From Maribacter hydrothermalis (GTDB lineage Bacteria > Bacteroidota > Bacteroidia > Flavobacteriales > Flavobacteriaceae), in the NCBI RefSeq assembly GCF_001913155.1, contig NZ_CP018760.1, positions 1,488,001 to 1,552,000 of the forward strand: a stretch of DNA of 64,000 nt, read 5' to 3'. Each line of letters begins with the position of its first letter. The first letter of the stretch is position 1. This document shows positions 1 to 64,000 of the stretch, piece by piece. The position numbers and the translations under genes are program-made. The notes under the pieces were generated by a model, which did no database searches, was not told where the DNA came from, and saw nothing but the letters and a program-made list of their open reading frames with translations.

Positions 1-1413
1 TTTCTTTAAAGCTCTCATAACATATTCTCTACCATCTTTGCGCTGAAGACGTAATGATTTAGACTGATGACCTCCCCCTTTTTTTACAGGTATCAATCCA
101 CCCATTAATGTATCAAGATTTACGGTAGGCACTTTTACTTCGATACCATAGTACTTTCTATAGCGTTCACCCCAAATACCTTTAAAAAACCTACTTTTAT
201 CAATTTCTTCTTTGGTGTACACAGATGCATTTACAGAATCTACAAAAGAAGTACTATACACTCCCTTATGTTCTATTTGGATAGGTGGAAATACTTGATC
301 GGTAAACAAAAAATCTTCTTTTTCATCTTTATCTACTCCATAAAATCGTACTCTAGATGAGCCATCTATATAAACTTCCAAAGTAGCATAACCCATTTTT
401 CCCGTATTAAACCGAGAACCGTTTAACAAACGTGTAAAACCTTCTTTTGCCCCAGATCCACTTACAATTTGTGGTGTGTTTTTTTCAACTAAATATTGTA
501 AGGTATGCTCATGTCCTGATGCAAAAATTACTCGGTCTGAATACTGGGCCAAAGTTGTGACCCTGTTCATTAATTCTCTATAACGCTTATTATTAACGTC
601 TTCTACAGATGCTCCTGAAGTGCTTCTTAGCACATTAACTAAGGTTCCTAAAACTGGCAAAGGCACAGCCATTTTTTTAGGATAAAATTGTTTTCTTAAC
701 GAATATTGGCCGCCATGTTCACCATAACTATTTGTTGGGTGGTGCATGGCTATCAACGTTGTACGATCACGGTAATCTTTTATAGCATCTTCAAGTTCCA
801 AAAAAAACTTGCTCCTACTTTTTATATCACATTTATCATTTATATCTGGGCGTTTATCCCAATTGGTTAAATACCATTCTGTGTCAATTACAATAATGGC
901 TATATCATCACCGACTTCTACAACATCAATAGGGCAGCCATTTTCAGGTAAAAAAGGATCTTTTTCTTTTAATGCATTTTTAATGTAATTTTCTTCTCTC
1001 TCAAGACCTATTAACCCTTCCGTATACCAATCGTGATTACCTGGTATAAAAAGTGGACGTCCTTTAAAATTTGCCAGTGTATTTATTTGGGCATCCAAAT
1101 GATTTTTTGCAATTCTAAAAGCTACTGTAGAATCTTTAGGGTCCGGCAAGCCGGCAGGATAAATATTATCTCCTAAAAAAATTGCCGTACTGTTTTTATC
1201 TGCTTTGTCTAATTTATCTTTAAAAATCTTAAGCGCAGGATTCATTCCTCCCATAGGCGACAAACCCGCATCTCCTATTAAATAAAAAGTATGTGAAATT
1301 TCTTTGGCCTCATTTACGTTATTGGCATAATTTTCATCTACATATTTAGTATTAAACGTAGCACAGCTTGTAATAAGCATAAAAACCAATAGATAACTAT
1401 AATATTTTCTCAT
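1..1413 (-). CDS. Lipoprotein metallophosphatase (calcineurin-like), 3' end outside window
   Basis: An open frame of 471 codons runs from an ATG at 1411-1413 off the left edge, so the C-terminus is missing. The N-terminus is a lipoprotein signal (MRKYYSYLLVFMLITSC, lipid-accepting Cys17). The metallophosphatase blocks follow in order: LIGDAG, FLGDNIYP, GNHDW, a histidine block MHHP and SGHEHT. These are the metal-binding Asp, Asn and His residues of calcineurin-like phosphoesterases. It is likely anchored in a membrane facing the periplasm or the outside. The substrate cannot be told from sequence. It is divergent from the HD-domain gene at 1471, with only 57 bp between them. Family is certain; the function is open. 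Confidence 0.9.
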   Translation of the reverse strand, partial: MRKYYSYLLVFMLITSCATFNTKYVDENYANNVNEAKEISHTFYLIGDAGLSPMGGMNPALKIFKDKLDKADKNSTAIFLGDNIYPAGLPDPKDSTVAFRIAKNHLDAQINTLANFKGRPLFIPGNHDWYTEGLIGLEREENYIKNALKEKDPFLPENGCPIDVVEVGDDIAIIVIDTEWYLTNWDKRPDINDKCDIKSRSKFFLELEDAIKDYRDRTTLIAMHHPTNSYGEHGGQYSLRKQFYPKKMAVPLPVLGTLVNVLRSTSGASVEDVNNKRYRELMNRVTTLAQYSDRVIFASGHEHTLQYLVEKNTPQIVSGSGAKEGFTRLLNGSRFNTGKMGYATLEVYIDGSSRVRFYGVDKDEKEDFLFTDQVFPPIQIEHKGVYSTSFVDSVNASVYTKEEIDKSRFFKGIWGERYRKYYGIEVKVPTVNLDTLMGGLIPVKKGGGHQSKSLRLQRKDGREYVMRALKK

Positions 1414-1470
1414 AGTGCAAAAACCCTCTTTAAATTTTTGTAATTTGGGTACTTTTAACCAATTTCTTAC

Positions 1471-2688
1471 ATGTCGAACTTAATAGACAATACTCAAAAG
1501 TTTGTAGTTGAATTACTTACTAATAATTTGGATAAGAAGTTCTTATACCATAACCTTAGACACACCCAACGAGTTGTCAAAAGTACTAAACAAATATTGG
1601 AATCATGTTCTCTATCCGATCAAGAAAAGGAGATTATAGAACTTGTGGCTTGGCTTCATGATACCGGTTACACAAAAGGCATCCACAACCATGAGGAAAG
1701 CAGTTGTGAAATAGCCGAGGAATTTTTGACAAAAGAAGGGTATAGCATAGATAATATAGCAAAAGTAAAAGAATGTATAATGGCCACAAAGTGGAATACT
1801 AAACCCACGAACTTAATGGAGGAAATTATTCGCGATGCAGATTCTTCCCATTTTGCTCAAAGTAGCTATTTAGAAACTTCTGATTTATTACGAGAGGAAC
1901 TCGATTTATTAGGTGTTAAAAGTTATTCTCAAAAAGACTGGATACAAACTAATATTCAAGTATTTAGGACTGAGCACCAATATTATACGGATTACGCAAA
2001 AGAAAATTGGCTTGAAAAGAAAGACAAAAACTTAAGAGCGTTAATTAAGGATAAGAAATCTAATAAAAAACTAGCTAAAAAAGAAAGATTAAAAGCACAG
2101 TTTAAAAGCGAAAGTCCGGATCGTGGAATTCAAACGCTATATCGTGTTACATTAAAAAACCACATTACTTTAAGTGATATTGCCGACACAAAGGCAAACA
2201 TTCTATTATCGGTTAATGCCATAATTATATCCCTAGCCTTATCTAATCTTATTCCGAAATTAGATAATCCATCGAACGACTATCTAATTTACCCTACTGT
2301 TATATTTGTTTTTTTTAGTATAGTATCTATGATATTAGCTGTTTTAGCTACTAGACCCAATGTTACAAGTGGTGAATTCACCAAAGAAGATGTCGCAAAT
2401 AAAAATGTAAACTTATTGTTCTTCGGTAATTTTCACAAAATGAAATTAAATGAATATGAATGGGCCATTAATGAAATGCTTAAAGACAAAGACTACATTT
2501 ACACCTCTTTAACTAAAGATTTATATTTTCTAGGAATTGTTTTAAATAGAAAATATTCACTTTTACGTTGGACCTACACTATTTTCATGATAGGCATGAT
2601 TGCTTCAGTTATTGCATTTGCCGTATCTTTCAAATTTTTTGGTCCAGAACGAAAAATACAACTTTTGAGTGAAGTCCTATTCTTTTAA
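1471..2688 (+). CDS. HD-domain hydrolase fused to a Pycsar-effector-like membrane domain
   Basis: 405 residues. The N-terminal half (about 1-200) is an HD phosphohydrolase: His in HNLRHTQRV, the HD pair in AWLHDTGYT, a further His near HNHEES and Asp in IRDADSSHF. A basic linker (KDKKSNKKLAKKERLKAQ) leads to a C-terminal region with about three membrane segments (near 242-262, 275-295 and 368-392) that starts RVTLKNHITLSDIADTKANILLSVNA. This resembles the transmembrane effector domain of Pycsar phage defence (PycTM, DUF5706). HD proteins commonly cleave phosphoester bonds in nucleotides, including cyclic ones. No nucleotide cyclase gene lies beside it, so a defence role is inference. Its 3' end overlaps the convergent GAF gene by 12 bp. 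Confidence 0.82.
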   Translation: MSNLIDNTQKFVVELLTNNLDKKFLYHNLRHTQRVVKSTKQILESCSLSDQEKEIIELVAWLHDTGYTKGIHNHEESSCEIAEEFLTKEGYSIDNIAKVKECIMATKWNTKPTNLMEEIIRDADSSHFAQSSYLETSDLLREELDLLGVKSYSQKDWIQTNIQVFRTEHQYYTDYAKENWLEKKDKNLRALIKDKKSNKKLAKKERLKAQFKSESPDRGIQTLYRVTLKNHITLSDIADTKANILLSVNAIIISLALSNLIPKLDNPSNDYLIYPTVIFVFFSIVSMILAVLATRPNVTSGEFTKEDVANKNVNLLFFGNFHKMKLNEYEWAINEMLKDKDYIYTSLTKDLYFLGIVLNRKYSLLRWTYTIFMIGMIASVIAFAVSFKFFGPERKIQLLSEVLFF

Positions 2689-5049
2689 AGCATCCATTAA
2701 ATCTTGATAGGTATACGTTTTCTCTGGCTCTTGCTCTCTTTTATATAATATTTCAGCTCTAATAGCTTTTAAACCAGAAACCCCTTGAAGACCTTCTAGC
2801 TCTACAATTTCAATTTTATTTGTAAAACAACCTTTTGATTTAAGAAATTTAATATATCTCAAATATTCTAATTCATCTTTTTTCTGTGAATACACAATGG
2901 AAAGCATTCCCTTTTGGGTTAAACGTTCGTCCGTTCCCTTTATATAGGACTTGTCAATTCTCTTTTTAATAACTTCGTACCTGGCATTATAGGTGCCATC
3001 AACATCAAATTGTTTTTCATCCATTCTAAATCGAATAGATAATGAAGTGTTATATACCAGTATTAATGAAGTAGCATCCAATGGTACTGGTAATGTTGGT
3101 TTTAATGCATAATGCACATTTTCCATTTCGCACATTACCTGTAACTGCCACAACCTAAGATTATTTAAATACAAACTATTGTATGATGCAGTCTCCGATA
3201 TGGACGCCCCTATATACATATTATGTTCAACACCATCAGTTTTATAACGCTCATAATAATGTGGAAACATTGCCTGCGCGCTTTCTTGTCTTTTATCTAT
3301 GACAGTAGATAGTTTTTTGTTAATTATTGTTACACTCTCATCATAATTTTTTCTATGATCATAATAAGAACCTGTTCCCATATCAATTTTAGATTCGTAA
3401 CCTAAAATATGATTTTCTATTTCCGTATCAGCTTTTTTAAGATGCTCAAAAACAGGCGTTATTTCATCCTTTACAAAATCAAAAATAGATTGCTCACTAT
3501 TGGTATAAAGCATTTCCCTTATACTATCTAAATGATTGTTGACTCTAAATATTAACTCTTCGTAGATTGGCAATTTCCACTTCTTCATAGCAATATTAAG
3601 AACATAATCTATTTCCGATAGCTGAATCATTAAATCTCTCTGTATTGCTAAATTTCTAGCTTGGGAAGAATCTTTTATATCTATTTGACCAAACAACGGG
3701 TAGACATCACTAAAAACAATTTCCTTAAACGAAGGAGACCTACCCTCTGCTTCATCTAAAATAAATTGTTTGGCTTCTTCTTTAAACCTCCAATATACAG
3801 ACGAATGCACAGAAGTACACTCGTTCTGAATGATAGCGTCTATTCTATTATTTTCTTCATTATTACTTCGTACAACGGCAGAAACTATATAGGGCAAAAC
3901 ATCATCTAACTTTTGAGCGTTTACACCATTGAGAACACCCTTTTTTTCAGAAACTATTTCCAATACGCCCAAAAGTTTATCATCAAAAGCAATTGGAGCA
4001 AAAATGGCACTTTGTATTCCTTGTTCCTTAAGTACTTTATAAGGGTTCATATTCCCGGATCGCTCTACCATACGATCCATATTAGTAATAGTGAAATAAG
4101 AATTTTGGTCAATTAACTGTTTATAAGAATCCGCGCACAAAGCCGTCTTACAATTCATATGATGCTCACCTCCTAAAAGAAAACTTTCAAACCCCTTACC
4201 GGCAACTTTCTCGAATTCATCTTTTTTAGGGTCAAAAGCAGCAAAACCTACTTTTATATTTTGCAATCTAAAAAACGACTTAAAAGTTTCTTGCAATTCA
4301 TGCATGAAATTGGTAGGCTGTATGGTATTCTTAGAAATCAATTTAGATTTTATATTCGAAATTGCCTGTTCCATGGTGACATCAAACAAATTGGCAATAA
4401 CAAACCCTTTAGATATAAAACTTTCTGGTGGAATTTTATCCATCCAAAGTTTAACATCGGTAGGATTTTCCAATAATTCGTCTAAATCTTCCTGTGTAAC
4501 TTCTTTTGCCTTCTCAGTAGGAATAATATCAATAAAATCGGCATTATATAAAATGCGATAATGACGCATTACCCCGTCGGCATCTGGAATATCATAAAAA
4601 TAAGGGCGACTAAAATCTAACTGGTAACCGTAATGAAAATTTAAAACCACAACACAGCTCATGATATAATCCATATCATCACCCACGTTTCTTAATTCCG
4701 GTACATATTCCTCGCCAGCTTCTTTAATTATTTTCTCAAAGCGCTTAGACGATTTTATAATCATATCTTGATACGGAAGCGTGGCTATCTTAATCTCATT
4801 TCCACTCAAAGCATCAGTAAACGTATCTTGTAAAATACGTTCTATCAAATCCTTATTTTTCTCTAATAAACTAAAATCCGAAAAACCATTTCGCAATTCA
4901 GGAAATCCTTTTTCAACAGCTAAAATACGCTCTGCAGTGGCTGCTAAAAAAGTATCGCTCCCTTTTAAATGTTCATCATACTTTTCTAAAAGTTTTTCAA
5001 AACTAATAAGGTGCTTAACCGGCATTTTCATTGTCTCGTGCTTTCCCAT
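2677..5049 (-). CDS. GAF-domain protein, large cytoplasmic
   Basis: 790 residues with no signal peptide or membrane segment. A GAF-like sensory domain sits at about 225-400; it includes VGFAAFDPKKDEFEKVAG and, later, SAIFAPIAFDDKLLGVLEIVS, which match the GAF core strands. The flanking regions (1-220 and 400-790) are mainly helical and I do not recognise them; a C-terminal stretch near 690-780 could be an adenylate-sensor-like or coiled region, but this is not secure. GAF domains bind small ligands such as cyclic nucleotides, yet no output domain (kinase, cyclase, EAL or HTH) is visible. Such proteins occur widely in Flavobacteriaceae. It is transcribed away from 5161 and its end overlaps the HD gene. 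Confidence 0.8.
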   Translation of the reverse strand: MGKHETMKMPVKHLISFEKLLEKYDEHLKGSDTFLAATAERILAVEKGFPELRNGFSDFSLLEKNKDLIERILQDTFTDALSGNEIKIATLPYQDMIIKSSKRFEKIIKEAGEEYVPELRNVGDDMDYIMSCVVVLNFHYGYQLDFSRPYFYDIPDADGVMRHYRILYNADFIDIIPTEKAKEVTQEDLDELLENPTDVKLWMDKIPPESFISKGFVIANLFDVTMEQAISNIKSKLISKNTIQPTNFMHELQETFKSFFRLQNIKVGFAAFDPKKDEFEKVAGKGFESFLLGGEHHMNCKTALCADSYKQLIDQNSYFTITNMDRMVERSGNMNPYKVLKEQGIQSAIFAPIAFDDKLLGVLEIVSEKKGVLNGVNAQKLDDVLPYIVSAVVRSNNEENNRIDAIIQNECTSVHSSVYWRFKEEAKQFILDEAEGRSPSFKEIVFSDVYPLFGQIDIKDSSQARNLAIQRDLMIQLSEIDYVLNIAMKKWKLPIYEELIFRVNNHLDSIREMLYTNSEQSIFDFVKDEITPVFEHLKKADTEIENHILGYESKIDMGTGSYYDHRKNYDESVTIINKKLSTVIDKRQESAQAMFPHYYERYKTDGVEHNMYIGASISETASYNSLYLNNLRLWQLQVMCEMENVHYALKPTLPVPLDATSLILVYNTSLSIRFRMDEKQFDVDGTYNARYEVIKKRIDKSYIKGTDERLTQKGMLSIVYSQKKDELEYLRYIKFLKSKGCFTNKIEIVELEGLQGVSGLKAIRAEILYKREQEPEKTYTYQDLMDALKE

Positions 5050-5083
5050 GACTTGGTTAGTCTACTTTATAGCCACAAAGTTA

Positions 5084-5113
5084 CAAAAGTAACAGCGTTT
5101 TTTTAGACACCAA
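5084..5113 (-). promoter_or_regulatory. Bacteroidota-type -33/-7 promoter for the GAF gene
   Basis: On the minus strand TTG (5113-5111), then exactly 19 bases, then TACTTTTG (5091-5084). This matches the Bacteroidota primary-sigma pattern TTG / TAnnTTTG. A second perfect -7 box, TAACTTTG, lies at 5083-5076. The start codon of the GAF gene is 35-40 bases downstream. Confidence 0.6.
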
Positions 5114-5160
5114 ATTACTATGGTTAACGGGATTTTCGGATATTTAACGAAAATTAGAGC

Positions 5161-6060
5161 ATGTCATCTGATAATAGACTTACAAGAGCTTATAAAAATG
5201 CTAAAGTTATTCCTTTTGATGATGCTTCAAAATTTATTCTTTTTAGTGATTGTCACAGAGGGGATAACAGCTTTTCCGATGAATTTGCCAACAATAGAAA
5301 TATATACTTCCATGCCTTGAAATTCTATTATTCTGAAGGATTTGACTACTGTGAACTAGGTGATGGAGATGAACTTTGGGAAAACATAAATTTCGATTCA
5401 ATTTTTGAAGCCCATAAAAATGTTTTCAAGCTTTTAAAACAGTTTCATTTAGAACATAGATTGCATATGATTTGGGGAAATCATGACATGGTATATAAAG
5501 ATGAGGACTATGTAAAAAAAAACCTGTCCAGTTATTATGAACCCATAGATGACAAAGACAAATCTCTTTTTGAGGGCATTAAATATCATGAGGCACTTAT
5601 TTTAAAACATAAAGAAACCCAACAAGAAGTTTTTCTTACCCACGGCCACCAGGCAGATTGGTGGAATTATACTTTTTGGCGTTGGGGAAGATTTTTAGTG
5701 AGAGTACTTTGGAAGCCTTTACAAGTTTGGGGAATCGCCGATCCAACTTCTCCCGCTAAAAATTATACAGAACTTATAAAAGTAGAACGTCGTATTAAAA
5801 AATGGATTCTAAAGAATAGTCTTAAAATTACAGTGGTTGGGCATACCCATAGACCACGTTTTCCCGAACCTGGAGACATTCCGCTTTTTAATGATGGCAG
5901 CTGCGTTCACCCAAGAAGTATTACCGGTATTGAAATTGAAAATGGTAGTATCTCATTAATTAAATGGCAAATTAATACTACTGATGACGGCACATTACGT
6001 GTGGTACGTATTTTGCTAGAAGGCCCGCAAAAACTAGATGACTATATGCAGAAAAAATAA
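5161..6060 (+). CDS. Metallophosphoesterase (LpxH-like fold)
   Basis: 299 residues, cytoplasmic, no signal peptide. The metal-binding blocks are FSDCHRGDN (about 36-44), ELGDGDELWE, WGNHDMVY (about 114-121), LTHGHQADWW and VVGHTHRPRFP (about 226-236). This order is typical of the UDP-2,3-diacylglucosamine hydrolase/LpxH-like branch of calcineurin phosphoesterases. An aromatic stretch (WWNYTFWRWGRF) after the fourth block may be a membrane-contacting or substrate lid. The true LpxH is usually near 240-260 residues, so I do not assign lipid A synthesis. It is divergent from the GAF gene with 111 bp between, and stands alone on its strand. Confidence 0.85.
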   Translation: MSSDNRLTRAYKNAKVIPFDDASKFILFSDCHRGDNSFSDEFANNRNIYFHALKFYYSEGFDYCELGDGDELWENINFDSIFEAHKNVFKLLKQFHLEHRLHMIWGNHDMVYKDEDYVKKNLSSYYEPIDDKDKSLFEGIKYHEALILKHKETQQEVFLTHGHQADWWNYTFWRWGRFLVRVLWKPLQVWGIADPTSPAKNYTELIKVERRIKKWILKNSLKITVVGHTHRPRFPEPGDIPLFNDGSCVHPRSITGIEIENGSISLIKWQINTTDDGTLRVVRILLEGPQKLDDYMQKK

Positions 6061-6272
6061 ATTGGGTATAACAAATTCTCAATTTACATTCATCTATTAA
6101 AAATTGCCATATTTTGAAAATTATTTCTTCATACTATTAACAAATATCTCAACCTAATATTTAGGAACGGTAAAAAATTCTAACAGAAAAGTCGCTTCGT
6201 GTTTATATAAAATATGATGCGCTTTTTTTTTATGGTATATTTAGATATTCAACCAATCAACTTTACTTAAAT

Positions 6273-7589
6273 ATGCCATTATTCATTGTTATTTTAGGAA
6301 TATTCCTCCTATTTATTCTCATTGCTAAATTTAAACTAAACGCCTTTATTACTTTTATCATCGTATCATTATTAGTTGGTATTGCCGAAGGTATGGAACC
6401 CGTTAGCGTGGTCGATTCCATCCAAAAAGGAATAGGAAATATTCTAGGTTTTCTTGTTATCATTTTGGGCTTTGGCGCTATGTTGGGCAAATTAGTCGCC
6501 GATAGTGGTGCGGCCCAACGCATAACCACTAAATTGGTCGATAAATTTGGTAAGAAGAATATTCAATGGGCGGTTGTATTAACCGGATTCATAGTAGGTA
6601 TACCCATGTTTTATTCTGTAGGATTTGTAATTCTAGTACCGCTAGTATTTACCATTGCCGCAGCAACAGGTTTACCTCTTTTATATGTAGGCTTACCCAT
6701 GTTAGCTTCCTTATCGGTAACACATGGTTATTTACCTCCTCACCCTGCGCCAACAGCTCTTGCAACCATGTTCAATGCAGATATCGGTAAAACTTTGCTC
6801 TACGGAATCATAGTAGCAATACCTGCAATTATTGTTGCCGGACCATTACTGTCCAGAACTTTGAAAGGAATTAACGCTACGCCCTTGAAAGAATTTTTAA
6901 ATCCCGTAATTCTAAAAGAAAATGAAATGCCAAGTATGGCAAATAGCATTTTTAGTGCTCTTTCACCTGTTATTCTTATTGCCGTTGCAGCATTAGCACA
7001 ACTCTTGTTACCACCAGATTTGTTTCTTACCAAAATTTTAGTTTTTATTGGTAACCCAGCTATTGCCATGCTCATTGCGGTCTTAATAGCTATATATACT
7101 TTAGGCTTAGGACGCGGAAAAAGCATGAAAGAAGTTATGGATTCTATTAGTAGTGCTATTACAGGCATCACTATGGTTCTATTAATTATTGCCGGTTCTG
7201 GTGCCCTAAAACAAGTTTTAATTGATAGTGGTGTTAGCGAATATATTGGAGGAATTTTAGAGCAATCTTCTATTTCCCCTTTAATCTTAGCTTGGCTAAT
7301 AGCTACCGTAATACGTGTTTGTGTTGGCTCAGCAACTGTTGCCGGCCTAACGGCCGCAGGTATCGTTTTACCTCTTGTTCAAGGCACCGGGGTTAGTCCA
7401 GAATTAATGGTGTTAGCCATTGGCTCGGGTAGTTTAATGTTATCTCACGTTAATGATAGTGGTTTTTGGTTATTTAAAGAGTACTTTAATCTCTCGGTAA
7501 ACGATACTTTAAAAAGTTGGACCGTAATGGAAACTACTGTTGGTATTATGGGCTTAATTGGTGTTTTAACTGTTAATGCCTTCATCTAA
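6273..7589 (+). CDS. GntP-family permease
   Basis: 438 residues, hydrophobic throughout with about 12 membrane segments. It resembles the gluconate:H+ symporter (GntP) family: the conserved LPLLYVGLPMLASLSVTHGYLPPHPAP segment lies near 132-157 (residue count approximate), and VCVGSATVAGLTAAG and LSHVNDSGFW lie in the C-terminal half. Family members carry gluconate, other sugar acids or D-serine. The next gene starts 11 bp downstream and three further enzymes follow, which handle D-amino acids and dipeptides; a D-amino-acid or N-acylated amino acid substrate is therefore more likely here than gluconate (inference). There is no gluconate kinase nearby. The 212-bp gap upstream must hold the operon promoter; I see only a weak TATATTTA box near 6235. 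Confidence 0.9.
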   Translation: MPLFIVILGIFLLFILIAKFKLNAFITFIIVSLLVGIAEGMEPVSVVDSIQKGIGNILGFLVIILGFGAMLGKLVADSGAAQRITTKLVDKFGKKNIQWAVVLTGFIVGIPMFYSVGFVILVPLVFTIAAATGLPLLYVGLPMLASLSVTHGYLPPHPAPTALATMFNADIGKTLLYGIIVAIPAIIVAGPLLSRTLKGINATPLKEFLNPVILKENEMPSMANSIFSALSPVILIAVAALAQLLLPPDLFLTKILVFIGNPAIAMLIAVLIAIYTLGLGRGKSMKEVMDSISSAITGITMVLLIIAGSGALKQVLIDSGVSEYIGGILEQSSISPLILAWLIATVIRVCVGSATVAGLTAAGIVLPLVQGTGVSPELMVLAIGSGSLMLSHVNDSGFWLFKEYFNLSVNDTLKSWTVMETTVGIMGLIGVLTVNAFI

Positions 7590-7600
7590 AATTTAAAAAT

Positions 7601-8068
7601 ATGCAAAAGAAACCTTCTGAAAGAATTAAGGAATTGGGATTGATTTTACCTCCCGCTCCACCTCCTGCAGGGTTATACAAACCTATTTTAGTCGTTGATC
7701 ACTTTTTATATATTTCCGGTCAAGGACCTATGCAAAATGATGGTTCGTTAATTGTAGGCAGAGCCGGCCATGATATGACTATGAAAGAAGCTAAAGTAGC
7801 TGCAAGACAGGTTGCATTAACAATGCTATCGACCATACAAACTCATTTTGGCGATATTGATGAAATTAAACGTATTGTAAAAACTTTGGGAATGGTAAAT
7901 TCCACGCCAGATTTTGGTCAACAACCTTTAGTTATTAATGGTTTTAGCGAGTTAATGGCCGATATTTTTGGCCCTGATAATGGTGTGGGTGTTCGTAGTG
8001 CCGTTGGTATGATTTTGCCCGGTGGAATTCCTGTTGAAATTGAAGCTCATTTTGAACTACATCACTAA
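7601..8068 (+). CDS. RidA/YjgF/UK114-family protein
   Basis: 155 residues. It belongs to the RidA superfamily: YISGQGPMQNDG near 43-54, VKTLGMVNSTPDF in the middle, and the closing RSAVGMILPGGIPVEIEAHFE. It is longer than classical RidA (about 130 residues), with an N-terminal SERIKELGLILPPAPPPAG extension seen in the chorismate-mutase-like YjgF subgroup. RidA proteins hydrolyse reactive enamine/imine intermediates released by PLP enzymes. That fits the PLP enzyme encoded 5 bp downstream. The Arg in VGVRSAVG is the expected substrate-carboxylate ligand. Confidence 0.9.
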   Translation: MQKKPSERIKELGLILPPAPPPAGLYKPILVVDHFLYISGQGPMQNDGSLIVGRAGHDMTMKEAKVAARQVALTMLSTIQTHFGDIDEIKRIVKTLGMVNSTPDFGQQPLVINGFSELMADIFGPDNGVGVRSAVGMILPGGIPVEIEAHFELHH

Positions 8069-8073
8069 AAACT

Positions 8074-9186
8074 ATGGCAAACGAAAACTGGTATTCCATT
8101 CTGTATCCCGAGGAAGTAATTTCTCCATCGCTATTAGTGTATCCTGATAGGATTCAACATAACATTGACTTAATGATTTCTATGATCGGCGATGTAAATC
8201 ATCTGCGTCCGCATATTAAAACGTATAAAAACGCCAACATTATAAATATGCAGATGGCTAAGGGAATACATAAATTCAAATGTGCCACTATCGCAGAAGC
8301 TGAATTACTTGGCGATTGTAATGCAGCAGATGTTTTGTTGGCCATGCAGCCTGTTGGCGCCAATGCACAACGTTTTATTGAATTGATTAAAAAATACCCG
8401 AACACCAAGTTTTCTACCCTTGTAGACAATTCCAAAACTCTTGCAGTTTTAAGTGAATTAGCAGCATATAACAACATTAAAATTCCACTTTGGGTAGATA
8501 TAAATAACGGGATGAACCGTACCGGTATCGCTCCCGACCATAGTGCCTTGGAATTGTACACCCAATTGCATAAAAATCCGAATTTAATAGCCGAAGGACT
8601 TCATGTTTATGATGGTCATTTGCGCAATACTGATGCCGCTATAAGAGAGGCAGATTGTAATTCTGCTTTTGAACCTGTACTATCTCTAAAGAATAGTATT
8701 GTTAACCTTAAAATTACCAGTCCAAAAATAGTAGCTGGTGGCTCACCAACTTTTCCTTTTCATTGTAAACGTGAAAATGTTGATGCCAGCCCTGGCACTA
8801 CCCTTCTTTGGGATTCAGGATACGGAAGTCTTTTCCCGGAAATGAAGTTTCTATCTGCAGCAGTGCTATTTACAAGAATAGTAAGCAAACCAACGACAGG
8901 AATTTTGTGTTTTGATCTCGGTCATAAATCAATTGCTCCTGAAATGCCGTTTCCTAGAATTGAATTTTTAGACTTGAAACACAGCAAACAAATAAGTCAG
9001 TCCGAAGAGCATTTGGTCGTAGAATATGATGACCTTACTATCCCAGAAGTGGGTAACGTTCATTATGCTATCCCTAAGCACATTTGCCCAACTGTAGCGA
9101 AATACGACACCCTAAACGTTATAAAAAATAATACCATTATAGATTACTGGCAAGTAACCGCTAGAACCCAAAAATCTACTATTTAA
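8074..9186 (+). CDS. D-threonine aldolase / D-serine dehydratase-like PLP enzyme
   Basis: 370 residues. Fold-type III PLP enzyme of the D-threonine aldolase / D-3-hydroxyaspartate dehydratase family. RPHIKTYK carries the presumed PLP lysine (Lys49). LWVDINNGMNRTGI and GLHVYDGHLR match barrel strands, and VAGGSPTFPFH and SPGTTLLWDSGYG lie in the phosphate-binding region. The C-terminal His-x-Cys pair in PKHICPTV is the metal site of this family. It acts on D-beta-hydroxy amino acids, by aldol cleavage or dehydration. The gap to the RidA gene is only 5 bp and to the dipeptidase 2 bp, so all are cotranscribed. Exact substrate unknown. Confidence 0.88.
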   Translation: MANENWYSILYPEEVISPSLLVYPDRIQHNIDLMISMIGDVNHLRPHIKTYKNANIINMQMAKGIHKFKCATIAEAELLGDCNAADVLLAMQPVGANAQRFIELIKKYPNTKFSTLVDNSKTLAVLSELAAYNNIKIPLWVDINNGMNRTGIAPDHSALELYTQLHKNPNLIAEGLHVYDGHLRNTDAAIREADCNSAFEPVLSLKNSIVNLKITSPKIVAGGSPTFPFHCKRENVDASPGTTLLWDSGYGSLFPEMKFLSAAVLFTRIVSKPTTGILCFDLGHKSIAPEMPFPRIEFLDLKHSKQISQSEEHLVVEYDDLTIPEVGNVHYAIPKHICPTVAKYDTLNVIKNNTIIDYWQVTARTQKSTI

Positions 9187-9188
9187 AC

Positions 9189-10253
9189 ATGTTTATATTT
9201 GATGCCCATTTAGACCTTTCCATGAATGCAATGGATTGGAATCGTGACCTTACTTGGTCTATAGAAGAAATTAGAAAAAGCGAACAGGGTTTAACCGACA
9301 AACCTGGTCGTGGTAACAATACCGTTTCTTTAGAAGCGATGAGAAAAGGGAATGTAGGACTCTGTATGGCTACGCAAATTGCCCGTTATGTGCATAAAGA
9401 CAATACCCTGCCGGGATGGAAATCTCCTCAACAGGCATGGGCACACACCCAAGGACAACTGGCTTGGTATAAAAGTATGGAAGAGGCCGGTGAAATGGTT
9501 CAGATTACCAATAAAACACAGCTTGATTCCCATTTAGCACTTTGGAAAACGGATGAAGAAAAAAAGCCTATTGGGTATTTACTAAGTCTTGAAGGTGCAG
9601 ATTCTATAGTTGATATCTCATACCTACAGAAAGCGTATGATTCAGGTTTAAGAGCAATTGGCCCTGCTCATTATGGTCCGGGAACTTATGCCCACGGAAC
9701 AAATTCAGTAGGCGGAATCGGAACTAAAGGAAGAGAACTTCTTAAAGAAATTCAACGGTTGGGAATTATTCTTGATGTTACCCACTTGTGCGACCTTAGT
9801 TTTTGGGAAACTATGGTAAATTATGACGGCCCTCTTTGGGCAAGCCATAATAATTGCAGAACATTAGTAGACCACCACAGGCAATTTACGGATGAACAGT
9901 TGAAAGAAATTATAGGTAGAAAAGGGGTAATCGGTGTTGTCCTTGATGCCTGGATGATGACCCCAACCTGGGAAAGAGGTGTTTCTACACCACAATCTGC
10001 AAACGTAAGTTTACAGCAAATACTAGATAATATAGACCACATCTGTCAATTAGCGGGTAACACTGATCATGTTGGTATTGGGTCTGATCTAGATGGTGGT
10101 TTTGGAACAGAACAAGGCCCTGCAGATGTAGATACTATTGCAGATTTACAGAAAATAACCGGATTATTAGAGGGTAGAGGTTATGCGCAACTGGATATTG
10201 AAAAAATTATGAATGGTAATTTTATTAACTTTCTTAGACGAAATTTAAAATGA
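9189..10253 (+). CDS. M19 membrane-type dipeptidase
   Basis: 354 residues. Renal-dipeptidase family (peptidase M19), a binuclear zinc enzyme. Ligand blocks: FDAHLDLS (His7, Asp9), LLSLEGAD with the bridging Glu, LDVTHLCDLSFW, ASHNNCRTLVDHHRQF, and HVGIGSDLDGGF near the end. These enzymes hydrolyse dipeptides, often with a D-residue at the C-terminal side. No signal peptide is visible, so it is probably cytoplasmic here. As fourth gene of the operon it would supply free D-amino acids to the PLP enzyme just upstream. The protein is of normal length and appears intact. Confidence 0.92.
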   Translation: MFIFDAHLDLSMNAMDWNRDLTWSIEEIRKSEQGLTDKPGRGNNTVSLEAMRKGNVGLCMATQIARYVHKDNTLPGWKSPQQAWAHTQGQLAWYKSMEEAGEMVQITNKTQLDSHLALWKTDEEKKPIGYLLSLEGADSIVDISYLQKAYDSGLRAIGPAHYGPGTYAHGTNSVGGIGTKGRELLKEIQRLGIILDVTHLCDLSFWETMVNYDGPLWASHNNCRTLVDHHRQFTDEQLKEIIGRKGVIGVVLDAWMMTPTWERGVSTPQSANVSLQQILDNIDHICQLAGNTDHVGIGSDLDGGFGTEQGPADVDTIADLQKITGLLEGRGYAQLDIEKIMNGNFINFLRRNLK

Positions 10254-10257
10254 AGTA

Positions 10258-10620
10258 TTGAAAAAATTCTTTGCATATCTAGTATCTCTATGCCTTTTAA
10301 TCGGACTTACAGTAGAGCACCGTAGTTTTGATTCTAGGGATGCTAGGTCTATTGATTTTGAATTTTTTTTATACGCTTCTTCTCGCCATGTCGAGCATTC
10401 TAAAAACAATATTGCAACTTATGAAATTGACAGTCGGCCATTTTCCCTGTCCATAGCCTATGTTTTTAGTGCTTTTAGCATTTTATCCAAGGAATACAGC
10501 AATTATACAAATCAAATCATAAGCGTTCAAAATGCTAATTTATTAGCTTATCAGTCTTCCATATACAACCTAGTTTTTCTTTTAAAAACAATCACCTCTA
10601 AACACCAAAGAACCTCATAA
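10258..10620 (+). CDS. Small putative secreted protein, TTG start
   Basis: 120 residues from a TTG codon 4 bp after the dipeptidase stop. The N-terminus KKFFAYLVSLCLLIGLTV looks like a signal or anchor segment. A second hydrophobic stretch (SSIYNLVFLLKTI) lies near the C-terminus. I recognise no family. Two things support it as a real last gene of the operon: the tight spacing and the perfect hairpin that starts 3 bp after its stop codon. Against it: no ATG, and composition is not clearly coding. An ordinary 3' untranslated stretch remains possible. Confidence 0.42.
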   Translation: MKKFFAYLVSLCLLIGLTVEHRSFDSRDARSIDFEFFLYASSRHVEHSKNNIATYEIDSRPFSLSIAYVFSAFSILSKEYSNYTNQIISVQNANLLAYQSSIYNLVFLLKTITSKHQRTS

Positions 10621-10623
10621 TAG

Positions 10624-10646
10624 AAAATAGCTTCTTAAGCTATTTT
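10624..10646 (+). terminator. Perfect 10-bp hairpin closing the D-amino-acid operon
   Basis: AAAATAGCTT (10624-10633), loop CTT, AAGCTATTTT (10637-10646): all ten pairs match, and the arm ends in a T run. It follows the stop codon at 10620 and would work as an intrinsic terminator in the + direction. Confidence 0.7.
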
Positions 10647-10701
10647 AATGTGTACCACATGCACATATGATAACTAGTATTCACAATTTATCATCACTAT
10701 T

Positions 10702-10869
10702 ATGCATTTCAAAAAAATAAATAAAGCTTTTTTTTGGTTAAAAAGAAAGGTTATACTTTTAATTGCGGCTTTTATGATAGGCATGTCAAATGTCATAAAT
10801 GAAGAAGAAAAAATGATTAACGACAATTTTATCAAAACGGAACAAAAACAAGAAGAAGACGCTGATTAG
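10702..10869 (+). CDS. 55-residue small membrane or exported protein
   Basis: ATG at 10702, TAG at 10867-10869. The translation begins MHFKKINKAFFWLKRK, then a hydrophobic segment VILLIAAFMIGMSN (17-30), then a highly charged tail rich in Glu, Lys and Gln (EEEKMINDN, TEQKQEEDAD). A basic N-terminus, one hydrophobic helix and a charged tail fit a single-pass small membrane protein. No homologue comes to mind. It stands alone between the operon hairpin and the secreted-protein gene at 10986. Confidence 0.5.
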   Translation: MHFKKINKAFFWLKRKVILLIAAFMIGMSNVINEEEKMINDNFIKTEQKQEEDAD

Positions 10870-10985
10870 GTTCGTTAGAACGATCCTTTCAACGAATTAT
10901 AGCGCAATCGTTTCACATTTTAACGAAGCCTTAAGTACCCATGGCAGGGTATTTGTTATCTTTATTTCATCATATTTAAGATTCG

Positions 10986-11639
10986 ATGAGAAAACTTTTT
11001 TTTCTTTTTATTGTTTTGTTCTCCCTAACTGTGGCCGGGGTTTCTGCACAAACCGATTTACCTACCTCTAAACCGCTAAAAATTGAGAACGCAAACCCTA
11101 TTGAACCTAGTGGTACACCTAGTTCCGGACCGGTTTTGAATATGCCTTCTTTAATTAAAGAACAGCCTAGTGTAAATATGAAAGACCCTAATCCTGTAAA
11201 AATGTTACGAGATGAGGAATTGGTACAAGCAGGTACCGGAATGAAAATTGACCCAAGAATTGGTCCTGGTGAGCGTTTAGGTGGTTCCGGTCAGTTTTTT
11301 GCAGATCAGTATTTAGGTGATGTAAAAAGTAGTGGAAAGTTTATAGGTATTGTTTGTAGAGATCATGAATATGTAGATGGTGATCGTGTAAAAATATATA
11401 TGAACGATATGGTCGTAGAACAAAACTTACTACTAACAGGAGCTTTTAAAGGAATTAATGTAGACTTGCAAGACGGATTTAACCGTTTGGATTTTGAAGC
11501 ACTAAATCATGGTTCTTCGGCACCGAATACTGCACAAGTTGATGTTTACAACGACAAAGGAGAGTTAATTTATTCTAATAAATGGCTGCTATCGGCAGGT
11601 TCAAAAGCAACGTTGATTGTAACAAAAGAGTCTATGTAG
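10986..11639 (+). CDS. Secreted protein of unknown function
   Basis: 217 residues. A clear signal peptide (MRKLFFLFIVLFSLTVAGVSA, cleavage before QTD) is followed by a Pro/Ser/Asn-rich linker to about residue 100. The compact C-terminal part (about 110-217) is predicted mainly beta: GKFIGIVCRDHEYVDGDRVKIYMND, FKGINVDLQDGFNRLDFEALNHG, AQVDVYNDKGELIYSNKWLL. This resembles a beta-sandwich, but I cannot name the family. It would be periplasmic or exported. The next gene is convergent and only 5 bp away. Confidence 0.8.
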   Translation: MRKLFFLFIVLFSLTVAGVSAQTDLPTSKPLKIENANPIEPSGTPSSGPVLNMPSLIKEQPSVNMKDPNPVKMLRDEELVQAGTGMKIDPRIGPGERLGGSGQFFADQYLGDVKSSGKFIGIVCRDHEYVDGDRVKIYMNDMVVEQNLLLTGAFKGINVDLQDGFNRLDFEALNHGSSAPNTAQVDVYNDKGELIYSNKWLLSAGSKATLIVTKESM

Positions 11640-11644
11640 AAGTA

Positions 11645-12022
11645 TTACATTACTTTACTCGCCAGATAGCGTTGTACTTCATAAACATCTATACTTTTAT
11701 TGAATTTCTTACTTACACTGGGTAAGTTTTCACTGGATATCCAAATTTTTAGTTCGGCATCCAAATCGAAAGTGCCAGATGTCTCCAGTGAAAATCTTGA
11801 GATACTCTTATACGGCAAAGATTTGTATTCTACTTTACTACCCGTAATTCCTTGAATATCTATTAGTATTAAACGCTTGTTGGTAAACATAAAAACATCG
11901 CGTAGCAAAGAAAATCCGAGCTCTATTTGTTCTCCATCAATTAATAATCTGCCATACTTTTTTAAAAGTTGCTCTACTGAAACTTCACTGGCATTACCTA
12001 AAATTTTATTCAATAAGCCCAT
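11645..12022 (-). CDS. Bacterial PH-domain protein
   Basis: 125 residues, cytoplasmic. From about residue 30 it matches the bacterial pleckstrin-homology-like fold (bPH_1 type): LIDGEQIELGFSLLRDVFMFTNKRLILID, then SKVEYKSLPYKSISRFSLET, a strand pair with AELKIWIS, and a C-terminal helix DVYEVQRYLASKV. Function of this family is largely unknown; the domains assemble into oligomers. It lies 20 bp downstream of the acylase-family gene on the same strand and may be cotranscribed with it. Confidence 0.85.
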   Translation of the reverse strand: MGLLNKILGNASEVSVEQLLKKYGRLLIDGEQIELGFSLLRDVFMFTNKRLILIDIQGITGSKVEYKSLPYKSISRFSLETSGTFDLDAELKIWISSENLPSVSKKFNKSIDVYEVQRYLASKVM

Positions 12023-12042
12023 AACCTAAAAACTATATAAAA

Positions 12043-14220
12043 TTATCTTTTACCCGGTCTATACGTCTTCTCAGCCCTTTTCAAAACATCTTCTCTATAA
12101 AAAGGAACTTCTTTCCAGTCCACATTCTTATATCTTTCAATTTGGTCGTTAAAATGTGGTGACCTTGAATCACCGCTTTGTCCGCCTGCCAATATGCTTT
12201 TTGCCTTTACTTTCTCACCAAATTCCACAACTGCAACAAAACTATTTCCCCTAGTACCGTAAATTTTCTTAGCGCCTTCTGTGGTGTAACGAGCGCCATA
12301 AGCTGCTAATGCTCCCCACCTACCTGAAGCAAACCCAATAGGGATACTTGGTTTAGCATCATCAAAATGCTGAACAATATCTCCAGTAGTGCGTTGATAT
12401 CTATTTACTTCTCCCCAAGGAGTATTCCAAGTGCCAAAGTCCGTAGTTAACTTATCAATTACTTCTTCAAAAACTTTTAAAGCTTCATCCGTATGTGCGC
12501 CAAAATAGGTCATACGTTCCATATCAGTCATATTCTCTGGGTGCTTTGCTCGGTTACCCATTGCACTACCATAAAAGTGTGCCAAGGTCATAGCTACTTG
12601 ATTTTCACCTGTTGTGTAATCCCAATCTTCTAGAATCTTAATTGGCTCTATTAATTTCGGATTCTTATCATTATTGGCATTATAGGCTTTCACCAAACCA
12701 GGAATCAATGCTTTAAATGCGGGTAAATAGGGGTCGTGAGCTAATTGAATTAAACTATCTATGGTATATCCTTTTCTATTGGTCAATAATTCTATAGCAT
12801 GAACTCCTCTAAAATTCTCTTCATTTTTTGACATGTAATATGGATAATTTTCTTTCTTAGGACTGAATTCTAGAGCCGAAGTATACGGTGTGGAATTACA
12901 GTTTTGAATCCACCCATTTTCTGGGTTAAGGACTAGAATATTTTCATCAACTGAGTGTAAGCCTTGCCAATCTGTTTTAGGATTACTACCATCTACAGGT
13001 TCTTCATAATTAAATTGCACATCTCTTTTAGGAACAAAGTTTCCATGGAAATAGGCGATATTTCCTTCCGCATCGGCATACACGGTATTATTGCTGGAAT
13101 TGGTACGGATATCCATCATATCACGAAAACCTTTGTATCCACTTTGCTTGGAGCGAATAAATGACTGCTCTAAGGCCTTCACTGGTTCCCACATCATTGC
13201 AGATGCTGTCCATTGCCCATCGGCTACGTGGGTTATTGGACCGTGATGAGTTCTGTACGCAGGATATTTTTTTTCTTTAAGCTCATTACCATCAATATAT
13301 TTTAGCACTATCTCAGATGATTTTATGGGTCGTAATTCTTCCCCATATTGATAGAATAAATTATCATCATTCTTAACAATGGTTTCTTTAAATTCATCCA
13401 TAACATCGGTATAGGTCGACGTATGCATCCATCCAGTTTTTTCATTGAAACCTTGGTAGACGAAAAACTGACCCCAAGTTACCGCACCATACGCATTTAA
13501 TCCTTCCTCAGAAACCACATGAACTTCTCCCCTAAAATAAAATGAGGTGTGCGGATTTATCAATAATAACGAATTACCAGATTGCGTTAATTTACCTGAA
13601 ATAGCGATTCCGTTTGAACCCTGTGGCTCCTCTGCCTCCTGTTCCTTCTTAATCTGTAGCATTTCCATTTCTGGTAACGCCATATCACTTTCATAAAAAG
13701 CTGCTATTTTTTTTGTTGAAATACGTTCAATATCTCCGCCAATAGACCCTTCACTAAAATACATAGGCATCCATGGTTCAAAATGCGTTAATAATCTTGG
13801 TTTTATTTCTGGGTGTGTGTAGAGGTAATAATTGATTCCGTCTGCAAAAGCATCGCATAATTCTTTTAACCAAGCAGGACTCTTTTCATAATTAGCTTTT
13901 GCTTCTTCCTCAGTCATGAACAGTTTTGCACGTAAATCGCTATACAATGCTTCTTCACCATCTACTTCGGCCAACCTCCCTGTTGCCCAAATATAATTTT
14001 GTTCCACTCGGTTAAAATCATCTTCGCATTGGGCATATAATAATCCAAAAACAGCATCGGCATCAGTTTTACCATATATATGAGGTACTCCAAAATCATC
14101 TCTTATAATTTCAATATTTGCTGCTTGTGCTTCCCATTTATCCACTTCAGGATTATTCGGCTTTTCAGTCTTACAGGACAAAACCAATACAAATACTAAC
14201 AAATAAATTATTCTGTACAT
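12043..14220 (-). CDS. Penicillin-acylase-family lipoprotein (Ntn hydrolase)
   Basis: 725 residues. Lipoprotein signal MYRIIYLLVFVLVLSC (Cys16). The alpha chain begins IEIIRDDFGVPHIYGKTDADAVFGLLYAQCEDDF. The autocatalytic junction and nucleophile are in PQGSNGIAISG (Gly-Ser near residue 201), followed by LLLINPHTSFYF, which is the usual continuation of the beta chain. Later blocks such as RTNSSNNTVYADAEGNIAYFHG match the family. Members cleave amides including penicillins, acyl-homoserine lactones and aculeacin. The lipobox suggests a membrane-anchored periplasmic or surface enzyme. Substrate is unknown; quorum quenching is possible but not shown. Length is normal and no damage is seen. Confidence 0.93.
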   Translation of the reverse strand: MYRIIYLLVFVLVLSCKTEKPNNPEVDKWEAQAANIEIIRDDFGVPHIYGKTDADAVFGLLYAQCEDDFNRVEQNYIWATGRLAEVDGEEALYSDLRAKLFMTEEEAKANYEKSPAWLKELCDAFADGINYYLYTHPEIKPRLLTHFEPWMPMYFSEGSIGGDIERISTKKIAAFYESDMALPEMEMLQIKKEQEAEEPQGSNGIAISGKLTQSGNSLLLINPHTSFYFRGEVHVVSEEGLNAYGAVTWGQFFVYQGFNEKTGWMHTSTYTDVMDEFKETIVKNDDNLFYQYGEELRPIKSSEIVLKYIDGNELKEKKYPAYRTHHGPITHVADGQWTASAMMWEPVKALEQSFIRSKQSGYKGFRDMMDIRTNSSNNTVYADAEGNIAYFHGNFVPKRDVQFNYEEPVDGSNPKTDWQGLHSVDENILVLNPENGWIQNCNSTPYTSALEFSPKKENYPYYMSKNEENFRGVHAIELLTNRKGYTIDSLIQLAHDPYLPAFKALIPGLVKAYNANNDKNPKLIEPIKILEDWDYTTGENQVAMTLAHFYGSAMGNRAKHPENMTDMERMTYFGAHTDEALKVFEEVIDKLTTDFGTWNTPWGEVNRYQRTTGDIVQHFDDAKPSIPIGFASGRWGALAAYGARYTTEGAKKIYGTRGNSFVAVVEFGEKVKAKSILAGGQSGDSRSPHFNDQIERYKNVDWKEVPFYREDVLKRAEKTYRPGKR

Positions 14221-14268
14221 AAATTCTATTTTAATGATTTGTTGAAGAACTATAAATGTAACTGATTT

Positions 14269-15315
14269 TTACCAACTACCGCTTGATCCTCCACCGCCTG
14301 AACTTCCACCTCCACCAGAAAACGAACTTGAACTGCCACCAGAAGAGCTACTTCCAGAACTAAACGAATGAGTTCCTGAAGAAGAGAACGTTTTTCTATA
14401 ATACGATTTATCATTTTTAAACCAAGAAATATTCAGCTCTTCCCTACCCAAAACTTTCAATTTAATAAAAGCGATGATCAAAGCAATACCAAAAAAAGGA
14501 ATAAGTAACCAAAGTAATAAAGATGGTGTTTCAAAAAACTGTTCTATCATAAATTTATCTTCGGTATATACACTATACGCTACAATAATTGGAACTAGCA
14601 TAAAAATAAGCCCGAATACGGTAGATAAAGACCCGCCAAGAAGCATAAAAATACCGGGTAATACGCCAAGTTTTCCTAAAAATATCCCCCTAAAAACTTC
14701 TATAATATTTTTATAGCTCTTGAAAAAAGTAAAACCTCCTACTACGGCGAAAATCAATACAAAGAGACCTAAAAAAACAAAACCGAACATAGCATCACTC
14801 TTTTCCTCCTCTTCAATCTCTTTTTTAAATTCCTCCAATGCCTCTAGGTTATTAAGAAAATCTATGAGCTGATTTACAGCCTCATTAATCCCTATATAAT
14901 ACTTCTCTTCCTTAAAATTAGGAATCATTGTATTTCTAATAATTCTTGAAGCAACAGCATCTGTAATGTAGGGTTCCAAGCCATAGCCAACCTCAATTCT
15001 TACTTCTCTATCTATTTCTGAAAATAAAATAAGTAATCCGTTATCCTTTCCTTTTTGACCAATACCGTTTTGGTTGAATAACCCATTTGCATAGGTTTCA
15101 ATAGTATCAAAACCTAATTCTTCTATAGTTACTACAACAAGTTGGTTCGTAGTATTCTCTTCTAACACTACCAATCGCTGATTTAATTCTACTACCTGAC
15201 CTGAGGTGAAAATACCTGCACTATCCGTTACAAAGTCACGTAGTTCATAATATTTCTCTTGCGCATTTATGTACAAAGAGGATAGTAAAAGAAGAAAAAT
15301 GGTTTTTCTAAGCAT
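14269..15315 (-). CDS. TPM-domain protein with Gly/Ser-rich tail
   Basis: 348 residues from the ATG at 15313-15315. The frame is open 28 codons farther upstream, but this ATG gives a proper signal peptide (MLRKTIFLLLLSSLYINAQ), so I prefer it. A TPM domain (about 20-160) follows: FVTDSAGIFTSGQVVELNQRL, GIGQKGKDNGLLILFS, REVRIEVGYGLEPYITDA. Then come several membrane segments (about 180-300) and a tail of Ser and Gly ending SSGSW. This is the YgcG-type architecture; TPM domains have been linked to photosystem repair, acid phosphatase activity or membrane-protein quality control. A perfect TATATTTG -7 box lies at 15336-15343 on the minus strand. Confidence 0.88.
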   Translation of the reverse strand: MLRKTIFLLLLSSLYINAQEKYYELRDFVTDSAGIFTSGQVVELNQRLVVLEENTTNQLVVVTIEELGFDTIETYANGLFNQNGIGQKGKDNGLLILFSEIDREVRIEVGYGLEPYITDAVASRIIRNTMIPNFKEEKYYIGINEAVNQLIDFLNNLEALEEFKKEIEEEEKSDAMFGFVFLGLFVLIFAVVGGFTFFKSYKNIIEVFRGIFLGKLGVLPGIFMLLGGSLSTVFGLIFMLVPIIVAYSVYTEDKFMIEQFFETPSLLLWLLIPFFGIALIIAFIKLKVLGREELNISWFKNDKSYYRKTFSSSGTHSFSSGSSSSGGSSSSFSGGGGSSGGGGSSGSW

Positions 15316-15335
15316 CGGTTGGTAATCGAGATACT

Positions 15336-15343
15336 CAAATATA
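15336..15343 (-). promoter_or_regulatory. -7 element for the TPM gene
   Basis: TATATTTG on the minus strand, 20 bp before the chosen start codon, matches TAnnTTTG. I see no good TTG at the -33 position. It favours the shorter start, because it would lie inside the coding part of the longer frame. Confidence 0.4.
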
Positions 15344-15429
15344 AAAACCTTTATCGATACTCTACTACTATTTGAAAACCTTGTTAAGAAGTCAATCATA
15401 TCCTTAGAATTGAAGTAACTTGCACGATG

Positions 15430-15456
15430 TTGTCTGGTCGAGCGCAGTCGAGACCT
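15430..15456. repeat. Left inverted repeat of the GIY-YIG unit
   Basis: Begins TTGTCTGGTC and ends GTCGAGACCT. It pairs with 15791-15817 (one mismatch, G/A at base 11). It ends 15 bp before the nuclease start codon. Confidence 0.85.
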
Positions 15457-15471
15457 CTTTTTGTACTGTTC

Positions 15472-15789
15472 ATGAAATTTTATTATGTATATATTTTAAA
15501 ATGTTCTGATGGGTTAACCAATACAGGTATTACAAATGATATTTCAAGACGATTAGAAGAACATCAAAAAGGTTTGAATAAAAGTAGTTTCACATATAAG
15601 CGTAGACCCGTTGAACTAATTTTTCACCAAGAATTTAATGATGTTAAACAGGCAATATATTTCGAAAAGAAAGTTAAAAAATGGAGTGCAAAAAAGAAAT
15701 ATGCTTTAGCTAATGGTAATTTTGATTTGATTCAAATTTTAGCTGAATGCAGGAATGCATCACATTCAAATTTTAAACCTGAGTACTAA
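15472..15789 (+). CDS. GIY-YIG nuclease family protein
   Basis: 105 residues from the ATG at 15472; an upstream ATG at 15427 lies before the inverted repeat and would translate it, so I reject it. The domain starts at once: KFYYVYILKCSDG, then LTNTGITNDISRRLEEHQKG, with the conserved Tyr, Gly and Arg of the UvrC-like (URI) family; Glu in YFEKKVKKWSAKKK is the expected metal ligand position. Small proteins of this kind are frequent in Bacteroidota. They are thought to nick DNA or act at repeats, but are poorly studied. The TAA stop directly abuts the right repeat arm. Confidence 0.88.
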   Translation: MKFYYVYILKCSDGLTNTGITNDISRRLEEHQKGLNKSSFTYKRRPVELIFHQEFNDVKQAIYFEKKVKKWSAKKKYALANGNFDLIQILAECRNASHSNFKPEY

Positions 15790-15790
15790 A

Positions 15791-15817
15791 AGGTCTCGAC
15801 TGCGCTTGACCAGACAA
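15791..15817. repeat. Right inverted repeat of the GIY-YIG unit
   Basis: Begins AGGTCTCGAC and ends GACCAGACAA; the reverse complement of the left arm with one mismatch. It starts one base after the nuclease stop codon and lies 41 bp before the ABC exporter gene. Confidence 0.85.
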
Positions 15818-15858
15818 TACACTTTAAAATAATCATCAGAAACAAACAAAAAATACCA

Positions 15859-17595
15859 ATGTCTGAAAAAAAAGTCACTATACTTTCCGCATTTAAAACT
15901 ATCATTTGGCCAAGAAGAAGGCTCGTGTTTATTGGGATGTTATTAATCGTCATCAGCAAAGCAGCAAGTTTTGTAGCTCCTTTGTCTCTTAAATATTTAA
16001 TGGATGATATTATACCGAACAAAAACGTTGACTTTCTTAAAATTCTAGTACTTGCTGTTGGTTTGGCAATTTTAGTGCAAGCAGTGACTTCCTTTCTATT
16101 GACAAAAATCTTAAGTGTTCAGGCGCAATATTTAATATCAGAACTTAGAGCTCAAGTACAAAAGAAAGTTCTTTCACTACCTATTCGGTTTTTTGATAAT
16201 ACGAAATCTGGTGCATTGGTTTCGCGGATTATGAGTGATGTTGAAGGTGTTCGTAATTTAATTGGCACAGGCTTGGTACAGCTGGTTGGTGGTACTATTA
16301 CTGCTGTCGTCTCTTTAATTTTATTGTTACGCATAAGTTGGACCATGACAATTTTCACTTTAATTCCTTTAGCAATTTTTGCCTTAATTGCTTTAAAAGC
16401 CTTTAAAGTCATCAGACCAATTTTTAGAAACAGAGGTAAAATAAATGCCGAAGTTACAGGTAGGTTAACGGAAACCCTAGGTGGTGTTCGTGTTATAAAA
16501 GGTTTTAATGCCGAGGAACAAGAAAATAAAATTTTTGAAGAAGGTGTTGACCGTTTATTTCAAAATGTAAAGAAGAGCCTTACTGCAACTGCTTTTATGA
16601 CTAGTTCTTCTACTTTTTTATTAGGATTGGCATCTACAGGTATTATGGGAATAGGTGGTTATAAAATAATGATGGACGAATTAACCATTGGTGATTTCTT
16701 GACCTTTACATTCTTATTAGGGTTAATGGTTGCCCCCATCGTTCAAATGAGTAATATAGGGAGCCAACTAACCGAAGCATTGGCCGGACTAGACCGTACC
16801 GAAGAATTAATGAATATGGTTCCGGAATCTGACGAAGAAAACCGTACAGAAGTACTTAAAAACTTTGAAGGAAATATCATTTTTAACGATGTATCATTTG
16901 CCTATGAAGAAGACAAAGAAGTATTACACAACATTAGTTTTGAGGCAAAATCGGGTGAGGTTATTGCCTTAGTTGGCAGTTCTGGTTCAGGAAAAAGTAC
17001 TATTGCCGGTTTGGCGGCTACATTTTTGAACCCTCAGTCGGGTACTATTACCGTTGATGGGGAAGATATTGCTAAAGTTAACTTAAATAGCTTCAGAAAA
17101 CATCTTGGTGTTGTACTACAAGACGAATTTCTTTTTGAAGGTACCATAAGGCAGAATATTCTTTTCTCAAGACCAAATGCTACCGAGGAAGAATTAACCG
17201 CTGCTGTAAATGCTGCCTATGTAAATGAATTTACTGATCGTTTCGAGGACGGTTTAGAAACTTTAATTGGGGAACGAGGGGTAAAATTATCTGGCGGACA
17301 ACGACAACGTATTGCCATCGCTAGAGCAGTTTTAGCAAACCCAAGAATTTTAATTTTGGATGAAGCAACATCTAACCTTGATACTGAAAGTGAAGCATTA
17401 ATTCAAAAGAGTTTGGCTGAACTTACGAAAGGAAGAACCACATTTGTAATTGCTCACCGTTTAAGCACTATTAGAAAAGCGAATCAGATATTAGTTATCG
17501 AAAACGGACGCATTGCCGAGCAAGGTACTCACGATGAATTAATTGCTACTGAAGGTAGATACCATAACTTGTTTACGTACCAGGCTAGGATATAA
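15859..17595 (+). CDS. MsbA-type ABC exporter (fused permease and ATPase)
   Basis: 578 residues. An exporter transmembrane domain (about 1-315, six segments) is followed by the nucleotide-binding domain. Walker A GSSGSGKST lies near 373-381, the signature LSGGQRQR near 476, Walker B ILILDEATSNLD near 496 and the switch His in IAHRLST near 533. All catalytic residues are present. It should act as a homodimer in the inner membrane. Lipid (MsbA-like) or drug/peptide export cannot be told apart from sequence. No accessory gene adjoins it; it starts 41 bp after the inverted repeat at 15817. Confidence 0.93.
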   Translation: MSEKKVTILSAFKTIIWPRRRLVFIGMLLIVISKAASFVAPLSLKYLMDDIIPNKNVDFLKILVLAVGLAILVQAVTSFLLTKILSVQAQYLISELRAQVQKKVLSLPIRFFDNTKSGALVSRIMSDVEGVRNLIGTGLVQLVGGTITAVVSLILLLRISWTMTIFTLIPLAIFALIALKAFKVIRPIFRNRGKINAEVTGRLTETLGGVRVIKGFNAEEQENKIFEEGVDRLFQNVKKSLTATAFMTSSSTFLLGLASTGIMGIGGYKIMMDELTIGDFLTFTFLLGLMVAPIVQMSNIGSQLTEALAGLDRTEELMNMVPESDEENRTEVLKNFEGNIIFNDVSFAYEEDKEVLHNISFEAKSGEVIALVGSSGSGKSTIAGLAATFLNPQSGTITVDGEDIAKVNLNSFRKHLGVVLQDEFLFEGTIRQNILFSRPNATEEELTAAVNAAYVNEFTDRFEDGLETLIGERGVKLSGGQRQRIAIARAVLANPRILILDEATSNLDTESEALIQKSLAELTKGRTTFVIAHRLSTIRKANQILVIENGRIAEQGTHDELIATEGRYHNLFTYQARI

Positions 17596-17634
17596 GTTAG
17601 GAGTTAGGCTAAATAAAATTCAAATTCAAAAAAC

Positions 17635-17652
17635 AAGTTCAAGTTCAAGTTC
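17635..17652. repeat. Short AAGTTC hexamer repeat
   Basis: Three perfect copies of AAGTTC, directly before the TGGTTGT heptamer array in the same convergent gap. Probably slippage-generated; no function is visible. Confidence 0.7.
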
Positions 17653-17663
17653 AAAAATGCTTT

Positions 17664-17698
17664 TGGTTGTTGGTTGTTGGTTGTTGGTTGTTGGTTGT
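17664..17698. repeat. Heptanucleotide tandem repeat, 5 x TGGTTGT
   Basis: Five perfect copies in the convergent gap between the ABC exporter and the small membrane protein. It is one of three 7-bp G/T-rich arrays in this window (see 22909 and 51270). Confidence 0.9.
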
Positions 17699-17717
17699 TA
17701 ACAACAAATAAATTTTC

Positions 17718-17978
17718 TTAATCCATTAACGGAACTGTCAATAATAACCACATCACAAATAATCCCCATATTATACCTAACCCATTAATCAGAAGCAGTG
17801 ATAAACTTTTGCTAAACCTATGCTTAAAAACAAAGAATGCACTAATTAATAAAAAATTTATTGATAGAGTAATTGGAATAATGGAAAGTCCATATCCCAT
17901 AGAACCCCCAGAGTTTCTAATAGTGATAATGGTAAATGGCACAAAATATAAATTGATAAGAAAAATTAAAATCGACAA
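17718..17978 (-). CDS. Small multi-pass membrane protein
   Basis: 86 residues with three hydrophobic segments: near 3-20 (ILIFLINLYFVPFTIITI), 30-50 (GLSIIPITLSINFLLISAFFVF) and 60-82 (LLLINGLGIIWGLFVMWLLL). A short basic loop (KHRFSKS) lies between the last two. Composition and the regular helix spacing favour a real gene, but I do not recognise a family. It stands alone, with 141 bp upstream to the ferredoxin gene; that gap contains nothing I can identify. Confidence 0.6.
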   Translation of the reverse strand: MSILIFLINLYFVPFTIITIRNSGGSMGYGLSIIPITLSINFLLISAFFVFKHRFSKSLSLLLINGLGIIWGLFVMWLLLTVPLMD

Positions 17979-18119
17979 AATTTAATTTGCAACTTTCATC
18001 TCTATAACATTCAACAATTCAATTATACTTAAAAATCATATTTGAATTATTTTCAATATGTCTGTCGACTTTATTTGAACAAAGTCTTTCCTATCTTAAA
18101 AGGCTTCTTGAAATAATTG

Positions 18120-18452
18120 TTAAACTTCTTCGGGAGCAAGCTCAACTTCTAGTCCGTCCATATCTTCGGTGATATGCAGTTGACAACCTAGGCGCGAGTT
18201 ATCTTTTACGTTAAATGCTTCTGACAACATTGCTTCTTCATCATCGCCCATTTCAGGAAGCTCATGGTCCGATACCACATAACATTGACATGAAGCACAC
18301 ATGGCCATACCTCCACAAATACCTATGGTACCTTCCGGAGCAAGTTCATAAGAACGAACTACTTCCATTAGGTTCATATTCATGTCGGTCGGAGCGTCGA
18401 TTTCGTGTAATACTCCGTCGCGGTCGGTAATTTTTATTTTTATATCAGTCAT
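18120..18452 (-). CDS. 2Fe-2S ferredoxin, adrenodoxin type
   Basis: 110 residues. Cluster ligands Cys46, Cys52, Cys55 and Cys90 in the pattern C-x5-C-x2-C...C (GICGGMAMCASC, then RLGCQL). The acidic loop HELPEMGDDEEAML between them is typical of the adrenodoxin/vertebrate-type group that serves Fe-S assembly and hydroxylases. It lies 69 bp after the ferredoxin-NADP reductase gene, which is its likely electron donor. The 69-bp gap contains a short direct repeat (TAGCATAACA-like), of unknown meaning. Confidence 0.92.
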   Translation of the reverse strand: MTDIKIKITDRDGVLHEIDAPTDMNMNLMEVVRSYELAPEGTIGICGGMAMCASCQCYVVSDHELPEMGDDEEAMLSEAFNVKDNSRLGCQLHITEDMDGLEVELAPEEV

Positions 18453-18521
18453 TAAGTAGCATTTTTTTAGCGATTAGCATAACAGTCGTTCGACAGCGCT
18501 AAGCATAACATTATAATTTAT

Positions 18522-19580
18522 TTATTCTATCGCCTTAACGACCGCTTTAGGCGCCTCTTTTGTACTTCCGTCAAAACCACTAACACCACCCACGGTGGTA
18601 TATTTCATCACATATTTTTTATCTGGAAAAATAATTTGAAAAGCGCTTTGACACATTAAAGTAGCTTCATGAAAACCACATAGAATTAATTTTAGTTTAC
18701 CAGGATAAGTATTCACATCTCCTATGGCAAATATTCCTGGAATATTGGTTTGATAATCGAATGTATTTACTTTGATGGCATTTTTTTCAATCTCTAATCC
18801 CCAGTCGCCTATAGGACCAAGTTTTGGAGAAAGCCCAAATAAAGGGATAAAATCATCTACCTCTAAAAGAATTTCTTCATTTGCATTAGAAATTTTTCTT
18901 ACTAAAACAGATTCTAATGTGTCGTCGCCATTAAGCGATATAATTTCTGCTGGAGTAATTAAATTAATTTTACCTTGATTCTTTAACTCTTGAACCTTTT
19001 CAACAGAATCCAAGGCTCCCCTAAACTCATTTCTTCTATGAACCAAGGTTACTTGTGATGCTATATTAGCCAAGAAAATACTCCAGTCCAATGCAGAATC
19101 TCCACCACCCGCAATGACTACTTTTTTATTTCGATATACTTCAGGATCCTTAATCATGTAAGCGACCCCGTTATCTTCAAATTTTGATATATTCTCCAAT
19201 AATGGTTTTCTCGGTTCAAAACTGCCCAGTCCGCCAGCAATAGCTACAATGGGTGCGTTATGCTCGGTTCCTTTATTTGTAGTAACCAAAAATGAACCAT
19301 CATCTAATTTTTTGATTGTTTCAGCACGCTCACCCAAAGTAAAACCTGGTTGAAATGGCTTGATCTGCTCCATAAGATTATCTACTAATTCACCTGCTAA
19401 TACCTCTGGAAAACCAGGAATATCATAAATGGGCTTTTTAGGGTAAATTTCTGAACATTGCCCACCTGCTTGAGGAAGCGCATCGATTAAATGGCATTTT
19501 AATTTTAAGAGTCCTGCTTCAAAAACGGCAAAAAGACCTGTAGGTCCCGCGCCAATTATTAATATATCGGTTTTAATCAT
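18522..19580 (-). CDS. Ferredoxin-NADP reductase, thioredoxin-reductase-like
   Basis: 352 residues from the ATG at 19578-19580 (MIKTDILIIGAGPTG); the frame opens 6 codons earlier, but the FAD-binding strand normally starts right at the N-terminus. FAD motif GAGPTG (about 10-15), the QAGGQCSEIYP block, NADP motif VVIAGGGDSALDW (near 155-167) and the closing FAIGDVNTYPGKL. No CxxC redox disulfide is present, so it is not a thioredoxin reductase but the type-2 FNR form. It should pass electrons from NADPH to the neighbouring ferredoxin. Confidence 0.9.
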   Translation of the reverse strand: MIKTDILIIGAGPTGLFAVFEAGLLKLKCHLIDALPQAGGQCSEIYPKKPIYDIPGFPEVLAGELVDNLMEQIKPFQPGFTLGERAETIKKLDDGSFLVTTNKGTEHNAPIVAIAGGLGSFEPRKPLLENISKFEDNGVAYMIKDPEVYRNKKVVIAGGGDSALDWSIFLANIASQVTLVHRRNEFRGALDSVEKVQELKNQGKINLITPAEIISLNGDDTLESVLVRKISNANEEILLEVDDFIPLFGLSPKLGPIGDWGLEIEKNAIKVNTFDYQTNIPGIFAIGDVNTYPGKLKLILCGFHEATLMCQSAFQIIFPDKKYVMKYTTVGGVSGFDGSTKEAPKAVVKAIE

Positions 19581-19652
19581 TACTGAAATTGTTTGCAATT
19601 TCCTTCAAAAATATCAATCTATCGTTTTAAATATCATGACAATTATCAGGAT

Positions 19653-19892
19653 TTAACCTGCTATATTAATTACATTTTGAATTTGTGGAGCGTATTTTTT
19701 TATCGTCATTTCAACGCCACTTTTTAAAGTCATTTGATTGACACTACAACCTACACAGGCACCTTCTAAACGAACCGTTACCGACTCGTCTTCAATAGAA
19801 ATTAAGCTGATATCACCCCCATCACTCTGTAAAAAAGGTCTAATTTCCTCTAATGCTTTTTCAACATTCAATGTTAGTTCTTCCGTAGTCAT
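19653..19892 (-). CDS. NifU-like Fe-S scaffold (C-terminal domain type)
   Basis: 79 residues, the size of a stand-alone NifU C-terminal domain. It carries LEEIRPFLQSDGGDISLISIED and the cluster-binding CxxC in EGACVGCSVNQMTLKSGVE (Cys46 and Cys49). It would carry a 4Fe-4S cluster between subunits for transfer to client proteins. Its gene follows the Mrp carrier gene with a 2-bp gap, which argues for one transcript and a shared job in Fe-S cluster delivery. Confidence 0.93.
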   Translation of the reverse strand: MTTEELTLNVEKALEEIRPFLQSDGGDISLISIEDESVTVRLEGACVGCSVNQMTLKSGVEMTIKKYAPQIQNVINIAG

Positions 19893-19894
19893 AT

Positions 19895-21037
19895 CTATTT
19901 ATTCTTAACGGCAGAACATCCTGCCATTGTTGTAATTTTTATTGCTTCAGTAGGTGGAAGTGCTTTATTTCTTCCCACAACTTCGCTTACCACTTGTTTG
20001 GTAATTTCTTGAAATGCTTCTACTACTGGTGTGCCACTTTGTAATGCAGCCGGCCTACCAACATCTCCCGCTTCACGAATACTTTGCACTAAAGGAATTC
20101 CTCCTAAGAAGGGCACATTCAAATCTTCTGCTAAATGTTTGGCACCCTCTTTCCCAAATATATAGTATTTATTCTCTGGCAATTCTTCTGGAGTAAAATA
20201 AGCCATATTCTCTATAATTCCCAATACGGGCACATTAATAGATTCTTGCTGAAACATTGCAACTCCTTTTCTAGCATCTGCAAGGGCCACCTCTTGCGGT
20301 GTGCTTACCACAACTGCCCCTGTAATTGGTAAAGCTTGCATAATACTTAAGTGAATGTCTCCTGTACCTGGAGGCAAATCGATCAGCATAAAATCTAAAT
20401 CGCCCCAATGTGCATCAAAAATCATTTGATTTAATGCTTTGGAAGCCATTGGTCCTCTCCAAATAACTGCTTGATCACGCTGGGTAAAAAAACCAATAGA
20501 TAACAATTGTACACCATAATTTTCAACAGGTTTCATCTTAGATTTACCTTCTACATTTACAGCTAAAGGTTTCTCATTGGCAACATCGAACATTATAGGC
20601 ATTGATGGTCCATAAATATCTGCATCTAAAAGTCCTACCTTAAAACCCATATTAGCTAAGGTAACTGCTAAGTTAGCCGTTACGGTAGATTTACCCACTC
20701 CTCCTTTTCCAGAAGCTACTGCTATAATATTAGAAATACCAGGAATTGCTTTTCCTTTTATTTCGTTCACTTTTGGCTTAGCTGCAGGAGCATCTACTTT
20801 AATATTTATTTTAATTTTTGCTTTTTCGTAAACTTCCCTATGGATGATTTTTAAAATCTCTACTTCGGTCTTTTTACGAGCCTGTAAACTTGGGTTTTTA
20901 ATGGTAATATCTACCTCTACCTCATCACCAAATATCTGAATATTGGTAACCGAACCACTATCAACCATATTTTGACCTTCACCAGGAACAGTAATTTGCT
21001 CCAAGGCTTTTAAAACGTCCTTTTTATCTATCTTCAT
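19895..21037 (-). CDS. Mrp/NBP35-family Fe-S cluster carrier ATPase
   Basis: 380 residues. An N-terminal MIP18/DUF59-like domain (about 1-90) precedes the P-loop ATPase. Deviant Walker A VASGKGGVGKST (about 107-118); also DADIYGPSMP, and IDLPPGTGDIHLS as the Walker B/switch region. Family members (ApbC, Mrp, NBP35) bind and transfer Fe-S clusters. The C-terminal half lacks the paired CxxC seen in some members; the tail has a single Cys (AGCSAVKNK). First gene of the Fe-S group; a -7 box is at 21060-21067. Confidence 0.93.
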   Translation of the reverse strand: MKIDKKDVLKALEQITVPGEGQNMVDSGSVTNIQIFGDEVEVDITIKNPSLQARKKTEVEILKIIHREVYEKAKIKINIKVDAPAAKPKVNEIKGKAIPGISNIIAVASGKGGVGKSTVTANLAVTLANMGFKVGLLDADIYGPSMPIMFDVANEKPLAVNVEGKSKMKPVENYGVQLLSIGFFTQRDQAVIWRGPMASKALNQMIFDAHWGDLDFMLIDLPPGTGDIHLSIMQALPITGAVVVSTPQEVALADARKGVAMFQQESINVPVLGIIENMAYFTPEELPENKYYIFGKEGAKHLAEDLNVPFLGGIPLVQSIREAGDVGRPAALQSGTPVVEAFQEITKQVVSEVVGRNKALPPTEAIKITTMAGCSAVKNK

Positions 21038-21059
21038 TATATAAATTCATTCTAAACAA

Positions 21060-21067
21060 CAAAGATA
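21060..21067 (-). promoter_or_regulatory. -7 element before the Mrp gene
   Basis: TATCTTTG on the minus strand matches TAnnTTTG perfectly and lies 23 bp before the start codon. No clear TTG is found at -33. Confidence 0.45.
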
Positions 21068-21231
21068 ATCCTTAGTTATTAGATTAGAAAGCCAGTGTGT
21101 TGAAAATGAATATGTCATTATAAACAGAATCTAGTTTTATTAAAAATTGAATTCACAATTATTTATCAATTACAGATAAAAAGAAATAATCTAAAAGCTG
21201 TAAATTAGAATCTTCTTAAAAACCAATAAGC

Positions 21232-22908
21232 ATGTACCAACCTACAAAAAGACTACCCCTACTTTTATTTTTCAGTCTCTTTACTACTTTAATAATTACA
21301 TCTTGCTCCAGTTCTAAAAATGAATTTTCCAAAAAGGACGTAAAGCGATCTCAAAAATTAATAGGATTAAATTTTGATAAAAAATATATCGACACCTTAT
21401 ACCCTTATCTAAAACGTAATAAAGAAGGTTTCGATTCTTTGCGAAAGTATACCTTAGATAATGATGTGATACCCGCGGTTAGGTTTGACCCGTTGCCCTT
21501 AAACTTCTCTCCAAAATCCCAGGCAGGGTTCCCATTATGGGAAATTCCGACTGATGTAGCATTACCTAGCAAGAAAGCTGAGCTTGCCTTTTACTCCATA
21601 CCTAAACTGGCATCTCTCATAAAAAATAAGAAAATTAGCTCGTTAGAATTAACCGAGTTCTTTATTGAACGATTAAAAAAATACAATCCCATTTTACAAT
21701 GTACCATTACCATTACCGAAGAAATGGCTATAGAGCAAGCTAAAAAAATGGATGCTGAACTTGCTGCGGGCAACTACCGCGGAATTTTACATGGCATTCC
21801 ATACGGAGTAAAAGATTTAATGGCAGTTGAAGGCTATAAAACTACATGGGGCGCCGAACCTTACAGAAATCAACAAATTGAAATAACCGCTACTGTCGTT
21901 CAAAAATTGCAGGATGCTGGTGGAGTTCTAGTTGCTAAATTGGTTTCTGGTTCTTTGGCTCGTGGTGATGTTTGGTTCGATGGAAAAACAAAAAATCCTT
22001 GGGATACGGAACAAGGTGCTACAGGTTCTTCAGCTGGTTCCGGTTCTGCAACCTCGGCAGGATTAGTACCTTTTGCCCTAGGGACAGAAACACTAGGCTC
22101 TATAACATCACCAAGTAACAGAAACGGCATTACAGGATTACGCCCAACGTACGGTAGAGTGAGCAGACACGGAGTAATGAGCCTAAGTTGGTCTATGGAT
22201 AAAGTAGGACCTATGGCTAGAAGTGCCGAAGATTGTGCAATTGTCTATAGCATAATTACCGGTAAAGACCCAAAAGACGGCATGACTACCGACTACCCTG
22301 ACGGATTTGAACCTTCTAAAGATTATAAATCGCTACGTATTGGATACCTGAAAAAGGATATTGACAAAGACACTTCGCTCAGTAAGGACAATCTTGAAAA
22401 AGCTTTAAAAACATTTAAAGAAATGGGTCTTACTTTGAACGAAGTTGAATTACCTGAAGATGTTCCCTACAGTAGTTTTGATGTAATTTTAAGAGCAGAA
22501 GCGGGTGCTTTCTTTGACGATATGGTCCGTGCAGAAGAAGTGGATAAAATGGTGGAGCAAGACCAACGTTCACGGGCAAATTCTTTACGCCAAGCACGTT
22601 TTATACCTGCAGTAGAATATCTCCAGGCCAACAGACACCGACAAGTACTTATTGAAAAAATGCAGACTATCATGAAAGATTACGATGTTCTCATCTCACC
22701 CACTTTCGGTAACAGGCAATTAATAATAACAAACCTTACTGGTCACCCAGTTATTGCCATACCAACAGGGTTAGATAAAGAAAAACACCCTACAAGTATT
22801 ACCCTAGTTGGAAATATTTATGACGAAGCAAGTATTCTTTTATTGGCTAAAGCTTTTCAGGATCAAACCGAGTTTGATGAAATGCATCCTGAGGGGTATA
22901 CGGATTAG
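21232..22908 (+). CDS. Amidase-signature lipoprotein
   Basis: 558 residues. Lipoprotein signal ending ITSC (Cys25) followed by SSSK. Amidase signature core: catalytic Lys in GIPYGVKDLM, and the Ser-cisSer pair in GATGSSAGSGSATSAGLV, followed by PFALGTETLGSITSPS. The residues of the Ser-Ser-Lys triad are all present. It hydrolyses amide bonds, probably in the periplasm; related proteins are often annotated as Asp-tRNA(Asn)/Glu-tRNA(Gln) amidotransferase A-like, but the lipobox excludes that role here. An about 80-residue segment between the signal and the amidase domain is unassigned. Monocistronic. Confidence 0.92.
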   Translation: MYQPTKRLPLLLFFSLFTTLIITSCSSSKNEFSKKDVKRSQKLIGLNFDKKYIDTLYPYLKRNKEGFDSLRKYTLDNDVIPAVRFDPLPLNFSPKSQAGFPLWEIPTDVALPSKKAELAFYSIPKLASLIKNKKISSLELTEFFIERLKKYNPILQCTITITEEMAIEQAKKMDAELAAGNYRGILHGIPYGVKDLMAVEGYKTTWGAEPYRNQQIEITATVVQKLQDAGGVLVAKLVSGSLARGDVWFDGKTKNPWDTEQGATGSSAGSGSATSAGLVPFALGTETLGSITSPSNRNGITGLRPTYGRVSRHGVMSLSWSMDKVGPMARSAEDCAIVYSIITGKDPKDGMTTDYPDGFEPSKDYKSLRIGYLKKDIDKDTSLSKDNLEKALKTFKEMGLTLNEVELPEDVPYSSFDVILRAEAGAFFDDMVRAEEVDKMVEQDQRSRANSLRQARFIPAVEYLQANRHRQVLIEKMQTIMKDYDVLISPTFGNRQLIITNLTGHPVIAIPTGLDKEKHPTSITLVGNIYDEASILLLAKAFQDQTEFDEMHPEGYTD

Positions 22909-22985
22909 TTGATGGTTGATGGTTGATGGCTGATGGTTGATGGTTGATGGTTGATGGTTGATGGTTGATGGTTGATGGTTGATGG
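22909..22985. repeat. Heptanucleotide tandem repeat, 11 x TTGATGG
   Basis: Eleven uninterrupted copies starting directly after the amidase stop codon; only copy 4 differs (CTGATGG). A minus-strand reading frame exists through it but codes only for a repetitive peptide, so I treat it as non-coding. Confidence 0.95.
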
Positions 22986-23072
22986 AATATTGCATTTTTT
23001 TAGTCGGGAACTATTTGTTTTAAAAAGGTTCTCAATACACCCATATTCTATTAAAAAATTAAATAATGGGCA

Positions 23073-23152
23073 CTCGAACTGACATTCTAATATTCCATTC
23101 GAACTCACATTCTAACTTATGAGTTCTCGACTGCGCTCGAAATGACATTCTG
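23073..23152. repeat. Triplicated TCGAA..TGACATTCT repeat with TCGACTGCGCTCGA
   Basis: Three related copies: CTCGAACTGACATTCTAA (23073-23090), TTCGAACTCACATTCTAA (about 23099-23115) and CTCGAAATGACATTCTG (23136-23152). The last is preceded by TCGACTGCGCTC, the same core as in the GIY-YIG unit arms. It lies in the convergent gap of 267 bp between the amidase and ATPase genes, which holds no gene. Confidence 0.7.
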
Positions 23153-23175
23153 TAGAAATTTAAAGCGCATTAAGA

Positions 23176-23841
23176 CTAAATCTTTCTTCCGTCTAAAAGG
23201 TTGATGATTCGTGAACCATATTCCGCATTCTTTTCGGAGTGTGTAACTTGAATAATAGTGACACCTTCTTCTTTATTTAATTTTTGAAAAAGCTGCATAA
23301 TATCTTCACTTTGCTGTGAGTTTAGATTTCCAGTAGGTTCATCTGCTAGAATTAATTTTGGCTTTCCGATTAATGCCCTGGCAACACCTACCAACTGTTG
23401 CTGACCGCCGCTTAATTGTGTCGGGAACAAATCTTTTTTCCCTACAATATTAAATCTATCCAACATATCTGCAACTAAAGCTTTTCGTTCAGAACCTTTT
23501 ACTTTCTTATACAACAAAGGCATTTCTAAGTTTTCCTCTACCGTTAAATCATCTAACAAATGATACGATTGAAAAACAAAACCTATATATTCCTTATATA
23601 AATTGGAACGATATTTCTCTTTTAAGGTATGAACCGATTCACTTAAGAAATCATACTCGCCTTCATCAAACGTATCTAACATTCCAATAACATTCAACAA
23701 TGTAGATTTACCAGAACCAGACGGACCCATAATAGATATAAATTCGCCTTCTTGCACTTCCAGATTAATATCCTTCAACAAGAAAACACGTTGACCGCCT
23801 TGCTGTACCCATTTAAAAATATTTCTTAATTGTAATAACAT
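23176..23841 (-). CDS. ABC transporter ATPase, MacB/LolD type, end of permease array
   Basis: 221 residues, a lone nucleotide-binding domain. Walker A GPSGSGKST (39-47), Q-loop FVFQSYHLLDDLTV, signature LSGGQQQLVGVARAL, Walker B LILADEPTGNL, switch His in VTHSE. Two deviations from the family: the residue after LSGGQQQ is Leu instead of Arg, and the D-loop reads NLNS instead of NLDS. It is the last gene of the array, 60 bp after permease 1. It should energise FtsX-type permeases from the cytoplasmic side; which of the ten it serves is not shown, but permeases 1-4 share its probable transcript. Confidence 0.92.
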   Translation of the reverse strand: MLLQLRNIFKWVQQGGQRVFLLKDINLEVQEGEFISIMGPSGSGKSTLLNVIGMLDTFDEGEYDFLSESVHTLKEKYRSNLYKEYIGFVFQSYHLLDDLTVEENLEMPLLYKKVKGSERKALVADMLDRFNIVGKKDLFPTQLSGGQQQLVGVARALIGKPKLILADEPTGNLNSQQSEDIMQLFQKLNKEEGVTIIQVTHSEKNAEYGSRIINLLDGRKI

Positions 23842-23901
23842 CTTATTTAGTGAATTAGTTTGTTAGTGAAATAGTGTGTTAGTTGGCTGAAATCTAGATT
23901 A

Positions 23902-26352
23902 CTATTCTGTTCTTAGGCTTTTTATAGGGTTACTATTTGCTGAATTTATTGTTTTTATCGTCATAATTAGGAGGGAAATAATTACCATAGAAACCCCGCT
24001 TAAAATAAAAATCCACCAATTAATTTCAGTTTTGTTTGCAAATTCTTGCAACCATGTTTCGAGTCCGTACCATGCTATTGGAGCGGCTATAACAAAAGCA
24101 ATAAGTACTAATTTTAAAAAATCTTTTGACAAAAGAAAGTTAAGTTGAAATACGTTTGCACCTAATATTTTACGAATACCTATTTCTTTTGTTCTGCGTT
24201 CAGTTGTATGTATTACTAAACCTAGTAACCCCAAACAACTTATTAAAATGGCCAAGCCAGTTGCCCATTGCAAAAGGATAGCTGTTTTTTGCTCGCTTTC
24301 ATAAAACTTTTTTACAGTATCATCCATAAAACTATACTCAAAATCGGATTCTGGATACAACTCTTTCCATATTTTTTCTACGCTTGAAATCGTGTTTGGC
24401 CAACTACTTGTATCCGTACTATTCATTTTAAAATGAATGGTTCTAAATTGTGTCCATTTTCCTGTATACGAACCACCTGTAAATGCCATAGGCGACACTC
24501 CGTATTTTAAAGAATGTTGGTTAAAATCTTCCATTACCCCAACAATTGGTAGTTTTTCATTATTTGATTTTATATGCTTCCCCACTACATCTGCCGGGTT
24601 ATTGATTCCCAACACCTTTAAATACGACTTATTTACCACGTATTCCTGGATAGAGTCATTAAGAGGCATACGGCCAGCTACCAACTTTAAATTGTACAAA
24701 TCAAAATAGTGGGCATTCCCATACATTAATTGCAAATCTGAATTCACTTCTTTGTCCCCGTCTACAAACAATGCGTTCATAAACATAGTTGAAAATGATG
24801 CAGGCGGATTTCCAGCTAAAACAACATCGGAAACACCCGGTAATTCTTGCATTTTACTCACAAATCTTGCTCGCTTTACAGCCGACGTATCTCGCCAAGG
24901 AGTTCGTAAATACGTAATGGCTTCTGTCTTAAAGCCCATGTCTTTTTTCATAATATAATTCAACTGCTTCCCTACCATTAGCGTAGCAATAATAAATACC
25001 TGGGCAATTACGAATTGGAATACCGTTAAATATTTTCTTAATGTACCTTTATCTGAACTAGGGGAAACTTGTTGCTTTAATACTGCTACAGGTCTATATT
25101 TAGACATTACCAAAGCGGGATAAAATCCTGATAAAATGGTTACTACTAAAAGAAGCATTAATATACCCAACAAAACCCAAGGATTCCAAAAAAGCTCAAA
25201 AGTGAGTCCTGATGGAATAAAATCAGCAAAAAAAAGGAGTAACCATTTAGAGAGAAAAAAAGAAAGCGTTGCCGCGGCCAAGGTCAATAAAAATGTTTCC
25301 CCTAAATATTGAATAATTAATTGTGACCTTGAACTCCCCAAAGTCTTTCTAATTCCAATTTCCTTAGCTCGTTTAATAGCCTGTGCAGTATTTAAATTTA
25401 TGAAATTGATACAGCCCAATATCAATAAAATAGAAGCCAATAATAGCAAACTTTTTAAGGCGGATAAGGTTGTGCGGCTATCATCAAAATCGAATGTGCC
25501 GTAATCTGGATTTAAATGAATATCAGATAACGGTTGCATGCTATATGTGTTGCTTCTCCCAATGGCAATCATTTCTTCATCATCATGCTCTTTTGCAATT
25601 TGCGTGAGTGTCTCCTGAACTTTTGTTGAATTTGTTTTTTGCTCTAGTTTAATGAATAATTGAGACGCGGAGTTGGTATTGTTCCAACTTGCTTCATTCA
25701 CAGCATTTGTCATATCTTGATTAGCAGCTGTTTTTAGTGAAATAAACTCTTCGAAAACAATATCCGTACGTTCATCAAAACCAGCAACGATACCTGAAAT
25801 AGTTGTTGGTATGGTATCGTTATATACCACCGATTTACCTATAATTTGGTCTAACTCGTGGTTAGGAAAGTACTTTCTTGCTCTATTTTCTGATAATACT
25901 ACATTGTTCGGTTCTTCTAAAGCACTATTTAAATCGCCCGCTAGCCAATCATATTTAAATGTTTTGAAATACGATGATTCTGTATAGATTACGAATTCTG
26001 GATTTTTAAACCGAACACCTGTTTCTTGATTTTCTACATGCAAAGGGTACGTTGTAAAAAAAGGAGCTACTGTTTCCAATTCTTGCATGTTTAAATCTTT
26101 GAGGGCTTGTGCCAAAGGAACTGTTACCCCAGCATTATAAAAATCCCCTTCAGGACTTTTAAAAGAAGTAGTAACCCTGTAAATTCTATCGCCATCGGGA
26201 TGAAACTTATCAAAAGTAAGGTCATAAAAAACCATTGCACCTATCACAAAAGCTGCGCTAAGCCCTATAGACAATCCTAAAATGTTTATTAATGAAAACA
26301 TTTTATTCTTTACTATATTTCTAAAAGCAATTTTTAAATAATTACGCAACAT
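23902..26352 (-). CDS. FtsX/MacB-type permease 1 of the array
   Basis: 816 residues with a duplicated permease fold: a first membrane helix (about 18-42), a large periplasmic domain, three helices, then a second single helix (near 435), a second periplasmic domain and three final helices. Each half carries a cytoplasmic coupling motif: RAKEIGIRKTLGSSRSQL and RRTKEIGIRKILGANVFQL. The tail is NPIKSLRTE, as in most of the set. Its ATG lies 12 bp after the stop of permease 2 and lacks the A6-C leader of the others, so translational coupling is likely. The substrate is unknown; MacB-type machines move molecules from the periplasm or outer leaflet by mechanotransmission. Confidence 0.92.
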   Translation of the reverse strand: MLRNYLKIAFRNIVKNKMFSLINILGLSIGLSAAFVIGAMVFYDLTFDKFHPDGDRIYRVTTSFKSPEGDFYNAGVTVPLAQALKDLNMQELETVAPFFTTYPLHVENQETGVRFKNPEFVIYTESSYFKTFKYDWLAGDLNSALEEPNNVVLSENRARKYFPNHELDQIIGKSVVYNDTIPTTISGIVAGFDERTDIVFEEFISLKTAANQDMTNAVNEASWNNTNSASQLFIKLEQKTNSTKVQETLTQIAKEHDDEEMIAIGRSNTYSMQPLSDIHLNPDYGTFDFDDSRTTLSALKSLLLLASILLILGCINFINLNTAQAIKRAKEIGIRKTLGSSRSQLIIQYLGETFLLTLAAATLSFFLSKWLLLFFADFIPSGLTFELFWNPWVLLGILMLLLVVTILSGFYPALVMSKYRPVAVLKQQVSPSSDKGTLRKYLTVFQFVIAQVFIIATLMVGKQLNYIMKKDMGFKTEAITYLRTPWRDTSAVKRARFVSKMQELPGVSDVVLAGNPPASFSTMFMNALFVDGDKEVNSDLQLMYGNAHYFDLYNLKLVAGRMPLNDSIQEYVVNKSYLKVLGINNPADVVGKHIKSNNEKLPIVGVMEDFNQHSLKYGVSPMAFTGGSYTGKWTQFRTIHFKMNSTDTSSWPNTISSVEKIWKELYPESDFEYSFMDDTVKKFYESEQKTAILLQWATGLAILISCLGLLGLVIHTTERRTKEIGIRKILGANVFQLNFLLSKDFLKLVLIAFVIAAPIAWYGLETWLQEFANKTEINWWIFILSGVSMVIISLLIMTIKTINSANSNPIKSLRTE

Positions 26353-26364
26353 AACAAGATAGTT

Positions 26365-28773
26365 TTACTCCGTTCTTAAACTCTTAACTGGGTTTGCTCT
26401 TGCAGCTTTAATAGTTCTCGTGCCAATGGTAAGTATTGCAATTAATACTGCAATAGTACCTGCGGCAACAAAAAACCATACACTTAAATCTATTCTGTAC
26501 GCATAGTTCTGCAACCATTCTCTCATTAGCCACCACGCAATGGGCGAAGCTATAAGAAAGGCTACCAAAACCAGTTTCAAGAAATCTTTAGTTAATATAT
26601 AGGTAATAGATCCAACACTAGCACCCACTACTTTTCTAATGCCTATTTCTTTGGTTCGTTGAGACACAATTAATAAGGACATGGCAAAAAGTCCCATACA
26701 ACTTAAAATTATAGCTAATACAGAACCACTTGAAATCATTTTGGCCGTTGTTTTTTCCCTATTAAATGTTCTGTCAATATTCTCATCTAAAAAGGAACCT
26801 AAAAATTCTGCATTGGGCTCTAATTTTTTCCAAGTTTTTTCTAGAGTTTCGAAAGAATTGGCCATATTATTTGGTGAAACCTTAGCATATGCATACGTAA
26901 TTCCCCATTCTCTACTTATCAAAAATGTAATTGGCTCAATTGCTCTATCCAAATCATTGAAATTATAGTCTTTTACAACGCCAAGAACAGGAAAATATAC
27001 TCCATCTTCTATCTCCAATTGTGCAGACAATACATCCTCTACACCCAATTCCTTTGCCATAGATTCATTTATTACTACCACTAAACTATCTGAAGCACTT
27101 TCAAAATTTCGTCCCAGAACCAAATCAATGCCCAACGTATGAACAAATTCATGGTCTACTACCAGAAAATTAGTAGTCACTGCGCGACCTTCAAATTCGA
27201 AACCTATTTTGCTTGATGACCTACTACCATCTATTCCCAGACCTAAATTATTATCTGCTCCACTAATTGAAATAATATCTGGATTACCTTTCAATTCAGC
27301 TCTAAGTAATTCTACCGCATCATTACTATTTCTTTTACCATTCAATGGAAAAGAAACCACCTGTTCCTTATCATATCCTAAATCTTTATTTCGCATATAA
27401 TCTATTTGACCCCATAGCACCAAAGTGCCCGTAATTAAAAGAATAGCGATACCAAATTGAAAGACCATAAGAACATCTCTTACGTTATTACTCCCGGTGG
27501 ATTCTAGTTTACCTTTTAAGGATTGTATGGTACCCAAACGGCTCATTAATAATGCTGGGTAACCACCAACAAAAATTGTTATAAGTATTACAATACCCAA
27601 TAAACCAATTAAAAAAGATGGCTTCAAAAGTAAATCGGAATTAAGGTTTGTATTGAAAGTTGTTTTAAACTCATTTACAAACGCAAAACTCAATAAGACC
27701 CCAATACATATTGATACTAGAAAAACGAAAAGACTTTCGCTCCAAAATTGAAAAAAAAGTTGCTTTTTATGTGCGCCTAATGTTTTTCGCATGCCTATTT
27801 CTTTTAATCTTTTGGCAGATTTGGCAATGCTCATATTTATATAATTAACACAAGCAATGAATAAAATTAAAAAGGCAATACCTAATATAAGATAGGGTAA
27901 GCTTCGACTCACCTCTACAAATCCATTTTTAAAACTCGCAAAATGAACATCTACTAATGGTACCAATTCTATATTCATATATCGGCCATTGATATCTGCA
28001 GATGCTCCGTCTCTTTTTAACATACCAATAGCTTTCTCATAGTGTAAATCCATAAACGACTCACTACTTTTTTCAAAACTTACCGATGAAACGCCCTCTT
28101 GCAATTCTACATATACATCATGGTATTGGGAATCCCACTGTTCTTTATGCTTTAAATAGTCTTGATGACTCTCGAAACGGATGGCCATTTCAAATTCTAA
28201 ATTGGTTTCTGGGACATTATTTTTAGCTATTGCACTAACTGTAAAGGGTTTTTCATTTCCATTTATTAAAAGATTAAATGTTCTTCCTATTACATCTACT
28301 GAGCCGAATAAATTTTTTGCCGCTTTTTCAGTTAATACAACAGAAGACAAATCGCCAATTGGTGCATTCTGGTCCCCACTGATTATTGGAAAACTAAATA
28401 TGGAAAAGAAATCTTTGTCTACCCATACAATATTCATATCAATTTCCCTATCACCTTGTATTGCAATGGCTCCATTTTGTAAATACCTTGTTATACGCTT
28501 TACTCCGGGTACCTCTGTTGCCAAAGATGGCGCAAATGGAGCAGGATGAACCGTACCTGCTAGTGGCCCTTTTGGTGTTTGCTGCGTTTTTACAATCTTA
28601 TAAATAGCATCTCCGTTTTCATGAAAACCATCAAACGAAAGTTGGTACATTGCTGCCATACCTAACAATATGGCAACTGCAAATGCAACAGATAACCCTA
28701 TTACATTTAAACCCGTATTCAGCTTGTCTTTAACTAAGTTTCGCCAAGCTATTTTTATATAATTCTTTATCAT
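26365..28773 (-). CDS. FtsX/MacB-type permease 2 of the array
   Basis: 802 residues, same duplicated architecture of about eight membrane helices and two periplasmic domains. Coupling motifs RLKEIGMRKTLGAHKKQL and QRTKEIGIRKVVGASVGSI. Tail NPVKSLRTE. The leader AAAAAACATCAATC precedes the ATG and resembles those of the other permeases. The 88-bp gap upstream holds no sigma54-like site and no palindrome pair, so it is read as an internal gene of the permease 4-1 transcript. The gap has TCGA and GCGCTCAAAG fragments of the dispersed repeat family. No truncation. Confidence 0.92.
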   Translation of the reverse strand: MIKNYIKIAWRNLVKDKLNTGLNVIGLSVAFAVAILLGMAAMYQLSFDGFHENGDAIYKIVKTQQTPKGPLAGTVHPAPFAPSLATEVPGVKRITRYLQNGAIAIQGDREIDMNIVWVDKDFFSIFSFPIISGDQNAPIGDLSSVVLTEKAAKNLFGSVDVIGRTFNLLINGNEKPFTVSAIAKNNVPETNLEFEMAIRFESHQDYLKHKEQWDSQYHDVYVELQEGVSSVSFEKSSESFMDLHYEKAIGMLKRDGASADINGRYMNIELVPLVDVHFASFKNGFVEVSRSLPYLILGIAFLILFIACVNYINMSIAKSAKRLKEIGMRKTLGAHKKQLFFQFWSESLFVFLVSICIGVLLSFAFVNEFKTTFNTNLNSDLLLKPSFLIGLLGIVILITIFVGGYPALLMSRLGTIQSLKGKLESTGSNNVRDVLMVFQFGIAILLITGTLVLWGQIDYMRNKDLGYDKEQVVSFPLNGKRNSNDAVELLRAELKGNPDIISISGADNNLGLGIDGSRSSSKIGFEFEGRAVTTNFLVVDHEFVHTLGIDLVLGRNFESASDSLVVVINESMAKELGVEDVLSAQLEIEDGVYFPVLGVVKDYNFNDLDRAIEPITFLISREWGITYAYAKVSPNNMANSFETLEKTWKKLEPNAEFLGSFLDENIDRTFNREKTTAKMISSGSVLAIILSCMGLFAMSLLIVSQRTKEIGIRKVVGASVGSITYILTKDFLKLVLVAFLIASPIAWWLMREWLQNYAYRIDLSVWFFVAAGTIAVLIAILTIGTRTIKAARANPVKSLRTE

Positions 28774-28861
28774 GATTGATGTTTTTTATTTTTTGTCTTT
28801 TTGAGCATAGTCGATAACTACTAACCTCTCAATTGCGCTCAAAGGGACAGCACTATAGATT

Positions 28862-31222
28862 TTACTCTGTCCTTAAACTCTTCACCGGGTTTGCTTTTGC
28901 TGCTTTTATAGCTTGGAAGCTTACAGTTACAAGCGCAATTATTAGTGTTAGTACCCCAGCAATTACGAACACCCACCAAGAAATAGAAACTCTAAATGCA
29001 AAATCTTCTAACCAGTTAGACATATAGTACCAAGAAATAGGTATTGCTATTAAGATGGAAAGGCCAACAAGTTTTAGAAAGTCTTTTGATAGCAATGTTA
29101 CAATTGTGCCTACTGAAGCACCTAAAACCTTACGAATACCGACTTCTTTAATTCTATTTTCTGCCATGTAACTAGCTAAACCAAATAAGCCTAAACAAGA
29201 AATCAATATGGTTAATAAAGTAAAAAGTCCTGCTAGCTTGCCTGTTATTTGTTGGTCACTAAATTTCTTAGCATACTCATCATCAACAAACTCAAAATTG
29301 AAAGGATACTCGGGATTATAGGTTTTAAAAACATTCTCGACAAGGGCCAAATTATCTGAAGTGGTATTTGCATTATTCAATTTCATGTGCATAACATTAA
29401 ACCAGCCTTTTGCACCTTCTATTACTAATGGTTCTATCTTTTGAAAAGGAGAATTAAACACAAAATCTTTTACTACACCAATTACATGCCAATCTATCCC
29501 ATTATCCTTTATAATTTGCCCAATTGGGTCTTTAAATCCCATTAATGCCACAGCAGATTCATTTAAAATTGCCGCCGTAGAATCTGTTGGGAATTTTTGT
29601 AGATTTAGATCGCGCCCAGCCACAAGTTCCAATCCAATAGTTTTAACAATGGCTTCATCTGAAATCATTCTTAATACAATAGTTTTATCGTTTTCATTTT
29701 TTCCTTCCCATTTAAACCCCCAAGTATTGCTCCAACTTTCTGTTATAGGAGAACTTGTTTTAGTTATAGAGGTCGCAGCTCCAGATTTTAAAAGTTCTGC
29801 TCTTATTAAACCATAGTTTTTTTCAATGTCACCCTCAAAAGAGGTGTAAATCAATTTATCCTTTGCATAACCCAATTGCCTATTCTGAACTTTGTCTAAT
29901 TGTTGTTTAATTATCATAGTAGCCGTAATTAGGATTATAGCTACAGAAAACTGAATTACTACAAGTATTTTTCTTGGAGTTATTAGTGTATTACCTTTTT
30001 GAAAAGTTCCTTTTAAAACTGTCGATGCCTTAAATGCAGATAAGTATAAAGCCGGATAGCTACCTGCTAACAATCCTGTAAAGAAAACAATACCTAATGA
30101 AGAAAGCCAAAACCATTTACTAGTAAAATCTAATGAAAGATCTTTATCAACTAAATTATTAAAGAATGGCAATATTATTAGTACTGCAAAAAAAGCAAGT
30201 ACCGCTGCAATTGTAGAAATTAGCATCGATTCACCTAAGAATTGATAAATCAAATATTTTTTAGGAGCTCCCAATACTTTCCTAACCCCTACTTCTTTTG
30301 CCCTTTTTTCACTTCGAGCAGTACTTAAATTCATGAAATTTATACAGGCAATTAGTAAGATAATGGCTGCTATAATTCCAAATATTCTTATTGAATCTAT
30401 TCTACCACCTATTTCTTTTCCATTTTCAAATTCTGCATATAAATAGGTTCTTGAATATGGATATAATAACGTTTCCATATCTGGCGAATCTTTATCATAA
30501 TTCTCACGAAGAGTCTTAATCTTTGCCGAAAACTGAGCAAAATCAACACCCTCTTTAAGTTTCACATACGTTGCTACAGAATTGTTTCCCCAATTATCGT
30601 CATCCCAGTCTTTTTGAATTAAATAATCCCACGGTACCAAAAACTCAAAAGTAAAATCTGTATTATTAGGCAAATCTTTTAAAACACCAGTAACCTTAAA
30701 GCTATCTGAATTGTCAATTTTAACAAGTTCTCCAATAGGGTCTTTTTCTCCAAAAATCTTTTCTGCCAAGGTCTCTGTTATTACTACTGAATTCACATCG
30801 CCTAAAACACTTTCAATGTTACCTTTTGCCAAAGGAAAACTGAAAATATTCAAGAAATCTGGGTCAACTATTGTACCTGTAGCTTTAATTCTTTTTTCAT
30901 CTACAGAAAATAAAAAAGGAGTATCATAAAAGTATCTTGATATCCTTTCTACTTCTGGATAATCTTTTTTAATGGCTGGTGCCATTGCTTTTGGAGTAGA
31001 ATTCCAAGTCCAAATTTCGCCTTCAACATCGTATTGATTGTTTACTTCATAAATACGCTCTTGATTCTCATGAAACCTATCGAATCCTAATTCAAAATTT
31101 ATCCATAGAACTATTAAAGTAAAAACCGTTAAGCCCATAGAAAGACCTACAATATTTAATACCGAAAAACTTTTATTTCGAATTAAATTACGCCAAGCTA
31201 CTTTTATATAATTTTTAAACAT
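28862..31222 (-). CDS. FtsX/MacB-type permease 3 of the array
   Basis: 786 residues, one of the shortest of the set, intact. Starts MFKNYIKVAWRNLIRNKSFS. Coupling motifs RAKEVGVRKVLGAPKKYL (first half) and NRIKEVGIRKVLGASVGTI (second half). Tail NPVKSLRTE. The last about 30 codons (FQAIKAAKANPVKSLRTE) are near-identical to permease 4, also at DNA level (GCTTTTATAGCTTGGAAGCTTAC on either strand in parts), which suggests recent duplication or gene conversion between neighbours. The 80-bp gap upstream has no promoter that I recognise. Confidence 0.92.
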   Translation of the reverse strand: MFKNYIKVAWRNLIRNKSFSVLNIVGLSMGLTVFTLIVLWINFELGFDRFHENQERIYEVNNQYDVEGEIWTWNSTPKAMAPAIKKDYPEVERISRYFYDTPFLFSVDEKRIKATGTIVDPDFLNIFSFPLAKGNIESVLGDVNSVVITETLAEKIFGEKDPIGELVKIDNSDSFKVTGVLKDLPNNTDFTFEFLVPWDYLIQKDWDDDNWGNNSVATYVKLKEGVDFAQFSAKIKTLRENYDKDSPDMETLLYPYSRTYLYAEFENGKEIGGRIDSIRIFGIIAAIILLIACINFMNLSTARSEKRAKEVGVRKVLGAPKKYLIYQFLGESMLISTIAAVLAFFAVLIILPFFNNLVDKDLSLDFTSKWFWLSSLGIVFFTGLLAGSYPALYLSAFKASTVLKGTFQKGNTLITPRKILVVIQFSVAIILITATMIIKQQLDKVQNRQLGYAKDKLIYTSFEGDIEKNYGLIRAELLKSGAATSITKTSSPITESWSNTWGFKWEGKNENDKTIVLRMISDEAIVKTIGLELVAGRDLNLQKFPTDSTAAILNESAVALMGFKDPIGQIIKDNGIDWHVIGVVKDFVFNSPFQKIEPLVIEGAKGWFNVMHMKLNNANTTSDNLALVENVFKTYNPEYPFNFEFVDDEYAKKFSDQQITGKLAGLFTLLTILISCLGLFGLASYMAENRIKEVGIRKVLGASVGTIVTLLSKDFLKLVGLSILIAIPISWYYMSNWLEDFAFRVSISWWVFVIAGVLTLIIALVTVSFQAIKAAKANPVKSLRTE

Positions 31223-31302
31223 GATTTTTGTTTTTTATGTCTTCTCATACACAGTGAACACCTTGCCCGTTCTACCGCGCATAAAGGAACAATGGACATA
31301 GT

Positions 31303-33702
31303 TTATTCAGTCCTCAAACTCTTAACAGGATTTGCTTTTGCTGCTTTTATAGCTTGGAAGCTTACCGTCAAAATTGTTACCAACATTGCACCCACCATAG
31401 CTATCGCGAAAATCCACCATTTTAGAATTACTCTATACGGATATTCTTGTAACCATCCGTTCATAACAAAATAGGCTATGGGCACTGCTATAAAACAAGA
31501 GATAATTACCAATTTCAAAAAGTCTTTAGACAGCATGTTCCATACATTAAAAATAGAAGCTCCCAATACTTTTCTAACTCCTATCTCTTTCTTGCGCTGC
31601 TCTGCCACAAAAGAGGTTAGGCCAAATAATCCCAAACAACTAATTAGAATTGCAAGTGCCGTAAATACTCCTGAAAGGGTTCCTATACGTTCTTCCGATG
31701 CAAATTTTTCTCCATACTCTCCATCTATAAAATCATACTCAAAAGGTATATCTGGAAAATGCTCTTTAAATACGTTTTCTATAGTTGTAATGTTTTGCGT
31801 AGCACTTTGGTTGGGGTTCAATCGTAAATTGTAATAGCTGGCATTATCTTGCCTGTCATATACATAGACCCCTTGCTTTACTGGCTCGTATGGAGATTGT
31901 GTAATCATATCTTGAACCACACCAATAATCTTCAAAGGAGGATTGGGATCTTCCTCATCATCATCCCGTAATAATTGTCCAACAGGATTTTCCATTCCCA
32001 AATATTTTTTTGCCGTTTCGTTGATGAGCACTCCGAGAGAATCTGAAGCAAAATCCCTTGAAAAATCGCGGCCTTCTACAATTTTAAGATTCAACGATTT
32101 TGCATACTCCAGTGATACTTCTGTCCAAGCTAAATCTTCTTGAAATCCATCTGGTTTTCCTTCCCAAGTGAAACCACCTCTATTGGACCATATTTGGGTT
32201 GTTGGACTACTAGATGTTGACATTTCTACCACTGCACCAGACCCCAAAAATTCCGTTCGCATTAAATCATATTTACCCACAAAATCTTGACTAAATGTTG
32301 GTACCTGAATTAAACCTTCTTTATCATAACCCACCGGTCGATTCTTAGCAAAATTTATTTGCTGCATTACGATCACGGTACCAATTATAAATGCTACGGA
32401 AACCGTAAACTGAACTACAACCAATATTTTTCTTGGTAAACCTGCAAATTTCCCGGTCTTGAATGTGCCTTTTAAAACATCTACCGGCTTAAAAGATGAA
32501 AGATATAATGCTGGGTAACTGCCTGCTAGCAAAGCAGTAAATAAAATAAATACTAACGAAACCCCCCAGAAAACCCCATGATTCCAAGGAAATGTAATCT
32601 CTTTCCTAGAAAGTTCATTGAAGCCATTTAATGAAAGTAGCACTAGTAGAATAGCAACTACGAAAGCAAATAAGACAACTATAAAAGATTCGCTTAAAAA
32701 CTGATAAATTAACTGTCCTCTCTGCGAACCTATTGATTTTCTTATACCTACTTCTTTACCCCGCTTCTCTGACCTAGCTGTACTTAAATTCATAAAATTT
32801 ATACACGCCAACAGTAGTACAAAAGCTCCTATTACACCAAATAGCCATACATACTTAATACGGCCACCTACTTGCTCTCCATTTTCAAAACTGCCGCGTA
32901 AATACCATTCTTCCATAGGGAAAAGAAATACTTGCGGGTTAAATTGAGCTGTATTTTCATTAAGTTCTTTCTTTACATTTTTTATGGCATTATTTACTTT
33001 ATCAAAAGTTACATTGTCTGCTAATTGCACGAACATTTGAAAGGAGTTGTTTCCCCATTGGTCTTCTGCATTACGTATCCACTCGTTATTTGCTAGATAT
33101 TGCTCCCAAGGAATTATAAAATCAGTATCGTTAAAAGAATTATTTACAGGTATATCGCTATACACAGCACTTACGTTTAACTTATGCTCGTTACTTACCG
33201 TTACCGTTTTGCCAATTGGGTCTTCAGCACCAAACAAAGCATCTGCGGTAGATTTAGAAAGCATAATGGAATTAATTTCCCTTAACCCATCTTTTTCTCC
33301 ATTTATAATGTTTAAACCAAACATCTCTGGACCCACTTGCTGCATATAATTGCCTGGTCTAGATATACTTTTTTCACCATATTTTAGATAATGGTCATTG
33401 GTCCAAGAACACATAATTAAATGCTTGAAATTGTCGCCATAACCATCGCGTAACCCTTTTTCCAATGGTCTTGGTATAGCAGGCCCTGTACCTGTTTCTC
33501 CATTAAAAGTTTGTGATTGAAAAACCTGTGCTAAGCTATCTTTATTCTTAAAATAGCTATTATAGGAAAGCTCATCTTGTATCCATAATCCTATGATTAA
33601 GGTTACTGCCATTCCTAAGGCAAGTCCGCCAACATTAATAAAGGTATATCCCTTATTCTTTAAGAGATTCCGCCAAGCTATTTTTAAATAATTTTTAAAC
33701 AT
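31303..33702 (-). CDS. FtsX/MacB-type permease 4, first gene of a sigma54-type unit
   Basis: 799 residues. Starts MFKNYLKIAWRNLLKNKGYT. Coupling motifs RGKEVGIRKSIGSQRGQL and QRKKEIGVRKVLGASIFNV. Tail NPVKSLRTE. Upstream is a 261-bp gap with a sigma54-like element at 33775-33789 and a palindrome pair at 33843-33881, the same module as before permease 6 and the TolC gene. It is therefore read as the first gene of a transcript that runs through permeases 3, 2 and 1 to the ATPase at 23176. Leader AAAAAACGAATAATC precedes the ATG. Confidence 0.92.
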   Translation of the reverse strand: MFKNYLKIAWRNLLKNKGYTFINVGGLALGMAVTLIIGLWIQDELSYNSYFKNKDSLAQVFQSQTFNGETGTGPAIPRPLEKGLRDGYGDNFKHLIMCSWTNDHYLKYGEKSISRPGNYMQQVGPEMFGLNIINGEKDGLREINSIMLSKSTADALFGAEDPIGKTVTVSNEHKLNVSAVYSDIPVNNSFNDTDFIIPWEQYLANNEWIRNAEDQWGNNSFQMFVQLADNVTFDKVNNAIKNVKKELNENTAQFNPQVFLFPMEEWYLRGSFENGEQVGGRIKYVWLFGVIGAFVLLLACINFMNLSTARSEKRGKEVGIRKSIGSQRGQLIYQFLSESFIVVLFAFVVAILLVLLSLNGFNELSRKEITFPWNHGVFWGVSLVFILFTALLAGSYPALYLSSFKPVDVLKGTFKTGKFAGLPRKILVVVQFTVSVAFIIGTVIVMQQINFAKNRPVGYDKEGLIQVPTFSQDFVGKYDLMRTEFLGSGAVVEMSTSSSPTTQIWSNRGGFTWEGKPDGFQEDLAWTEVSLEYAKSLNLKIVEGRDFSRDFASDSLGVLINETAKKYLGMENPVGQLLRDDDEEDPNPPLKIIGVVQDMITQSPYEPVKQGVYVYDRQDNASYYNLRLNPNQSATQNITTIENVFKEHFPDIPFEYDFIDGEYGEKFASEERIGTLSGVFTALAILISCLGLFGLTSFVAEQRKKEIGVRKVLGASIFNVWNMLSKDFLKLVIISCFIAVPIAYFVMNGWLQEYPYRVILKWWIFAIAMVGAMLVTILTVSFQAIKAAKANPVKSLRTE

Positions 33703-33774
33703 GATTATTCGTTTTTTGATTGATGATTAGCTTTCGCCAAAAACTAATTGATGATTGATGACCTAAAATTTAAG

Positions 33775-33789
33775 ACCAAATCCATGCCA
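33775..33789 (-). promoter_or_regulatory. Sigma54-like -24/-12 promoter before permease 4
   Basis: Minus strand reads TGGCATG-GATT-TGGT. The -24 block TGGCAyG and its spacing to the -12 block match TGGCACG-N4-TTGC; the -12 block keeps its G but not the final C. The TGGCA starts 87 bp before the start codon, against 85 bp for permease 6. Confidence 0.6.
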
Positions 33790-33842
33790 CACTATCAAAC
33801 AACTGTTTATCAGTTATTTACAATAAAACCTAATTTATGAAG

Positions 33843-33881
33843 TGTAAAATATTTTGACAAAAGATGTACAATATATTTACA
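33843..33881. promoter_or_regulatory. Paired 17-bp palindromes (enhancer-like) before permease 4
   Basis: TGTAAAATATTTTGACA (33843-33859) and TGTACAATATATTTACA (33865-33881), start-to-start 22 bp. The proximal centre is about 62 bp upstream of the -24 box. The same pair with the same 22-bp spacing is found before permease 6 and before the TolC gene. Confidence 0.7.
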
Positions 33882-33963
33882 AAGACTGTTTAAAAATCAG
33901 ATTGTTACACTAACATAGTATCAACTTAAAATGAATATGTATGATTTAAGAACAGCGATATAC

Positions 33964-36393
33964 TTATTCTGACCGTAAACTCTTCACCGGATTTACAACT
34001 GCCGATTTTAATGATTGTAGGCCTACCGTTAAAATGGTAATCATTAAGGCAAAAGCACCACTTATTAAGAAAACCCACCATTTTATCTCTATGCGATATG
34101 TGAAACCTTCTAACCACCTAGAAATAAAATAATAAGCAATTGGGGATGCTACTACAAATGCTATCAGCACTAGCTTTATAAAGTTCTTTGTCAATAATTT
34201 AACCACAGATTGCACACTGGCCCCCAATACTTTACGAACGCCTATTTCTTTTTTCTTTTGCTCGGCCACAAACGAGATAAGCCCAAATAAACCTAAACAG
34301 CTTATGAATATCGCTAAAATGGTAAATCCTACAGAGATTAATCCTAATCGTTTTTCTTCCTCATATAGTTTATCTATTTCTTTATCTACGAATCTATAAT
34401 CAAATGGAATATTGTTTATTGTAGACTTCCATTGCTGCTCTATACTTTGAAGTAATTGCCCATAGTTTTCAGTATTAACTTTTATAAACAACCAATTAGG
34501 CTCAGTCTCCTTATGTAAAAACAATGGTTGAATCTCTTCTTTTAATGAAGCAAAATGATAATCTTTAACAACCCCAATAATTTTTAATTCGTCTATTTCA
34601 TCTCCATAACTTTGTACCAACGTAACACTTAGAGCTTTTTCAATATCTATATTAAAAACCTTTAGCGTAGCTTCATTCACAATAATCTGGTCTACGGTAT
34701 CGGCAACATTAAAATCTCTTCCTTTCAACAACTCAATACCCATTGTATTAAAATAGCCATCACTAACACCATTACGTTTAACCACCGTTTTGCTTTCCTT
34801 ATTTCCGCCAGGTAAATAAAACCCGTTATCTGCCAACACTATTTCCGATGGTGCATAATTTCCGCTTGAAACACTTAAAACTCCCGGGACATTTAAAAAA
34901 GATGTTTTTAAAGATTCAAACTTGCTAGATGCATCTTCGGTTCCAATGCGCAATGCAAGAAGATTGTCTTTTTGGTAGCCCAAATCTTTTGTTTGGGCAT
35001 ACTTAAATTGCTGACCAATAATGATAACTGTACTAACCAAACTAATAGATACTACAAACTGGAATACCACCAATACTTTTCTAAACGTACCACTACCCGA
35101 TTGCAAAATTGCGGAACTTTTTAAAGCTTTTACAGGTTTTATGGAAGAAAGAACAATAGCAGGATAAATACCAGATGCCAAGCCTGTAACCACACCTATG
35201 GAAATAAGAATAACTACAATTTGCCACTGATAAAGGTTTACATAACTTAAACTTTCTTGTGTTAAATCATTGACCAACGGCAATAATAAAAAAACAATAG
35301 GAATACTAATGAGCATGGCGAAAATGGAAAGTAGTAGTGATTCACCTAAAAACTGCCTCATTAAAGCATTCTTACCTGCACCAACTACTTTTCTAACACC
35401 AATTTCACGTGCTCTTTTACTAGCTCTTGCCGTACTTAGATTAATAAAATTTATACATGCCACCAACTGTATAAAAAAGGCCAAACTAAGTAAAAAATAG
35501 AGATATGAACTGCTTGACACACGGTCTAGCTGATTTTTTCTACTAGCGGAATATAGATGAATGTCCGTCACCTTTTTTAATTCAAGCCTCTTATTGCTCA
35601 TACCGGCATCTTTTAAATCTTGTGCACCCCTATCCTCCATAAATTGGGGCATTTTATTTTGTAATCCTAAACCACTACTATTAGCTGTTAGCTTCACATA
35701 ACTATACACAAAATTATTGGTAGCAAAACTTGGGAAATTTTGTACGAACGTACCCATGCCCGGGGTACCCATACTTACAATGTAATTTGGATTCAAATGC
35801 GATTTATATGCCGTTTCATCATACACACCCTTTACGGTAAGGGTTAACGCATCATCTCCACTACCCCAAATAATTGCTTCACCTAAGGGACTTTTACTCC
35901 CAAATAATTTATCGGATAAATAAGAGGACAATACAACCGCATTGGGTTCATCTAACGCAGTTTTTACATCACCCTCTAAAAACTTAAACTCAAAAACTTT
36001 AAAAAAGGTTGAGTCTGCCATATATACCCTTGGTTCGTAGTATGCATTTGTACTATTTGCAGCTCTAATTAAAGTACTGTAAAATACATCAGTCAAAACA
36101 ACTCTTGTAGCCTCTTCTACCTCAGCAAAATCTTCTTTAAGTGCAAATGCAATTGGTGGTGACGAAGTTGCAGAATCAAATCCATCTTGACCATTACGCT
36201 CAATAATAGTCTCTACACGATAAATAGATTCCGCCTCATTGTGGTGCTTATCATAGCCTAACTGTGCAAACACATAAAGTAAAATAATTAAACAACTTAC
36301 AGTACCAAGTGTAAGTCCTAACAGATTAATTATTGTTTGCTGCTTATTCTTCAATAAGTTCCGCCAAGCTATTTTGATATAGTTCTTTAACAT
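33964..36393 (-). CDS. FtsX/MacB-type permease 5 of the array
   Basis: 809 residues. Starts MLKNYIKIAWRNLLKNKQQT. Coupling motifs RAREIGVRKVVGAGKNAL and QKKKEIGVRKVLGASVQSV. Tail NPVKSLRSE, the Ser variant shared with permeases 6 and 9. It begins 33 bp after the stop of permease 6, which places both in one transcript from the sigma54-like promoter at 38930. The gap after it (33703-33963) contains the permease 4 promoter region, so it is probably the last gene of its unit, although no strong terminator hairpin is seen. Confidence 0.92.
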   Translation of the reverse strand: MLKNYIKIAWRNLLKNKQQTIINLLGLTLGTVSCLIILLYVFAQLGYDKHHNEAESIYRVETIIERNGQDGFDSATSSPPIAFALKEDFAEVEEATRVVLTDVFYSTLIRAANSTNAYYEPRVYMADSTFFKVFEFKFLEGDVKTALDEPNAVVLSSYLSDKLFGSKSPLGEAIIWGSGDDALTLTVKGVYDETAYKSHLNPNYIVSMGTPGMGTFVQNFPSFATNNFVYSYVKLTANSSGLGLQNKMPQFMEDRGAQDLKDAGMSNKRLELKKVTDIHLYSASRKNQLDRVSSSSYLYFLLSLAFFIQLVACINFINLSTARASKRAREIGVRKVVGAGKNALMRQFLGESLLLSIFAMLISIPIVFLLLPLVNDLTQESLSYVNLYQWQIVVILISIGVVTGLASGIYPAIVLSSIKPVKALKSSAILQSGSGTFRKVLVVFQFVVSISLVSTVIIIGQQFKYAQTKDLGYQKDNLLALRIGTEDASSKFESLKTSFLNVPGVLSVSSGNYAPSEIVLADNGFYLPGGNKESKTVVKRNGVSDGYFNTMGIELLKGRDFNVADTVDQIIVNEATLKVFNIDIEKALSVTLVQSYGDEIDELKIIGVVKDYHFASLKEEIQPLFLHKETEPNWLFIKVNTENYGQLLQSIEQQWKSTINNIPFDYRFVDKEIDKLYEEEKRLGLISVGFTILAIFISCLGLFGLISFVAEQKKKEIGVRKVLGASVQSVVKLLTKNFIKLVLIAFVVASPIAYYFISRWLEGFTYRIEIKWWVFLISGAFALMITILTVGLQSLKSAVVNPVKSLRSE

Positions 36394-36426
36394 ATTGCTT
36401 TTTTGATTGATGAAGTTTGATGATGT

Positions 36427-38859
36427 TTATTCTGACCGTAAACTCTTCACCGGATTTACAACTGCCGCTTTTATACTTTGATAACTTACCGTTACAATTG
36501 CTACAACAATTGCCAAAACTGCTGCAAGTGCAAAAATGCCTATCCCAATTTCTATTCGGTATGAAAAATCTTCTAACCATTTGTCCATAGCATACCAGCC
36601 TAATGGTAATGACACCAAAATTGCCACCCCAACCAATTTTAGGAAATCTACCGTAAGTCTGTATGAAATTTGACTTACAGTAGCTCCCAACACTTTTCTA
36701 ACACCGATTTCTTTTGTTCGTTTTTCGGCATTAAAGGCAGCTAATCCAAATAATCCCAAACAAGCAATAAAAATGGACAGCATAGTAAAAATGAAAAATA
36801 TCTGACTCAGTTTTTGTTCGGCTTCGTAGGTGGTATTGAAGGCTTCGTCCATAAAACGATAATCTAACGGTTGCCCTGGAGCCATGGCGTTCCATCTGCT
36901 TTCAATAGCAGCAATAGTATTTGCATAATCTCCACCACTAATGCGAACCGCCATATTCTCGGCATCCGAATTCAAAGACATGCCCAACGCTCTAATATTA
37001 TTACGTAACGATGAATAATGAAAGTCTTTGATTACCCCAATTATAGTATAGTATCTAGGATTTTCTAGATCTATTTCTTCAGAAATTCGAACACCTAACG
37101 CTTCTTCAGCGGACATATTCAAAATAGGCAATGTCGCTTCATTGATAAGTATAGCCGTAGAATCTGATGCATATTGCGGATTAAAATTACGCCCTGCAAC
37201 CAATTCCATTTCCATGGTTTTTAGGTAATCGGTATCTACTGCCCATTCTTGCATTTGTATAGCACTTTCTTGGTCCCTGGCACCTTCTTGAAAATAAGAG
37301 GTATCTGAACGCCAAGATGGTGTTGGGTAATAATTGCTCAACGTAGCGCTTTCAACATTAGCCATATCGGTAATTTGTTCTTTAAACGCTTTGGTTTTAG
37401 AACCTAAAGCACCCATTTCATTTATTAATACTACCTGGTCTTTTGTAAAGCCTAAATCTTTGCTTTGTATATAGTTCAGTTGCTGAAATACCACCAATGT
37501 GCTTACAATTAGAAATACCGAAATTGAAAATTGAAATATAACCAATGCATTACGCACCCTGCCGTTACCTACACTTTCTGCGCTACTACCTTTTAAAGTT
37601 TTAACCGGGGTAAATCTGGACATGAAAAATGCAGGATAGCTACCTGAAAATAATCCAAGCACTAATGTGGCTGCCAATAATATTAGCCAGAAAATGGGCT
37701 GAGCAAACGGAATTGCAATAGATTTACCCGTGAAACTATTGAAAAACGGCAATGCTATCAGTGTAATAATTAGAGCTGCTATTAGAGAAACAAATGCTAT
37801 TAAACCCGATTCGGTTAAAAATTGAAAAACCAGATTCATTTTGTTAGAACCCAAGGTTTTTCTAACTCCCACTTCTTTAGCTCTTTTTAAGGAATGTGCC
37901 GTTGACAAGTTCATAAAGTTTACACTTGCCAGAATTATTAAGAACAACCCAATAAATGAAAGAATGTATATGTTTTGAATACTACTTGTCGCATTCATTT
38001 CATTGACTCTATCCGAATATAAATGTATATCTGTCAGCGGTAATGTATGATATCGGATATAATTACCAGATGCTGCAAAGGACTCTGCCGTCATACCTGG
38101 AAAATACTTTTGTGCCCATGGTAACATATACCTTTCCAATATACCTTGTAAAGGTTCTTGAAAGTCTTCTGCCGTTGCTCCCGGTATTAATTTTATAAAC
38201 GTAAAGTAATTATTGCTACCCCATAATTCTTCTCTTGATGCCTCATTACCCGCCATTGCCAAGAAAACACTGTATTCATTAAAATAGCTATTTTTGGGCA
38301 TGTCGTCTACAACACCTGTTACGGTGTAGGTATCCGTATTATCTAAAAGTAAATTTTGTCCAATTACGTCTGTTGTTCCAAAATGTTTTTCGGCTGCAGA
38401 TTTTGTAAGTACTAAAGAGTTCGTTCCCGTTAATGCTGTTTTTGGGTTCCCTGCCAATAACTCTATTCCAAAGAATTCAAAAAAGGTAGAATCGGCATAA
38501 GTAATACGGTCTTCTTTGGCGCTTTTATCTCCTCCAACTTTTTTTACATACGAACTCCCTATAGTTCTAAAACGAACCGAGGCTTCTACCTGTGCATAAT
38601 CTCTTTTTAGGGTTTCTGCCATTGGTGGAGCAGATTCTCCAGATTTTGTTTCTGCACCGCCAAACTTAATATCTGTATCTATTCTATAAATACGGTCTGC
38701 ATCGGCAAACATTTTATCATAACTAAGCTCGTCGTAGATATAAAGCGAAATTATTAATGCCCCTGCCATACCTATGGCTAATCCGAATGTATTTAGGAAT
38801 GTAAAAAAGGCTTGCTTCTTTAAGCTTCTCCAGGCGATTTTTAGATAGTTTTTGAACAT
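36427..38859 (-). CDS. FtsX/MacB-type permease 6, first gene of a sigma54-type unit
   Basis: 810 residues. Starts MFKNYLKIAWRSLKKQAFFT. Coupling motifs RAKEVGVRKTLGSNKMNL and KRTKEIGVRKVLGATVSQI. Tail NPVKSLRSE. The 184-bp gap upstream carries a sigma54-like element (38930-38944) and the paired palindromes (38998-39036). Leader AAAAAACGAGAATC before the ATG is the same as for permease 8. Likely cotranscribed only with permease 5, so the two may form one functional pair (inference). Confidence 0.92.
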   Translation of the reverse strand: MFKNYLKIAWRSLKKQAFFTFLNTFGLAIGMAGALIISLYIYDELSYDKMFADADRIYRIDTDIKFGGAETKSGESAPPMAETLKRDYAQVEASVRFRTIGSSYVKKVGGDKSAKEDRITYADSTFFEFFGIELLAGNPKTALTGTNSLVLTKSAAEKHFGTTDVIGQNLLLDNTDTYTVTGVVDDMPKNSYFNEYSVFLAMAGNEASREELWGSNNYFTFIKLIPGATAEDFQEPLQGILERYMLPWAQKYFPGMTAESFAASGNYIRYHTLPLTDIHLYSDRVNEMNATSSIQNIYILSFIGLFLIILASVNFMNLSTAHSLKRAKEVGVRKTLGSNKMNLVFQFLTESGLIAFVSLIAALIITLIALPFFNSFTGKSIAIPFAQPIFWLILLAATLVLGLFSGSYPAFFMSRFTPVKTLKGSSAESVGNGRVRNALVIFQFSISVFLIVSTLVVFQQLNYIQSKDLGFTKDQVVLINEMGALGSKTKAFKEQITDMANVESATLSNYYPTPSWRSDTSYFQEGARDQESAIQMQEWAVDTDYLKTMEMELVAGRNFNPQYASDSTAILINEATLPILNMSAEEALGVRISEEIDLENPRYYTIIGVIKDFHYSSLRNNIRALGMSLNSDAENMAVRISGGDYANTIAAIESRWNAMAPGQPLDYRFMDEAFNTTYEAEQKLSQIFFIFTMLSIFIACLGLFGLAAFNAEKRTKEIGVRKVLGATVSQISYRLTVDFLKLVGVAILVSLPLGWYAMDKWLEDFSYRIEIGIGIFALAAVLAIVVAIVTVSYQSIKAAVVNPVKSLRSE

Positions 38860-38929
38860 GATTCTCGTTTTTTGATGCTTTATTATTAATAAAGAATGAT
38901 TGATGACACTTAGTTACTACATATCAAAT

Positions 38930-38944
38930 TCCATTTCCATGCCA
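38930..38944 (-). promoter_or_regulatory. Sigma54-like -24/-12 promoter before permease 6
   Basis: Minus strand reads TGGCATG-GAAA-TGGA, almost the same as before permease 4 (TGGCATG-GATT-TGGT). It begins 85 bp before the start codon. Confidence 0.6.
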
Positions 38945-38997
38945 CTAATACAAATTACTGATTATTAGTTAATTACAAATTTAATCAAAACATTAAG

Positions 38998-39036
38998 TGT
39001 CCAATATTTGGACGATTTGTGTCTAATATATTTACA
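38998..39036. promoter_or_regulatory. Paired 17-bp palindromes (enhancer-like) before permease 6
   Basis: TGTCCAATATTTGGACG (38998-39014) and TGTCTAATATATTTACA (39020-39036), start-to-start 22 bp; the first is a nearly perfect dyad. Proximal centre about 62 bp upstream of the -24 box, identical to the permease 4 layout. Confidence 0.7.
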
Positions 39037-39043
39037 ACTGATA

Positions 39044-41443
39044 TTACTCCGTTCGTAAACTTTTAATAGGATTAGCCCTTGCAGATTTCACAGCGTGATA
39101 ACTTACCGTAAGTATAGCCACAGACACTGCAATTAGACCCGCCAAAGCAAACACCCACCAGCTAATATCAATTTTATAGGCATACACATTCAGCCATTTA
39201 TTCATAGCGTACCACGCAAAAGGTGTTGCAATTAATATGGATATCAATACTAATCTTATAAAATCTTTTGATAACAGTGTTACGATACTGGAAACCTCGG
39301 CACCCAAAACTTTTCTTATTCCAATTTCTTTGGTGCGTAACATAGCGCTATAGGTGGCTAAACCAAACAATCCCAAACATGCTATTAAAATTGCTAAAAA
39401 GGAGAAAATGGTAAAAAGCTTTTTAAACCTAAAATCGGCTTGATACTGTTCATTGAAACTATCATCTAAAAAACTATATAAAAATGGTCTATGCGGTGCT
39501 AACTCTGCCCATTTTTGTCCAATACTGGTAATAGCTTGTTGCATATTATCTGTCTTTACTTTTAAAGAAATATACCTACCGTACTGTGAGTATCGCATGG
39601 ATAATGGTGCTACTTCTTGATGTAGCGATAAATAATTAAAATCTTTTACAACACCAACAATAGTTCCTTCTCTACCCCATTGCTGAAATTTCTTGCCAAT
39701 TATATCGGCTGGGTCAGCATAGCCAAATGTCTTAACGGCTGCTTCATTTACAATCATTGCCTGTACTGAATCTGTTACAAATTCTCTTGAGTATGCTCGT
39801 CCTGCCACTACTTCTATTTCATAATGAGGAATAAAATCAAAATCAATTTCGTACAAAAAGGGTTCAAAATGTTCCATACTCCCTTCAAAAGTTTCGATCT
39901 CTGTACCCGCTGCCGGAAAATGACTGCCCGGTACTGTTCGGGATCCCGCTACCGATATTACTTCGGGCAGATTTTTAAATTCGCTTTTTACAGTTTCTAT
40001 ATTGTCTAAAACTTGACCATCCCAATTAAAATCTATGACCAGTTGCTGCTCATTATCAAAGCCTAAATTTTTGTTTAGCATAAACCCTAATTGAAAATAA
40101 ACGATTACCGTACTCGCTATTAAAGCTATAGAGAGGCTAAACTGAAAAATTACCAAGCCTTTTCTTAGATTAACTCCTTGTGGCGATGAACTTACCAATC
40201 CTTTTAAAACACTAACAGGCTTAAAGCTAGATAATACAAACGCAGGATAACTACCTGCAAATAAACCGGTAATAATCGCTGTACCAAAATACAATGGTAA
40301 CATGAAGGAGTTAAAAACTTCATTCATATTAAACTGTTTTCCTGTAATGTTAGATAACCATGGTATACAGACAAAAACCACTACAAGCCCAATTATTGCA
40401 GCTATTAGAACCATGATTAAAGACTCACCTAAAAATTGATATACAAGTCCTTTTTTATCGGCTCCTATCACCTTTCTAACCCCTACTTCTTTTGCCCGCT
40501 CCATAGATCTTGCAGTCGCTAAATTCATAAAGTTGATACTTGCTATTACAAGAATAAAAAGTCCAATAATTGCAAAAATGTAAATGTTTGGCAGGCTGCC
40601 TACAATACCTGGTTGACGAACAGCACTGGATTTTAAGTACGCATCTTTTAGTGGCTCAAAATTAAGATTGTAGAAATATTGTTTTTCTTCTTCTGTTTGG
40701 CGCTTATCTAAAAATTCAGGCATTTTTAATTGAAAGGCATCGACATTGAAATTATCGCCTACCAAAAAATAGGTGTAAAAATCTACGTAGCCCCAAGCAT
40801 CAAAAATTTCAGGTCTAGATTGATAAAATGAACTCATAGAAAGCAATACATCAAAACTAAAATGTGAATTCTGAGGTACATCTTTCATTATACCTGTAAC
40901 TGTGTACTGCCCATCATTGGCTCTACCACCAACACCTTCAATTACTTTACCCATTGGGTCCTCATTACCAAAATATTTTTTTGCAGTGCTCTCAGTTAAC
41001 ACAATAGAATATGGTGCTTCTAAGGCAGTTCTTGGATTGCCCGAAACCAAGGGCCATGTAAATACATCAAAAACCGAAGCATCTACATAAAAGCAATCAC
41101 TTTCTTGAAAAGAATTGGAATTATATTCTAACAAAACATCTGACCTACCCGAAAATTGTACTTTCTCAACAACCTCTGAGAAATCTTCTTTAAGTGCCGA
41201 ACCAACTGGAGCATTGCCCCAAATCCATTTGTCCTTTACTTCTCCAGAACCCATATGGTGTACAACTCTATAGATATTATCTCCCTTTTCATGATAGCTA
41301 TCATATGAAAGTTCGTTGTTTATGAACATTATAATCATTAGAAAACAAGCCATGCCAATTGCTAGTCCGCCAATATTAATAATTGAATACCCTTTGTTCT
41401 TGGTAAGATTTCTCCAAGCTATTTTTAGATAATTTTTAAACAT
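39044..41443 (-). CDS. FtsX/MacB-type permease 7 of the array
   Basis: 799 residues from the ATG at 41441-41443 (MFKNYLKIAWRNLTKNKGYS). The frame continues 12 codons upstream (MEGARGRKKKRI), but these lie in the CCCCCTCC palindromic repeat and every paralogue starts at M(F/I/L)(K/R)N, so I reject that start. Coupling motifs RAKEVGVRKVIGADKKGL and LRTKEIGIRKVLGAEVSSI. Tail NPIKSLRTE. Probably the last gene of the transcript from the TolC promoter, since the permease 6 promoter region begins directly after its stop. Its stop codon lies 8 bp from the distal palindrome. Confidence 0.92.
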   Translation of the reverse strand: MFKNYLKIAWRNLTKNKGYSIINIGGLAIGMACFLMIIMFINNELSYDSYHEKGDNIYRVVHHMGSGEVKDKWIWGNAPVGSALKEDFSEVVEKVQFSGRSDVLLEYNSNSFQESDCFYVDASVFDVFTWPLVSGNPRTALEAPYSIVLTESTAKKYFGNEDPMGKVIEGVGGRANDGQYTVTGIMKDVPQNSHFSFDVLLSMSSFYQSRPEIFDAWGYVDFYTYFLVGDNFNVDAFQLKMPEFLDKRQTEEEKQYFYNLNFEPLKDAYLKSSAVRQPGIVGSLPNIYIFAIIGLFILVIASINFMNLATARSMERAKEVGVRKVIGADKKGLVYQFLGESLIMVLIAAIIGLVVVFVCIPWLSNITGKQFNMNEVFNSFMLPLYFGTAIITGLFAGSYPAFVLSSFKPVSVLKGLVSSSPQGVNLRKGLVIFQFSLSIALIASTVIVYFQLGFMLNKNLGFDNEQQLVIDFNWDGQVLDNIETVKSEFKNLPEVISVAGSRTVPGSHFPAAGTEIETFEGSMEHFEPFLYEIDFDFIPHYEIEVVAGRAYSREFVTDSVQAMIVNEAAVKTFGYADPADIIGKKFQQWGREGTIVGVVKDFNYLSLHQEVAPLSMRYSQYGRYISLKVKTDNMQQAITSIGQKWAELAPHRPFLYSFLDDSFNEQYQADFRFKKLFTIFSFLAILIACLGLFGLATYSAMLRTKEIGIRKVLGAEVSSIVTLLSKDFIRLVLISILIATPFAWYAMNKWLNVYAYKIDISWWVFALAGLIAVSVAILTVSYHAVKSARANPIKSLRTE

Positions 41444-41460
41444 AATTCTCTTTTTTTTCC

Positions 41461-41536
41461 TCCCCCTAGCCCCCTCCAAAGGAGGGGGAATGGCTTGGTG
41501 TTTATTATTTACTCCCTTCCCTTCGGGAAGGGTTGG
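41461..41536. repeat. CCCCCTCC palindromic repeat between permeases 7 and 8
   Basis: A palindrome with arms CCCCCTCC and GGAGGGGG around AAA, then TGGCTTGGTG, then a second palindrome CCCTTCCC-TTC-GGGAAGGG and a GGGATTTTACTCC end. The same composite recurs at 44038 and, in part, at 48975. It separates two permease genes without breaking either; it may form mRNA hairpins. Confidence 0.85.
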
Positions 41537-41546
41537 GGATGGGATT

Positions 41547-44021
41547 TTACTCCGTGCGTAAACTCTTTATAGGATTTACAATTGCCGCTTTTATTGCTTG
41601 AAACCCCATTGTTATCATTGCAATGACTAAAGCCATACCACCAGATAATAGAAACACCCACCAAGGAATGTCAATTTTATATGCAAAATCTTGCAACCAT
41701 TTATCCATAAAATACCATGCAACAGGTGACGCAATCAACATGGCAATTACAATTACCTTCACAAAATCGCTGGCAAGCAATTGTACTATTTCGGCAATGC
41801 TTGCACCCAAAACTTTTCTTATTCCAATTTCCTTTGTTTTTTGCTGGGCGTTGAATGCTATTAAACCTAATAAGCCCATACAAGCAATAAATATGGTCAA
41901 GAATGAAAACACACCAAACAAATTTGCTTGTCTCTTGTCGGATATATACCCGGTGTTTAAATCATCGTCTAGAAAAGAATATTCAAAAGGAACATTAGGT
42001 TGATAGGCATTCCATTTATTCTCAATGGCGGACATCAATTTCCCAATATTATCAGATTTTACTTTTAAGGTGATATATGAAACACCCGTATCATAACTTT
42101 CTGAAGTATTCGAGAATAGAGCAAATGGTGTAATGTGACTATGCAGCGACTCTAAATTAAAATCTTTTAAAACACCAACAACTTTATACGATTCCATTCT
42201 ACCACCAGGATACTGAATCATGCTTCCAATGGGGTTTTCCCATCCTATTTGTTTTGCCGCGGCTTCATTAATTACTACGGATAAGGAATCATTAAAATTG
42301 GTATCAAAACCTCTACCTTCTATCAGCTTTAAGTCTAAGGTTGACATAAAATGCTCATCAACCAAAAAGGACTGTAATGAAATGTCTTTTGCAATATTAT
42401 CTTCGGTATTACTTGCTTCTGGAGTGTAAAAGTCCCCAAAATTGCCCCTTGTAATCATTCCCGATGAAATGGCCGCACTTTTTACTTCAGATAAAGCTTC
42501 TAGTTCTGACCTAAATGTTTCTTCACTACTACCTAATTTTTCTGTGTTTTGTAGCACCAATAAGTTCTCTTTATCATATCCTAAATCACGATTTTGTGTA
42601 TAGTTTAGTTGCAGATATACAATACTGGTGGCGATAATCATAATTATAGCCACCGTAAACTGAAAGACCACCAATCCGTTTCTAACGAATCCACTTTTAC
42701 TGTTAGATACTTTTGATACTCCTTTTAACACATTTACCGCTTTGAACGAAGTCAGATAAAATGCCGGGTAGATGCCCGCCAAAAGTGCAGTCAGCAAACT
42801 AAGACCAATAATAAATAACCAAATACCATTTTCAAAAATGGAATTGAAAGAGATTGTTTTACCTGCCAATTGATTGAAAAATGGTAATAATATCCAAACC
42901 AATAACACAGCCAAAAGTGTAGATACCGCGGTATAAAAAATGGCTTCCGCTAGAAACTGTTTTATAAGCTGAACTCTAGGTGAACCCAGTACTTTTCGAA
43001 TGCCAATTTCTTTACTTCTTTTTGCCGCTTGCGCCGTCGCTAAATTGACAAAATTAACCGAGGCAAGTATTATAATAAAAAACGCAATTATCGCAAAAAT
43101 ATACAAGTTTTTAATATTGTTTTGCTCTGAGATTACAGATTCTATTTCACCAGAATGTAAATGAATATCGGTTAAAGGCTGTAAGTGTAAATCCCATTTA
43201 TTACCATTTTCTAAAAACTCTTCGTAAGGCTGACCTATTCTGTCAAAAGCGTTTGCCGCATGTACTCTTATCAATTCTGGAAACTGGGATTCTAAATGAG
43301 CAATTGCATTGGGGTTCGCAGCTGCTTTATCGGTCAACTTTACATATGTCGCCATTTGTAGCCATACCCAGCTCCAATTAAAACGTTTTACATTTTCAAA
43401 ATTAGAGACAGGTACTAACATATCAAATTTTACAGATGCATGTAGATTGCTCATGTCCTCTAATACTCCGGTAACTTTCAATGGTTTTCTTTCCTTACCA
43501 TAGAAAAGAATTTTACCTAATGGATTAACATCTCCAAAATATTTCTTCGCAATACTGTTGGTTACAACTACACTATTTTCATCTTGAAGACTACTTTTTG
43601 GGTCACCTTTTAACATTGGATAACTTAACACTTCTAAAAAGTTGGCATCTACTGCAAAAACATTTTCTTCATTAAAAATTTGTTTTTCTGTACCGTTAGA
43701 ATACTCAAGAACATCTACGCCTGGTCTATAAATACGGGTATAACTTTCAATCTCCGGGAAATTGGCAACCAGTGTTTCGCCCGCTGGAGGGGGAGTGTAA
43801 CCAGCATAGAACTCACCATCGCCCATTTTACCATTTAAATTAACCCGATACACTTGGTCGGCATCATTAAAAAATTGGTCGTAACTTAATTCGTCGGTTA
43901 CAAAAAGGGCTATCAAAATAACACAGGTCAACCCAATTGCCAATCCAGATATATTGATGATGCTATTGCTCTTATATCTAAATGCATTTCTAAAAGCTAT
44001 TTTAAAATTGTTTTTAAACAT
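41547..44021 (-). CDS. FtsX/MacB-type permease 8 of the array
   Basis: 824 residues, the longest of the set. Starts MFKNNFKIAFRNAFRYKSNS. Coupling motifs RSKEIGIRKVLGSPRVQL and QKTKEIGIRKVLGASIAEI. Tail NPIKSLRTE. It lies between two copies of the CCCCCTCC composite repeat (41461 and 44038), which could promote recombination that duplicates or deletes exactly this gene. Leader AAAAAAACGAGAATC before the ATG. Intact. Confidence 0.92.
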   Translation of the reverse strand: MFKNNFKIAFRNAFRYKSNSIINISGLAIGLTCVILIALFVTDELSYDQFFNDADQVYRVNLNGKMGDGEFYAGYTPPPAGETLVANFPEIESYTRIYRPGVDVLEYSNGTEKQIFNEENVFAVDANFLEVLSYPMLKGDPKSSLQDENSVVVTNSIAKKYFGDVNPLGKILFYGKERKPLKVTGVLEDMSNLHASVKFDMLVPVSNFENVKRFNWSWVWLQMATYVKLTDKAAANPNAIAHLESQFPELIRVHAANAFDRIGQPYEEFLENGNKWDLHLQPLTDIHLHSGEIESVISEQNNIKNLYIFAIIAFFIIILASVNFVNLATAQAAKRSKEIGIRKVLGSPRVQLIKQFLAEAIFYTAVSTLLAVLLVWILLPFFNQLAGKTISFNSIFENGIWLFIIGLSLLTALLAGIYPAFYLTSFKAVNVLKGVSKVSNSKSGFVRNGLVVFQFTVAIIMIIATSIVYLQLNYTQNRDLGYDKENLLVLQNTEKLGSSEETFRSELEALSEVKSAAISSGMITRGNFGDFYTPEASNTEDNIAKDISLQSFLVDEHFMSTLDLKLIEGRGFDTNFNDSLSVVINEAAAKQIGWENPIGSMIQYPGGRMESYKVVGVLKDFNLESLHSHITPFALFSNTSESYDTGVSYITLKVKSDNIGKLMSAIENKWNAYQPNVPFEYSFLDDDLNTGYISDKRQANLFGVFSFLTIFIACMGLLGLIAFNAQQKTKEIGIRKVLGASIAEIVQLLASDFVKVIVIAMLIASPVAWYFMDKWLQDFAYKIDIPWWVFLLSGGMALVIAMITMGFQAIKAAIVNPIKSLRTE

Positions 44022-44037
44022 GATTCTCGTTTTTTTC

Positions 44038-44146
44038 CTCCCCTAACCCCCTCCAATACTTCGGCTACGCTCAGCACAAGTGGAGGGGGAATGGCTTGGT
44101 GATTATTATTGACTCCCTTCCCTTCGGGAAGGGCTGGGGATGGGAT
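44038..44146. repeat. CCCCCTCC palindromic repeat interrupted by a TTCGGCTACGCTCAG element
   Basis: Same composite as at 41461, but the loop of the first palindrome contains an extra segment of about 24 bp with CTTCGGCTACGCTCAG, which also occurs as an inverted repeat at 49954-50011. The rest (TGGCTTGGTG, CCCTTCCC-TTC-GGGAAGGG) is kept. Confidence 0.85.
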
Positions 44147-44147
44147 T

Positions 44148-46496
44148 TTACTCCGACCGTAAACTCTTTACAGGATTTACCCTTGCTGCATTGATAGCTT
44201 GAAAACTGATAGTAAATAAAGCTATTAGTATTGCCACTGCCCCAGCTATAACAAATGCCCAAGCATTAATGGTTACACGATATGCATACCCTTCTAACCA
44301 GTTTTGCATCAGTAGCCATGCAATGGGTATAGCGATGATTATTGCCATGAACACCAAGCGCATAAAATCTTTAGACAACAAGCCTACTATTCCTGTAATG
44401 CTAGAGCCTAATACTTTACGCACTCCTATTTCTTTTCTACGTTGGTCTGCTGTAAAGGCTGATAAGCCGAACAACCCTAAACAAGAAATTAGAATGGCAA
44501 GCAGTGCGAATACCTGAGAGAGATTACCTATCAACTTTTCACTTTTAAACTTGGCATCATAGGTGTCATCAACAAATTCATACTCGAAAGGAAAAGCGGA
44601 ATTAAACTTTTTCAATGATGCCTCCATTGTAGCCAATGCCGCTGTTGTTGCTACGCCCGGCTTCGCTTTTACATACATAAAACGCCCTTGGCTTGGGTCA
44701 TTAAAAAATATGACCGGGTCACTAGAACCGTACATGTCGTCATAGACATAATCTTTTACTACGCCAATTACCGGGTAATCTTCTTCTATAGTTTTACCAA
44801 TAACGCTGCCGCTCCCCATTAATTTTGCGAACGATTCACTAACAATTATATTGACACTATCTTGAGCGGGATTGTTACTAAATCCTCGTCCTTCAATGAT
44901 TTCCAAGCCAGCAGTGTTAAAAAAATCTGCCGTAATATCACGTACAGACACCAATACATCTTCTGTATCTACACCGCCTTGCCAACTTAATCCCGATGTA
45001 TTATTTCCGCCGGATAAAATATCGGAATTAATGAGTCCGATGCTTTCTATCATCCCTGTAGTTTTCATGTCTGCTTCTATCGGGTTGAAGTTTTTAATCA
45101 TATCTCCGGTAACAGGAATCTTCACTAGGTTTTCTTTATTGTAACCCAGATCGCGCCCCTTTACATGTTGTACTTGTTGGTAGACGATAATAGTACATAT
45201 GATAAATACGATGGATACTACAAATTGTGTCGCTACCAATCCTTTTCTAATAAACGATGCGCTGCCTTTTGTTCTGCGTGCTCCTTTCAACACATCTACA
45301 GGTCTAAAAGAAGACAAATAGAACGCCGGATACCAACCTGCTACCAATCCGCATATCAGGGTAATTCCCAATAGTACTGCTATATGAATAGGATTGAACA
45401 GACTAAAGTCTAGCTGTTTATCTATCATCATATTAAACTGGGGCACCAATAATTTTAACAACACCACACTTAGTACAGCAGATAATGTTGCCGTGATGAT
45501 AGCTTCTGCCATGAACTGAGAAATCAAGCCTTTTCTTCCTGAGCCTAATACCTTTCGTACACCCACTTCATTTGCTCGTTTTTCACTTCTAGCCGTAGCT
45601 AAGTTCATAAAGTTGATACAGGCAATTAATAGAATAATTATGGCGATTAGGCTAAACAGTCTTACATAAGTTATTTGCCCTCCTATATTTTTACCTCCCT
45701 CAAATACCGACTTTAAATGCCAGTCTTTCATAGAAAATAAAAAGGCGATTGTTTCGTCATCTTCCGTTTTCATAGGAAGTATTGCTTTTACTTTCCTATT
45801 GACAACATCAAAATTTGCTTCGGGAGAAAGTTCCACAAAAGTGTCTGAAAAATTGGCTCCGTACTCCTTTACCCATTCATTATCTTGTGCAAACCGCTCA
45901 AATGGAACAACCCAGTCAAAACTATAGGTTACATTGTGCGGCAAATCTTCATAAACTCCTGAAACGGTGTAACTCTCTAAGTTGTTTATTTTAATTACCT
46001 TGTTAATGGCTGAAGTATTTTCCCCAAATAATTGGGTAGCCGTTTCTTGTGAGATGACCATGGCATCTACATCATTAAAAGCGGTTTCTAAATTACCTTC
46101 TACGAATGAGAGACTGAACATGCTCAAAAAGTCCGGATCTGCATATCGCCCAAATTTATTGATGGACGTTTCTCCTACTTGAAATAAAAAATCTTCTCCT
46201 TTTGTTCGTGCAGACCCAACAATGCCTGGCACTTCAACTTTTAAAACTTCTGCTAACGGACCGGGAGTCGCCTGAAAAAATGTACGCCATTCCCCTTCGT
46301 ACTCTTGATTGGTCGGTACATAATACACTACATCTTGCTTCTCAAAATTAGCATCATAACCAACCTCATCTTCTACCCAAAGCAAAATCGTTGCAGCACA
46401 GGTAATGCCTATTGCCAAACCAAATATATTCAGCATGCTATAGCCTTTGTTCTTCCAAAGGTTTCGCCAAGCGATTTTTATATAGTTCTTTATCAT
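44148..46496 (-). CDS. FtsX/MacB-type permease 9 of the array
   Basis: 782 residues from the ATG at 46494-46496 (MIKNYIKIAWRNLWKNKGYS); a start 15 codons upstream is possible but breaks the family pattern. Coupling motifs RANEVGVRKVLGSGRKGL and QRRKEIGVRKVLGSSITGI. Tail NPVKSLRSE. Leader AAAAAGAACATT. It follows permease 10 by 45 bp on the same strand. Full duplicated fold, no damage. Confidence 0.92.
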   Translation of the reverse strand: MIKNYIKIAWRNLWKNKGYSMLNIFGLAIGITCAATILLWVEDEVGYDANFEKQDVVYYVPTNQEYEGEWRTFFQATPGPLAEVLKVEVPGIVGSARTKGEDFLFQVGETSINKFGRYADPDFLSMFSLSFVEGNLETAFNDVDAMVISQETATQLFGENTSAINKVIKINNLESYTVSGVYEDLPHNVTYSFDWVVPFERFAQDNEWVKEYGANFSDTFVELSPEANFDVVNRKVKAILPMKTEDDETIAFLFSMKDWHLKSVFEGGKNIGGQITYVRLFSLIAIIILLIACINFMNLATARSEKRANEVGVRKVLGSGRKGLISQFMAEAIITATLSAVLSVVLLKLLVPQFNMMIDKQLDFSLFNPIHIAVLLGITLICGLVAGWYPAFYLSSFRPVDVLKGARRTKGSASFIRKGLVATQFVVSIVFIICTIIVYQQVQHVKGRDLGYNKENLVKIPVTGDMIKNFNPIEADMKTTGMIESIGLINSDILSGGNNTSGLSWQGGVDTEDVLVSVRDITADFFNTAGLEIIEGRGFSNNPAQDSVNIIVSESFAKLMGSGSVIGKTIEEDYPVIGVVKDYVYDDMYGSSDPVIFFNDPSQGRFMYVKAKPGVATTAALATMEASLKKFNSAFPFEYEFVDDTYDAKFKSEKLIGNLSQVFALLAILISCLGLFGLSAFTADQRRKEIGVRKVLGSSITGIVGLLSKDFMRLVFMAIIIAIPIAWLLMQNWLEGYAYRVTINAWAFVIAGAVAILIALFTISFQAINAARVNPVKSLRSE

Positions 46497-46541
46497 AATG
46501 TTCTTTTTACTCCCTTTAGAGAAGGAATGAGGATTAGACAA

Positions 46542-48959
46542 TTATTCTTTGCGTAAACTTTTTAATGGCTGTATTAATGCTGCACCAACGGACTGATAAC
46601 TTATCGTCAGTATGGCAATAGTCAGCGCTATACACGCAGCAACAAAAAATATGCTCCAACCAATGGTGATATGATAGGCGAAATCTTCTAACCATCGGCT
46701 CATCATAAACCAACCCACAGGAATGGCAATTACGATGGACACCAAAATAAGCTTCATAAAATCTAGCGTGAGCAATTTGTAAATGCTTTTGAAAGGCGCA
46801 CCTAATACCAAGCGGATACTGATTTCCTTTTTGCGTTGATCTACCATAAAGGCGGACAATGCAAACAAACCTAAACAAGCGACCAATATGGCGAATAGTG
46901 CAAAGCTGTTGAATATTTTTCCCATGCGTTCAACATCATCATGCATGCGACTGAATTCTTGGTCTAAAAAGCTGTAGTTAATAGATTGACTAGGAACATT
47001 CTTATCCCAAACCGATGCTATAGATGCCAATGCCTCATTCACATTTCCTTTCTCCAATTTTAGTGATATAGCCCCTAAATCTTTGCCGATTACTAATGAC
47101 AATGACGAGATATCTTCTTTTAAAGATTTAAAATGAAAATCATCTACCACACCAATTACGGTGAATAATTGCCCGTTATTATTTATTTCCTTACCAACTG
47201 CATTATCCAAGCCAAGCTCTCGCTGCATTTTGGTATTAATTATAATAGAATTCAAAGAATCTGAAGCAAATTGTCTAGAAAAATCCCTGCCTGATTTTAC
47301 GGTAATTCCTAAGGTCTTAATATAATCGTAATCTACTCTCCAAATTTGGGCAGGTATGCCTCTACCTTCCTGACCTTCGTCTTTTCGTCTAAATGTATTA
47401 CCGTTTCTGCTGCCGCCATCTACCGGTAAATAATTAGATATGGTCGCCGATTTTACTTGTGGCAATTGCAGTAATTGTTCTTTAAAATTTTCGGCATTAT
47501 TTCCTAAAACTCCGGTTCCTTCAAGAACAACCACTTGTTCTTTATCATACCCCAATTCCTTTTCAAGAATGAAATCCATCTGCTGATAAATAATCAATGT
47601 GGCAATTATTAAAATCACCGATGTGGTAAATTGAAAAATAACGAGTCCGCTTCTTAATTTTCCGCTTTTACTACCAATACTCAAACTTCCTTTTAAAACG
47701 TTCACCGGTTTAAAGGCCGATAAATAAAATGCCGGATATAAGCCCGCCAGTGAACCTACTACAAGCGCGGCAACTAAAATGATAGGTATAAACCACCCTG
47801 CCGACCATGGCATTTCTATAGTTTTTGATGCGATGGCATTAAAAGAAGGTAACAATGCCCATGCTAGTAATACACCAAGTATAAATGACACAAAACTGAA
47901 CAAGATAGATTCTGTCATGAACTGAGTTACCAAATTGCTTTTGTATGCTCCAATAGTCTTTCTAAGCCCTACTTCTTTTGCTCTGTTTGCTGATTTTGCA
48001 GTAGAAAGATTTATAAAATTGATAACCGCTAGTAGCAATACAAAGCCGGCAACGGCTGCAAAAAGCCAAATAAAACGTATATCGCCATGTTTTAGACCAT
48101 CTGCCATTTTAATGTCCGAATACAGATGAATATCTGTTATCGGCTGCAATTTATATTCCATGGTTCTTAGCACTTCGATAAAATCCGGTGCGCGACCTCG
48201 TTCTTTTTGTGCTGGAATGATATAATCTTCAACTATAGAAACCATTTTTTGCTCCAGTTGTTGAATATCAGTATTGGGGTCTACTAAAACATAAGTGAAG
48301 TAATTCTGGTTCGTCCAACTTGCATTGGTATCTTCTATAGGAAGTAAAAAATCGTACGTTACATGTGAATTTTTTGGTGCGTCATTCATTACGCCGGTTA
48401 CGGTATAAGGCGTACTCGCATCATTATCCAAAATAATGGTTTCCCCTATAATTTTCCCATCTTTAAAATATTTTGCTGCTTTAGATTCTGAGATGACTAT
48501 ACTCTTCGGATTTACCAATGCTGTGTTGGCATTACCTTGTTCGAGCTGAACTTCTAAAATCTCAAATGCTTCTTGGTCTGCAAGTAGAAATCCGTCTTCT
48601 AGATTGTTTTGTGTCTCTCCTGCTAATCGGATACCACGTTTACCTGCTCCAAATATTCCTGTTGAATTTACTTTTCCTGCTTTTATGATTTCAGGAAAAT
48701 CGCTTTGTAAGGCATCTGCAAAAGGCAGTTGAAAATGTGTACTTTTCATTACTTCACCCTTATACATACCCTCTAACACTACCCTGTACATTTGATTCTT
48801 ATTGGCGTAGTGTTGATCATAACCCACCTCGTTGCGAATGAACAATGCTATCAAAAGACAGGCTGCTATACCAACAGCGAAACCGCCAATTTTAATGGCG
48901 GCAAAAAGCTTGTCTTTCTTTAAACTTCTCCAAGCAATTTTAAGATGGTTTCTAAACAT
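46542..48959 (-). CDS. FtsX/MacB-type permease 10, most divergent of the array
   Basis: 805 residues from the ATG at 48957-48959 (MFRNHLKIAWRSLKKDKLFA); the 12 upstream codons MEGARGRKNQKI fall in the palindromic repeat. First coupling motif RAKEVGLRKTIGAYKSNL is normal, but the second reads QRKKEISIRLVLGAPFKSI where the nine others have (I/V)G(I/V)RK(V/I)(L/V)G. The tail is QPLKSLRKE rather than NP(V/I)KSLR(T/S)E. It is the permease closest to the second ATPase, 208 bp away across a repeat-rich gap. It may interact differently with its ATPase. Confidence 0.9.
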   Translation of the reverse strand: MFRNHLKIAWRSLKKDKLFAAIKIGGFAVGIAACLLIALFIRNEVGYDQHYANKNQMYRVVLEGMYKGEVMKSTHFQLPFADALQSDFPEIIKAGKVNSTGIFGAGKRGIRLAGETQNNLEDGFLLADQEAFEILEVQLEQGNANTALVNPKSIVISESKAAKYFKDGKIIGETIILDNDASTPYTVTGVMNDAPKNSHVTYDFLLPIEDTNASWTNQNYFTYVLVDPNTDIQQLEQKMVSIVEDYIIPAQKERGRAPDFIEVLRTMEYKLQPITDIHLYSDIKMADGLKHGDIRFIWLFAAVAGFVLLLAVINFINLSTAKSANRAKEVGLRKTIGAYKSNLVTQFMTESILFSFVSFILGVLLAWALLPSFNAIASKTIEMPWSAGWFIPIILVAALVVGSLAGLYPAFYLSAFKPVNVLKGSLSIGSKSGKLRSGLVIFQFTTSVILIIATLIIYQQMDFILEKELGYDKEQVVVLEGTGVLGNNAENFKEQLLQLPQVKSATISNYLPVDGGSRNGNTFRRKDEGQEGRGIPAQIWRVDYDYIKTLGITVKSGRDFSRQFASDSLNSIIINTKMQRELGLDNAVGKEINNNGQLFTVIGVVDDFHFKSLKEDISSLSLVIGKDLGAISLKLEKGNVNEALASIASVWDKNVPSQSINYSFLDQEFSRMHDDVERMGKIFNSFALFAILVACLGLFALSAFMVDQRKKEISIRLVLGAPFKSIYKLLTLDFMKLILVSIVIAIPVGWFMMSRWLEDFAYHITIGWSIFFVAACIALTIAILTISYQSVGAALIQPLKSLRKE

Positions 48960-48974
48960 GATTTTTTGATTTTT

Positions 48975-49010
48975 CCTCCCCCTAGCCCCCTCCAAAGGAG
49001 GGGGAATGGT
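48975..49010. repeat. CCCCCTCC palindromic repeat before permease 10
   Basis: Third copy of the CCCCCTCC-AAA-GGAGGGGG palindrome, here without the second CCCTTCCC palindrome and followed by GATTGATTGATT. The remainder of the gap to 49167 holds a TTCGACTCCGCTC fragment and a CCCCTTTCGGGGG hairpin near 49144-49156; no gene is seen in it. Confidence 0.8.
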
Positions 49011-49167
49011 TAGGTGATTGATTGATTGACTATACTTTATTATCCGTGATTAAGGGATAAGTTTGGTTTTCGGTTGATTTGTCTTCGACTCCGCTCTGTG
49101 AACAAAATTGATAATTGATTGATAAATAAACTCTTTTTTTAAAACCCCTTTCGGGGGCATGGGGGAT

Positions 49168-49863
49168 CTACATCATAGCACCGATTGCTCGGTTCTGACT
49201 TTCTGTTACTATTTGACCATCGAATAGATTTACTACCCTGTGCGCATAATGCGAATCTCTGTCAGAGTGCGTTACCATAACTATTGTGGTTCCCTCTTGG
49301 TTTAATTCGGTTAATAGGTTCATTACCTCTATTCCGTTTTTAGAATCTAAGTTACCTGTTGGCTCATCGGCTAATATTAATTTCGGATTAGTTACTACTG
49401 CTCTAGATATGGCTACACGTTGTTGTTGACCACCTGATAATTGCTGCGGAAAATGCTTTTCCCTATGTGCTATTTTCATACGCTCTAGCACTTTCATTAC
49501 TTTTTCCTTACGCTCTGCTTTACCCATTTTTAAATAGATTAATGGTAGCTCTACATTTTCAAATACCGTAAGTTCATCGATAAGATTAAAGCTTTGAAAA
49601 ACAAACCCTAAATTCCCTTTTCGTAATTGTGTACGCTGACTCTCTTTTAGTCCGCCTACTTCATTACCGGCAAAATTGTAGCTGCCATCAGTAGGATTGT
49701 CCAACATTCCAATAATGTTCAATAGGGTAGATTTACCACAACCAGAAGGACCCATGATGGCGACAAACTCGCCATCCTCCACTTTTAGGTTGACATTGTT
49801 TAATGCCAAGGTTTCTACTTCTTCTGTTCTAAAACTTTTTTTAAGATTTGTAATGGTTATCAT
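49168..49863 (-). CDS. ABC transporter ATPase, MacB/LolD type, head of permease array
   Basis: 231 residues. Walker A GPSGCGKST (38-46), Q-loop FVFQSFNLIDELTV, signature LSGGQQQRVAISRAVV, Walker B LILADEPTGNLDS, switch His in VTHSD. All residues are canonical, unlike the ATPase at 23176. It lies between the HlyD adaptor gene and permease 10, as in MacAB-like operons. The likely role is to energise permeases 7-10 and perhaps all ten. Between it and the HlyD gene is a 148-bp gap with an inverted repeat. Confidence 0.93.
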   Translation of the reverse strand: MITITNLKKSFRTEEVETLALNNVNLKVEDGEFVAIMGPSGCGKSTLLNIIGMLDNPTDGSYNFAGNEVGGLKESQRTQLRKGNLGFVFQSFNLIDELTVFENVELPLIYLKMGKAERKEKVMKVLERMKIAHREKHFPQQLSGGQQQRVAISRAVVTNPKLILADEPTGNLDSKNGIEVMNLLTELNQEGTTIVMVTHSDRDSHYAHRVVNLFDGQIVTESQNRAIGAMM

Positions 49864-49953
49864 ATTACTGTTATTTTGATTGTTATAATGACACCGAGTT
49901 TCCCCAGATGTGACAGTTTTTTATTTTAATAGTATTCTCTCGTCCTTTTACCC

Positions 49954-50011
49954 CTTCGGCTACGCTCAGGGTTCGAAACTGAACTCTATTGGTAGCTGAG
50001 CGAAGCCGAAG
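49954..50011. repeat. Inverted repeat CTTCGGCTACGCTCAG between adaptor and ATPase genes
   Basis: CTTCGGCTACGCTCAG (49954-49969) and CTGAGCGAAGCCGAAG (49996-50011): 15 of 16 bases pair, loop 26 bp. The right arm abuts the HlyD stop codon. It could be a transcription-attenuating or mRNA-stabilising hairpin; a copy of one arm interrupts the repeat at 44038. Confidence 0.85.
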
Positions 50012-51262
50012 CTATTTTAATACTATTCTTTCGGCCTCTCCGAAATTATCATAGTTACTTGTAATTACTTTTTCGCCAGGTTCTAAACCTTCTAACACTT
50101 CATAGAATCTAGAATTCTGCTTTCCTATTCTAATGTTTCTCTTAATTGCTTCTCCTCCATCAGGATTCACAACAAAAATCCATTGTCCACCAGTGCTTTG
50201 AAAGAAACTTCCTTTTGGTAATAAAAGTGCATCGTTAGATTCTCCCAATTGCAATTTAATATTGTAACTCTGTCCCGAACGGATGGTCTCTGGCTTGTTA
50301 TCGGTAAATACCAAATCCACCTTAAATCTTCCATTTCTTACCTCTGGATATACTTTTCGTAATCGCAATGGAAATTCGGTACCGTTACGTTCTAAAACCG
50401 CTACTAAATCTCTTTTTACTCTGTCAATGTAGTGCTCATCAATATCAGCCTCAATCTTAAAATCCGTCAGTACGTTTATTTGACCAATTCGTTGTCCTTG
50501 AGCAATACTTTGACCAATTTCAGCATCTAAAAATCCTAATTGACCATCTGCAGGAGCGCGCACATTTAAATGATCTAGTCTTTGGTACACCATTCCTAAG
50601 GTTTTATGCATACGTGCTAAATCGGTATCTAAACCCTTTAATGATGTTTTTCGTAATTCATCATCTTGTTCGGTTTGTAGCTTTACAATTTCATATTGTT
50701 TTTGAGATAATTCATAGTTTTCTTTTGATAACTGAAACGCTTCTCTAGAAATTAATTCATCATCGAACAATGCTTTGTTCTGCTCATAATTTCTCTTTAA
50801 ACGTTGTAAATCTGTACTTGCTGTCGCCAATGATTTTCTACCTTCCACTTGTCTAGAATCGAAATTTAATTTCGTGGAACGCAAATCGTTTTGCTTCAAA
50901 GCCAAGTTACTTTCACTAGCCAAAATCTGCTCGTACAAGTTCATGTTTTCTAACTTTAAGATGATGTCTCCTTTTTTCACCATGGCACCTTCTTCTATCA
51001 ATTTCTCGCTTACACGGCCACCTTCATAGGCATCCATATAAATAGTGGCTATTGGCGCTACATTACCGTTAATTGTTATGTAGTCATCAAATTTATCGGC
51101 TGTAACTTCAGCGATTGAAAGCTTATCTTTTTCTGTTCTAAAAGTTGATACGGAACTTGCAAACAATAGTTGATACCCAACAAATAATAGCAATACACCT
51201 AATGCAATGTAGCCGAAGTGTTTTGGCTTAAGTCCTTTTTTCTTTTCTAATTTTATATCCAT
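50012..51262 (-). CDS. HlyD/MacA-family periplasmic adaptor
   Basis: 416 residues. One membrane helix (about 17-36, FGYIALGVLLLFVGYQLLFAS) anchors it in the inner membrane. Lipoyl half-motifs flank a helical hairpin (about 105-220): GGRVSEKLIEEGAMVKKGDIILKLEN and VRAPADGQLGFLDAEIGQSIAQG. Beta-barrel and membrane-proximal domains follow, ending GLEPGEKVITSNYDNFGEAERI. It would bridge the permeases to the TolC-like channel. It is the only adaptor gene of the whole ten-permease array. 87 bp separate it from the TolC gene, with heptamer repeats in between. Confidence 0.93.
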   Translation of the reverse strand: MDIKLEKKKGLKPKHFGYIALGVLLLFVGYQLLFASSVSTFRTEKDKLSIAEVTADKFDDYITINGNVAPIATIYMDAYEGGRVSEKLIEEGAMVKKGDIILKLENMNLYEQILASESNLALKQNDLRSTKLNFDSRQVEGRKSLATASTDLQRLKRNYEQNKALFDDELISREAFQLSKENYELSQKQYEIVKLQTEQDDELRKTSLKGLDTDLARMHKTLGMVYQRLDHLNVRAPADGQLGFLDAEIGQSIAQGQRIGQINVLTDFKIEADIDEHYIDRVKRDLVAVLERNGTEFPLRLRKVYPEVRNGRFKVDLVFTDNKPETIRSGQSYNIKLQLGESNDALLLPKGSFFQSTGGQWIFVVNPDGGEAIKRNIRIGKQNSRFYEVLEGLEPGEKVITSNYDNFGEAERIVLK

Positions 51263-51269
51263 CTTATTT

Positions 51270-51290
51270 CGTTGTTCGTTGTTCGTTGTT
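51270..51290. repeat. Heptanucleotide tandem repeat, 3 x CGTTGTT
   Basis: Three perfect copies followed by degenerate GGTTGAT, CGTGTTCGTTGTTCGTG. It lies 8 bp upstream of the HlyD start codon and so would be transcribed in its leader. Confidence 0.8.
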
Positions 51291-51349
51291 GGTTGATCGT
51301 GTTCGTTGTTCGTGCTTTTTAATTCCTACTTAATACTATGTACTTAATA

Positions 51350-52696
51350 CTAATCTATATTGAATACCGGTAATCCTCTGTAGAAATCTAATGTGCTTTT
51401 ATTGATTTCTGAACGAAGTTTTACTTGCAAATTTTCATTCTGTGCACTGGCGTATAAATTTTTGGCGGTAAACAACTCTAAGGCATTTATCAATCCTTTT
51501 TCATATCGTTTTTGTGCAATGGTGAATGCTAAATTCTGAGCATCCATTTTCTGATTGCTCTGTACCAATTCTACCAGTAAAGAATTATAATCTTGCACTA
51601 ATTTTTGTATGGCTTGAAATAATTCTTGCTCTTGCGTTTTTAAATTATTCTCAGCTCGAAGCTTTTCTATTTTAGATTGCTTTACTCTCGACCTTGCAGA
51701 CCAGCCATTACTAATCGGTACATTTAAATTCACACCAATATATTGTGATGTATTATCTCTAAACTGTTCCCTAAAAGGTAATGTATTCCCTAAAGTATCT
51801 CTAAAAGTTTCGAAATACCCAGTACCGATACCTGCAAAGAACGAGAGGGAAGGATATAGACTCCCTCTTGATACCGCAACTTGCTTTTTAGCCGCTTTCG
51901 CTCTAAATTCTTGTGCTTTTATCATTGGTATAAAATCCCTTGCTTCATTATAAACAGAATCAGATTTCATTTCTTGACTCTCAAATACAGAAACAATTTC
52001 TTTTAAATCTTTTTGAATTGCTATTTCCGATGTATTCTCCAAATTCATTTCTTGAATCAAAGTTAATTTTGCTGCCGCCAATTGGTTTTTACTTTGGGTA
52101 ACATTCAACTTATCGGTCAATAATAAAGATTCTGCCTCGTACAAATCCGCACCAGCTTTTAATCCTAATTCTACCTGCTTTTCTACTAAATTGTAATTCG
52201 ATTGTGATACGGCTAACTGCTCTTTTGATATTTCTACCAACCCCTCGAAAAACTGAATATCATAAAAAGCTTGCATTACTCTAAATGCCAACAAATATTT
52301 TTGCTGTAATACTTCTTCTTGCGTTGCTTTGTACAACAACTTAGATGCCTTTATAGAATTAATTTTCTGAAATCCTTGAAACAAATCAATAGATGATTCT
52401 AAGGAATAGTTATTGGAGTAAAAATCTTGATTTACATATGTACCTGTATTTGGGTCTTCTGCCCTACCATAATTAATACTATAATTACCGCTTGCATTAA
52501 CAGATGGCAATAGGTTGCGAACCGACTGTCGGTACGTTTCTCTGTTAGATTGGTTGGTGTATTTAAAGTCGTTTAACTGTAAATTATGCTCTAATGCAAA
52601 AGCAACACATTTATCTAATGTCCAAATTTCTTGCGCAATTATAGACCCCCAAATAGAGAGTAGTAAAAGTGTCGTTATTTTAAATTTTTGATTCAT
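51350..52696 (-). CDS. TolC-like outer-membrane efflux protein
   Basis: 448 residues. Signal peptide about 1-21 (ending SIIAQ). Two outer-membrane-efflux (OEP) repeats with long helices: TLDKCVAFALEHNLQLNDFKY at the start, the paired AYDIQFFEGLVEIS and NLVEKQVELGLKAGADLYEAES, and in the second half KLRAENNLKTQEQELFQAIQKLVQDYNSL with KRYEKGLINALELFTAKN. It should form the trimeric exit channel. First gene on the minus strand of the array, with the sigma54-like promoter at 52723-52737 upstream. Confidence 0.93.
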   Translation of the reverse strand: MNQKFKITTLLLLSIWGSIIAQEIWTLDKCVAFALEHNLQLNDFKYTNQSNRETYRQSVRNLLPSVNASGNYSINYGRAEDPNTGTYVNQDFYSNNYSLESSIDLFQGFQKINSIKASKLLYKATQEEVLQQKYLLAFRVMQAFYDIQFFEGLVEISKEQLAVSQSNYNLVEKQVELGLKAGADLYEAESLLLTDKLNVTQSKNQLAAAKLTLIQEMNLENTSEIAIQKDLKEIVSVFESQEMKSDSVYNEARDFIPMIKAQEFRAKAAKKQVAVSRGSLYPSLSFFAGIGTGYFETFRDTLGNTLPFREQFRDNTSQYIGVNLNVPISNGWSARSRVKQSKIEKLRAENNLKTQEQELFQAIQKLVQDYNSLLVELVQSNQKMDAQNLAFTIAQKRYEKGLINALELFTAKNLYASAQNENLQVKLRSEINKSTLDFYRGLPVFNID

Positions 52697-52722
52697 TTCT
52701 TAATTGGTATGCCATTCTCTAT

Positions 52723-52737
52723 ACTATATACGTGCCA
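52723..52737 (-). promoter_or_regulatory. Sigma54-like -24/-12 promoter before the TolC gene
   Basis: Minus strand reads TGGCACG-TATA-TAGT. The -24 block TGGCACG is a perfect consensus match and the 4-base spacer is right; the -12 block (TAGT for TTGC) is weak. The predicted start of transcription is about 16 bp before the TolC start codon. Confidence 0.6.
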
Positions 52738-52800
52738 TAATTTTAAAATATTGATTAACAGTTAGTTATATTAAAATAAAACTTAGCTTTAAATTTTTAG

Positions 52801-52839
52801 TGTAAAAATGTTGTACATATAATGTCAAATATTTTTACA
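52801..52839. promoter_or_regulatory. Paired 17-bp palindromes (enhancer-like) between TolC and regulator genes
   Basis: TGTAAAAATGTTGTACA (52801-52817) and TGTCAAATATTTTTACA (52823-52839), start-to-start 22 bp. They lie between the TolC gene and the divergent NtrC-type regulator gene, so they could also serve autoregulation. Proximal centre about 72 bp upstream of the -24 box. Confidence 0.7.
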
Positions 52840-52897
52840 GTACTATGAAAATACAAACTTCTATGTGTAGATTTAAATGAGTTAATAGATTGTTACC

Positions 52898-54262
52898 ATG
52901 ATAGATGCTAAAATATTAGTAGTAGATGATACCAAAAGTGTATTGAGCGCTTTAGAGATTTTATTACAATTTGAATACAAAAGCGTACAAACCATATCTA
53001 ACCCCAACCTGCTCACCTCGTTTCCAAACTTGCAGGAAATTGACATCATATTATTAGATATGAATTTTTCAGCGGGAGTGAATACAGGTAACGAGGGATT
53101 ATATTGGTTACGAGAGATAAAAAAGAAAGCTTCTCATATTTCAGTTATTATGATGACAGCTTATGGTGCCGTGGAACTTGCGGTTGAAGCTATCAAAGAA
53201 GGTGCTACCGATTTTGTACTGAAACCATGGAACAACGAGCGACTATTAACTACGGTAAAATCTGCCTACGAGCTAAGAAAATCTCAAAAAGAGGTACAAC
53301 ATTTAAAACAGAAAGAAAGTAATCTTAAACAGGTTATCAATCAGAATTCAAATTACATTATTGGGAATTCTAAAGCACTAAACAGTGTTTTAAATCTAGT
53401 GCAAAAAGTTGCCAAAACAGATGTAAATATTTTAGTTACAGGCGAAAATGGAACAGGAAAAGAACTAATTGCCAGAGAACTCCATAAATCATCGGTTAGA
53501 AATAATGAGGTTTTTATTTCTGTGGATATGGGGTCTATCTCTGAAAATTTGTTCGAAAGTGAACTTTTTGGGCACGTGAAAGGTTCATTTACCGATGCCA
53601 AAGAGGATCGCGCAGGTAAGTTTGAAGCTGCCAATGGCGGAACACTTTTCTTAGATGAAATTGGAAACCTTTCGTTGCAAATGCAAGCGAAACTGCTATC
53701 TGTAATTCAAAACAGAGTAGTTGTACGTGTGGGTTCAAATAAGTCTATCCCTGTTGATATTCGATTAATTTGTGCCACCAATTGTAATTTGGATCAAATG
53801 GTTGCTGAAGGACTATTTCGTGAAGATCTTTTATACAGAATAAACACGATTCAAGTACAGGTACCGGCATTGCGAGACAGAGATGGCGATGTGCTTGTTC
53901 TTTCCGATTTCTTTCTGAAAAAATTCGCCAATAAATATGGTAAGCCTAGTTTAAAAATAAATCAATCTGCGCAAGAGAAATTAATGAGCTATCCTTGGCC
54001 AGGTAATGTTAGGGAACTTTTACACACCATGGAACGTGCCGTTATATTATCCGAAGGAAATATATTAAAGCCGACTGATTTTCTATTGGACACCAAAACA
54101 ACGGTTTCTTTAGAAGGCGGACCAAAAACCCTTGAGGAAATGGAATTGGTTATGATTACCAAAGCACTTCATGACCACGACGGAAATTATAGTGCTGCGG
54201 CCGACCAACTTGGTATTTCTAGACAAACGTTATACAATAAACTTAAAAAATCTAGTAAATAA
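52898..54262 (+). CDS. NtrC-family sigma54-dependent response regulator
   Basis: 454 residues in three domains. Receiver (about 1-120): VVDDTKS, phospho-acceptor Asp in IILLDMNF (near 54), Lys in LKPWNNE. AAA+ domain (about 150-385): Walker A GENGTGKE (near 183), the sigma54-contact loop reads GSFTDA (near 229) where enterics have GAFTGA, Walker B TLFLDEIG, and Arg fingers in FREDLLYRIN. C-terminal Fis-type HTH: YSAAADQLGISRQTLYNKLKK. It should bind palindromic enhancers as a dimer and open sigma54 promoters; the three palindrome-pair modules in this window are the obvious targets. The kinase gene shares one base with its stop codon. Confidence 0.94.
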   Translation: MIDAKILVVDDTKSVLSALEILLQFEYKSVQTISNPNLLTSFPNLQEIDIILLDMNFSAGVNTGNEGLYWLREIKKKASHISVIMMTAYGAVELAVEAIKEGATDFVLKPWNNERLLTTVKSAYELRKSQKEVQHLKQKESNLKQVINQNSNYIIGNSKALNSVLNLVQKVAKTDVNILVTGENGTGKELIARELHKSSVRNNEVFISVDMGSISENLFESELFGHVKGSFTDAKEDRAGKFEAANGGTLFLDEIGNLSLQMQAKLLSVIQNRVVVRVGSNKSIPVDIRLICATNCNLDQMVAEGLFREDLLYRINTIQVQVPALRDRDGDVLVLSDFFLKKFANKYGKPSLKINQSAQEKLMSYPWPGNVRELLHTMERAVILSEGNILKPTDFLLDTKTTVSLEGGPKTLEEMELVMITKALHDHDGNYSAAADQLGISRQTLYNKLKKSSK

Positions 54263-55608
54263 TGGTCAGCAAAAGTATATACTACCAACTTGTATTCAGG
54301 ATTATCCTTATTGCTATTTGCGCCTTATTAACGGCATTTCTATTCTTTAAAGAACACTATTTACTCAGTGTTATTTTAAGTATCGTATTTATTGGTCAGA
54401 CTTACGGACTCATACATTATGTAAACCAAACCAATAGAAAAATTGCCTATTTCTTTGATGCTATAAAAAATGAGGATTTTACCCTGCGTTTTCCTGAAAA
54501 ATTGAGTGTAAAATCTATTGAAGAACTAAACCATAGCTTAAATATGTTGAATAACATGATTCAAGATATTCATGTTAAAAAACAAGCACAGGAGCAGTAT
54601 TATCAAGAGATTTTACGTCAAGCGGATATTGGTATTTTCACTGTGAATGAAAAGGGTCATATATTATATGCCAACCCTACTGTACAAGATCTTCTTAATT
54701 ATAGGCCATTAAATCATGTGAAGCAATTAAATCAGATAGACCCAAACCTCTATAATATGTTTGAATCACTTGAACCTTTTGAAAGTACTTTATATGCCCT
54801 AGAGAACGAGCGTGGCAAAAAGGAGCTCACCTTAAAGTGTACGCCAATTACCATTGAAGAAAAGAAATTACTATTGGTCATTGTCCATGATATTCAAAAA
54901 GAACTGGACGATAAAGAAACCGATTCTTGGGTAAAACTGATTAGAGTATTAACTCACGAAATCATGAATACCATTACACCCATTACCTCTATATCCGAAT
55001 CTATTTTAAAATACTTTAAGAAAGGAAATGTGCTTTCTACGCCCGAGGAATTTGGAGAATTGCAGATAAAAAATTCTGCAAAGGGTCTTGAAGTCATAAA
55101 AGAACAGGGAAATGATTTAATGAGTTTTGTACAATCGTACCGTACATTTTTAAGTGTACCCGAACCTGATAGAGAGTTGATACCAGCCGCCAAGATTTTA
55201 GAAAGAGTACGTCTGTTATTACAAGAGTACACCAGTGGTCATAACATTACTTTAGAGGTATCCTCCGAGCCTGAGAATCTAGAACTTTATATCGACGAAA
55301 AACAACTTACACAAATACTACTAAACCTAGGTAAAAATGCTCAACAAGCGCTTGAAGATCAAGATGAGGGAAGCATTGTCATAAGAGCTGGAATAGAGGC
55401 ACAAGGAAAAAAATATATAACTGTTACTGATGACGGACCCGGGATTTCTCCTGAAATGCTAGATGAAATATTTGTTCCTTTTTTCACTACTAAAAATACA
55501 GGAACGGGTATCGGGTTAAGTTTAAGCAAGCAAATTATGAGAATGCATGGTGGATCCATTCGTGTATCATCAAACGAAACAACAACTTTTACACTTACTT
55601 TTCAATAG
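54262..55608 (+). CDS. Sensor histidine kinase, NtrB-like, partner of the NtrC-type regulator
   Basis: 448 residues. Two N-terminal membrane helices (about 10-30 and 33-52) with almost no periplasmic loop, so the signal is probably sensed in the membrane or cytoplasm. Then a HAMP-like segment (about 60-110), a PAS domain (ADIGIFTVNEKGHILYANPTVQDLL), the phospho-acceptor His in LTHEIMNTITPI (near 232), N-box NLGKNAQQAL, and G-boxes VTDDGPGISPEM and GTGIGLSLSKQI. Start codon overlaps the regulator stop (TAATG), so translation is coupled. Confidence 0.94.
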   Translation: MVSKSIYYQLVFRIILIAICALLTAFLFFKEHYLLSVILSIVFIGQTYGLIHYVNQTNRKIAYFFDAIKNEDFTLRFPEKLSVKSIEELNHSLNMLNNMIQDIHVKKQAQEQYYQEILRQADIGIFTVNEKGHILYANPTVQDLLNYRPLNHVKQLNQIDPNLYNMFESLEPFESTLYALENERGKKELTLKCTPITIEEKKLLLVIVHDIQKELDDKETDSWVKLIRVLTHEIMNTITPITSISESILKYFKKGNVLSTPEEFGELQIKNSAKGLEVIKEQGNDLMSFVQSYRTFLSVPEPDRELIPAAKILERVRLLLQEYTSGHNITLEVSSEPENLELYIDEKQLTQILLNLGKNAQQALEDQDEGSIVIRAGIEAQGKKYITVTDDGPGISPEMLDEIFVPFFTTKNTGTGIGLSLSKQIMRMHGGSIRVSSNETTTFTLTFQ

Positions 55609-55610
55609 CA

Positions 55611-55955
55611 TTATAATTCTGCTTTAAGTTCCGTAAAAGGGTCCCAGAAGTATTTTTCTAGCTGAACTATTTTCAATTCCTTGATTTCCACACCCTCATT
55701 TTCCAGCAGTTGTTGCATGAGATTTGTACCATCGAAATGATGCTTTCCGGTTAGGAGTCCTACCTTGTTCACTACTCTGTGTGCGGGGATATCATCTATA
55801 TTATGCGATGCGTTCATTGCCCAACCTACCATTCTTGCACTACGGGCCGCACCTAAATATTTGGCAATTGCTCCGTAGGATGTCACCCGTCCTTCAGGAA
55901 TTAACCGTGCCACCTGATATACTCTTTCAAAGAAATTCTCATTTTCAGGTTTCAT
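55611..55955 (-). CDS. Alkyltransferase-like protein (MGMT fold, no active Cys)
   Basis: 114 residues, the size of the DNA-binding domain of O6-alkylguanine-DNA alkyltransferase. The fold markers are present (VYQVARLIPEGRVTSYGAIAKYLGAARSARMVGWAMN), but the active-site PCHR reads PAHR, with Ala58 in place of the cysteine. It cannot accept an alkyl group. ATL proteins bind alkylated bases and hand them to nucleotide excision repair. It is convergent to the kinase gene, with 2 bp between, and followed upstream by the LysE-type gene 13 bp away on the same strand. Confidence 0.92.
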   Translation of the reverse strand: MKPENENFFERVYQVARLIPEGRVTSYGAIAKYLGAARSARMVGWAMNASHNIDDIPAHRVVNKVGLLTGKHHFDGTNLMQQLLENEGVEIKELKIVQLEKYFWDPFTELKAEL

Positions 55956-55968
55956 TGTTTCCTATCTT

Positions 55969-56595
55969 TTAATTAAATAATCGAATAGCGGTGATTACAA
56001 ACAACAACACCATTAATCCGCTTAATATATAATTACTGTTCTTGGAAAAAGACTTGGTTTTATGCTCCCATTTATTAAAATAAATAATATATAAATACAT
56101 GGCGAAGAAAGTACCACTACCAGCTGCCAAAATAAACAAAATCTCATCTATTATTCTATAGCTCATAATGCCATGAGCATGAAATACCGTATTTAAACCA
56201 CTATAATAAGGGATTGCCAAAAGATTAATTAAAGCCAAAAACACACCTTTAGAAAAGCTATTTCTCTTCTTTGTTTCTGCGAGTACCAAAGGCCTATTTT
56301 CTTGCTTTCTACCTTTTATAAAGAACACAATAGCCAAAATAAAAAATATGACCAATGCCAATTGTAAAAGGACTTCAATTACATGCTGGTTTCTAGAAAT
56401 ATATTTTGCAATACGAACCGCAATATATGTTTGCAACATAACCGCTACAGCAATCCCAAGAGCAAAAATGATTCCGTTGGCTTTTCCTTTCTCAACACTG
56501 GTTTTCGCCGCATTTAAGTTCAGCAAACCCGGCGGTAAAGAAGCTAAAAATGCAGCACCGAAAGTGAAGAAAAATAAGATTGGCAACTGTTGCAT
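55969..56595 (-). CDS. LysE-family transporter
   Basis: 208 residues with about six membrane helices. The N-terminal signature FLASLPPGLLNLNAAKTSVEKGKANGIIFALG corresponds to the LysE/RhtB family pattern after helix 1. A basic loop (KGRKQENRPLVLAETKKRNS) divides the halves. Family members export amino acids or related small molecules. The gene lies 4 bp after trmB, in one strand with the ATL gene; this grouping is probably only transcriptional. Confidence 0.88.
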   Translation of the reverse strand: MQQLPILFFFTFGAAFLASLPPGLLNLNAAKTSVEKGKANGIIFALGIAVAVMLQTYIAVRIAKYISRNQHVIEVLLQLALVIFFILAIVFFIKGRKQENRPLVLAETKKRNSFSKGVFLALINLLAIPYYSGLNTVFHAHGIMSYRIIDEILFILAAGSGTFFAMYLYIIYFNKWEHKTKSFSKNSNYILSGLMVLLFVITAIRLFN

Positions 56596-56599
56596 TGAC

Positions 56600-57268
56600 T
56601 TAGTTTACCTTGAACCTAATAAAGGTAATAGGTTTTCCCTTTTCAAGATACTGATTTTCATAGAAAGTCTGTATTTCTAAGACTTCTTTAGGGCTACCTT
56701 CGTTTTTATAAACATCGTGGTTGGCATAAAGCACCTCTAAACCAAGTCCATGCAGTAAGCCCAGAGTATAGCCGTGCATGAACTCGCTATCTGTTTTTAA
56801 ATTTACCGTTCCTTCAGGTTTAAGAACTTGTTTGTAGCGCTTTAAAAATGCCGCATTCGTCATACGGTGTTTGGTACGTTTATATTTTATTTGCGGGTCT
56901 GGGAAGGTAATCCAAATTTCATAGACCTCTTCTTTTCCAAAAAGATGATCCACCAATTCTATTTGGGTTCGTATAAAACAAACATTAGAAAAATCGCGTT
57001 CAACCGCTTCTTTCGCACCTTTCCAAAAACGGGCGCCTTTTATATCAATCCCAATAAAATTCTTATTTGGAAATTTCTTTGCCAACCCAACGGTATATTC
57101 CCCTTTACCACAACCCAGTTCTAATACAATAGGGTTATCGTTTTTGAAATGGGTATTCCATTTTCCTTTCAATGGAAAACCACCAACCACTTCATCTCTT
57201 GTTGGTTGAATTACGTTTGAAAATGTCTCGTTTTCCTGAAATCTTTTTAATTTATTCTTACTTCCCAC
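56600..57268 (-). CDS. trmB: tRNA (guanine-N7-)-methyltransferase
   Basis: 222 residues, normal length. SAM-binding motif VLELGCGKGEYTVGLAKKFP (about 49-68), FIGIDIKGARFWKGAKEA, the family-specific WITFPDPQIKYKRTKHRMT and the end block GSPKEVLEIQTFYENQYLEKGKPITFIRF. It methylates G46 of tRNA at N7. It is first of a three-gene strand with the LysE and ATL genes. Confidence 0.95.
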   Translation of the reverse strand: MGSKNKLKRFQENETFSNVIQPTRDEVVGGFPLKGKWNTHFKNDNPIVLELGCGKGEYTVGLAKKFPNKNFIGIDIKGARFWKGAKEAVERDFSNVCFIRTQIELVDHLFGKEEVYEIWITFPDPQIKYKRTKHRMTNAAFLKRYKQVLKPEGTVNLKTDSEFMHGYTLGLLHGLGLEVLYANHDVYKNEGSPKEVLEIQTFYENQYLEKGKPITFIRFKVN

Positions 57269-57320
57269 AATTTTTGAATATAAACTGGGGCAAAGCTAAG
57301 AAAAAAGAGAGGGTTAGCCT

Positions 57321-58391
57321 TTATCGCTTGACTTCTAATTGAGAGTTACTTTTTTCTAGTGTAAATGAAAATTCAGAGCCTACTTCTACAGCACTTTCTA
57401 CATATATTTTTTCACCATGTGCTTCTATAACATGTTTTACAATAGCAAGACCTAAGCCAGAACCGCCTTCGCGCCTACTACCACTTTGGTCTACTCTGTA
57501 AAATCGCTCAAAAAGTCTTGGAATATGTACAGCAGGTATACCTTCACCATTATCAGTTACCCTAACAATTACTTTATTTTTTACTAAGTTTTCTACACTT
57601 ACCTCTGTAGTCCCATTCTCGTTACCATATTTGATGGAGTTGACCAATAAATTGGTAAGCACCTGTTGTATTTTTTCTTTATCGGCATATACCAGAATTG
57701 GCTTTTTATATGCAATATCGAATGTAAGGGTGATGTTCTTTTTAGCGGCCTTCATTTCTAATAGGTCGAAGACACTTTGTATTAATTCAATAATATTAAA
57801 TGACTTCTTATCTAAATTAAGGTCACCAACTTCTAATTTTGTTATTAAATCTAAATCTTTTACAATATAAATTAAACGATCAACTGCCTTATTTGCCCGA
57901 ATTAGGTATTTCTTTCTAACATTCTTATCGTCAATAGCACCATCTAATAAGGTTTCAATATAACCTTGCACAGTAAACAGTGGTGTTTTTAACTCGTGAG
58001 AAACATTTCCTAAAAAATCTTTTCTATACTCCTCCCTAATTTTTAGGGTATCTATTTCTATTTTTTTGTCTTTAGCAAACTTTTCTATTTCAGCTGTTAA
58101 TGTTCTCATGTCCGTAGTTATAGGGTAGGTAGAAAGAGAAGTTGATTCTAACAACGCAACATCGTCATATATTTTCTTAATCTTTTTATAAATGAATTTA
58201 TCTATTCTAATTTGTAGTACAACAAACGAAATTGTGAAGAAAAGTATTCCAGATAAAAGTAATAGAAGCCAATTAAATATACTAAATGACCAAAACAAAA
58301 GCGCCAAAAATACTGTCCCTGTTATAGCAATATATAAAGATGAGCGAAAGGCAAATCGGTACGATTTTTTAGAACGTAAGTGTACGGACAT
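57321..58391 (-). CDS. Sensor histidine kinase, PhoR-like
   Basis: 356 residues. Two N-terminal helices (about 16-36 and 38-58), a short linker, then HisKA with NVSHELKTPLFTVQGYIETLL, and the ATPase core: LVNSIKYG, VTDNGEGIPAVHIPRLFERFYR, GGSGLGLAIVKHVIE. No PAS domain, and hardly any periplasmic loop. It follows the response regulator gene with no gap at all (its start is adjacent to the regulator stop). The arrangement and regulator type match PhoR-PhoB of Bacteroidota, but a phosphate signal is inferred, not shown. Confidence 0.92.
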   Translation of the reverse strand: MSVHLRSKKSYRFAFRSSLYIAITGTVFLALLFWSFSIFNWLLLLLSGILFFTISFVVLQIRIDKFIYKKIKKIYDDVALLESTSLSTYPITTDMRTLTAEIEKFAKDKKIEIDTLKIREEYRKDFLGNVSHELKTPLFTVQGYIETLLDGAIDDKNVRKKYLIRANKAVDRLIYIVKDLDLITKLEVGDLNLDKKSFNIIELIQSVFDLLEMKAAKKNITLTFDIAYKKPILVYADKEKIQQVLTNLLVNSIKYGNENGTTEVSVENLVKNKVIVRVTDNGEGIPAVHIPRLFERFYRVDQSGSRREGGSGLGLAIVKHVIEAHGEKIYVESAVEVGSEFSFTLEKSNSQLEVKR

Positions 58392-59078
58392 CTATAATAC
58401 AAACTTATATCCTACTCCTTTTACTGTCTTAAAATGATCTTCACCAATTTTTTCACGAAGCTTACGAATATGAACGTCAATAGTTCTACCACCAACTACA
58501 ACTTCGTTACCCCAAACTTTATCCAGTATAACTTCTCTTTTAAAAACCTTACTAGGTTTAGAAGTTAAGAGTGCCAATAGTTCAAATTCTTTTCTAGGTA
58601 GAATAATCTCTTTTCCTTTTTGAATAATCTTATATTCTTCTCTATTAATAACGATATCACCAACTTTAGTAATATCTTCTTGAGTATTTACATCATTTTT
58701 AATACGTCTTAAAAGAGCATTTACTTTACTTACAAGCACTTTTGGCTTAATGGGCTTTGTAATATAATCATCTGCACCAGCATCAAAACCTGCTACTTGA
58801 GAATAATCTTCGCCACGAGCAGTTAAAAAGGTAATAATGGTATTCTCCATACCAGGCGTTCTTCTTAAAATTTCACAAGCTTCAATACCATCCATCTCCG
58901 GCATCATTACATCTAAAATAATAAGATGTGGCATTTTCTTTTTTGCTTTTGCCACACCGTCAGCACCATTTTTTGCCGTATAAACATCATAACCTTCCGC
59001 AGATAAATTATAGGCCACTATCTCTAGGATGTCTGGTTCATCATCTACTAAAAGTATCCTAATGTCTTTCTTTTTCAT
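58392..59078 (-). CDS. OmpR/PhoB-family response regulator
   Basis: 228 residues. Receiver: LVDDEPDILEI, phospho-acceptor Asp in IILDVMMPEMDG, Thr in FLTARGED and Lys in YITKPIKP. C-terminal winged helix: VWGNEVVVGGRTIDVHIRKLREKIGEDHFKTVKGVGYKFVL. All key residues are present. Such regulators bind 11-bp-spaced direct repeats; two groups of TTAACA-like repeats lie in the divergent gap upstream (59139-59155 and 59191-59218). A perfect -7 box TACTTTTG is at 59104-59111 on its strand. Confidence 0.94.
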   Translation of the reverse strand: MKKKDIRILLVDDEPDILEIVAYNLSAEGYDVYTAKNGADGVAKAKKKMPHLIILDVMMPEMDGIEACEILRRTPGMENTIITFLTARGEDYSQVAGFDAGADDYITKPIKPKVLVSKVNALLRRIKNDVNTQEDITKVGDIVINREEYKIIQKGKEIILPRKEFELLALLTSKPSKVFKREVILDKVWGNEVVVGGRTIDVHIRKLREKIGEDHFKTVKGVGYKFVL

Positions 59079-59103
59079 GGTATTTAAATTGGATTGATTT
59101 GCT

Positions 59104-59111
59104 CAAAAGTA
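59104..59111 (-). promoter_or_regulatory. -7 element for the response-regulator gene
   Basis: TACTTTTG on the minus strand matches TAnnTTTG, 26 bp before the start codon; the -33 region only has TTTC. Confidence 0.4.
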
Positions 59112-59138
59112 AAGATAATACTATTACAGAAACGCTAG

Positions 59139-59155
59139 TTAACATTGATTTAATG
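59139..59155. promoter_or_regulatory. TTAACA-N5-TTAATG direct repeat
   Basis: Two hexamers 11 bp apart in the divergent gap, on the regulator side. Compatible with an OmpR/PhoB-type dimer site; a further ATAACA lies at 59169-59174. Confidence 0.45.
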
Positions 59156-59190
59156 TAGTAACGTTTAGATAACATTATAAAAATAAAGGT

Positions 59191-59218
59191 TTAACATGTA
59201 CCTAACTCGACCGTTACA
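59191..59218 (+). promoter_or_regulatory. Three 11-bp-periodic TTAACA-like repeats (PhoB-type box)
   Basis: TTAACA (59191), CTAACT (59202) and GTTACA (59213), each exactly 11 bp from the next. They end 6 bp before the TTG of the lipoprotein promoter, the usual place for an activator of this family. Confidence 0.55.
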
Positions 59219-59223
59219 ACAGG

Positions 59224-59251
59224 TTGTTTTCTTTGTTACGCAATAAAATTG
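59224..59251 (+). promoter_or_regulatory. -33/-7 promoter for the beta-helix lipoprotein and TonB receptor
   Basis: TTG (59224-59226), 17 bases, TAAAATTG (59244-59251). One mismatch to TAnnTTTG. The leader to the ATG at 59309 is about 50 bases. Confidence 0.45.
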
Positions 59252-59308
59252 CATGTGTTTAGAACACAATTACCAACCTAATTACATTAATAAATTTAAA
59301 AAGAAAAG

Positions 59309-60598
59309 ATGAAAAAAATTATTTGGTCACTTGCTACAATTACCGCTATTATCACAGCAGCATCTTGTGAAAAAGAAACAGTAGTTGAAATCGAAAAAGA
59401 AGTAATTGTTAAAGACACAGTAACTGTAGATCCAGTTGAAACTTCTATTACAGTTTCTGAGGATATAATAACTGATGTTACTTGGACTGCTGACAAGGTA
59501 GTAACCTTAGATGGTAGAGTTTTCGTTACCGAAGGTGCTTCACTTACAATTGAGCCAGGAACTATTATTAAAGCAAATGCAGGGTCTGGTGTAAATGCTT
59601 CGGTATTAATAGTAACAAGAGGAAGTAATATTGTAGCTGTAGGTACTGCTGCCGCTCCAATCATTTTTACATCGGCTGCCGATAACATTGAATTAGGACA
59701 AACCGCTGGGACCAACCTTGACCAAAATGATCGTGGTCTTTGGGGTGGTTTAATTATATTAGGAAACGCTCCTGCATCTTTTGATGGGGATGCCGTGTCT
59801 GCCCAAATAGAAGGAGTTCCTACTGATACTGATGGTGATAAAGGATTGTATGGCGGTACTGATGCTGCTGATGATTCAGGTACATTACGGTACATTTCAA
59901 TTCGTCATGGTGGTGCTTTAATAGGTGAAGGAAACGAAATTAACGGCCTTACTTTAGGTGCTGTTGGCTCTGGAACAACAGTTGATAACATTGAAGTTGT
60001 AGGCAATGTTGATGATGGTATTGAATTCTTTGGTGGTACTGTAAACACAACAAACCTTTTTGTATGGGCACAAGGTGATGATGGTCTTGATATTGACCAA
60101 GCTTATTCTGGCACTATTGACAATGCAATGGTTATACAAGGTGGAATTTCTGACCATGCCTTAGAAATAGACGGACCAGAAGGTTCTCTACAAGGTGCGT
60201 ATACTTTAACAAATGCGACTTTAATTGGTCTTGATAATAATGCTACTGCTGGTGAAATTGCTGATTTCCGTTCAAATGCACAAGGTACTAACAGCAATAT
60301 ATTAGTATCAGGTTTTACAGGAGTTGGTACTGATCTAGTACTTTCTGATGTTGAAATTGACAACGCAGGAGTTGCTGCTAATTATACAGCGGGAACTTTA
60401 GTATTCACGAATTGGGAAATCGTATTACCAACTGGTGTAACTAATTCTTCAGAGGTTTTTAATGACACCACGGATAGTACAACTTTTGAAGCTGATACGG
60501 CAACTTTTTCTTCTGCAGTAACAGAAGGTACGGTTGGTGCTGATACATCTGTATTTGCTTGGACTTATGCGAACGGTAAAGCAAGTTTAGGTTTTTAA
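59309..60598 (+). CDS. Surface lipoprotein with parallel beta-helix repeats
   Basis: 429 residues. Lipoprotein signal MKKIIWSLATITAIITAASC (Cys20), then an acidic Val/Glu/Lys tether (about 21-50). The rest is beta-rich: VTWTADKVVTLDGRVFVTEGASLTIEPGTIIKA opens a right-handed beta-helix-like domain, and short turns such as GDDGLDIDQ, NVDDGIEFFGGTVNTTNLFVWAQ and DHALEIDGPEG recur. Asp-rich loops may bind calcium. No catalytic motif is recognised. It precedes a TonB receptor by 99 bp, which suggests a substrate-capturing partner on the cell surface, though it is not a SusD protein. Confidence 0.82.
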   Translation: MKKIIWSLATITAIITAASCEKETVVEIEKEVIVKDTVTVDPVETSITVSEDIITDVTWTADKVVTLDGRVFVTEGASLTIEPGTIIKANAGSGVNASVLIVTRGSNIVAVGTAAAPIIFTSAADNIELGQTAGTNLDQNDRGLWGGLIILGNAPASFDGDAVSAQIEGVPTDTDGDKGLYGGTDAADDSGTLRYISIRHGGALIGEGNEINGLTLGAVGSGTTVDNIEVVGNVDDGIEFFGGTVNTTNLFVWAQGDDGLDIDQAYSGTIDNAMVIQGGISDHALEIDGPEGSLQGAYTLTNATLIGLDNNATAGEIADFRSNAQGTNSNILVSGFTGVGTDLVLSDVEIDNAGVAANYTAGTLVFTNWEIVLPTGVTNSSEVFNDTTDSTTFEADTATFSSAVTEGTVGADTSVFAWTYANGKASLGF

Positions 60599-60629
60599 TT
60601 TATACACTAATTAATTATTACACATAATA

Positions 60630-60664
60630 ATTGCTCGTCTTAAGATATTCTCTAGGCGAGCAAT
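60630..60664 (+). terminator. Hairpin between the lipoprotein and receptor genes
   Basis: ATTGCTCG (60630-60637) pairs with CGAGCAAT (60657-60664), extended by one G-T and one C-G pair, and followed by TTATTTCTTTTT. It looks like an intrinsic terminator; partial read-through would give more lipoprotein than receptor message. Confidence 0.65.
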
Positions 60665-60697
60665 TTATTTCTTTTTAACATTTTCAACTAATTAATT

Positions 60698-63535
60698 ATG
60701 AAACTCAAGTTATTATTAATTTTACTGATCACCTTTTCCGCTCAAATTATATCTGCACAAGAGGGCATTATATCAGGAACTGTGATGGACGGTGAATTTA
60801 ATGACGTATTACCTTTTGCAAATATTCTTATTAAAGGAACCACTAAAGGAACCACATCCGATTTTGATGGAAAATATGTTCTAGACGTAGAACCTGGCAC
60901 GTATACAGTTACTTTTTCGTACTTAGGTTATGAAACCAAAGAAGTATCTGAAGTTATTGTTAACCCTGGTGCTGAACAAATAATAGATATTACTTTAAAT
61001 CCGCTTGCCAATGCATTAGACGAAGTGGTAGTTACTACAACTGTTAGTAAAAATACAGAGGCTTCTGTATTAAATCTACAAAAGAATTCGGTAGCGCTAT
61101 TAGATGGTTTATCTATTCAAAGTATTAAAAAATCGGGAGCTGGAGACATTGCTAGTGCCATTAAAGCAGTACCCGGAGTATCAGTACAAGGTGGAAAATT
61201 TGTTTATGTCCGTGGTTTAGGTGATCGCTACACCAAATCTATTTTAAATGGTGTAGACGTACCTGGTCTTGACCCAGACAGAAACACTTTGCAATTAGAT
61301 ATTTTCCCAACAAATATTCTTGACAATATTATTGTTGTTAAATCTGCAACTGCGGATCAGCCTGCCGATTTTACAGGTGGTGTTGTTGATATTGTTACTA
61401 AAGACTTCCCTTCAAGAGCTGAGTACAGTTTCTCTGCCGGCATGGGTTATAATTCTAGCATGCATTTTAAAAGCAACTATTTAAAATATGATGGCAGCCC
61501 AACAGATGCACTAGGTTTTGATAATGGTCAAAGAGATTTGGCAATACCACAACATATTGAAACCCCTTTACCTGTTACCGATGGCAAAAGATCTGCCGCG
61601 TTGACCAAATTATTAGAACCAAATTTAAAAGCACTTGAAGAGCAAAGTGGTTTGGATTTCAATTTTGGGTTTACAGCAGGTAATCAATATAATCTTAATG
61701 AAGACGGAAGTAAAAAATTAGGTTATTTAGCTTCCCTTACGTATAAAAACAGTACAGAATTTTACGAAAATATTGTTAGCGGACAAGTTTATAGAAAACA
61801 AGATCAAGATAAATCTGTTCTAGAATTAACCGATGATAGAACACAGACTGGAAATTTAGGTGTAAATAATGTACTTATTAGCGGACTTGCTGGAATTTCA
61901 TTAAAAAGTTTACAATCTAAATACAAGTTAAATGTATTACATATTCAAAATGGTGAATCTAGTGCATCTTACCTTAGACAAGACAACTTTAATGTCAATT
62001 CTAATACAATTTTCAAGGACGTATTAACCTATACACAACGTTCTATCACCAATATTTTATTAAATGGTGAACATACGAATGAAGATGGATCTTGGAAAGT
62101 ATCTTGGAAAGTATCACCTACCTTCTCTAAAATTTACGATAAAGACCTTAGAACAACACCTTTCAGGTTTGACCCTGAAACTGGTAATTACACAATTTCG
62201 CCCAGTGAATCTGGAGACCCTAGTAGAATTTGGAGAGACCTAGAGGAATACAATGTAGCCAGTAAATTAGACTTAACTAGAAAACACCAATTATTTGGTA
62301 GAGAAGCAAAATTAAAATTTGGTGGTGCTTATACTATTAAAGTAAGAGATTTTGTTGTGAATCAATTCTCTACTCCAATACAATCGCAAACGGGTAACTA
62401 TAGTCTAAATTTTGGTGGTGATGCTGATTTAGTTTTAGCTACTAACAATATTTATAATCCACAAACAAGAGAAGGCAGCTATGTAAGACGAGATTCTAAC
62501 ATATCTGATTCCTTTAATTCGCAAATTACTGTAGGAGCTGGTTATGTGGGCGACGAATTCAAATTTTCTGATCGCTTTAACTCTATTGTCGGGGTAAGAT
62601 TTGAAAAATTTGACCTTCGTTATACAGGTGAAAATCAAGATGGTGAAGTTTTTGACAATGCTGCTATTTTAGATAAAACTGATTTCTTCCCTTCGGCAAA
62701 CTTTATATACGAGTTAAACGAAACTGGGAATAAGAAAATAAGAGCATCTTTCTCTAGTACTACAGCAAGACCTTCATTTAAAGAAGCATCTAATGCTCAA
62801 ATTTTTGACCCGGTTTCAAGTACGTTCTTTATAGGAAATATTAATATTCAACCTACATACATAAATAACTATGATGTAAGATTTGAAGCTTATGGCGAAG
62901 GAACAAACTTCTTTGCTTTTAGTGGTTTCGCCAAGACTTTTAACGACCCTATTGAACTTACATTCATTAGAGAAGCCAGAGGGCAATTTATTCCTTTAAA
63001 CTTAGGTGATGCCAAAGTATTTGGAGCTGAATTAGAGTATAGAAAAAATATGGATTTTATACCAGGATGGGAAGACTTTTCTTTTAACGCGAACATATCT
63101 GTTATTGAATCTCAACAGTCTTACAGCGCTGATGAAGAAGCTGCTAGACGCGATAACTTAAGAATAGGTGAAACACTTGATGATTACAGACAATTACAAG
63201 GGCAATCTCCTTTATTATTGAATGTTGGTATTAGCTATGATAATGATGACAACGGCTGGCAAGGGGGTCTTGTTTATAATGTACAGGGTAAAACCTTAGA
63301 AATTGTTGGTAACGGTGATATTCCAGATGTTTACACAATGCCTTTCAACAATTTAAAATTTAACCTTAGCAAAGAATTTGGAAAAGATAATAGCAGTAAA
63401 ATCTCTCTAAAATTTGAAAATATATTGAATGACAAGTATGAAAGTGTTTATCAATCTTTTGGTGCTGAAGACCAACTATTTTCATCAAGACACCCCGGAC
63501 AAGCAATTTCATTAGGATATAGCTACCAGTTTTAA
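60698..63535 (+). CDS. TonB-dependent outer-membrane receptor
   Basis: 945 residues. Signal peptide about 1-20 (ending SAQ). A carboxypeptidase-regulatory-like domain (about 22-105: ISGTVMDGEFNDVLPFANILIKG, SDFDGKYVLDVEPGTYTVTFSYLGYE) precedes the plug (about 130-230: SAIKAVPGVSVQGGKFVYVRGLGDRYTKSILNGVDVPG). The barrel fills the remainder and closes with QAISLGYSYQF, a terminal aromatic as needed for barrel insertion. No SusD gene adjoins it. With the lipoprotein upstream and the PhoB-type regulator opposite, uptake of a phosphorus-containing compound is one possibility (inference). Confidence 0.93.
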   Translation: MKLKLLLILLITFSAQIISAQEGIISGTVMDGEFNDVLPFANILIKGTTKGTTSDFDGKYVLDVEPGTYTVTFSYLGYETKEVSEVIVNPGAEQIIDITLNPLANALDEVVVTTTVSKNTEASVLNLQKNSVALLDGLSIQSIKKSGAGDIASAIKAVPGVSVQGGKFVYVRGLGDRYTKSILNGVDVPGLDPDRNTLQLDIFPTNILDNIIVVKSATADQPADFTGGVVDIVTKDFPSRAEYSFSAGMGYNSSMHFKSNYLKYDGSPTDALGFDNGQRDLAIPQHIETPLPVTDGKRSAALTKLLEPNLKALEEQSGLDFNFGFTAGNQYNLNEDGSKKLGYLASLTYKNSTEFYENIVSGQVYRKQDQDKSVLELTDDRTQTGNLGVNNVLISGLAGISLKSLQSKYKLNVLHIQNGESSASYLRQDNFNVNSNTIFKDVLTYTQRSITNILLNGEHTNEDGSWKVSWKVSPTFSKIYDKDLRTTPFRFDPETGNYTISPSESGDPSRIWRDLEEYNVASKLDLTRKHQLFGREAKLKFGGAYTIKVRDFVVNQFSTPIQSQTGNYSLNFGGDADLVLATNNIYNPQTREGSYVRRDSNISDSFNSQITVGAGYVGDEFKFSDRFNSIVGVRFEKFDLRYTGENQDGEVFDNAAILDKTDFFPSANFIYELNETGNKKIRASFSSTTARPSFKEASNAQIFDPVSSTFFIGNINIQPTYINNYDVRFEAYGEGTNFFAFSGFAKTFNDPIELTFIREARGQFIPLNLGDAKVFGAELEYRKNMDFIPGWEDFSFNANISVIESQQSYSADEEAARRDNLRIGETLDDYRQLQGQSPLLLNVGISYDNDDNGWQGGLVYNVQGKTLEIVGNGDIPDVYTMPFNNLKFNLSKEFGKDNSSKISLKFENILNDKYESVYQSFGAEDQLFSSRHPGQAISLGYSYQF

Positions 63536-63556
63536 AACATATTAATTTCAATATAA

Positions 63557-63580
63557 AATAGCCCGTAATTACGGGCTATT
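63557..63580 (+). terminator. Perfect hairpin after the TonB receptor gene
   Basis: AATAGCCCGT (63557-63566), loop AATT, ACGGGCTATT (63571-63580): ten perfect pairs, followed by CTCATTT. It begins 22 bp after the stop codon. Confidence 0.8.
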
Positions 63581-63658
63581 CTCATTTAGAATAATTCTTA
63601 CAACCGAAGACTACACTATTAATTAAAACGAAAAAAGCGTAGTTAATGTCATAAATAG

Positions 63659-63691
63659 TGCATTTCATCGATTATTTTGCATTTCATCGAT
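63659..63691. promoter_or_regulatory. Direct repeat 2 x TGCATTTCATCGAT
   Basis: Perfect 14-bp copies at 63659-63672 and 63678-63691, 19 bp start to start. They end 50 bp upstream of the -7 box of the next gene, which is a typical activator position. The regulator is not identified; none is encoded beside it in this window. Confidence 0.55.
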
Positions 63692-63740
63692 CTTTTCACA
63701 ATAACTCGTCTTACAAAAACAGAAAAGGCCGTTTAATACC

Positions 63741-63748
63741 TATATTTG
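63741..63748 (+). promoter_or_regulatory. -7 element for the small T9SS protein
   Basis: TATATTTG matches TAnnTTTG perfectly, 28 bp before the ATG. No TTG is present at -33, which fits dependence on an activator at the repeats at 63659-63691. Confidence 0.55.
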
Positions 63749-63775
63749 TGGCATAGCATTTGTAACCAGCTATAT

Positions 63776-64000
63776 ATGAAGAAACTTTACGCAATCATCT
63801 TCTTTTTGTTTATTTCCTTTAGCTATGGGCAAAGCTCCCAAAGCAATGGAGATATTGATGGTTTTAGTATGTACCCAAATCCGGTTATTACAGGTAAAGT
63901 ATATATCTCTACAAACTTAAATGCTCCTAAAGAAATTTTTATCTACGATGTTTTTGGCACTCTTTTGCTAAAGACTACCATTTTAGGTAAAGAATTGAAT
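63776..64000 (+). CDS. Small T9SS sorting-domain protein, 3' end outside window
   Basis: 75 codons are visible, open to the right edge. A signal peptide (MKKLYAIIFFLFISFSYGQ) is followed after about ten residues by FSMYPNPVITGKVYIST and APKEIFIYDVFGTLLLKT, the start of a type A type-IX-secretion C-terminal sorting domain. That domain is normally the last 80 or so residues of a large protein; here it starts near residue 30. If the gene ends as expected it will be about 100-110 residues with no cargo domain. Alternatively more sequence follows beyond the window. Confidence 0.85.
   Translation, partial: MKKLYAIIFFLFISFSYGQSSQSNGDIDGFSMYPNPVITGKVYISTNLNAPKEIFIYDVFGTLLLKTTILGKELN

Follow-up and report, generated by a model that had tools for sequence, protein, structure and literature searches.

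A shared module in three gaps of a permease array

How the many parts of an export system could be brought under one control is the question that this locus raises. In the window, which is the whole 64-kb stretch of Maribacter hydrothermalis DNA analyzed here, a regulator gene and a kinase gene face genes for an outer-membrane (OMP) factor, an HlyD-type adaptor, an ABC ATPase, ten MacB/FtsX permeases and a second ATPase. A whole-genome search found MacB_PCD in every array permease. The genes and units are as follows.

52898-54262, plus strand: NtrC-type response regulator (receiver, Sigma54_activat, HTH_8; GSFTDA), the proposed dyad binder
54262-55608, plus strand: histidine kinase (HATPase_c, PAS), with two N-terminal hydrophobic stretches by hydropathy
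39044-52696, minus strand: unit 1, outer-membrane factor, HlyD-type adaptor, ABC ATPase ABC1 and permeases P10-P7
33964-38859, minus strand: unit 2, permeases P6 and P5
23176-33702, minus strand: unit 3, permeases P4-P1 and the second ABC ATPase, ABC2

By reading and by script scan, each of the gaps 52697-52897, 38860-39043 and 33703-33963 was found to hold two 17-bp dyads and a minus-strand -24/-12 sigma54-type element. This confirms a sequence-only reading of the same DNA, which had described paired 17-bp dyads 22 bp apart with a minus-strand TGGCAY element in three gaps. The elements lie at the following positions.

52801-52817, no strand: dyad of module 1, promoter-proximal, TGTAAAAATGTTGTACA
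52823-52839, no strand: dyad of module 1, promoter-distal, TGTCAAATATTTTTACA
52744-52768, minus strand: IHF-like element of module 1, TAACTAACTGTTAATCAATATTTTA
52724-52737, minus strand: -24/-12 element of module 1, before the OMP gene, TGGCACGTATATAG
52708-52714, minus strand: second TGGCATA of module 1, 23 bp downstream of the first
38998-39014, no strand: dyad of module 2, TGTCCAATATTTGGACG
39020-39036, no strand: dyad of module 2, TGTCTAATATATTTACA
38951-38975, minus strand: IHF-like element of module 2
38931-38944, minus strand: -24/-12 element of module 2, before permease P6, TGGCATGGAAATGG
33843-33859, no strand: dyad of module 3, TGTAAAATATTTTGACA
33865-33881, no strand: dyad of module 3, TGTACAATATATTTACA
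33796-33820, minus strand: IHF-like element of module 3
33776-33789, minus strand: -24/-12 element of module 3, before permease P4, TGGCATGGATTTGG

The start-to-start dyad spacing is 22 bp in all three modules. From the T of TGGCA to the near dyad edge, the distance is 64 bp in the OMP gap and 54 bp before both P6 and P4, so that the 60-75 bp given by the earlier reading holds for the dyad centres but not for the near edge. The dyad at 38998 ends in ACG in place of the expected ACA, and the 39-bp pair of module 3 is identical in a genome of the same genus (G075). As the reading had also claimed for the remaining permease gaps, the ten other intergenic gaps of the array contained neither a dyad (best score 0.4 versus 17-23) nor TGGCAY when scanned. 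At a score of at least 9, the dyad matrix returned seven sites across the 64-kb window, six of them being the dyads and the seventh lying at 24300.

The sigma54 -24/-12 consensus has TGGCAY, with its GG at a fixed distance from the G of the -12 half, which reads TTGC. The -24 half found here is TGGCAY with GG at the consensus distance from the -12 G. The -12 half is T-V-G instead of TTGC, the middle base being T in 6 and the G being followed by C in 15 of the 67 modules of the geometry set described below. We therefore call these promoters sigma54-type, as the -24 half is canonical and the -12 half is not. A second TGGCAY(A) occurs 22-24 bp below the -24 element in 13/18 main gaps and 21/67 modules, roughly where transcription would be expected to start. 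On the plus strand, TAG[ACT]TTT lies close to the regulator start in 18/18 gaps (52868-52874 here), a count without a control; it may serve the regulator gene as a housekeeping -7 box.

Each unit is thus preceded by a putative promoter, in line with the three co-regulated units proposed earlier. In the two inner gaps, the only terminator call was the dyad stem at 38998-39014, and the gap at 33.7 kb gave none. As no separate terminator was called there, transcription probably continues from one unit into the next, which may make the units nested; the division of the array into three is suggested by the promoters alone. The stem call would also suit a reading in which the palindromes end transcription, or form RNA hairpins, between permease genes. 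However, the called stem is the dyad itself and has no counterpart in the gap at 33.7 kb. The dyads lie upstream of their own promoter, paired at a fixed spacing, and copies are found in the divergent gap as well as ahead of permeases elsewhere. We therefore rejected the terminator reading, which has almost nothing left to recommend it.

Specificity of the paired dyads in the genome

Using the fuller pair pattern with up to two mismatches, we found exactly three sites in the 4.27-Mb genome, which are the three modules, and none in the control. An exact search for TGT-N11-ACA-N5-TGT-N11-ACA gave two sites, both in these gaps; the third module differs from this bare pair by one mismatch, a level common to five other genomic sites. 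Looser patterns showed no such restriction. The bare pair with up to two mismatches was not enriched genome-wide (164 versus 190 in the reversed control), and neither were single palindromes at the same tolerance on the forward strand (242 versus 249). The exact single palindrome matched four times in 4.27 Mb, always inside the gaps from which the pattern had been derived. Since single palindromes stay at the control level, specificity is confined to the well-matched pair, and the two looser patterns, being no better than the reversed control, were dropped as genome-wide tests. The genome-wide palindrome search proposed with the earlier reading therefore fails for single palindromes and succeeds for the full pair, which is restricted to the three gaps.

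Conservation of the module in the family

We searched 149 family genomes, including the own genome, and defined orthologous loci by a kinase of at least 40% identity, which 19 genomes possess. The regulator and kinase are kept in all 19 loci, and the channel, adaptor and ABC1 are kept as well in the 18 complete ones. By the bare definition (six bases per dyad, 6+6), tandem dyads with 0-2 mismatches of 12 occupy the OMP/regulator gap in 18/19 loci; the remaining one, G037, is unreadable since its contig stops 72 bp before the regulator. In the main gaps of these 18 loci, TGGCAY or CGGCAT lies 63-66 bp from the dyads.

A dyad matrix trained on the 18 main gaps, which come from related and hence not independent genomes, was then used to scan regions of ~40 kb. 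It located 12 inner modules, spread over nine of the 18 regions (G000 included). By best blastp match, these modules precede P4-type (3), P6-type (4) and other permeases (2), or ABC2 (3). One shuffle of the 722 kb yielded 0 pairs. The fuller pattern occurs in 18/19 genomes with a kinase orthologue, a count that is partly circular as the pattern was drawn from the sites of those 18 loci, versus 2/130 genomes without the orthologue; its reversed control matched 1/149 genomes (G057). All 149 genomes have rpoN (sigma54), so a missing sigma54 is not the reason for absence of the module.

Promoter phasing and a middle element

To describe the geometry, we used 74 distinct pairs with a score of at least 22 and a spacing of 22. 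In 67/74 of them, YGGCAY-N7-G lies at 53-56 bp (11 pairs) or 62-66 bp (56 pairs), and the interval of 57-61 bp is empty. When both flanks were searched from 0 to 130 bp, 87 and 115 were the only promoter distances beyond these two classes. The two distance classes are one helical turn apart.

Alignment on TGGCA revealed a third element, TAA-N4-YTGAT-W-ATCAR-N4-TTR, which spans -31 to -7 relative to the T. The IHF site consensus is WATCARNNNNTTR, which we take to be matched by the right half of this middle element. With up to one mismatch, the consensus occurs at one fixed position in 41/67 modules (14 of them exact; shuffled mean 0.2), and the mirror half occurs at its position in 44/67 (shuffles 0.2-0.3). 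An 11-bp core with up to two mismatches is present in 5/11 modules of the 53-56 class and 45/56 of the 62-66 class. The own genome has two HU/IHF-fold genes. We predict that the middle element is an IHF-type bending site.

In the own genome, the middle element followed by the promoter, at up to three mismatches, marks three sites, the three modules. A general sigma54 role for the element was discarded, as it is paired with -24/-12 at these modules only. A scan of G135 for the same combination gave zero matches. G018 has the middle element and -24/-12 without these dyads at three sites (C3:239570, C1:920523 and C1:927389). Two of them share the stretch L269 (G018:C1:918000-931000) with two large GAFTGA-type regulator genes, and perhaps belong to a second regulon. 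L270 likewise carries the middle element and -24/-12 with these dyads absent.

The regulator, its contact loop and its recognition helix

The regulator at 52898 has the domains of the NtrC group, i.e. a receiver, a Sigma54_activat AAA+ domain and a Fis-type HTH. Its sigma54-contact loop reads GSFTDA, where the usual form is GAFTGA. The altered loop is typical of these loci, with G[AS]FTDA in 18 and GAFTDS in 1 of the 19. Among the named loci, which are the best 80 among the matches listed and have a readable regulator in 76, matching frames gave G[AS]FTD[AS] in 75/76 and GAFTGA in one. Other regulators of the own genome have GAFTGA (two) or GAFTSA (one). A Desulfovibrio study, in its accessible text, counts both GAFTDA (as in DVU2106) and GSFTGA among the loop variants that would remain active (PMC4641369). 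In the available part of another report, NorR G266D is active without its signal (PMC2941729), and a third, as far as its accessible text goes, did not recover sigma54 in a pull-down with VfmH, whose loop is GAFTDA (PMC10714721). The double change in GSFTDA would thus have a partial precedent, in single changes only, and counts to some degree against sigma54 activation.

We compared the recognition helices of the named loci with their operators, omitting six loci with other helices (two of which have the module). Regulators with an RQT-type helix have the dyad pair near the promoter in 41/49 loci, the other eight lacking the module, and those with an R[TAS]SLYRR-type helix have it in 0/21. A different, CG dyad, TGTNCGNNNTCGNAC, lies within 150 bp of TGGCAY in 14/23 SLYRR loci (two SALYRR helices being added here) and in 0/49 RQT loci. 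As the CG motif was written after reading 14 SLYRR gaps, the first count is partly circular and the second is not. In 11 of the 14, the CG dyad starts 100-104 bp from TGGCAY; the outer edge of the dyads in the OMP gap lies at 102. Exact-test values for these comparisons overstate independence, because the loci are related by descent. Judged from the sequences, helix and dyad change together between two sister regulator clades, and the CG dyads of the sister regulators are a natural change of the predicted operator.

The SLYRR-type loci fall among L166-L220 (e.g. L186:8390-8635). Across L158-L220, the AA/TT module was found in 26/63 loci at a spacing of 21-23 bp (one at 20), versus 0 in reversed sequence and 0-1 in five Markov sets. 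All these loci except L162 (Algibacter) are outside the flavobacterial set, and they include Bacteroides and Parabacteroides.

These results bear on whether the dyads are bound by another dimeric regulator, e.g. a repressor, that travels with the locus while the response regulator acts elsewhere. The unusual GSFTDA loop would fit this reading, and because regulator, kinase, channel, adaptor and ATPase co-occur, co-occurrence at the genome level cannot single out the regulator. In two sister clades, however, a change of the dyad goes with a change of the response regulator's recognition helix, and the pairs are phased to -24/-12 and avoid 57-61 bp, as an activator bound on a fixed face would. 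We consider a separate dyad-binding protein improbable. Given the distribution, the promoter phasing and the recognition-helix link, the dyads are very probably the enhancers of the regulator at 52898, as predicted. This enhancer reading, already offered from the sequence alone, is supported by the 18/19 loci, the 2/130 genomes, the phasing and the helix-dyad co-change. We are accordingly confident, short of certainty, in a wider prediction: the modules would be sigma54 promoters with enhancers bound by this regulator, which would switch on the exporter core and the permease groups.

Modules and permeases away from the locus

Off-locus pairs were collected in genomes with the kinase orthologue at a score of at least 22, leaving out G037:C106 and the G120:C5 cluster. 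This gave 19 pairs in five genomes (G018 13, G104 2, G120 2, G129 1 and G050 1). A long MacB/FtsX permease gene follows directly in 16/19 cases, and the complete YGGCAY-N7-G element is present in 15/19. The three exceptions are L124, next to an unknown protein, and two sites in L122, close to genes for DUF2807 and DUF2268 proteins. Three further pairs with scores of 24-27, two overlapping ones in G053 and one in G092, were dropped because orthologue, nearby TGGCAY and permease are all absent. Weak matches with three mismatches (L136-L140) were likewise set aside, having pair scores <20 and no permease.

The module was absent upstream of 16 other long permeases, among those listed: ten in G018 (L251-L260) and six in G000, G104, G120 and G129 (L263-L268). 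An ABC1-like ATPase adjoins six of the 16 (L259, L263, L264, L265, L267 and L268). The module therefore marks a subset of the permeases, mostly those without their own ATPase. In one of the stretches, L252:834-930, the permease has one dyad 64 bp from TGGCACGGATTTGG (TGGCAC) and lacks the second dyad, possibly a half module. L264 (G104:C1:249900-251300), away from the locus and without a module, has a P4-type permease (74%) accompanied by an ABC1-like ATPase (81%) of its own; the exporter core may be duplicated here. The 5.3-Mb genome G018 has at least 84 MacB_PCD matches, many of them in one long-permease array on contig C2.

A blastp search with the window's proteins found no ABC1- or ABC2-like gene beside the off-locus pairs within the 8-19 kb covered per site, a range that an unlinked partner would escape. 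This leaves room for a reading in which the module is real and bound by the regulator, and the scattered permeases are independent transporters or receptors that share only its control. Such independence is compatible with the enhancer reading, so that the odds of the two need not sum to one. ABC1, however, is 71-100% identical across loci whose permeases number from 1 to >10, which fits one ATPase serving many, and we regard independent permeases as rather unlikely.

A model for the proposed regulon

The module, its geometry, its distribution and its link to the recognition helix are read directly from the sequences, and binding, phosphorylation, looping, IHF-type bending and the sharing of one ATPase core by scattered permeases are what we infer from them. 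In the model, the kinase would phosphorylate the regulator, whose dimers would bind the two dyads and assemble on the tandem sites. The DNA between enhancer and promoter would bend at the IHF-like site, and the AAA+ ring would act on sigma54 polymerase poised at TGGCAY-N7-G. Activation would turn on the exporter core (outer-membrane channel, adaptor and ATPase), and the inner copies of the module would turn on two permease groups. As the modules of relatives precede permeases elsewhere, each permease unit would bring its own enhancer-promoter and join one regulon.

The signal may enter through the kinase. Intramembrane-sensing kinases are defined by two TM helices with an extracytoplasmic loop of <25 aa. 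The window's kinase, the only one analyzed in this way, has by hydropathy two TM segments and a short loop: its hydrophobic 15-residue windows cover residues 5-31 and 31-51, with hardly any loop between. No HisKA match was found in it at E 0.001, and it has 90% identity to the kinase of Maribacter litoralis. BceS-like intramembrane-sensing kinases, as far as the accessible literature describes them, likewise have two hydrophobic stretches, a very short loop and adjacent FtsX-type permease genes, but their partner regulator class differs from the NtrC-type regulator here. It is our guess that the permeases are the sensory partner of the kinase.

Relation to known systems and significance

The regulons of NtrC, NifA and NorR have paired enhancers and an IHF site. 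Like NtrC-type sigma54 regulons, the present system has a receiver-AAA+-Fis HTH regulator, paired upstream dyads, a -24/-12 element and an IHF-type consensus between them, and as a whole it appears to work like an NtrC-type enhancer system. It differs in the GSFTDA loop, the T-V-G at -12, the one-turn steps in distance and a regulon made up mostly of one permease family. For COG0577 FtsX-like permeases of Bacteroidia, sigma54 promoters have been predicted and termed the first evidence for this transporter family; the accessible text of that survey names neither enhancer sites nor a regulator or a dispersed regulon for them, and it treats GAFTGA as invariant (PMC12316311). Judged by titles or the opening of abstracts, none of the papers listed deals with the enhancers or permease regulon of this regulator.

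The two permeases and the ATPases that were scanned matched best to NCBIfam families of ADOP permeases and the darobactin exporter (TIGR03434, NF038008 and NF038007), all below the curated cut-offs. The two permeases scored 302 and 318 versus 622 bits, and 96 and 168 versus 700; ABC1 scored 302 versus 375. For the two of ten permeases scanned, the cut-off for ADOP membership was thus not reached.

Four features are new: a portable cassette, dyad-promoter spacing in steps of one helical turn, a middle element at a constant position, and a recognition helix that changes together with its predicted operator. More tentatively, and with the odds somewhat against it, they may belong to an old, Bacteroidota-wide export system. 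One energised core would serve exchangeable permeases with portable enhancer-IHF-sigma54 cassettes, and different recognition helices would read two or more operator codes (AA/TT and CG among them). The GxFTDA loop would match the T-V-G at -12, and the kinase would perhaps sense the permeases.

Sigma54 control in Bacteroidota seems little studied, with one survey among the papers found touching on the subject. For the regulator described here, an operator code is predicted, a candidate regulon is defined and promoter geometry follows a simple rule, and its sister regulators offer a natural pair with altered recognition helix and operator. Given the GxFTDA loop, pipelines that require GAFTGA could overlook this class of regulator. 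The results suggest how a paralogous permease family may spread over the chromosome yet stay under one control, and how one regulator could turn on the whole set of export parts together.
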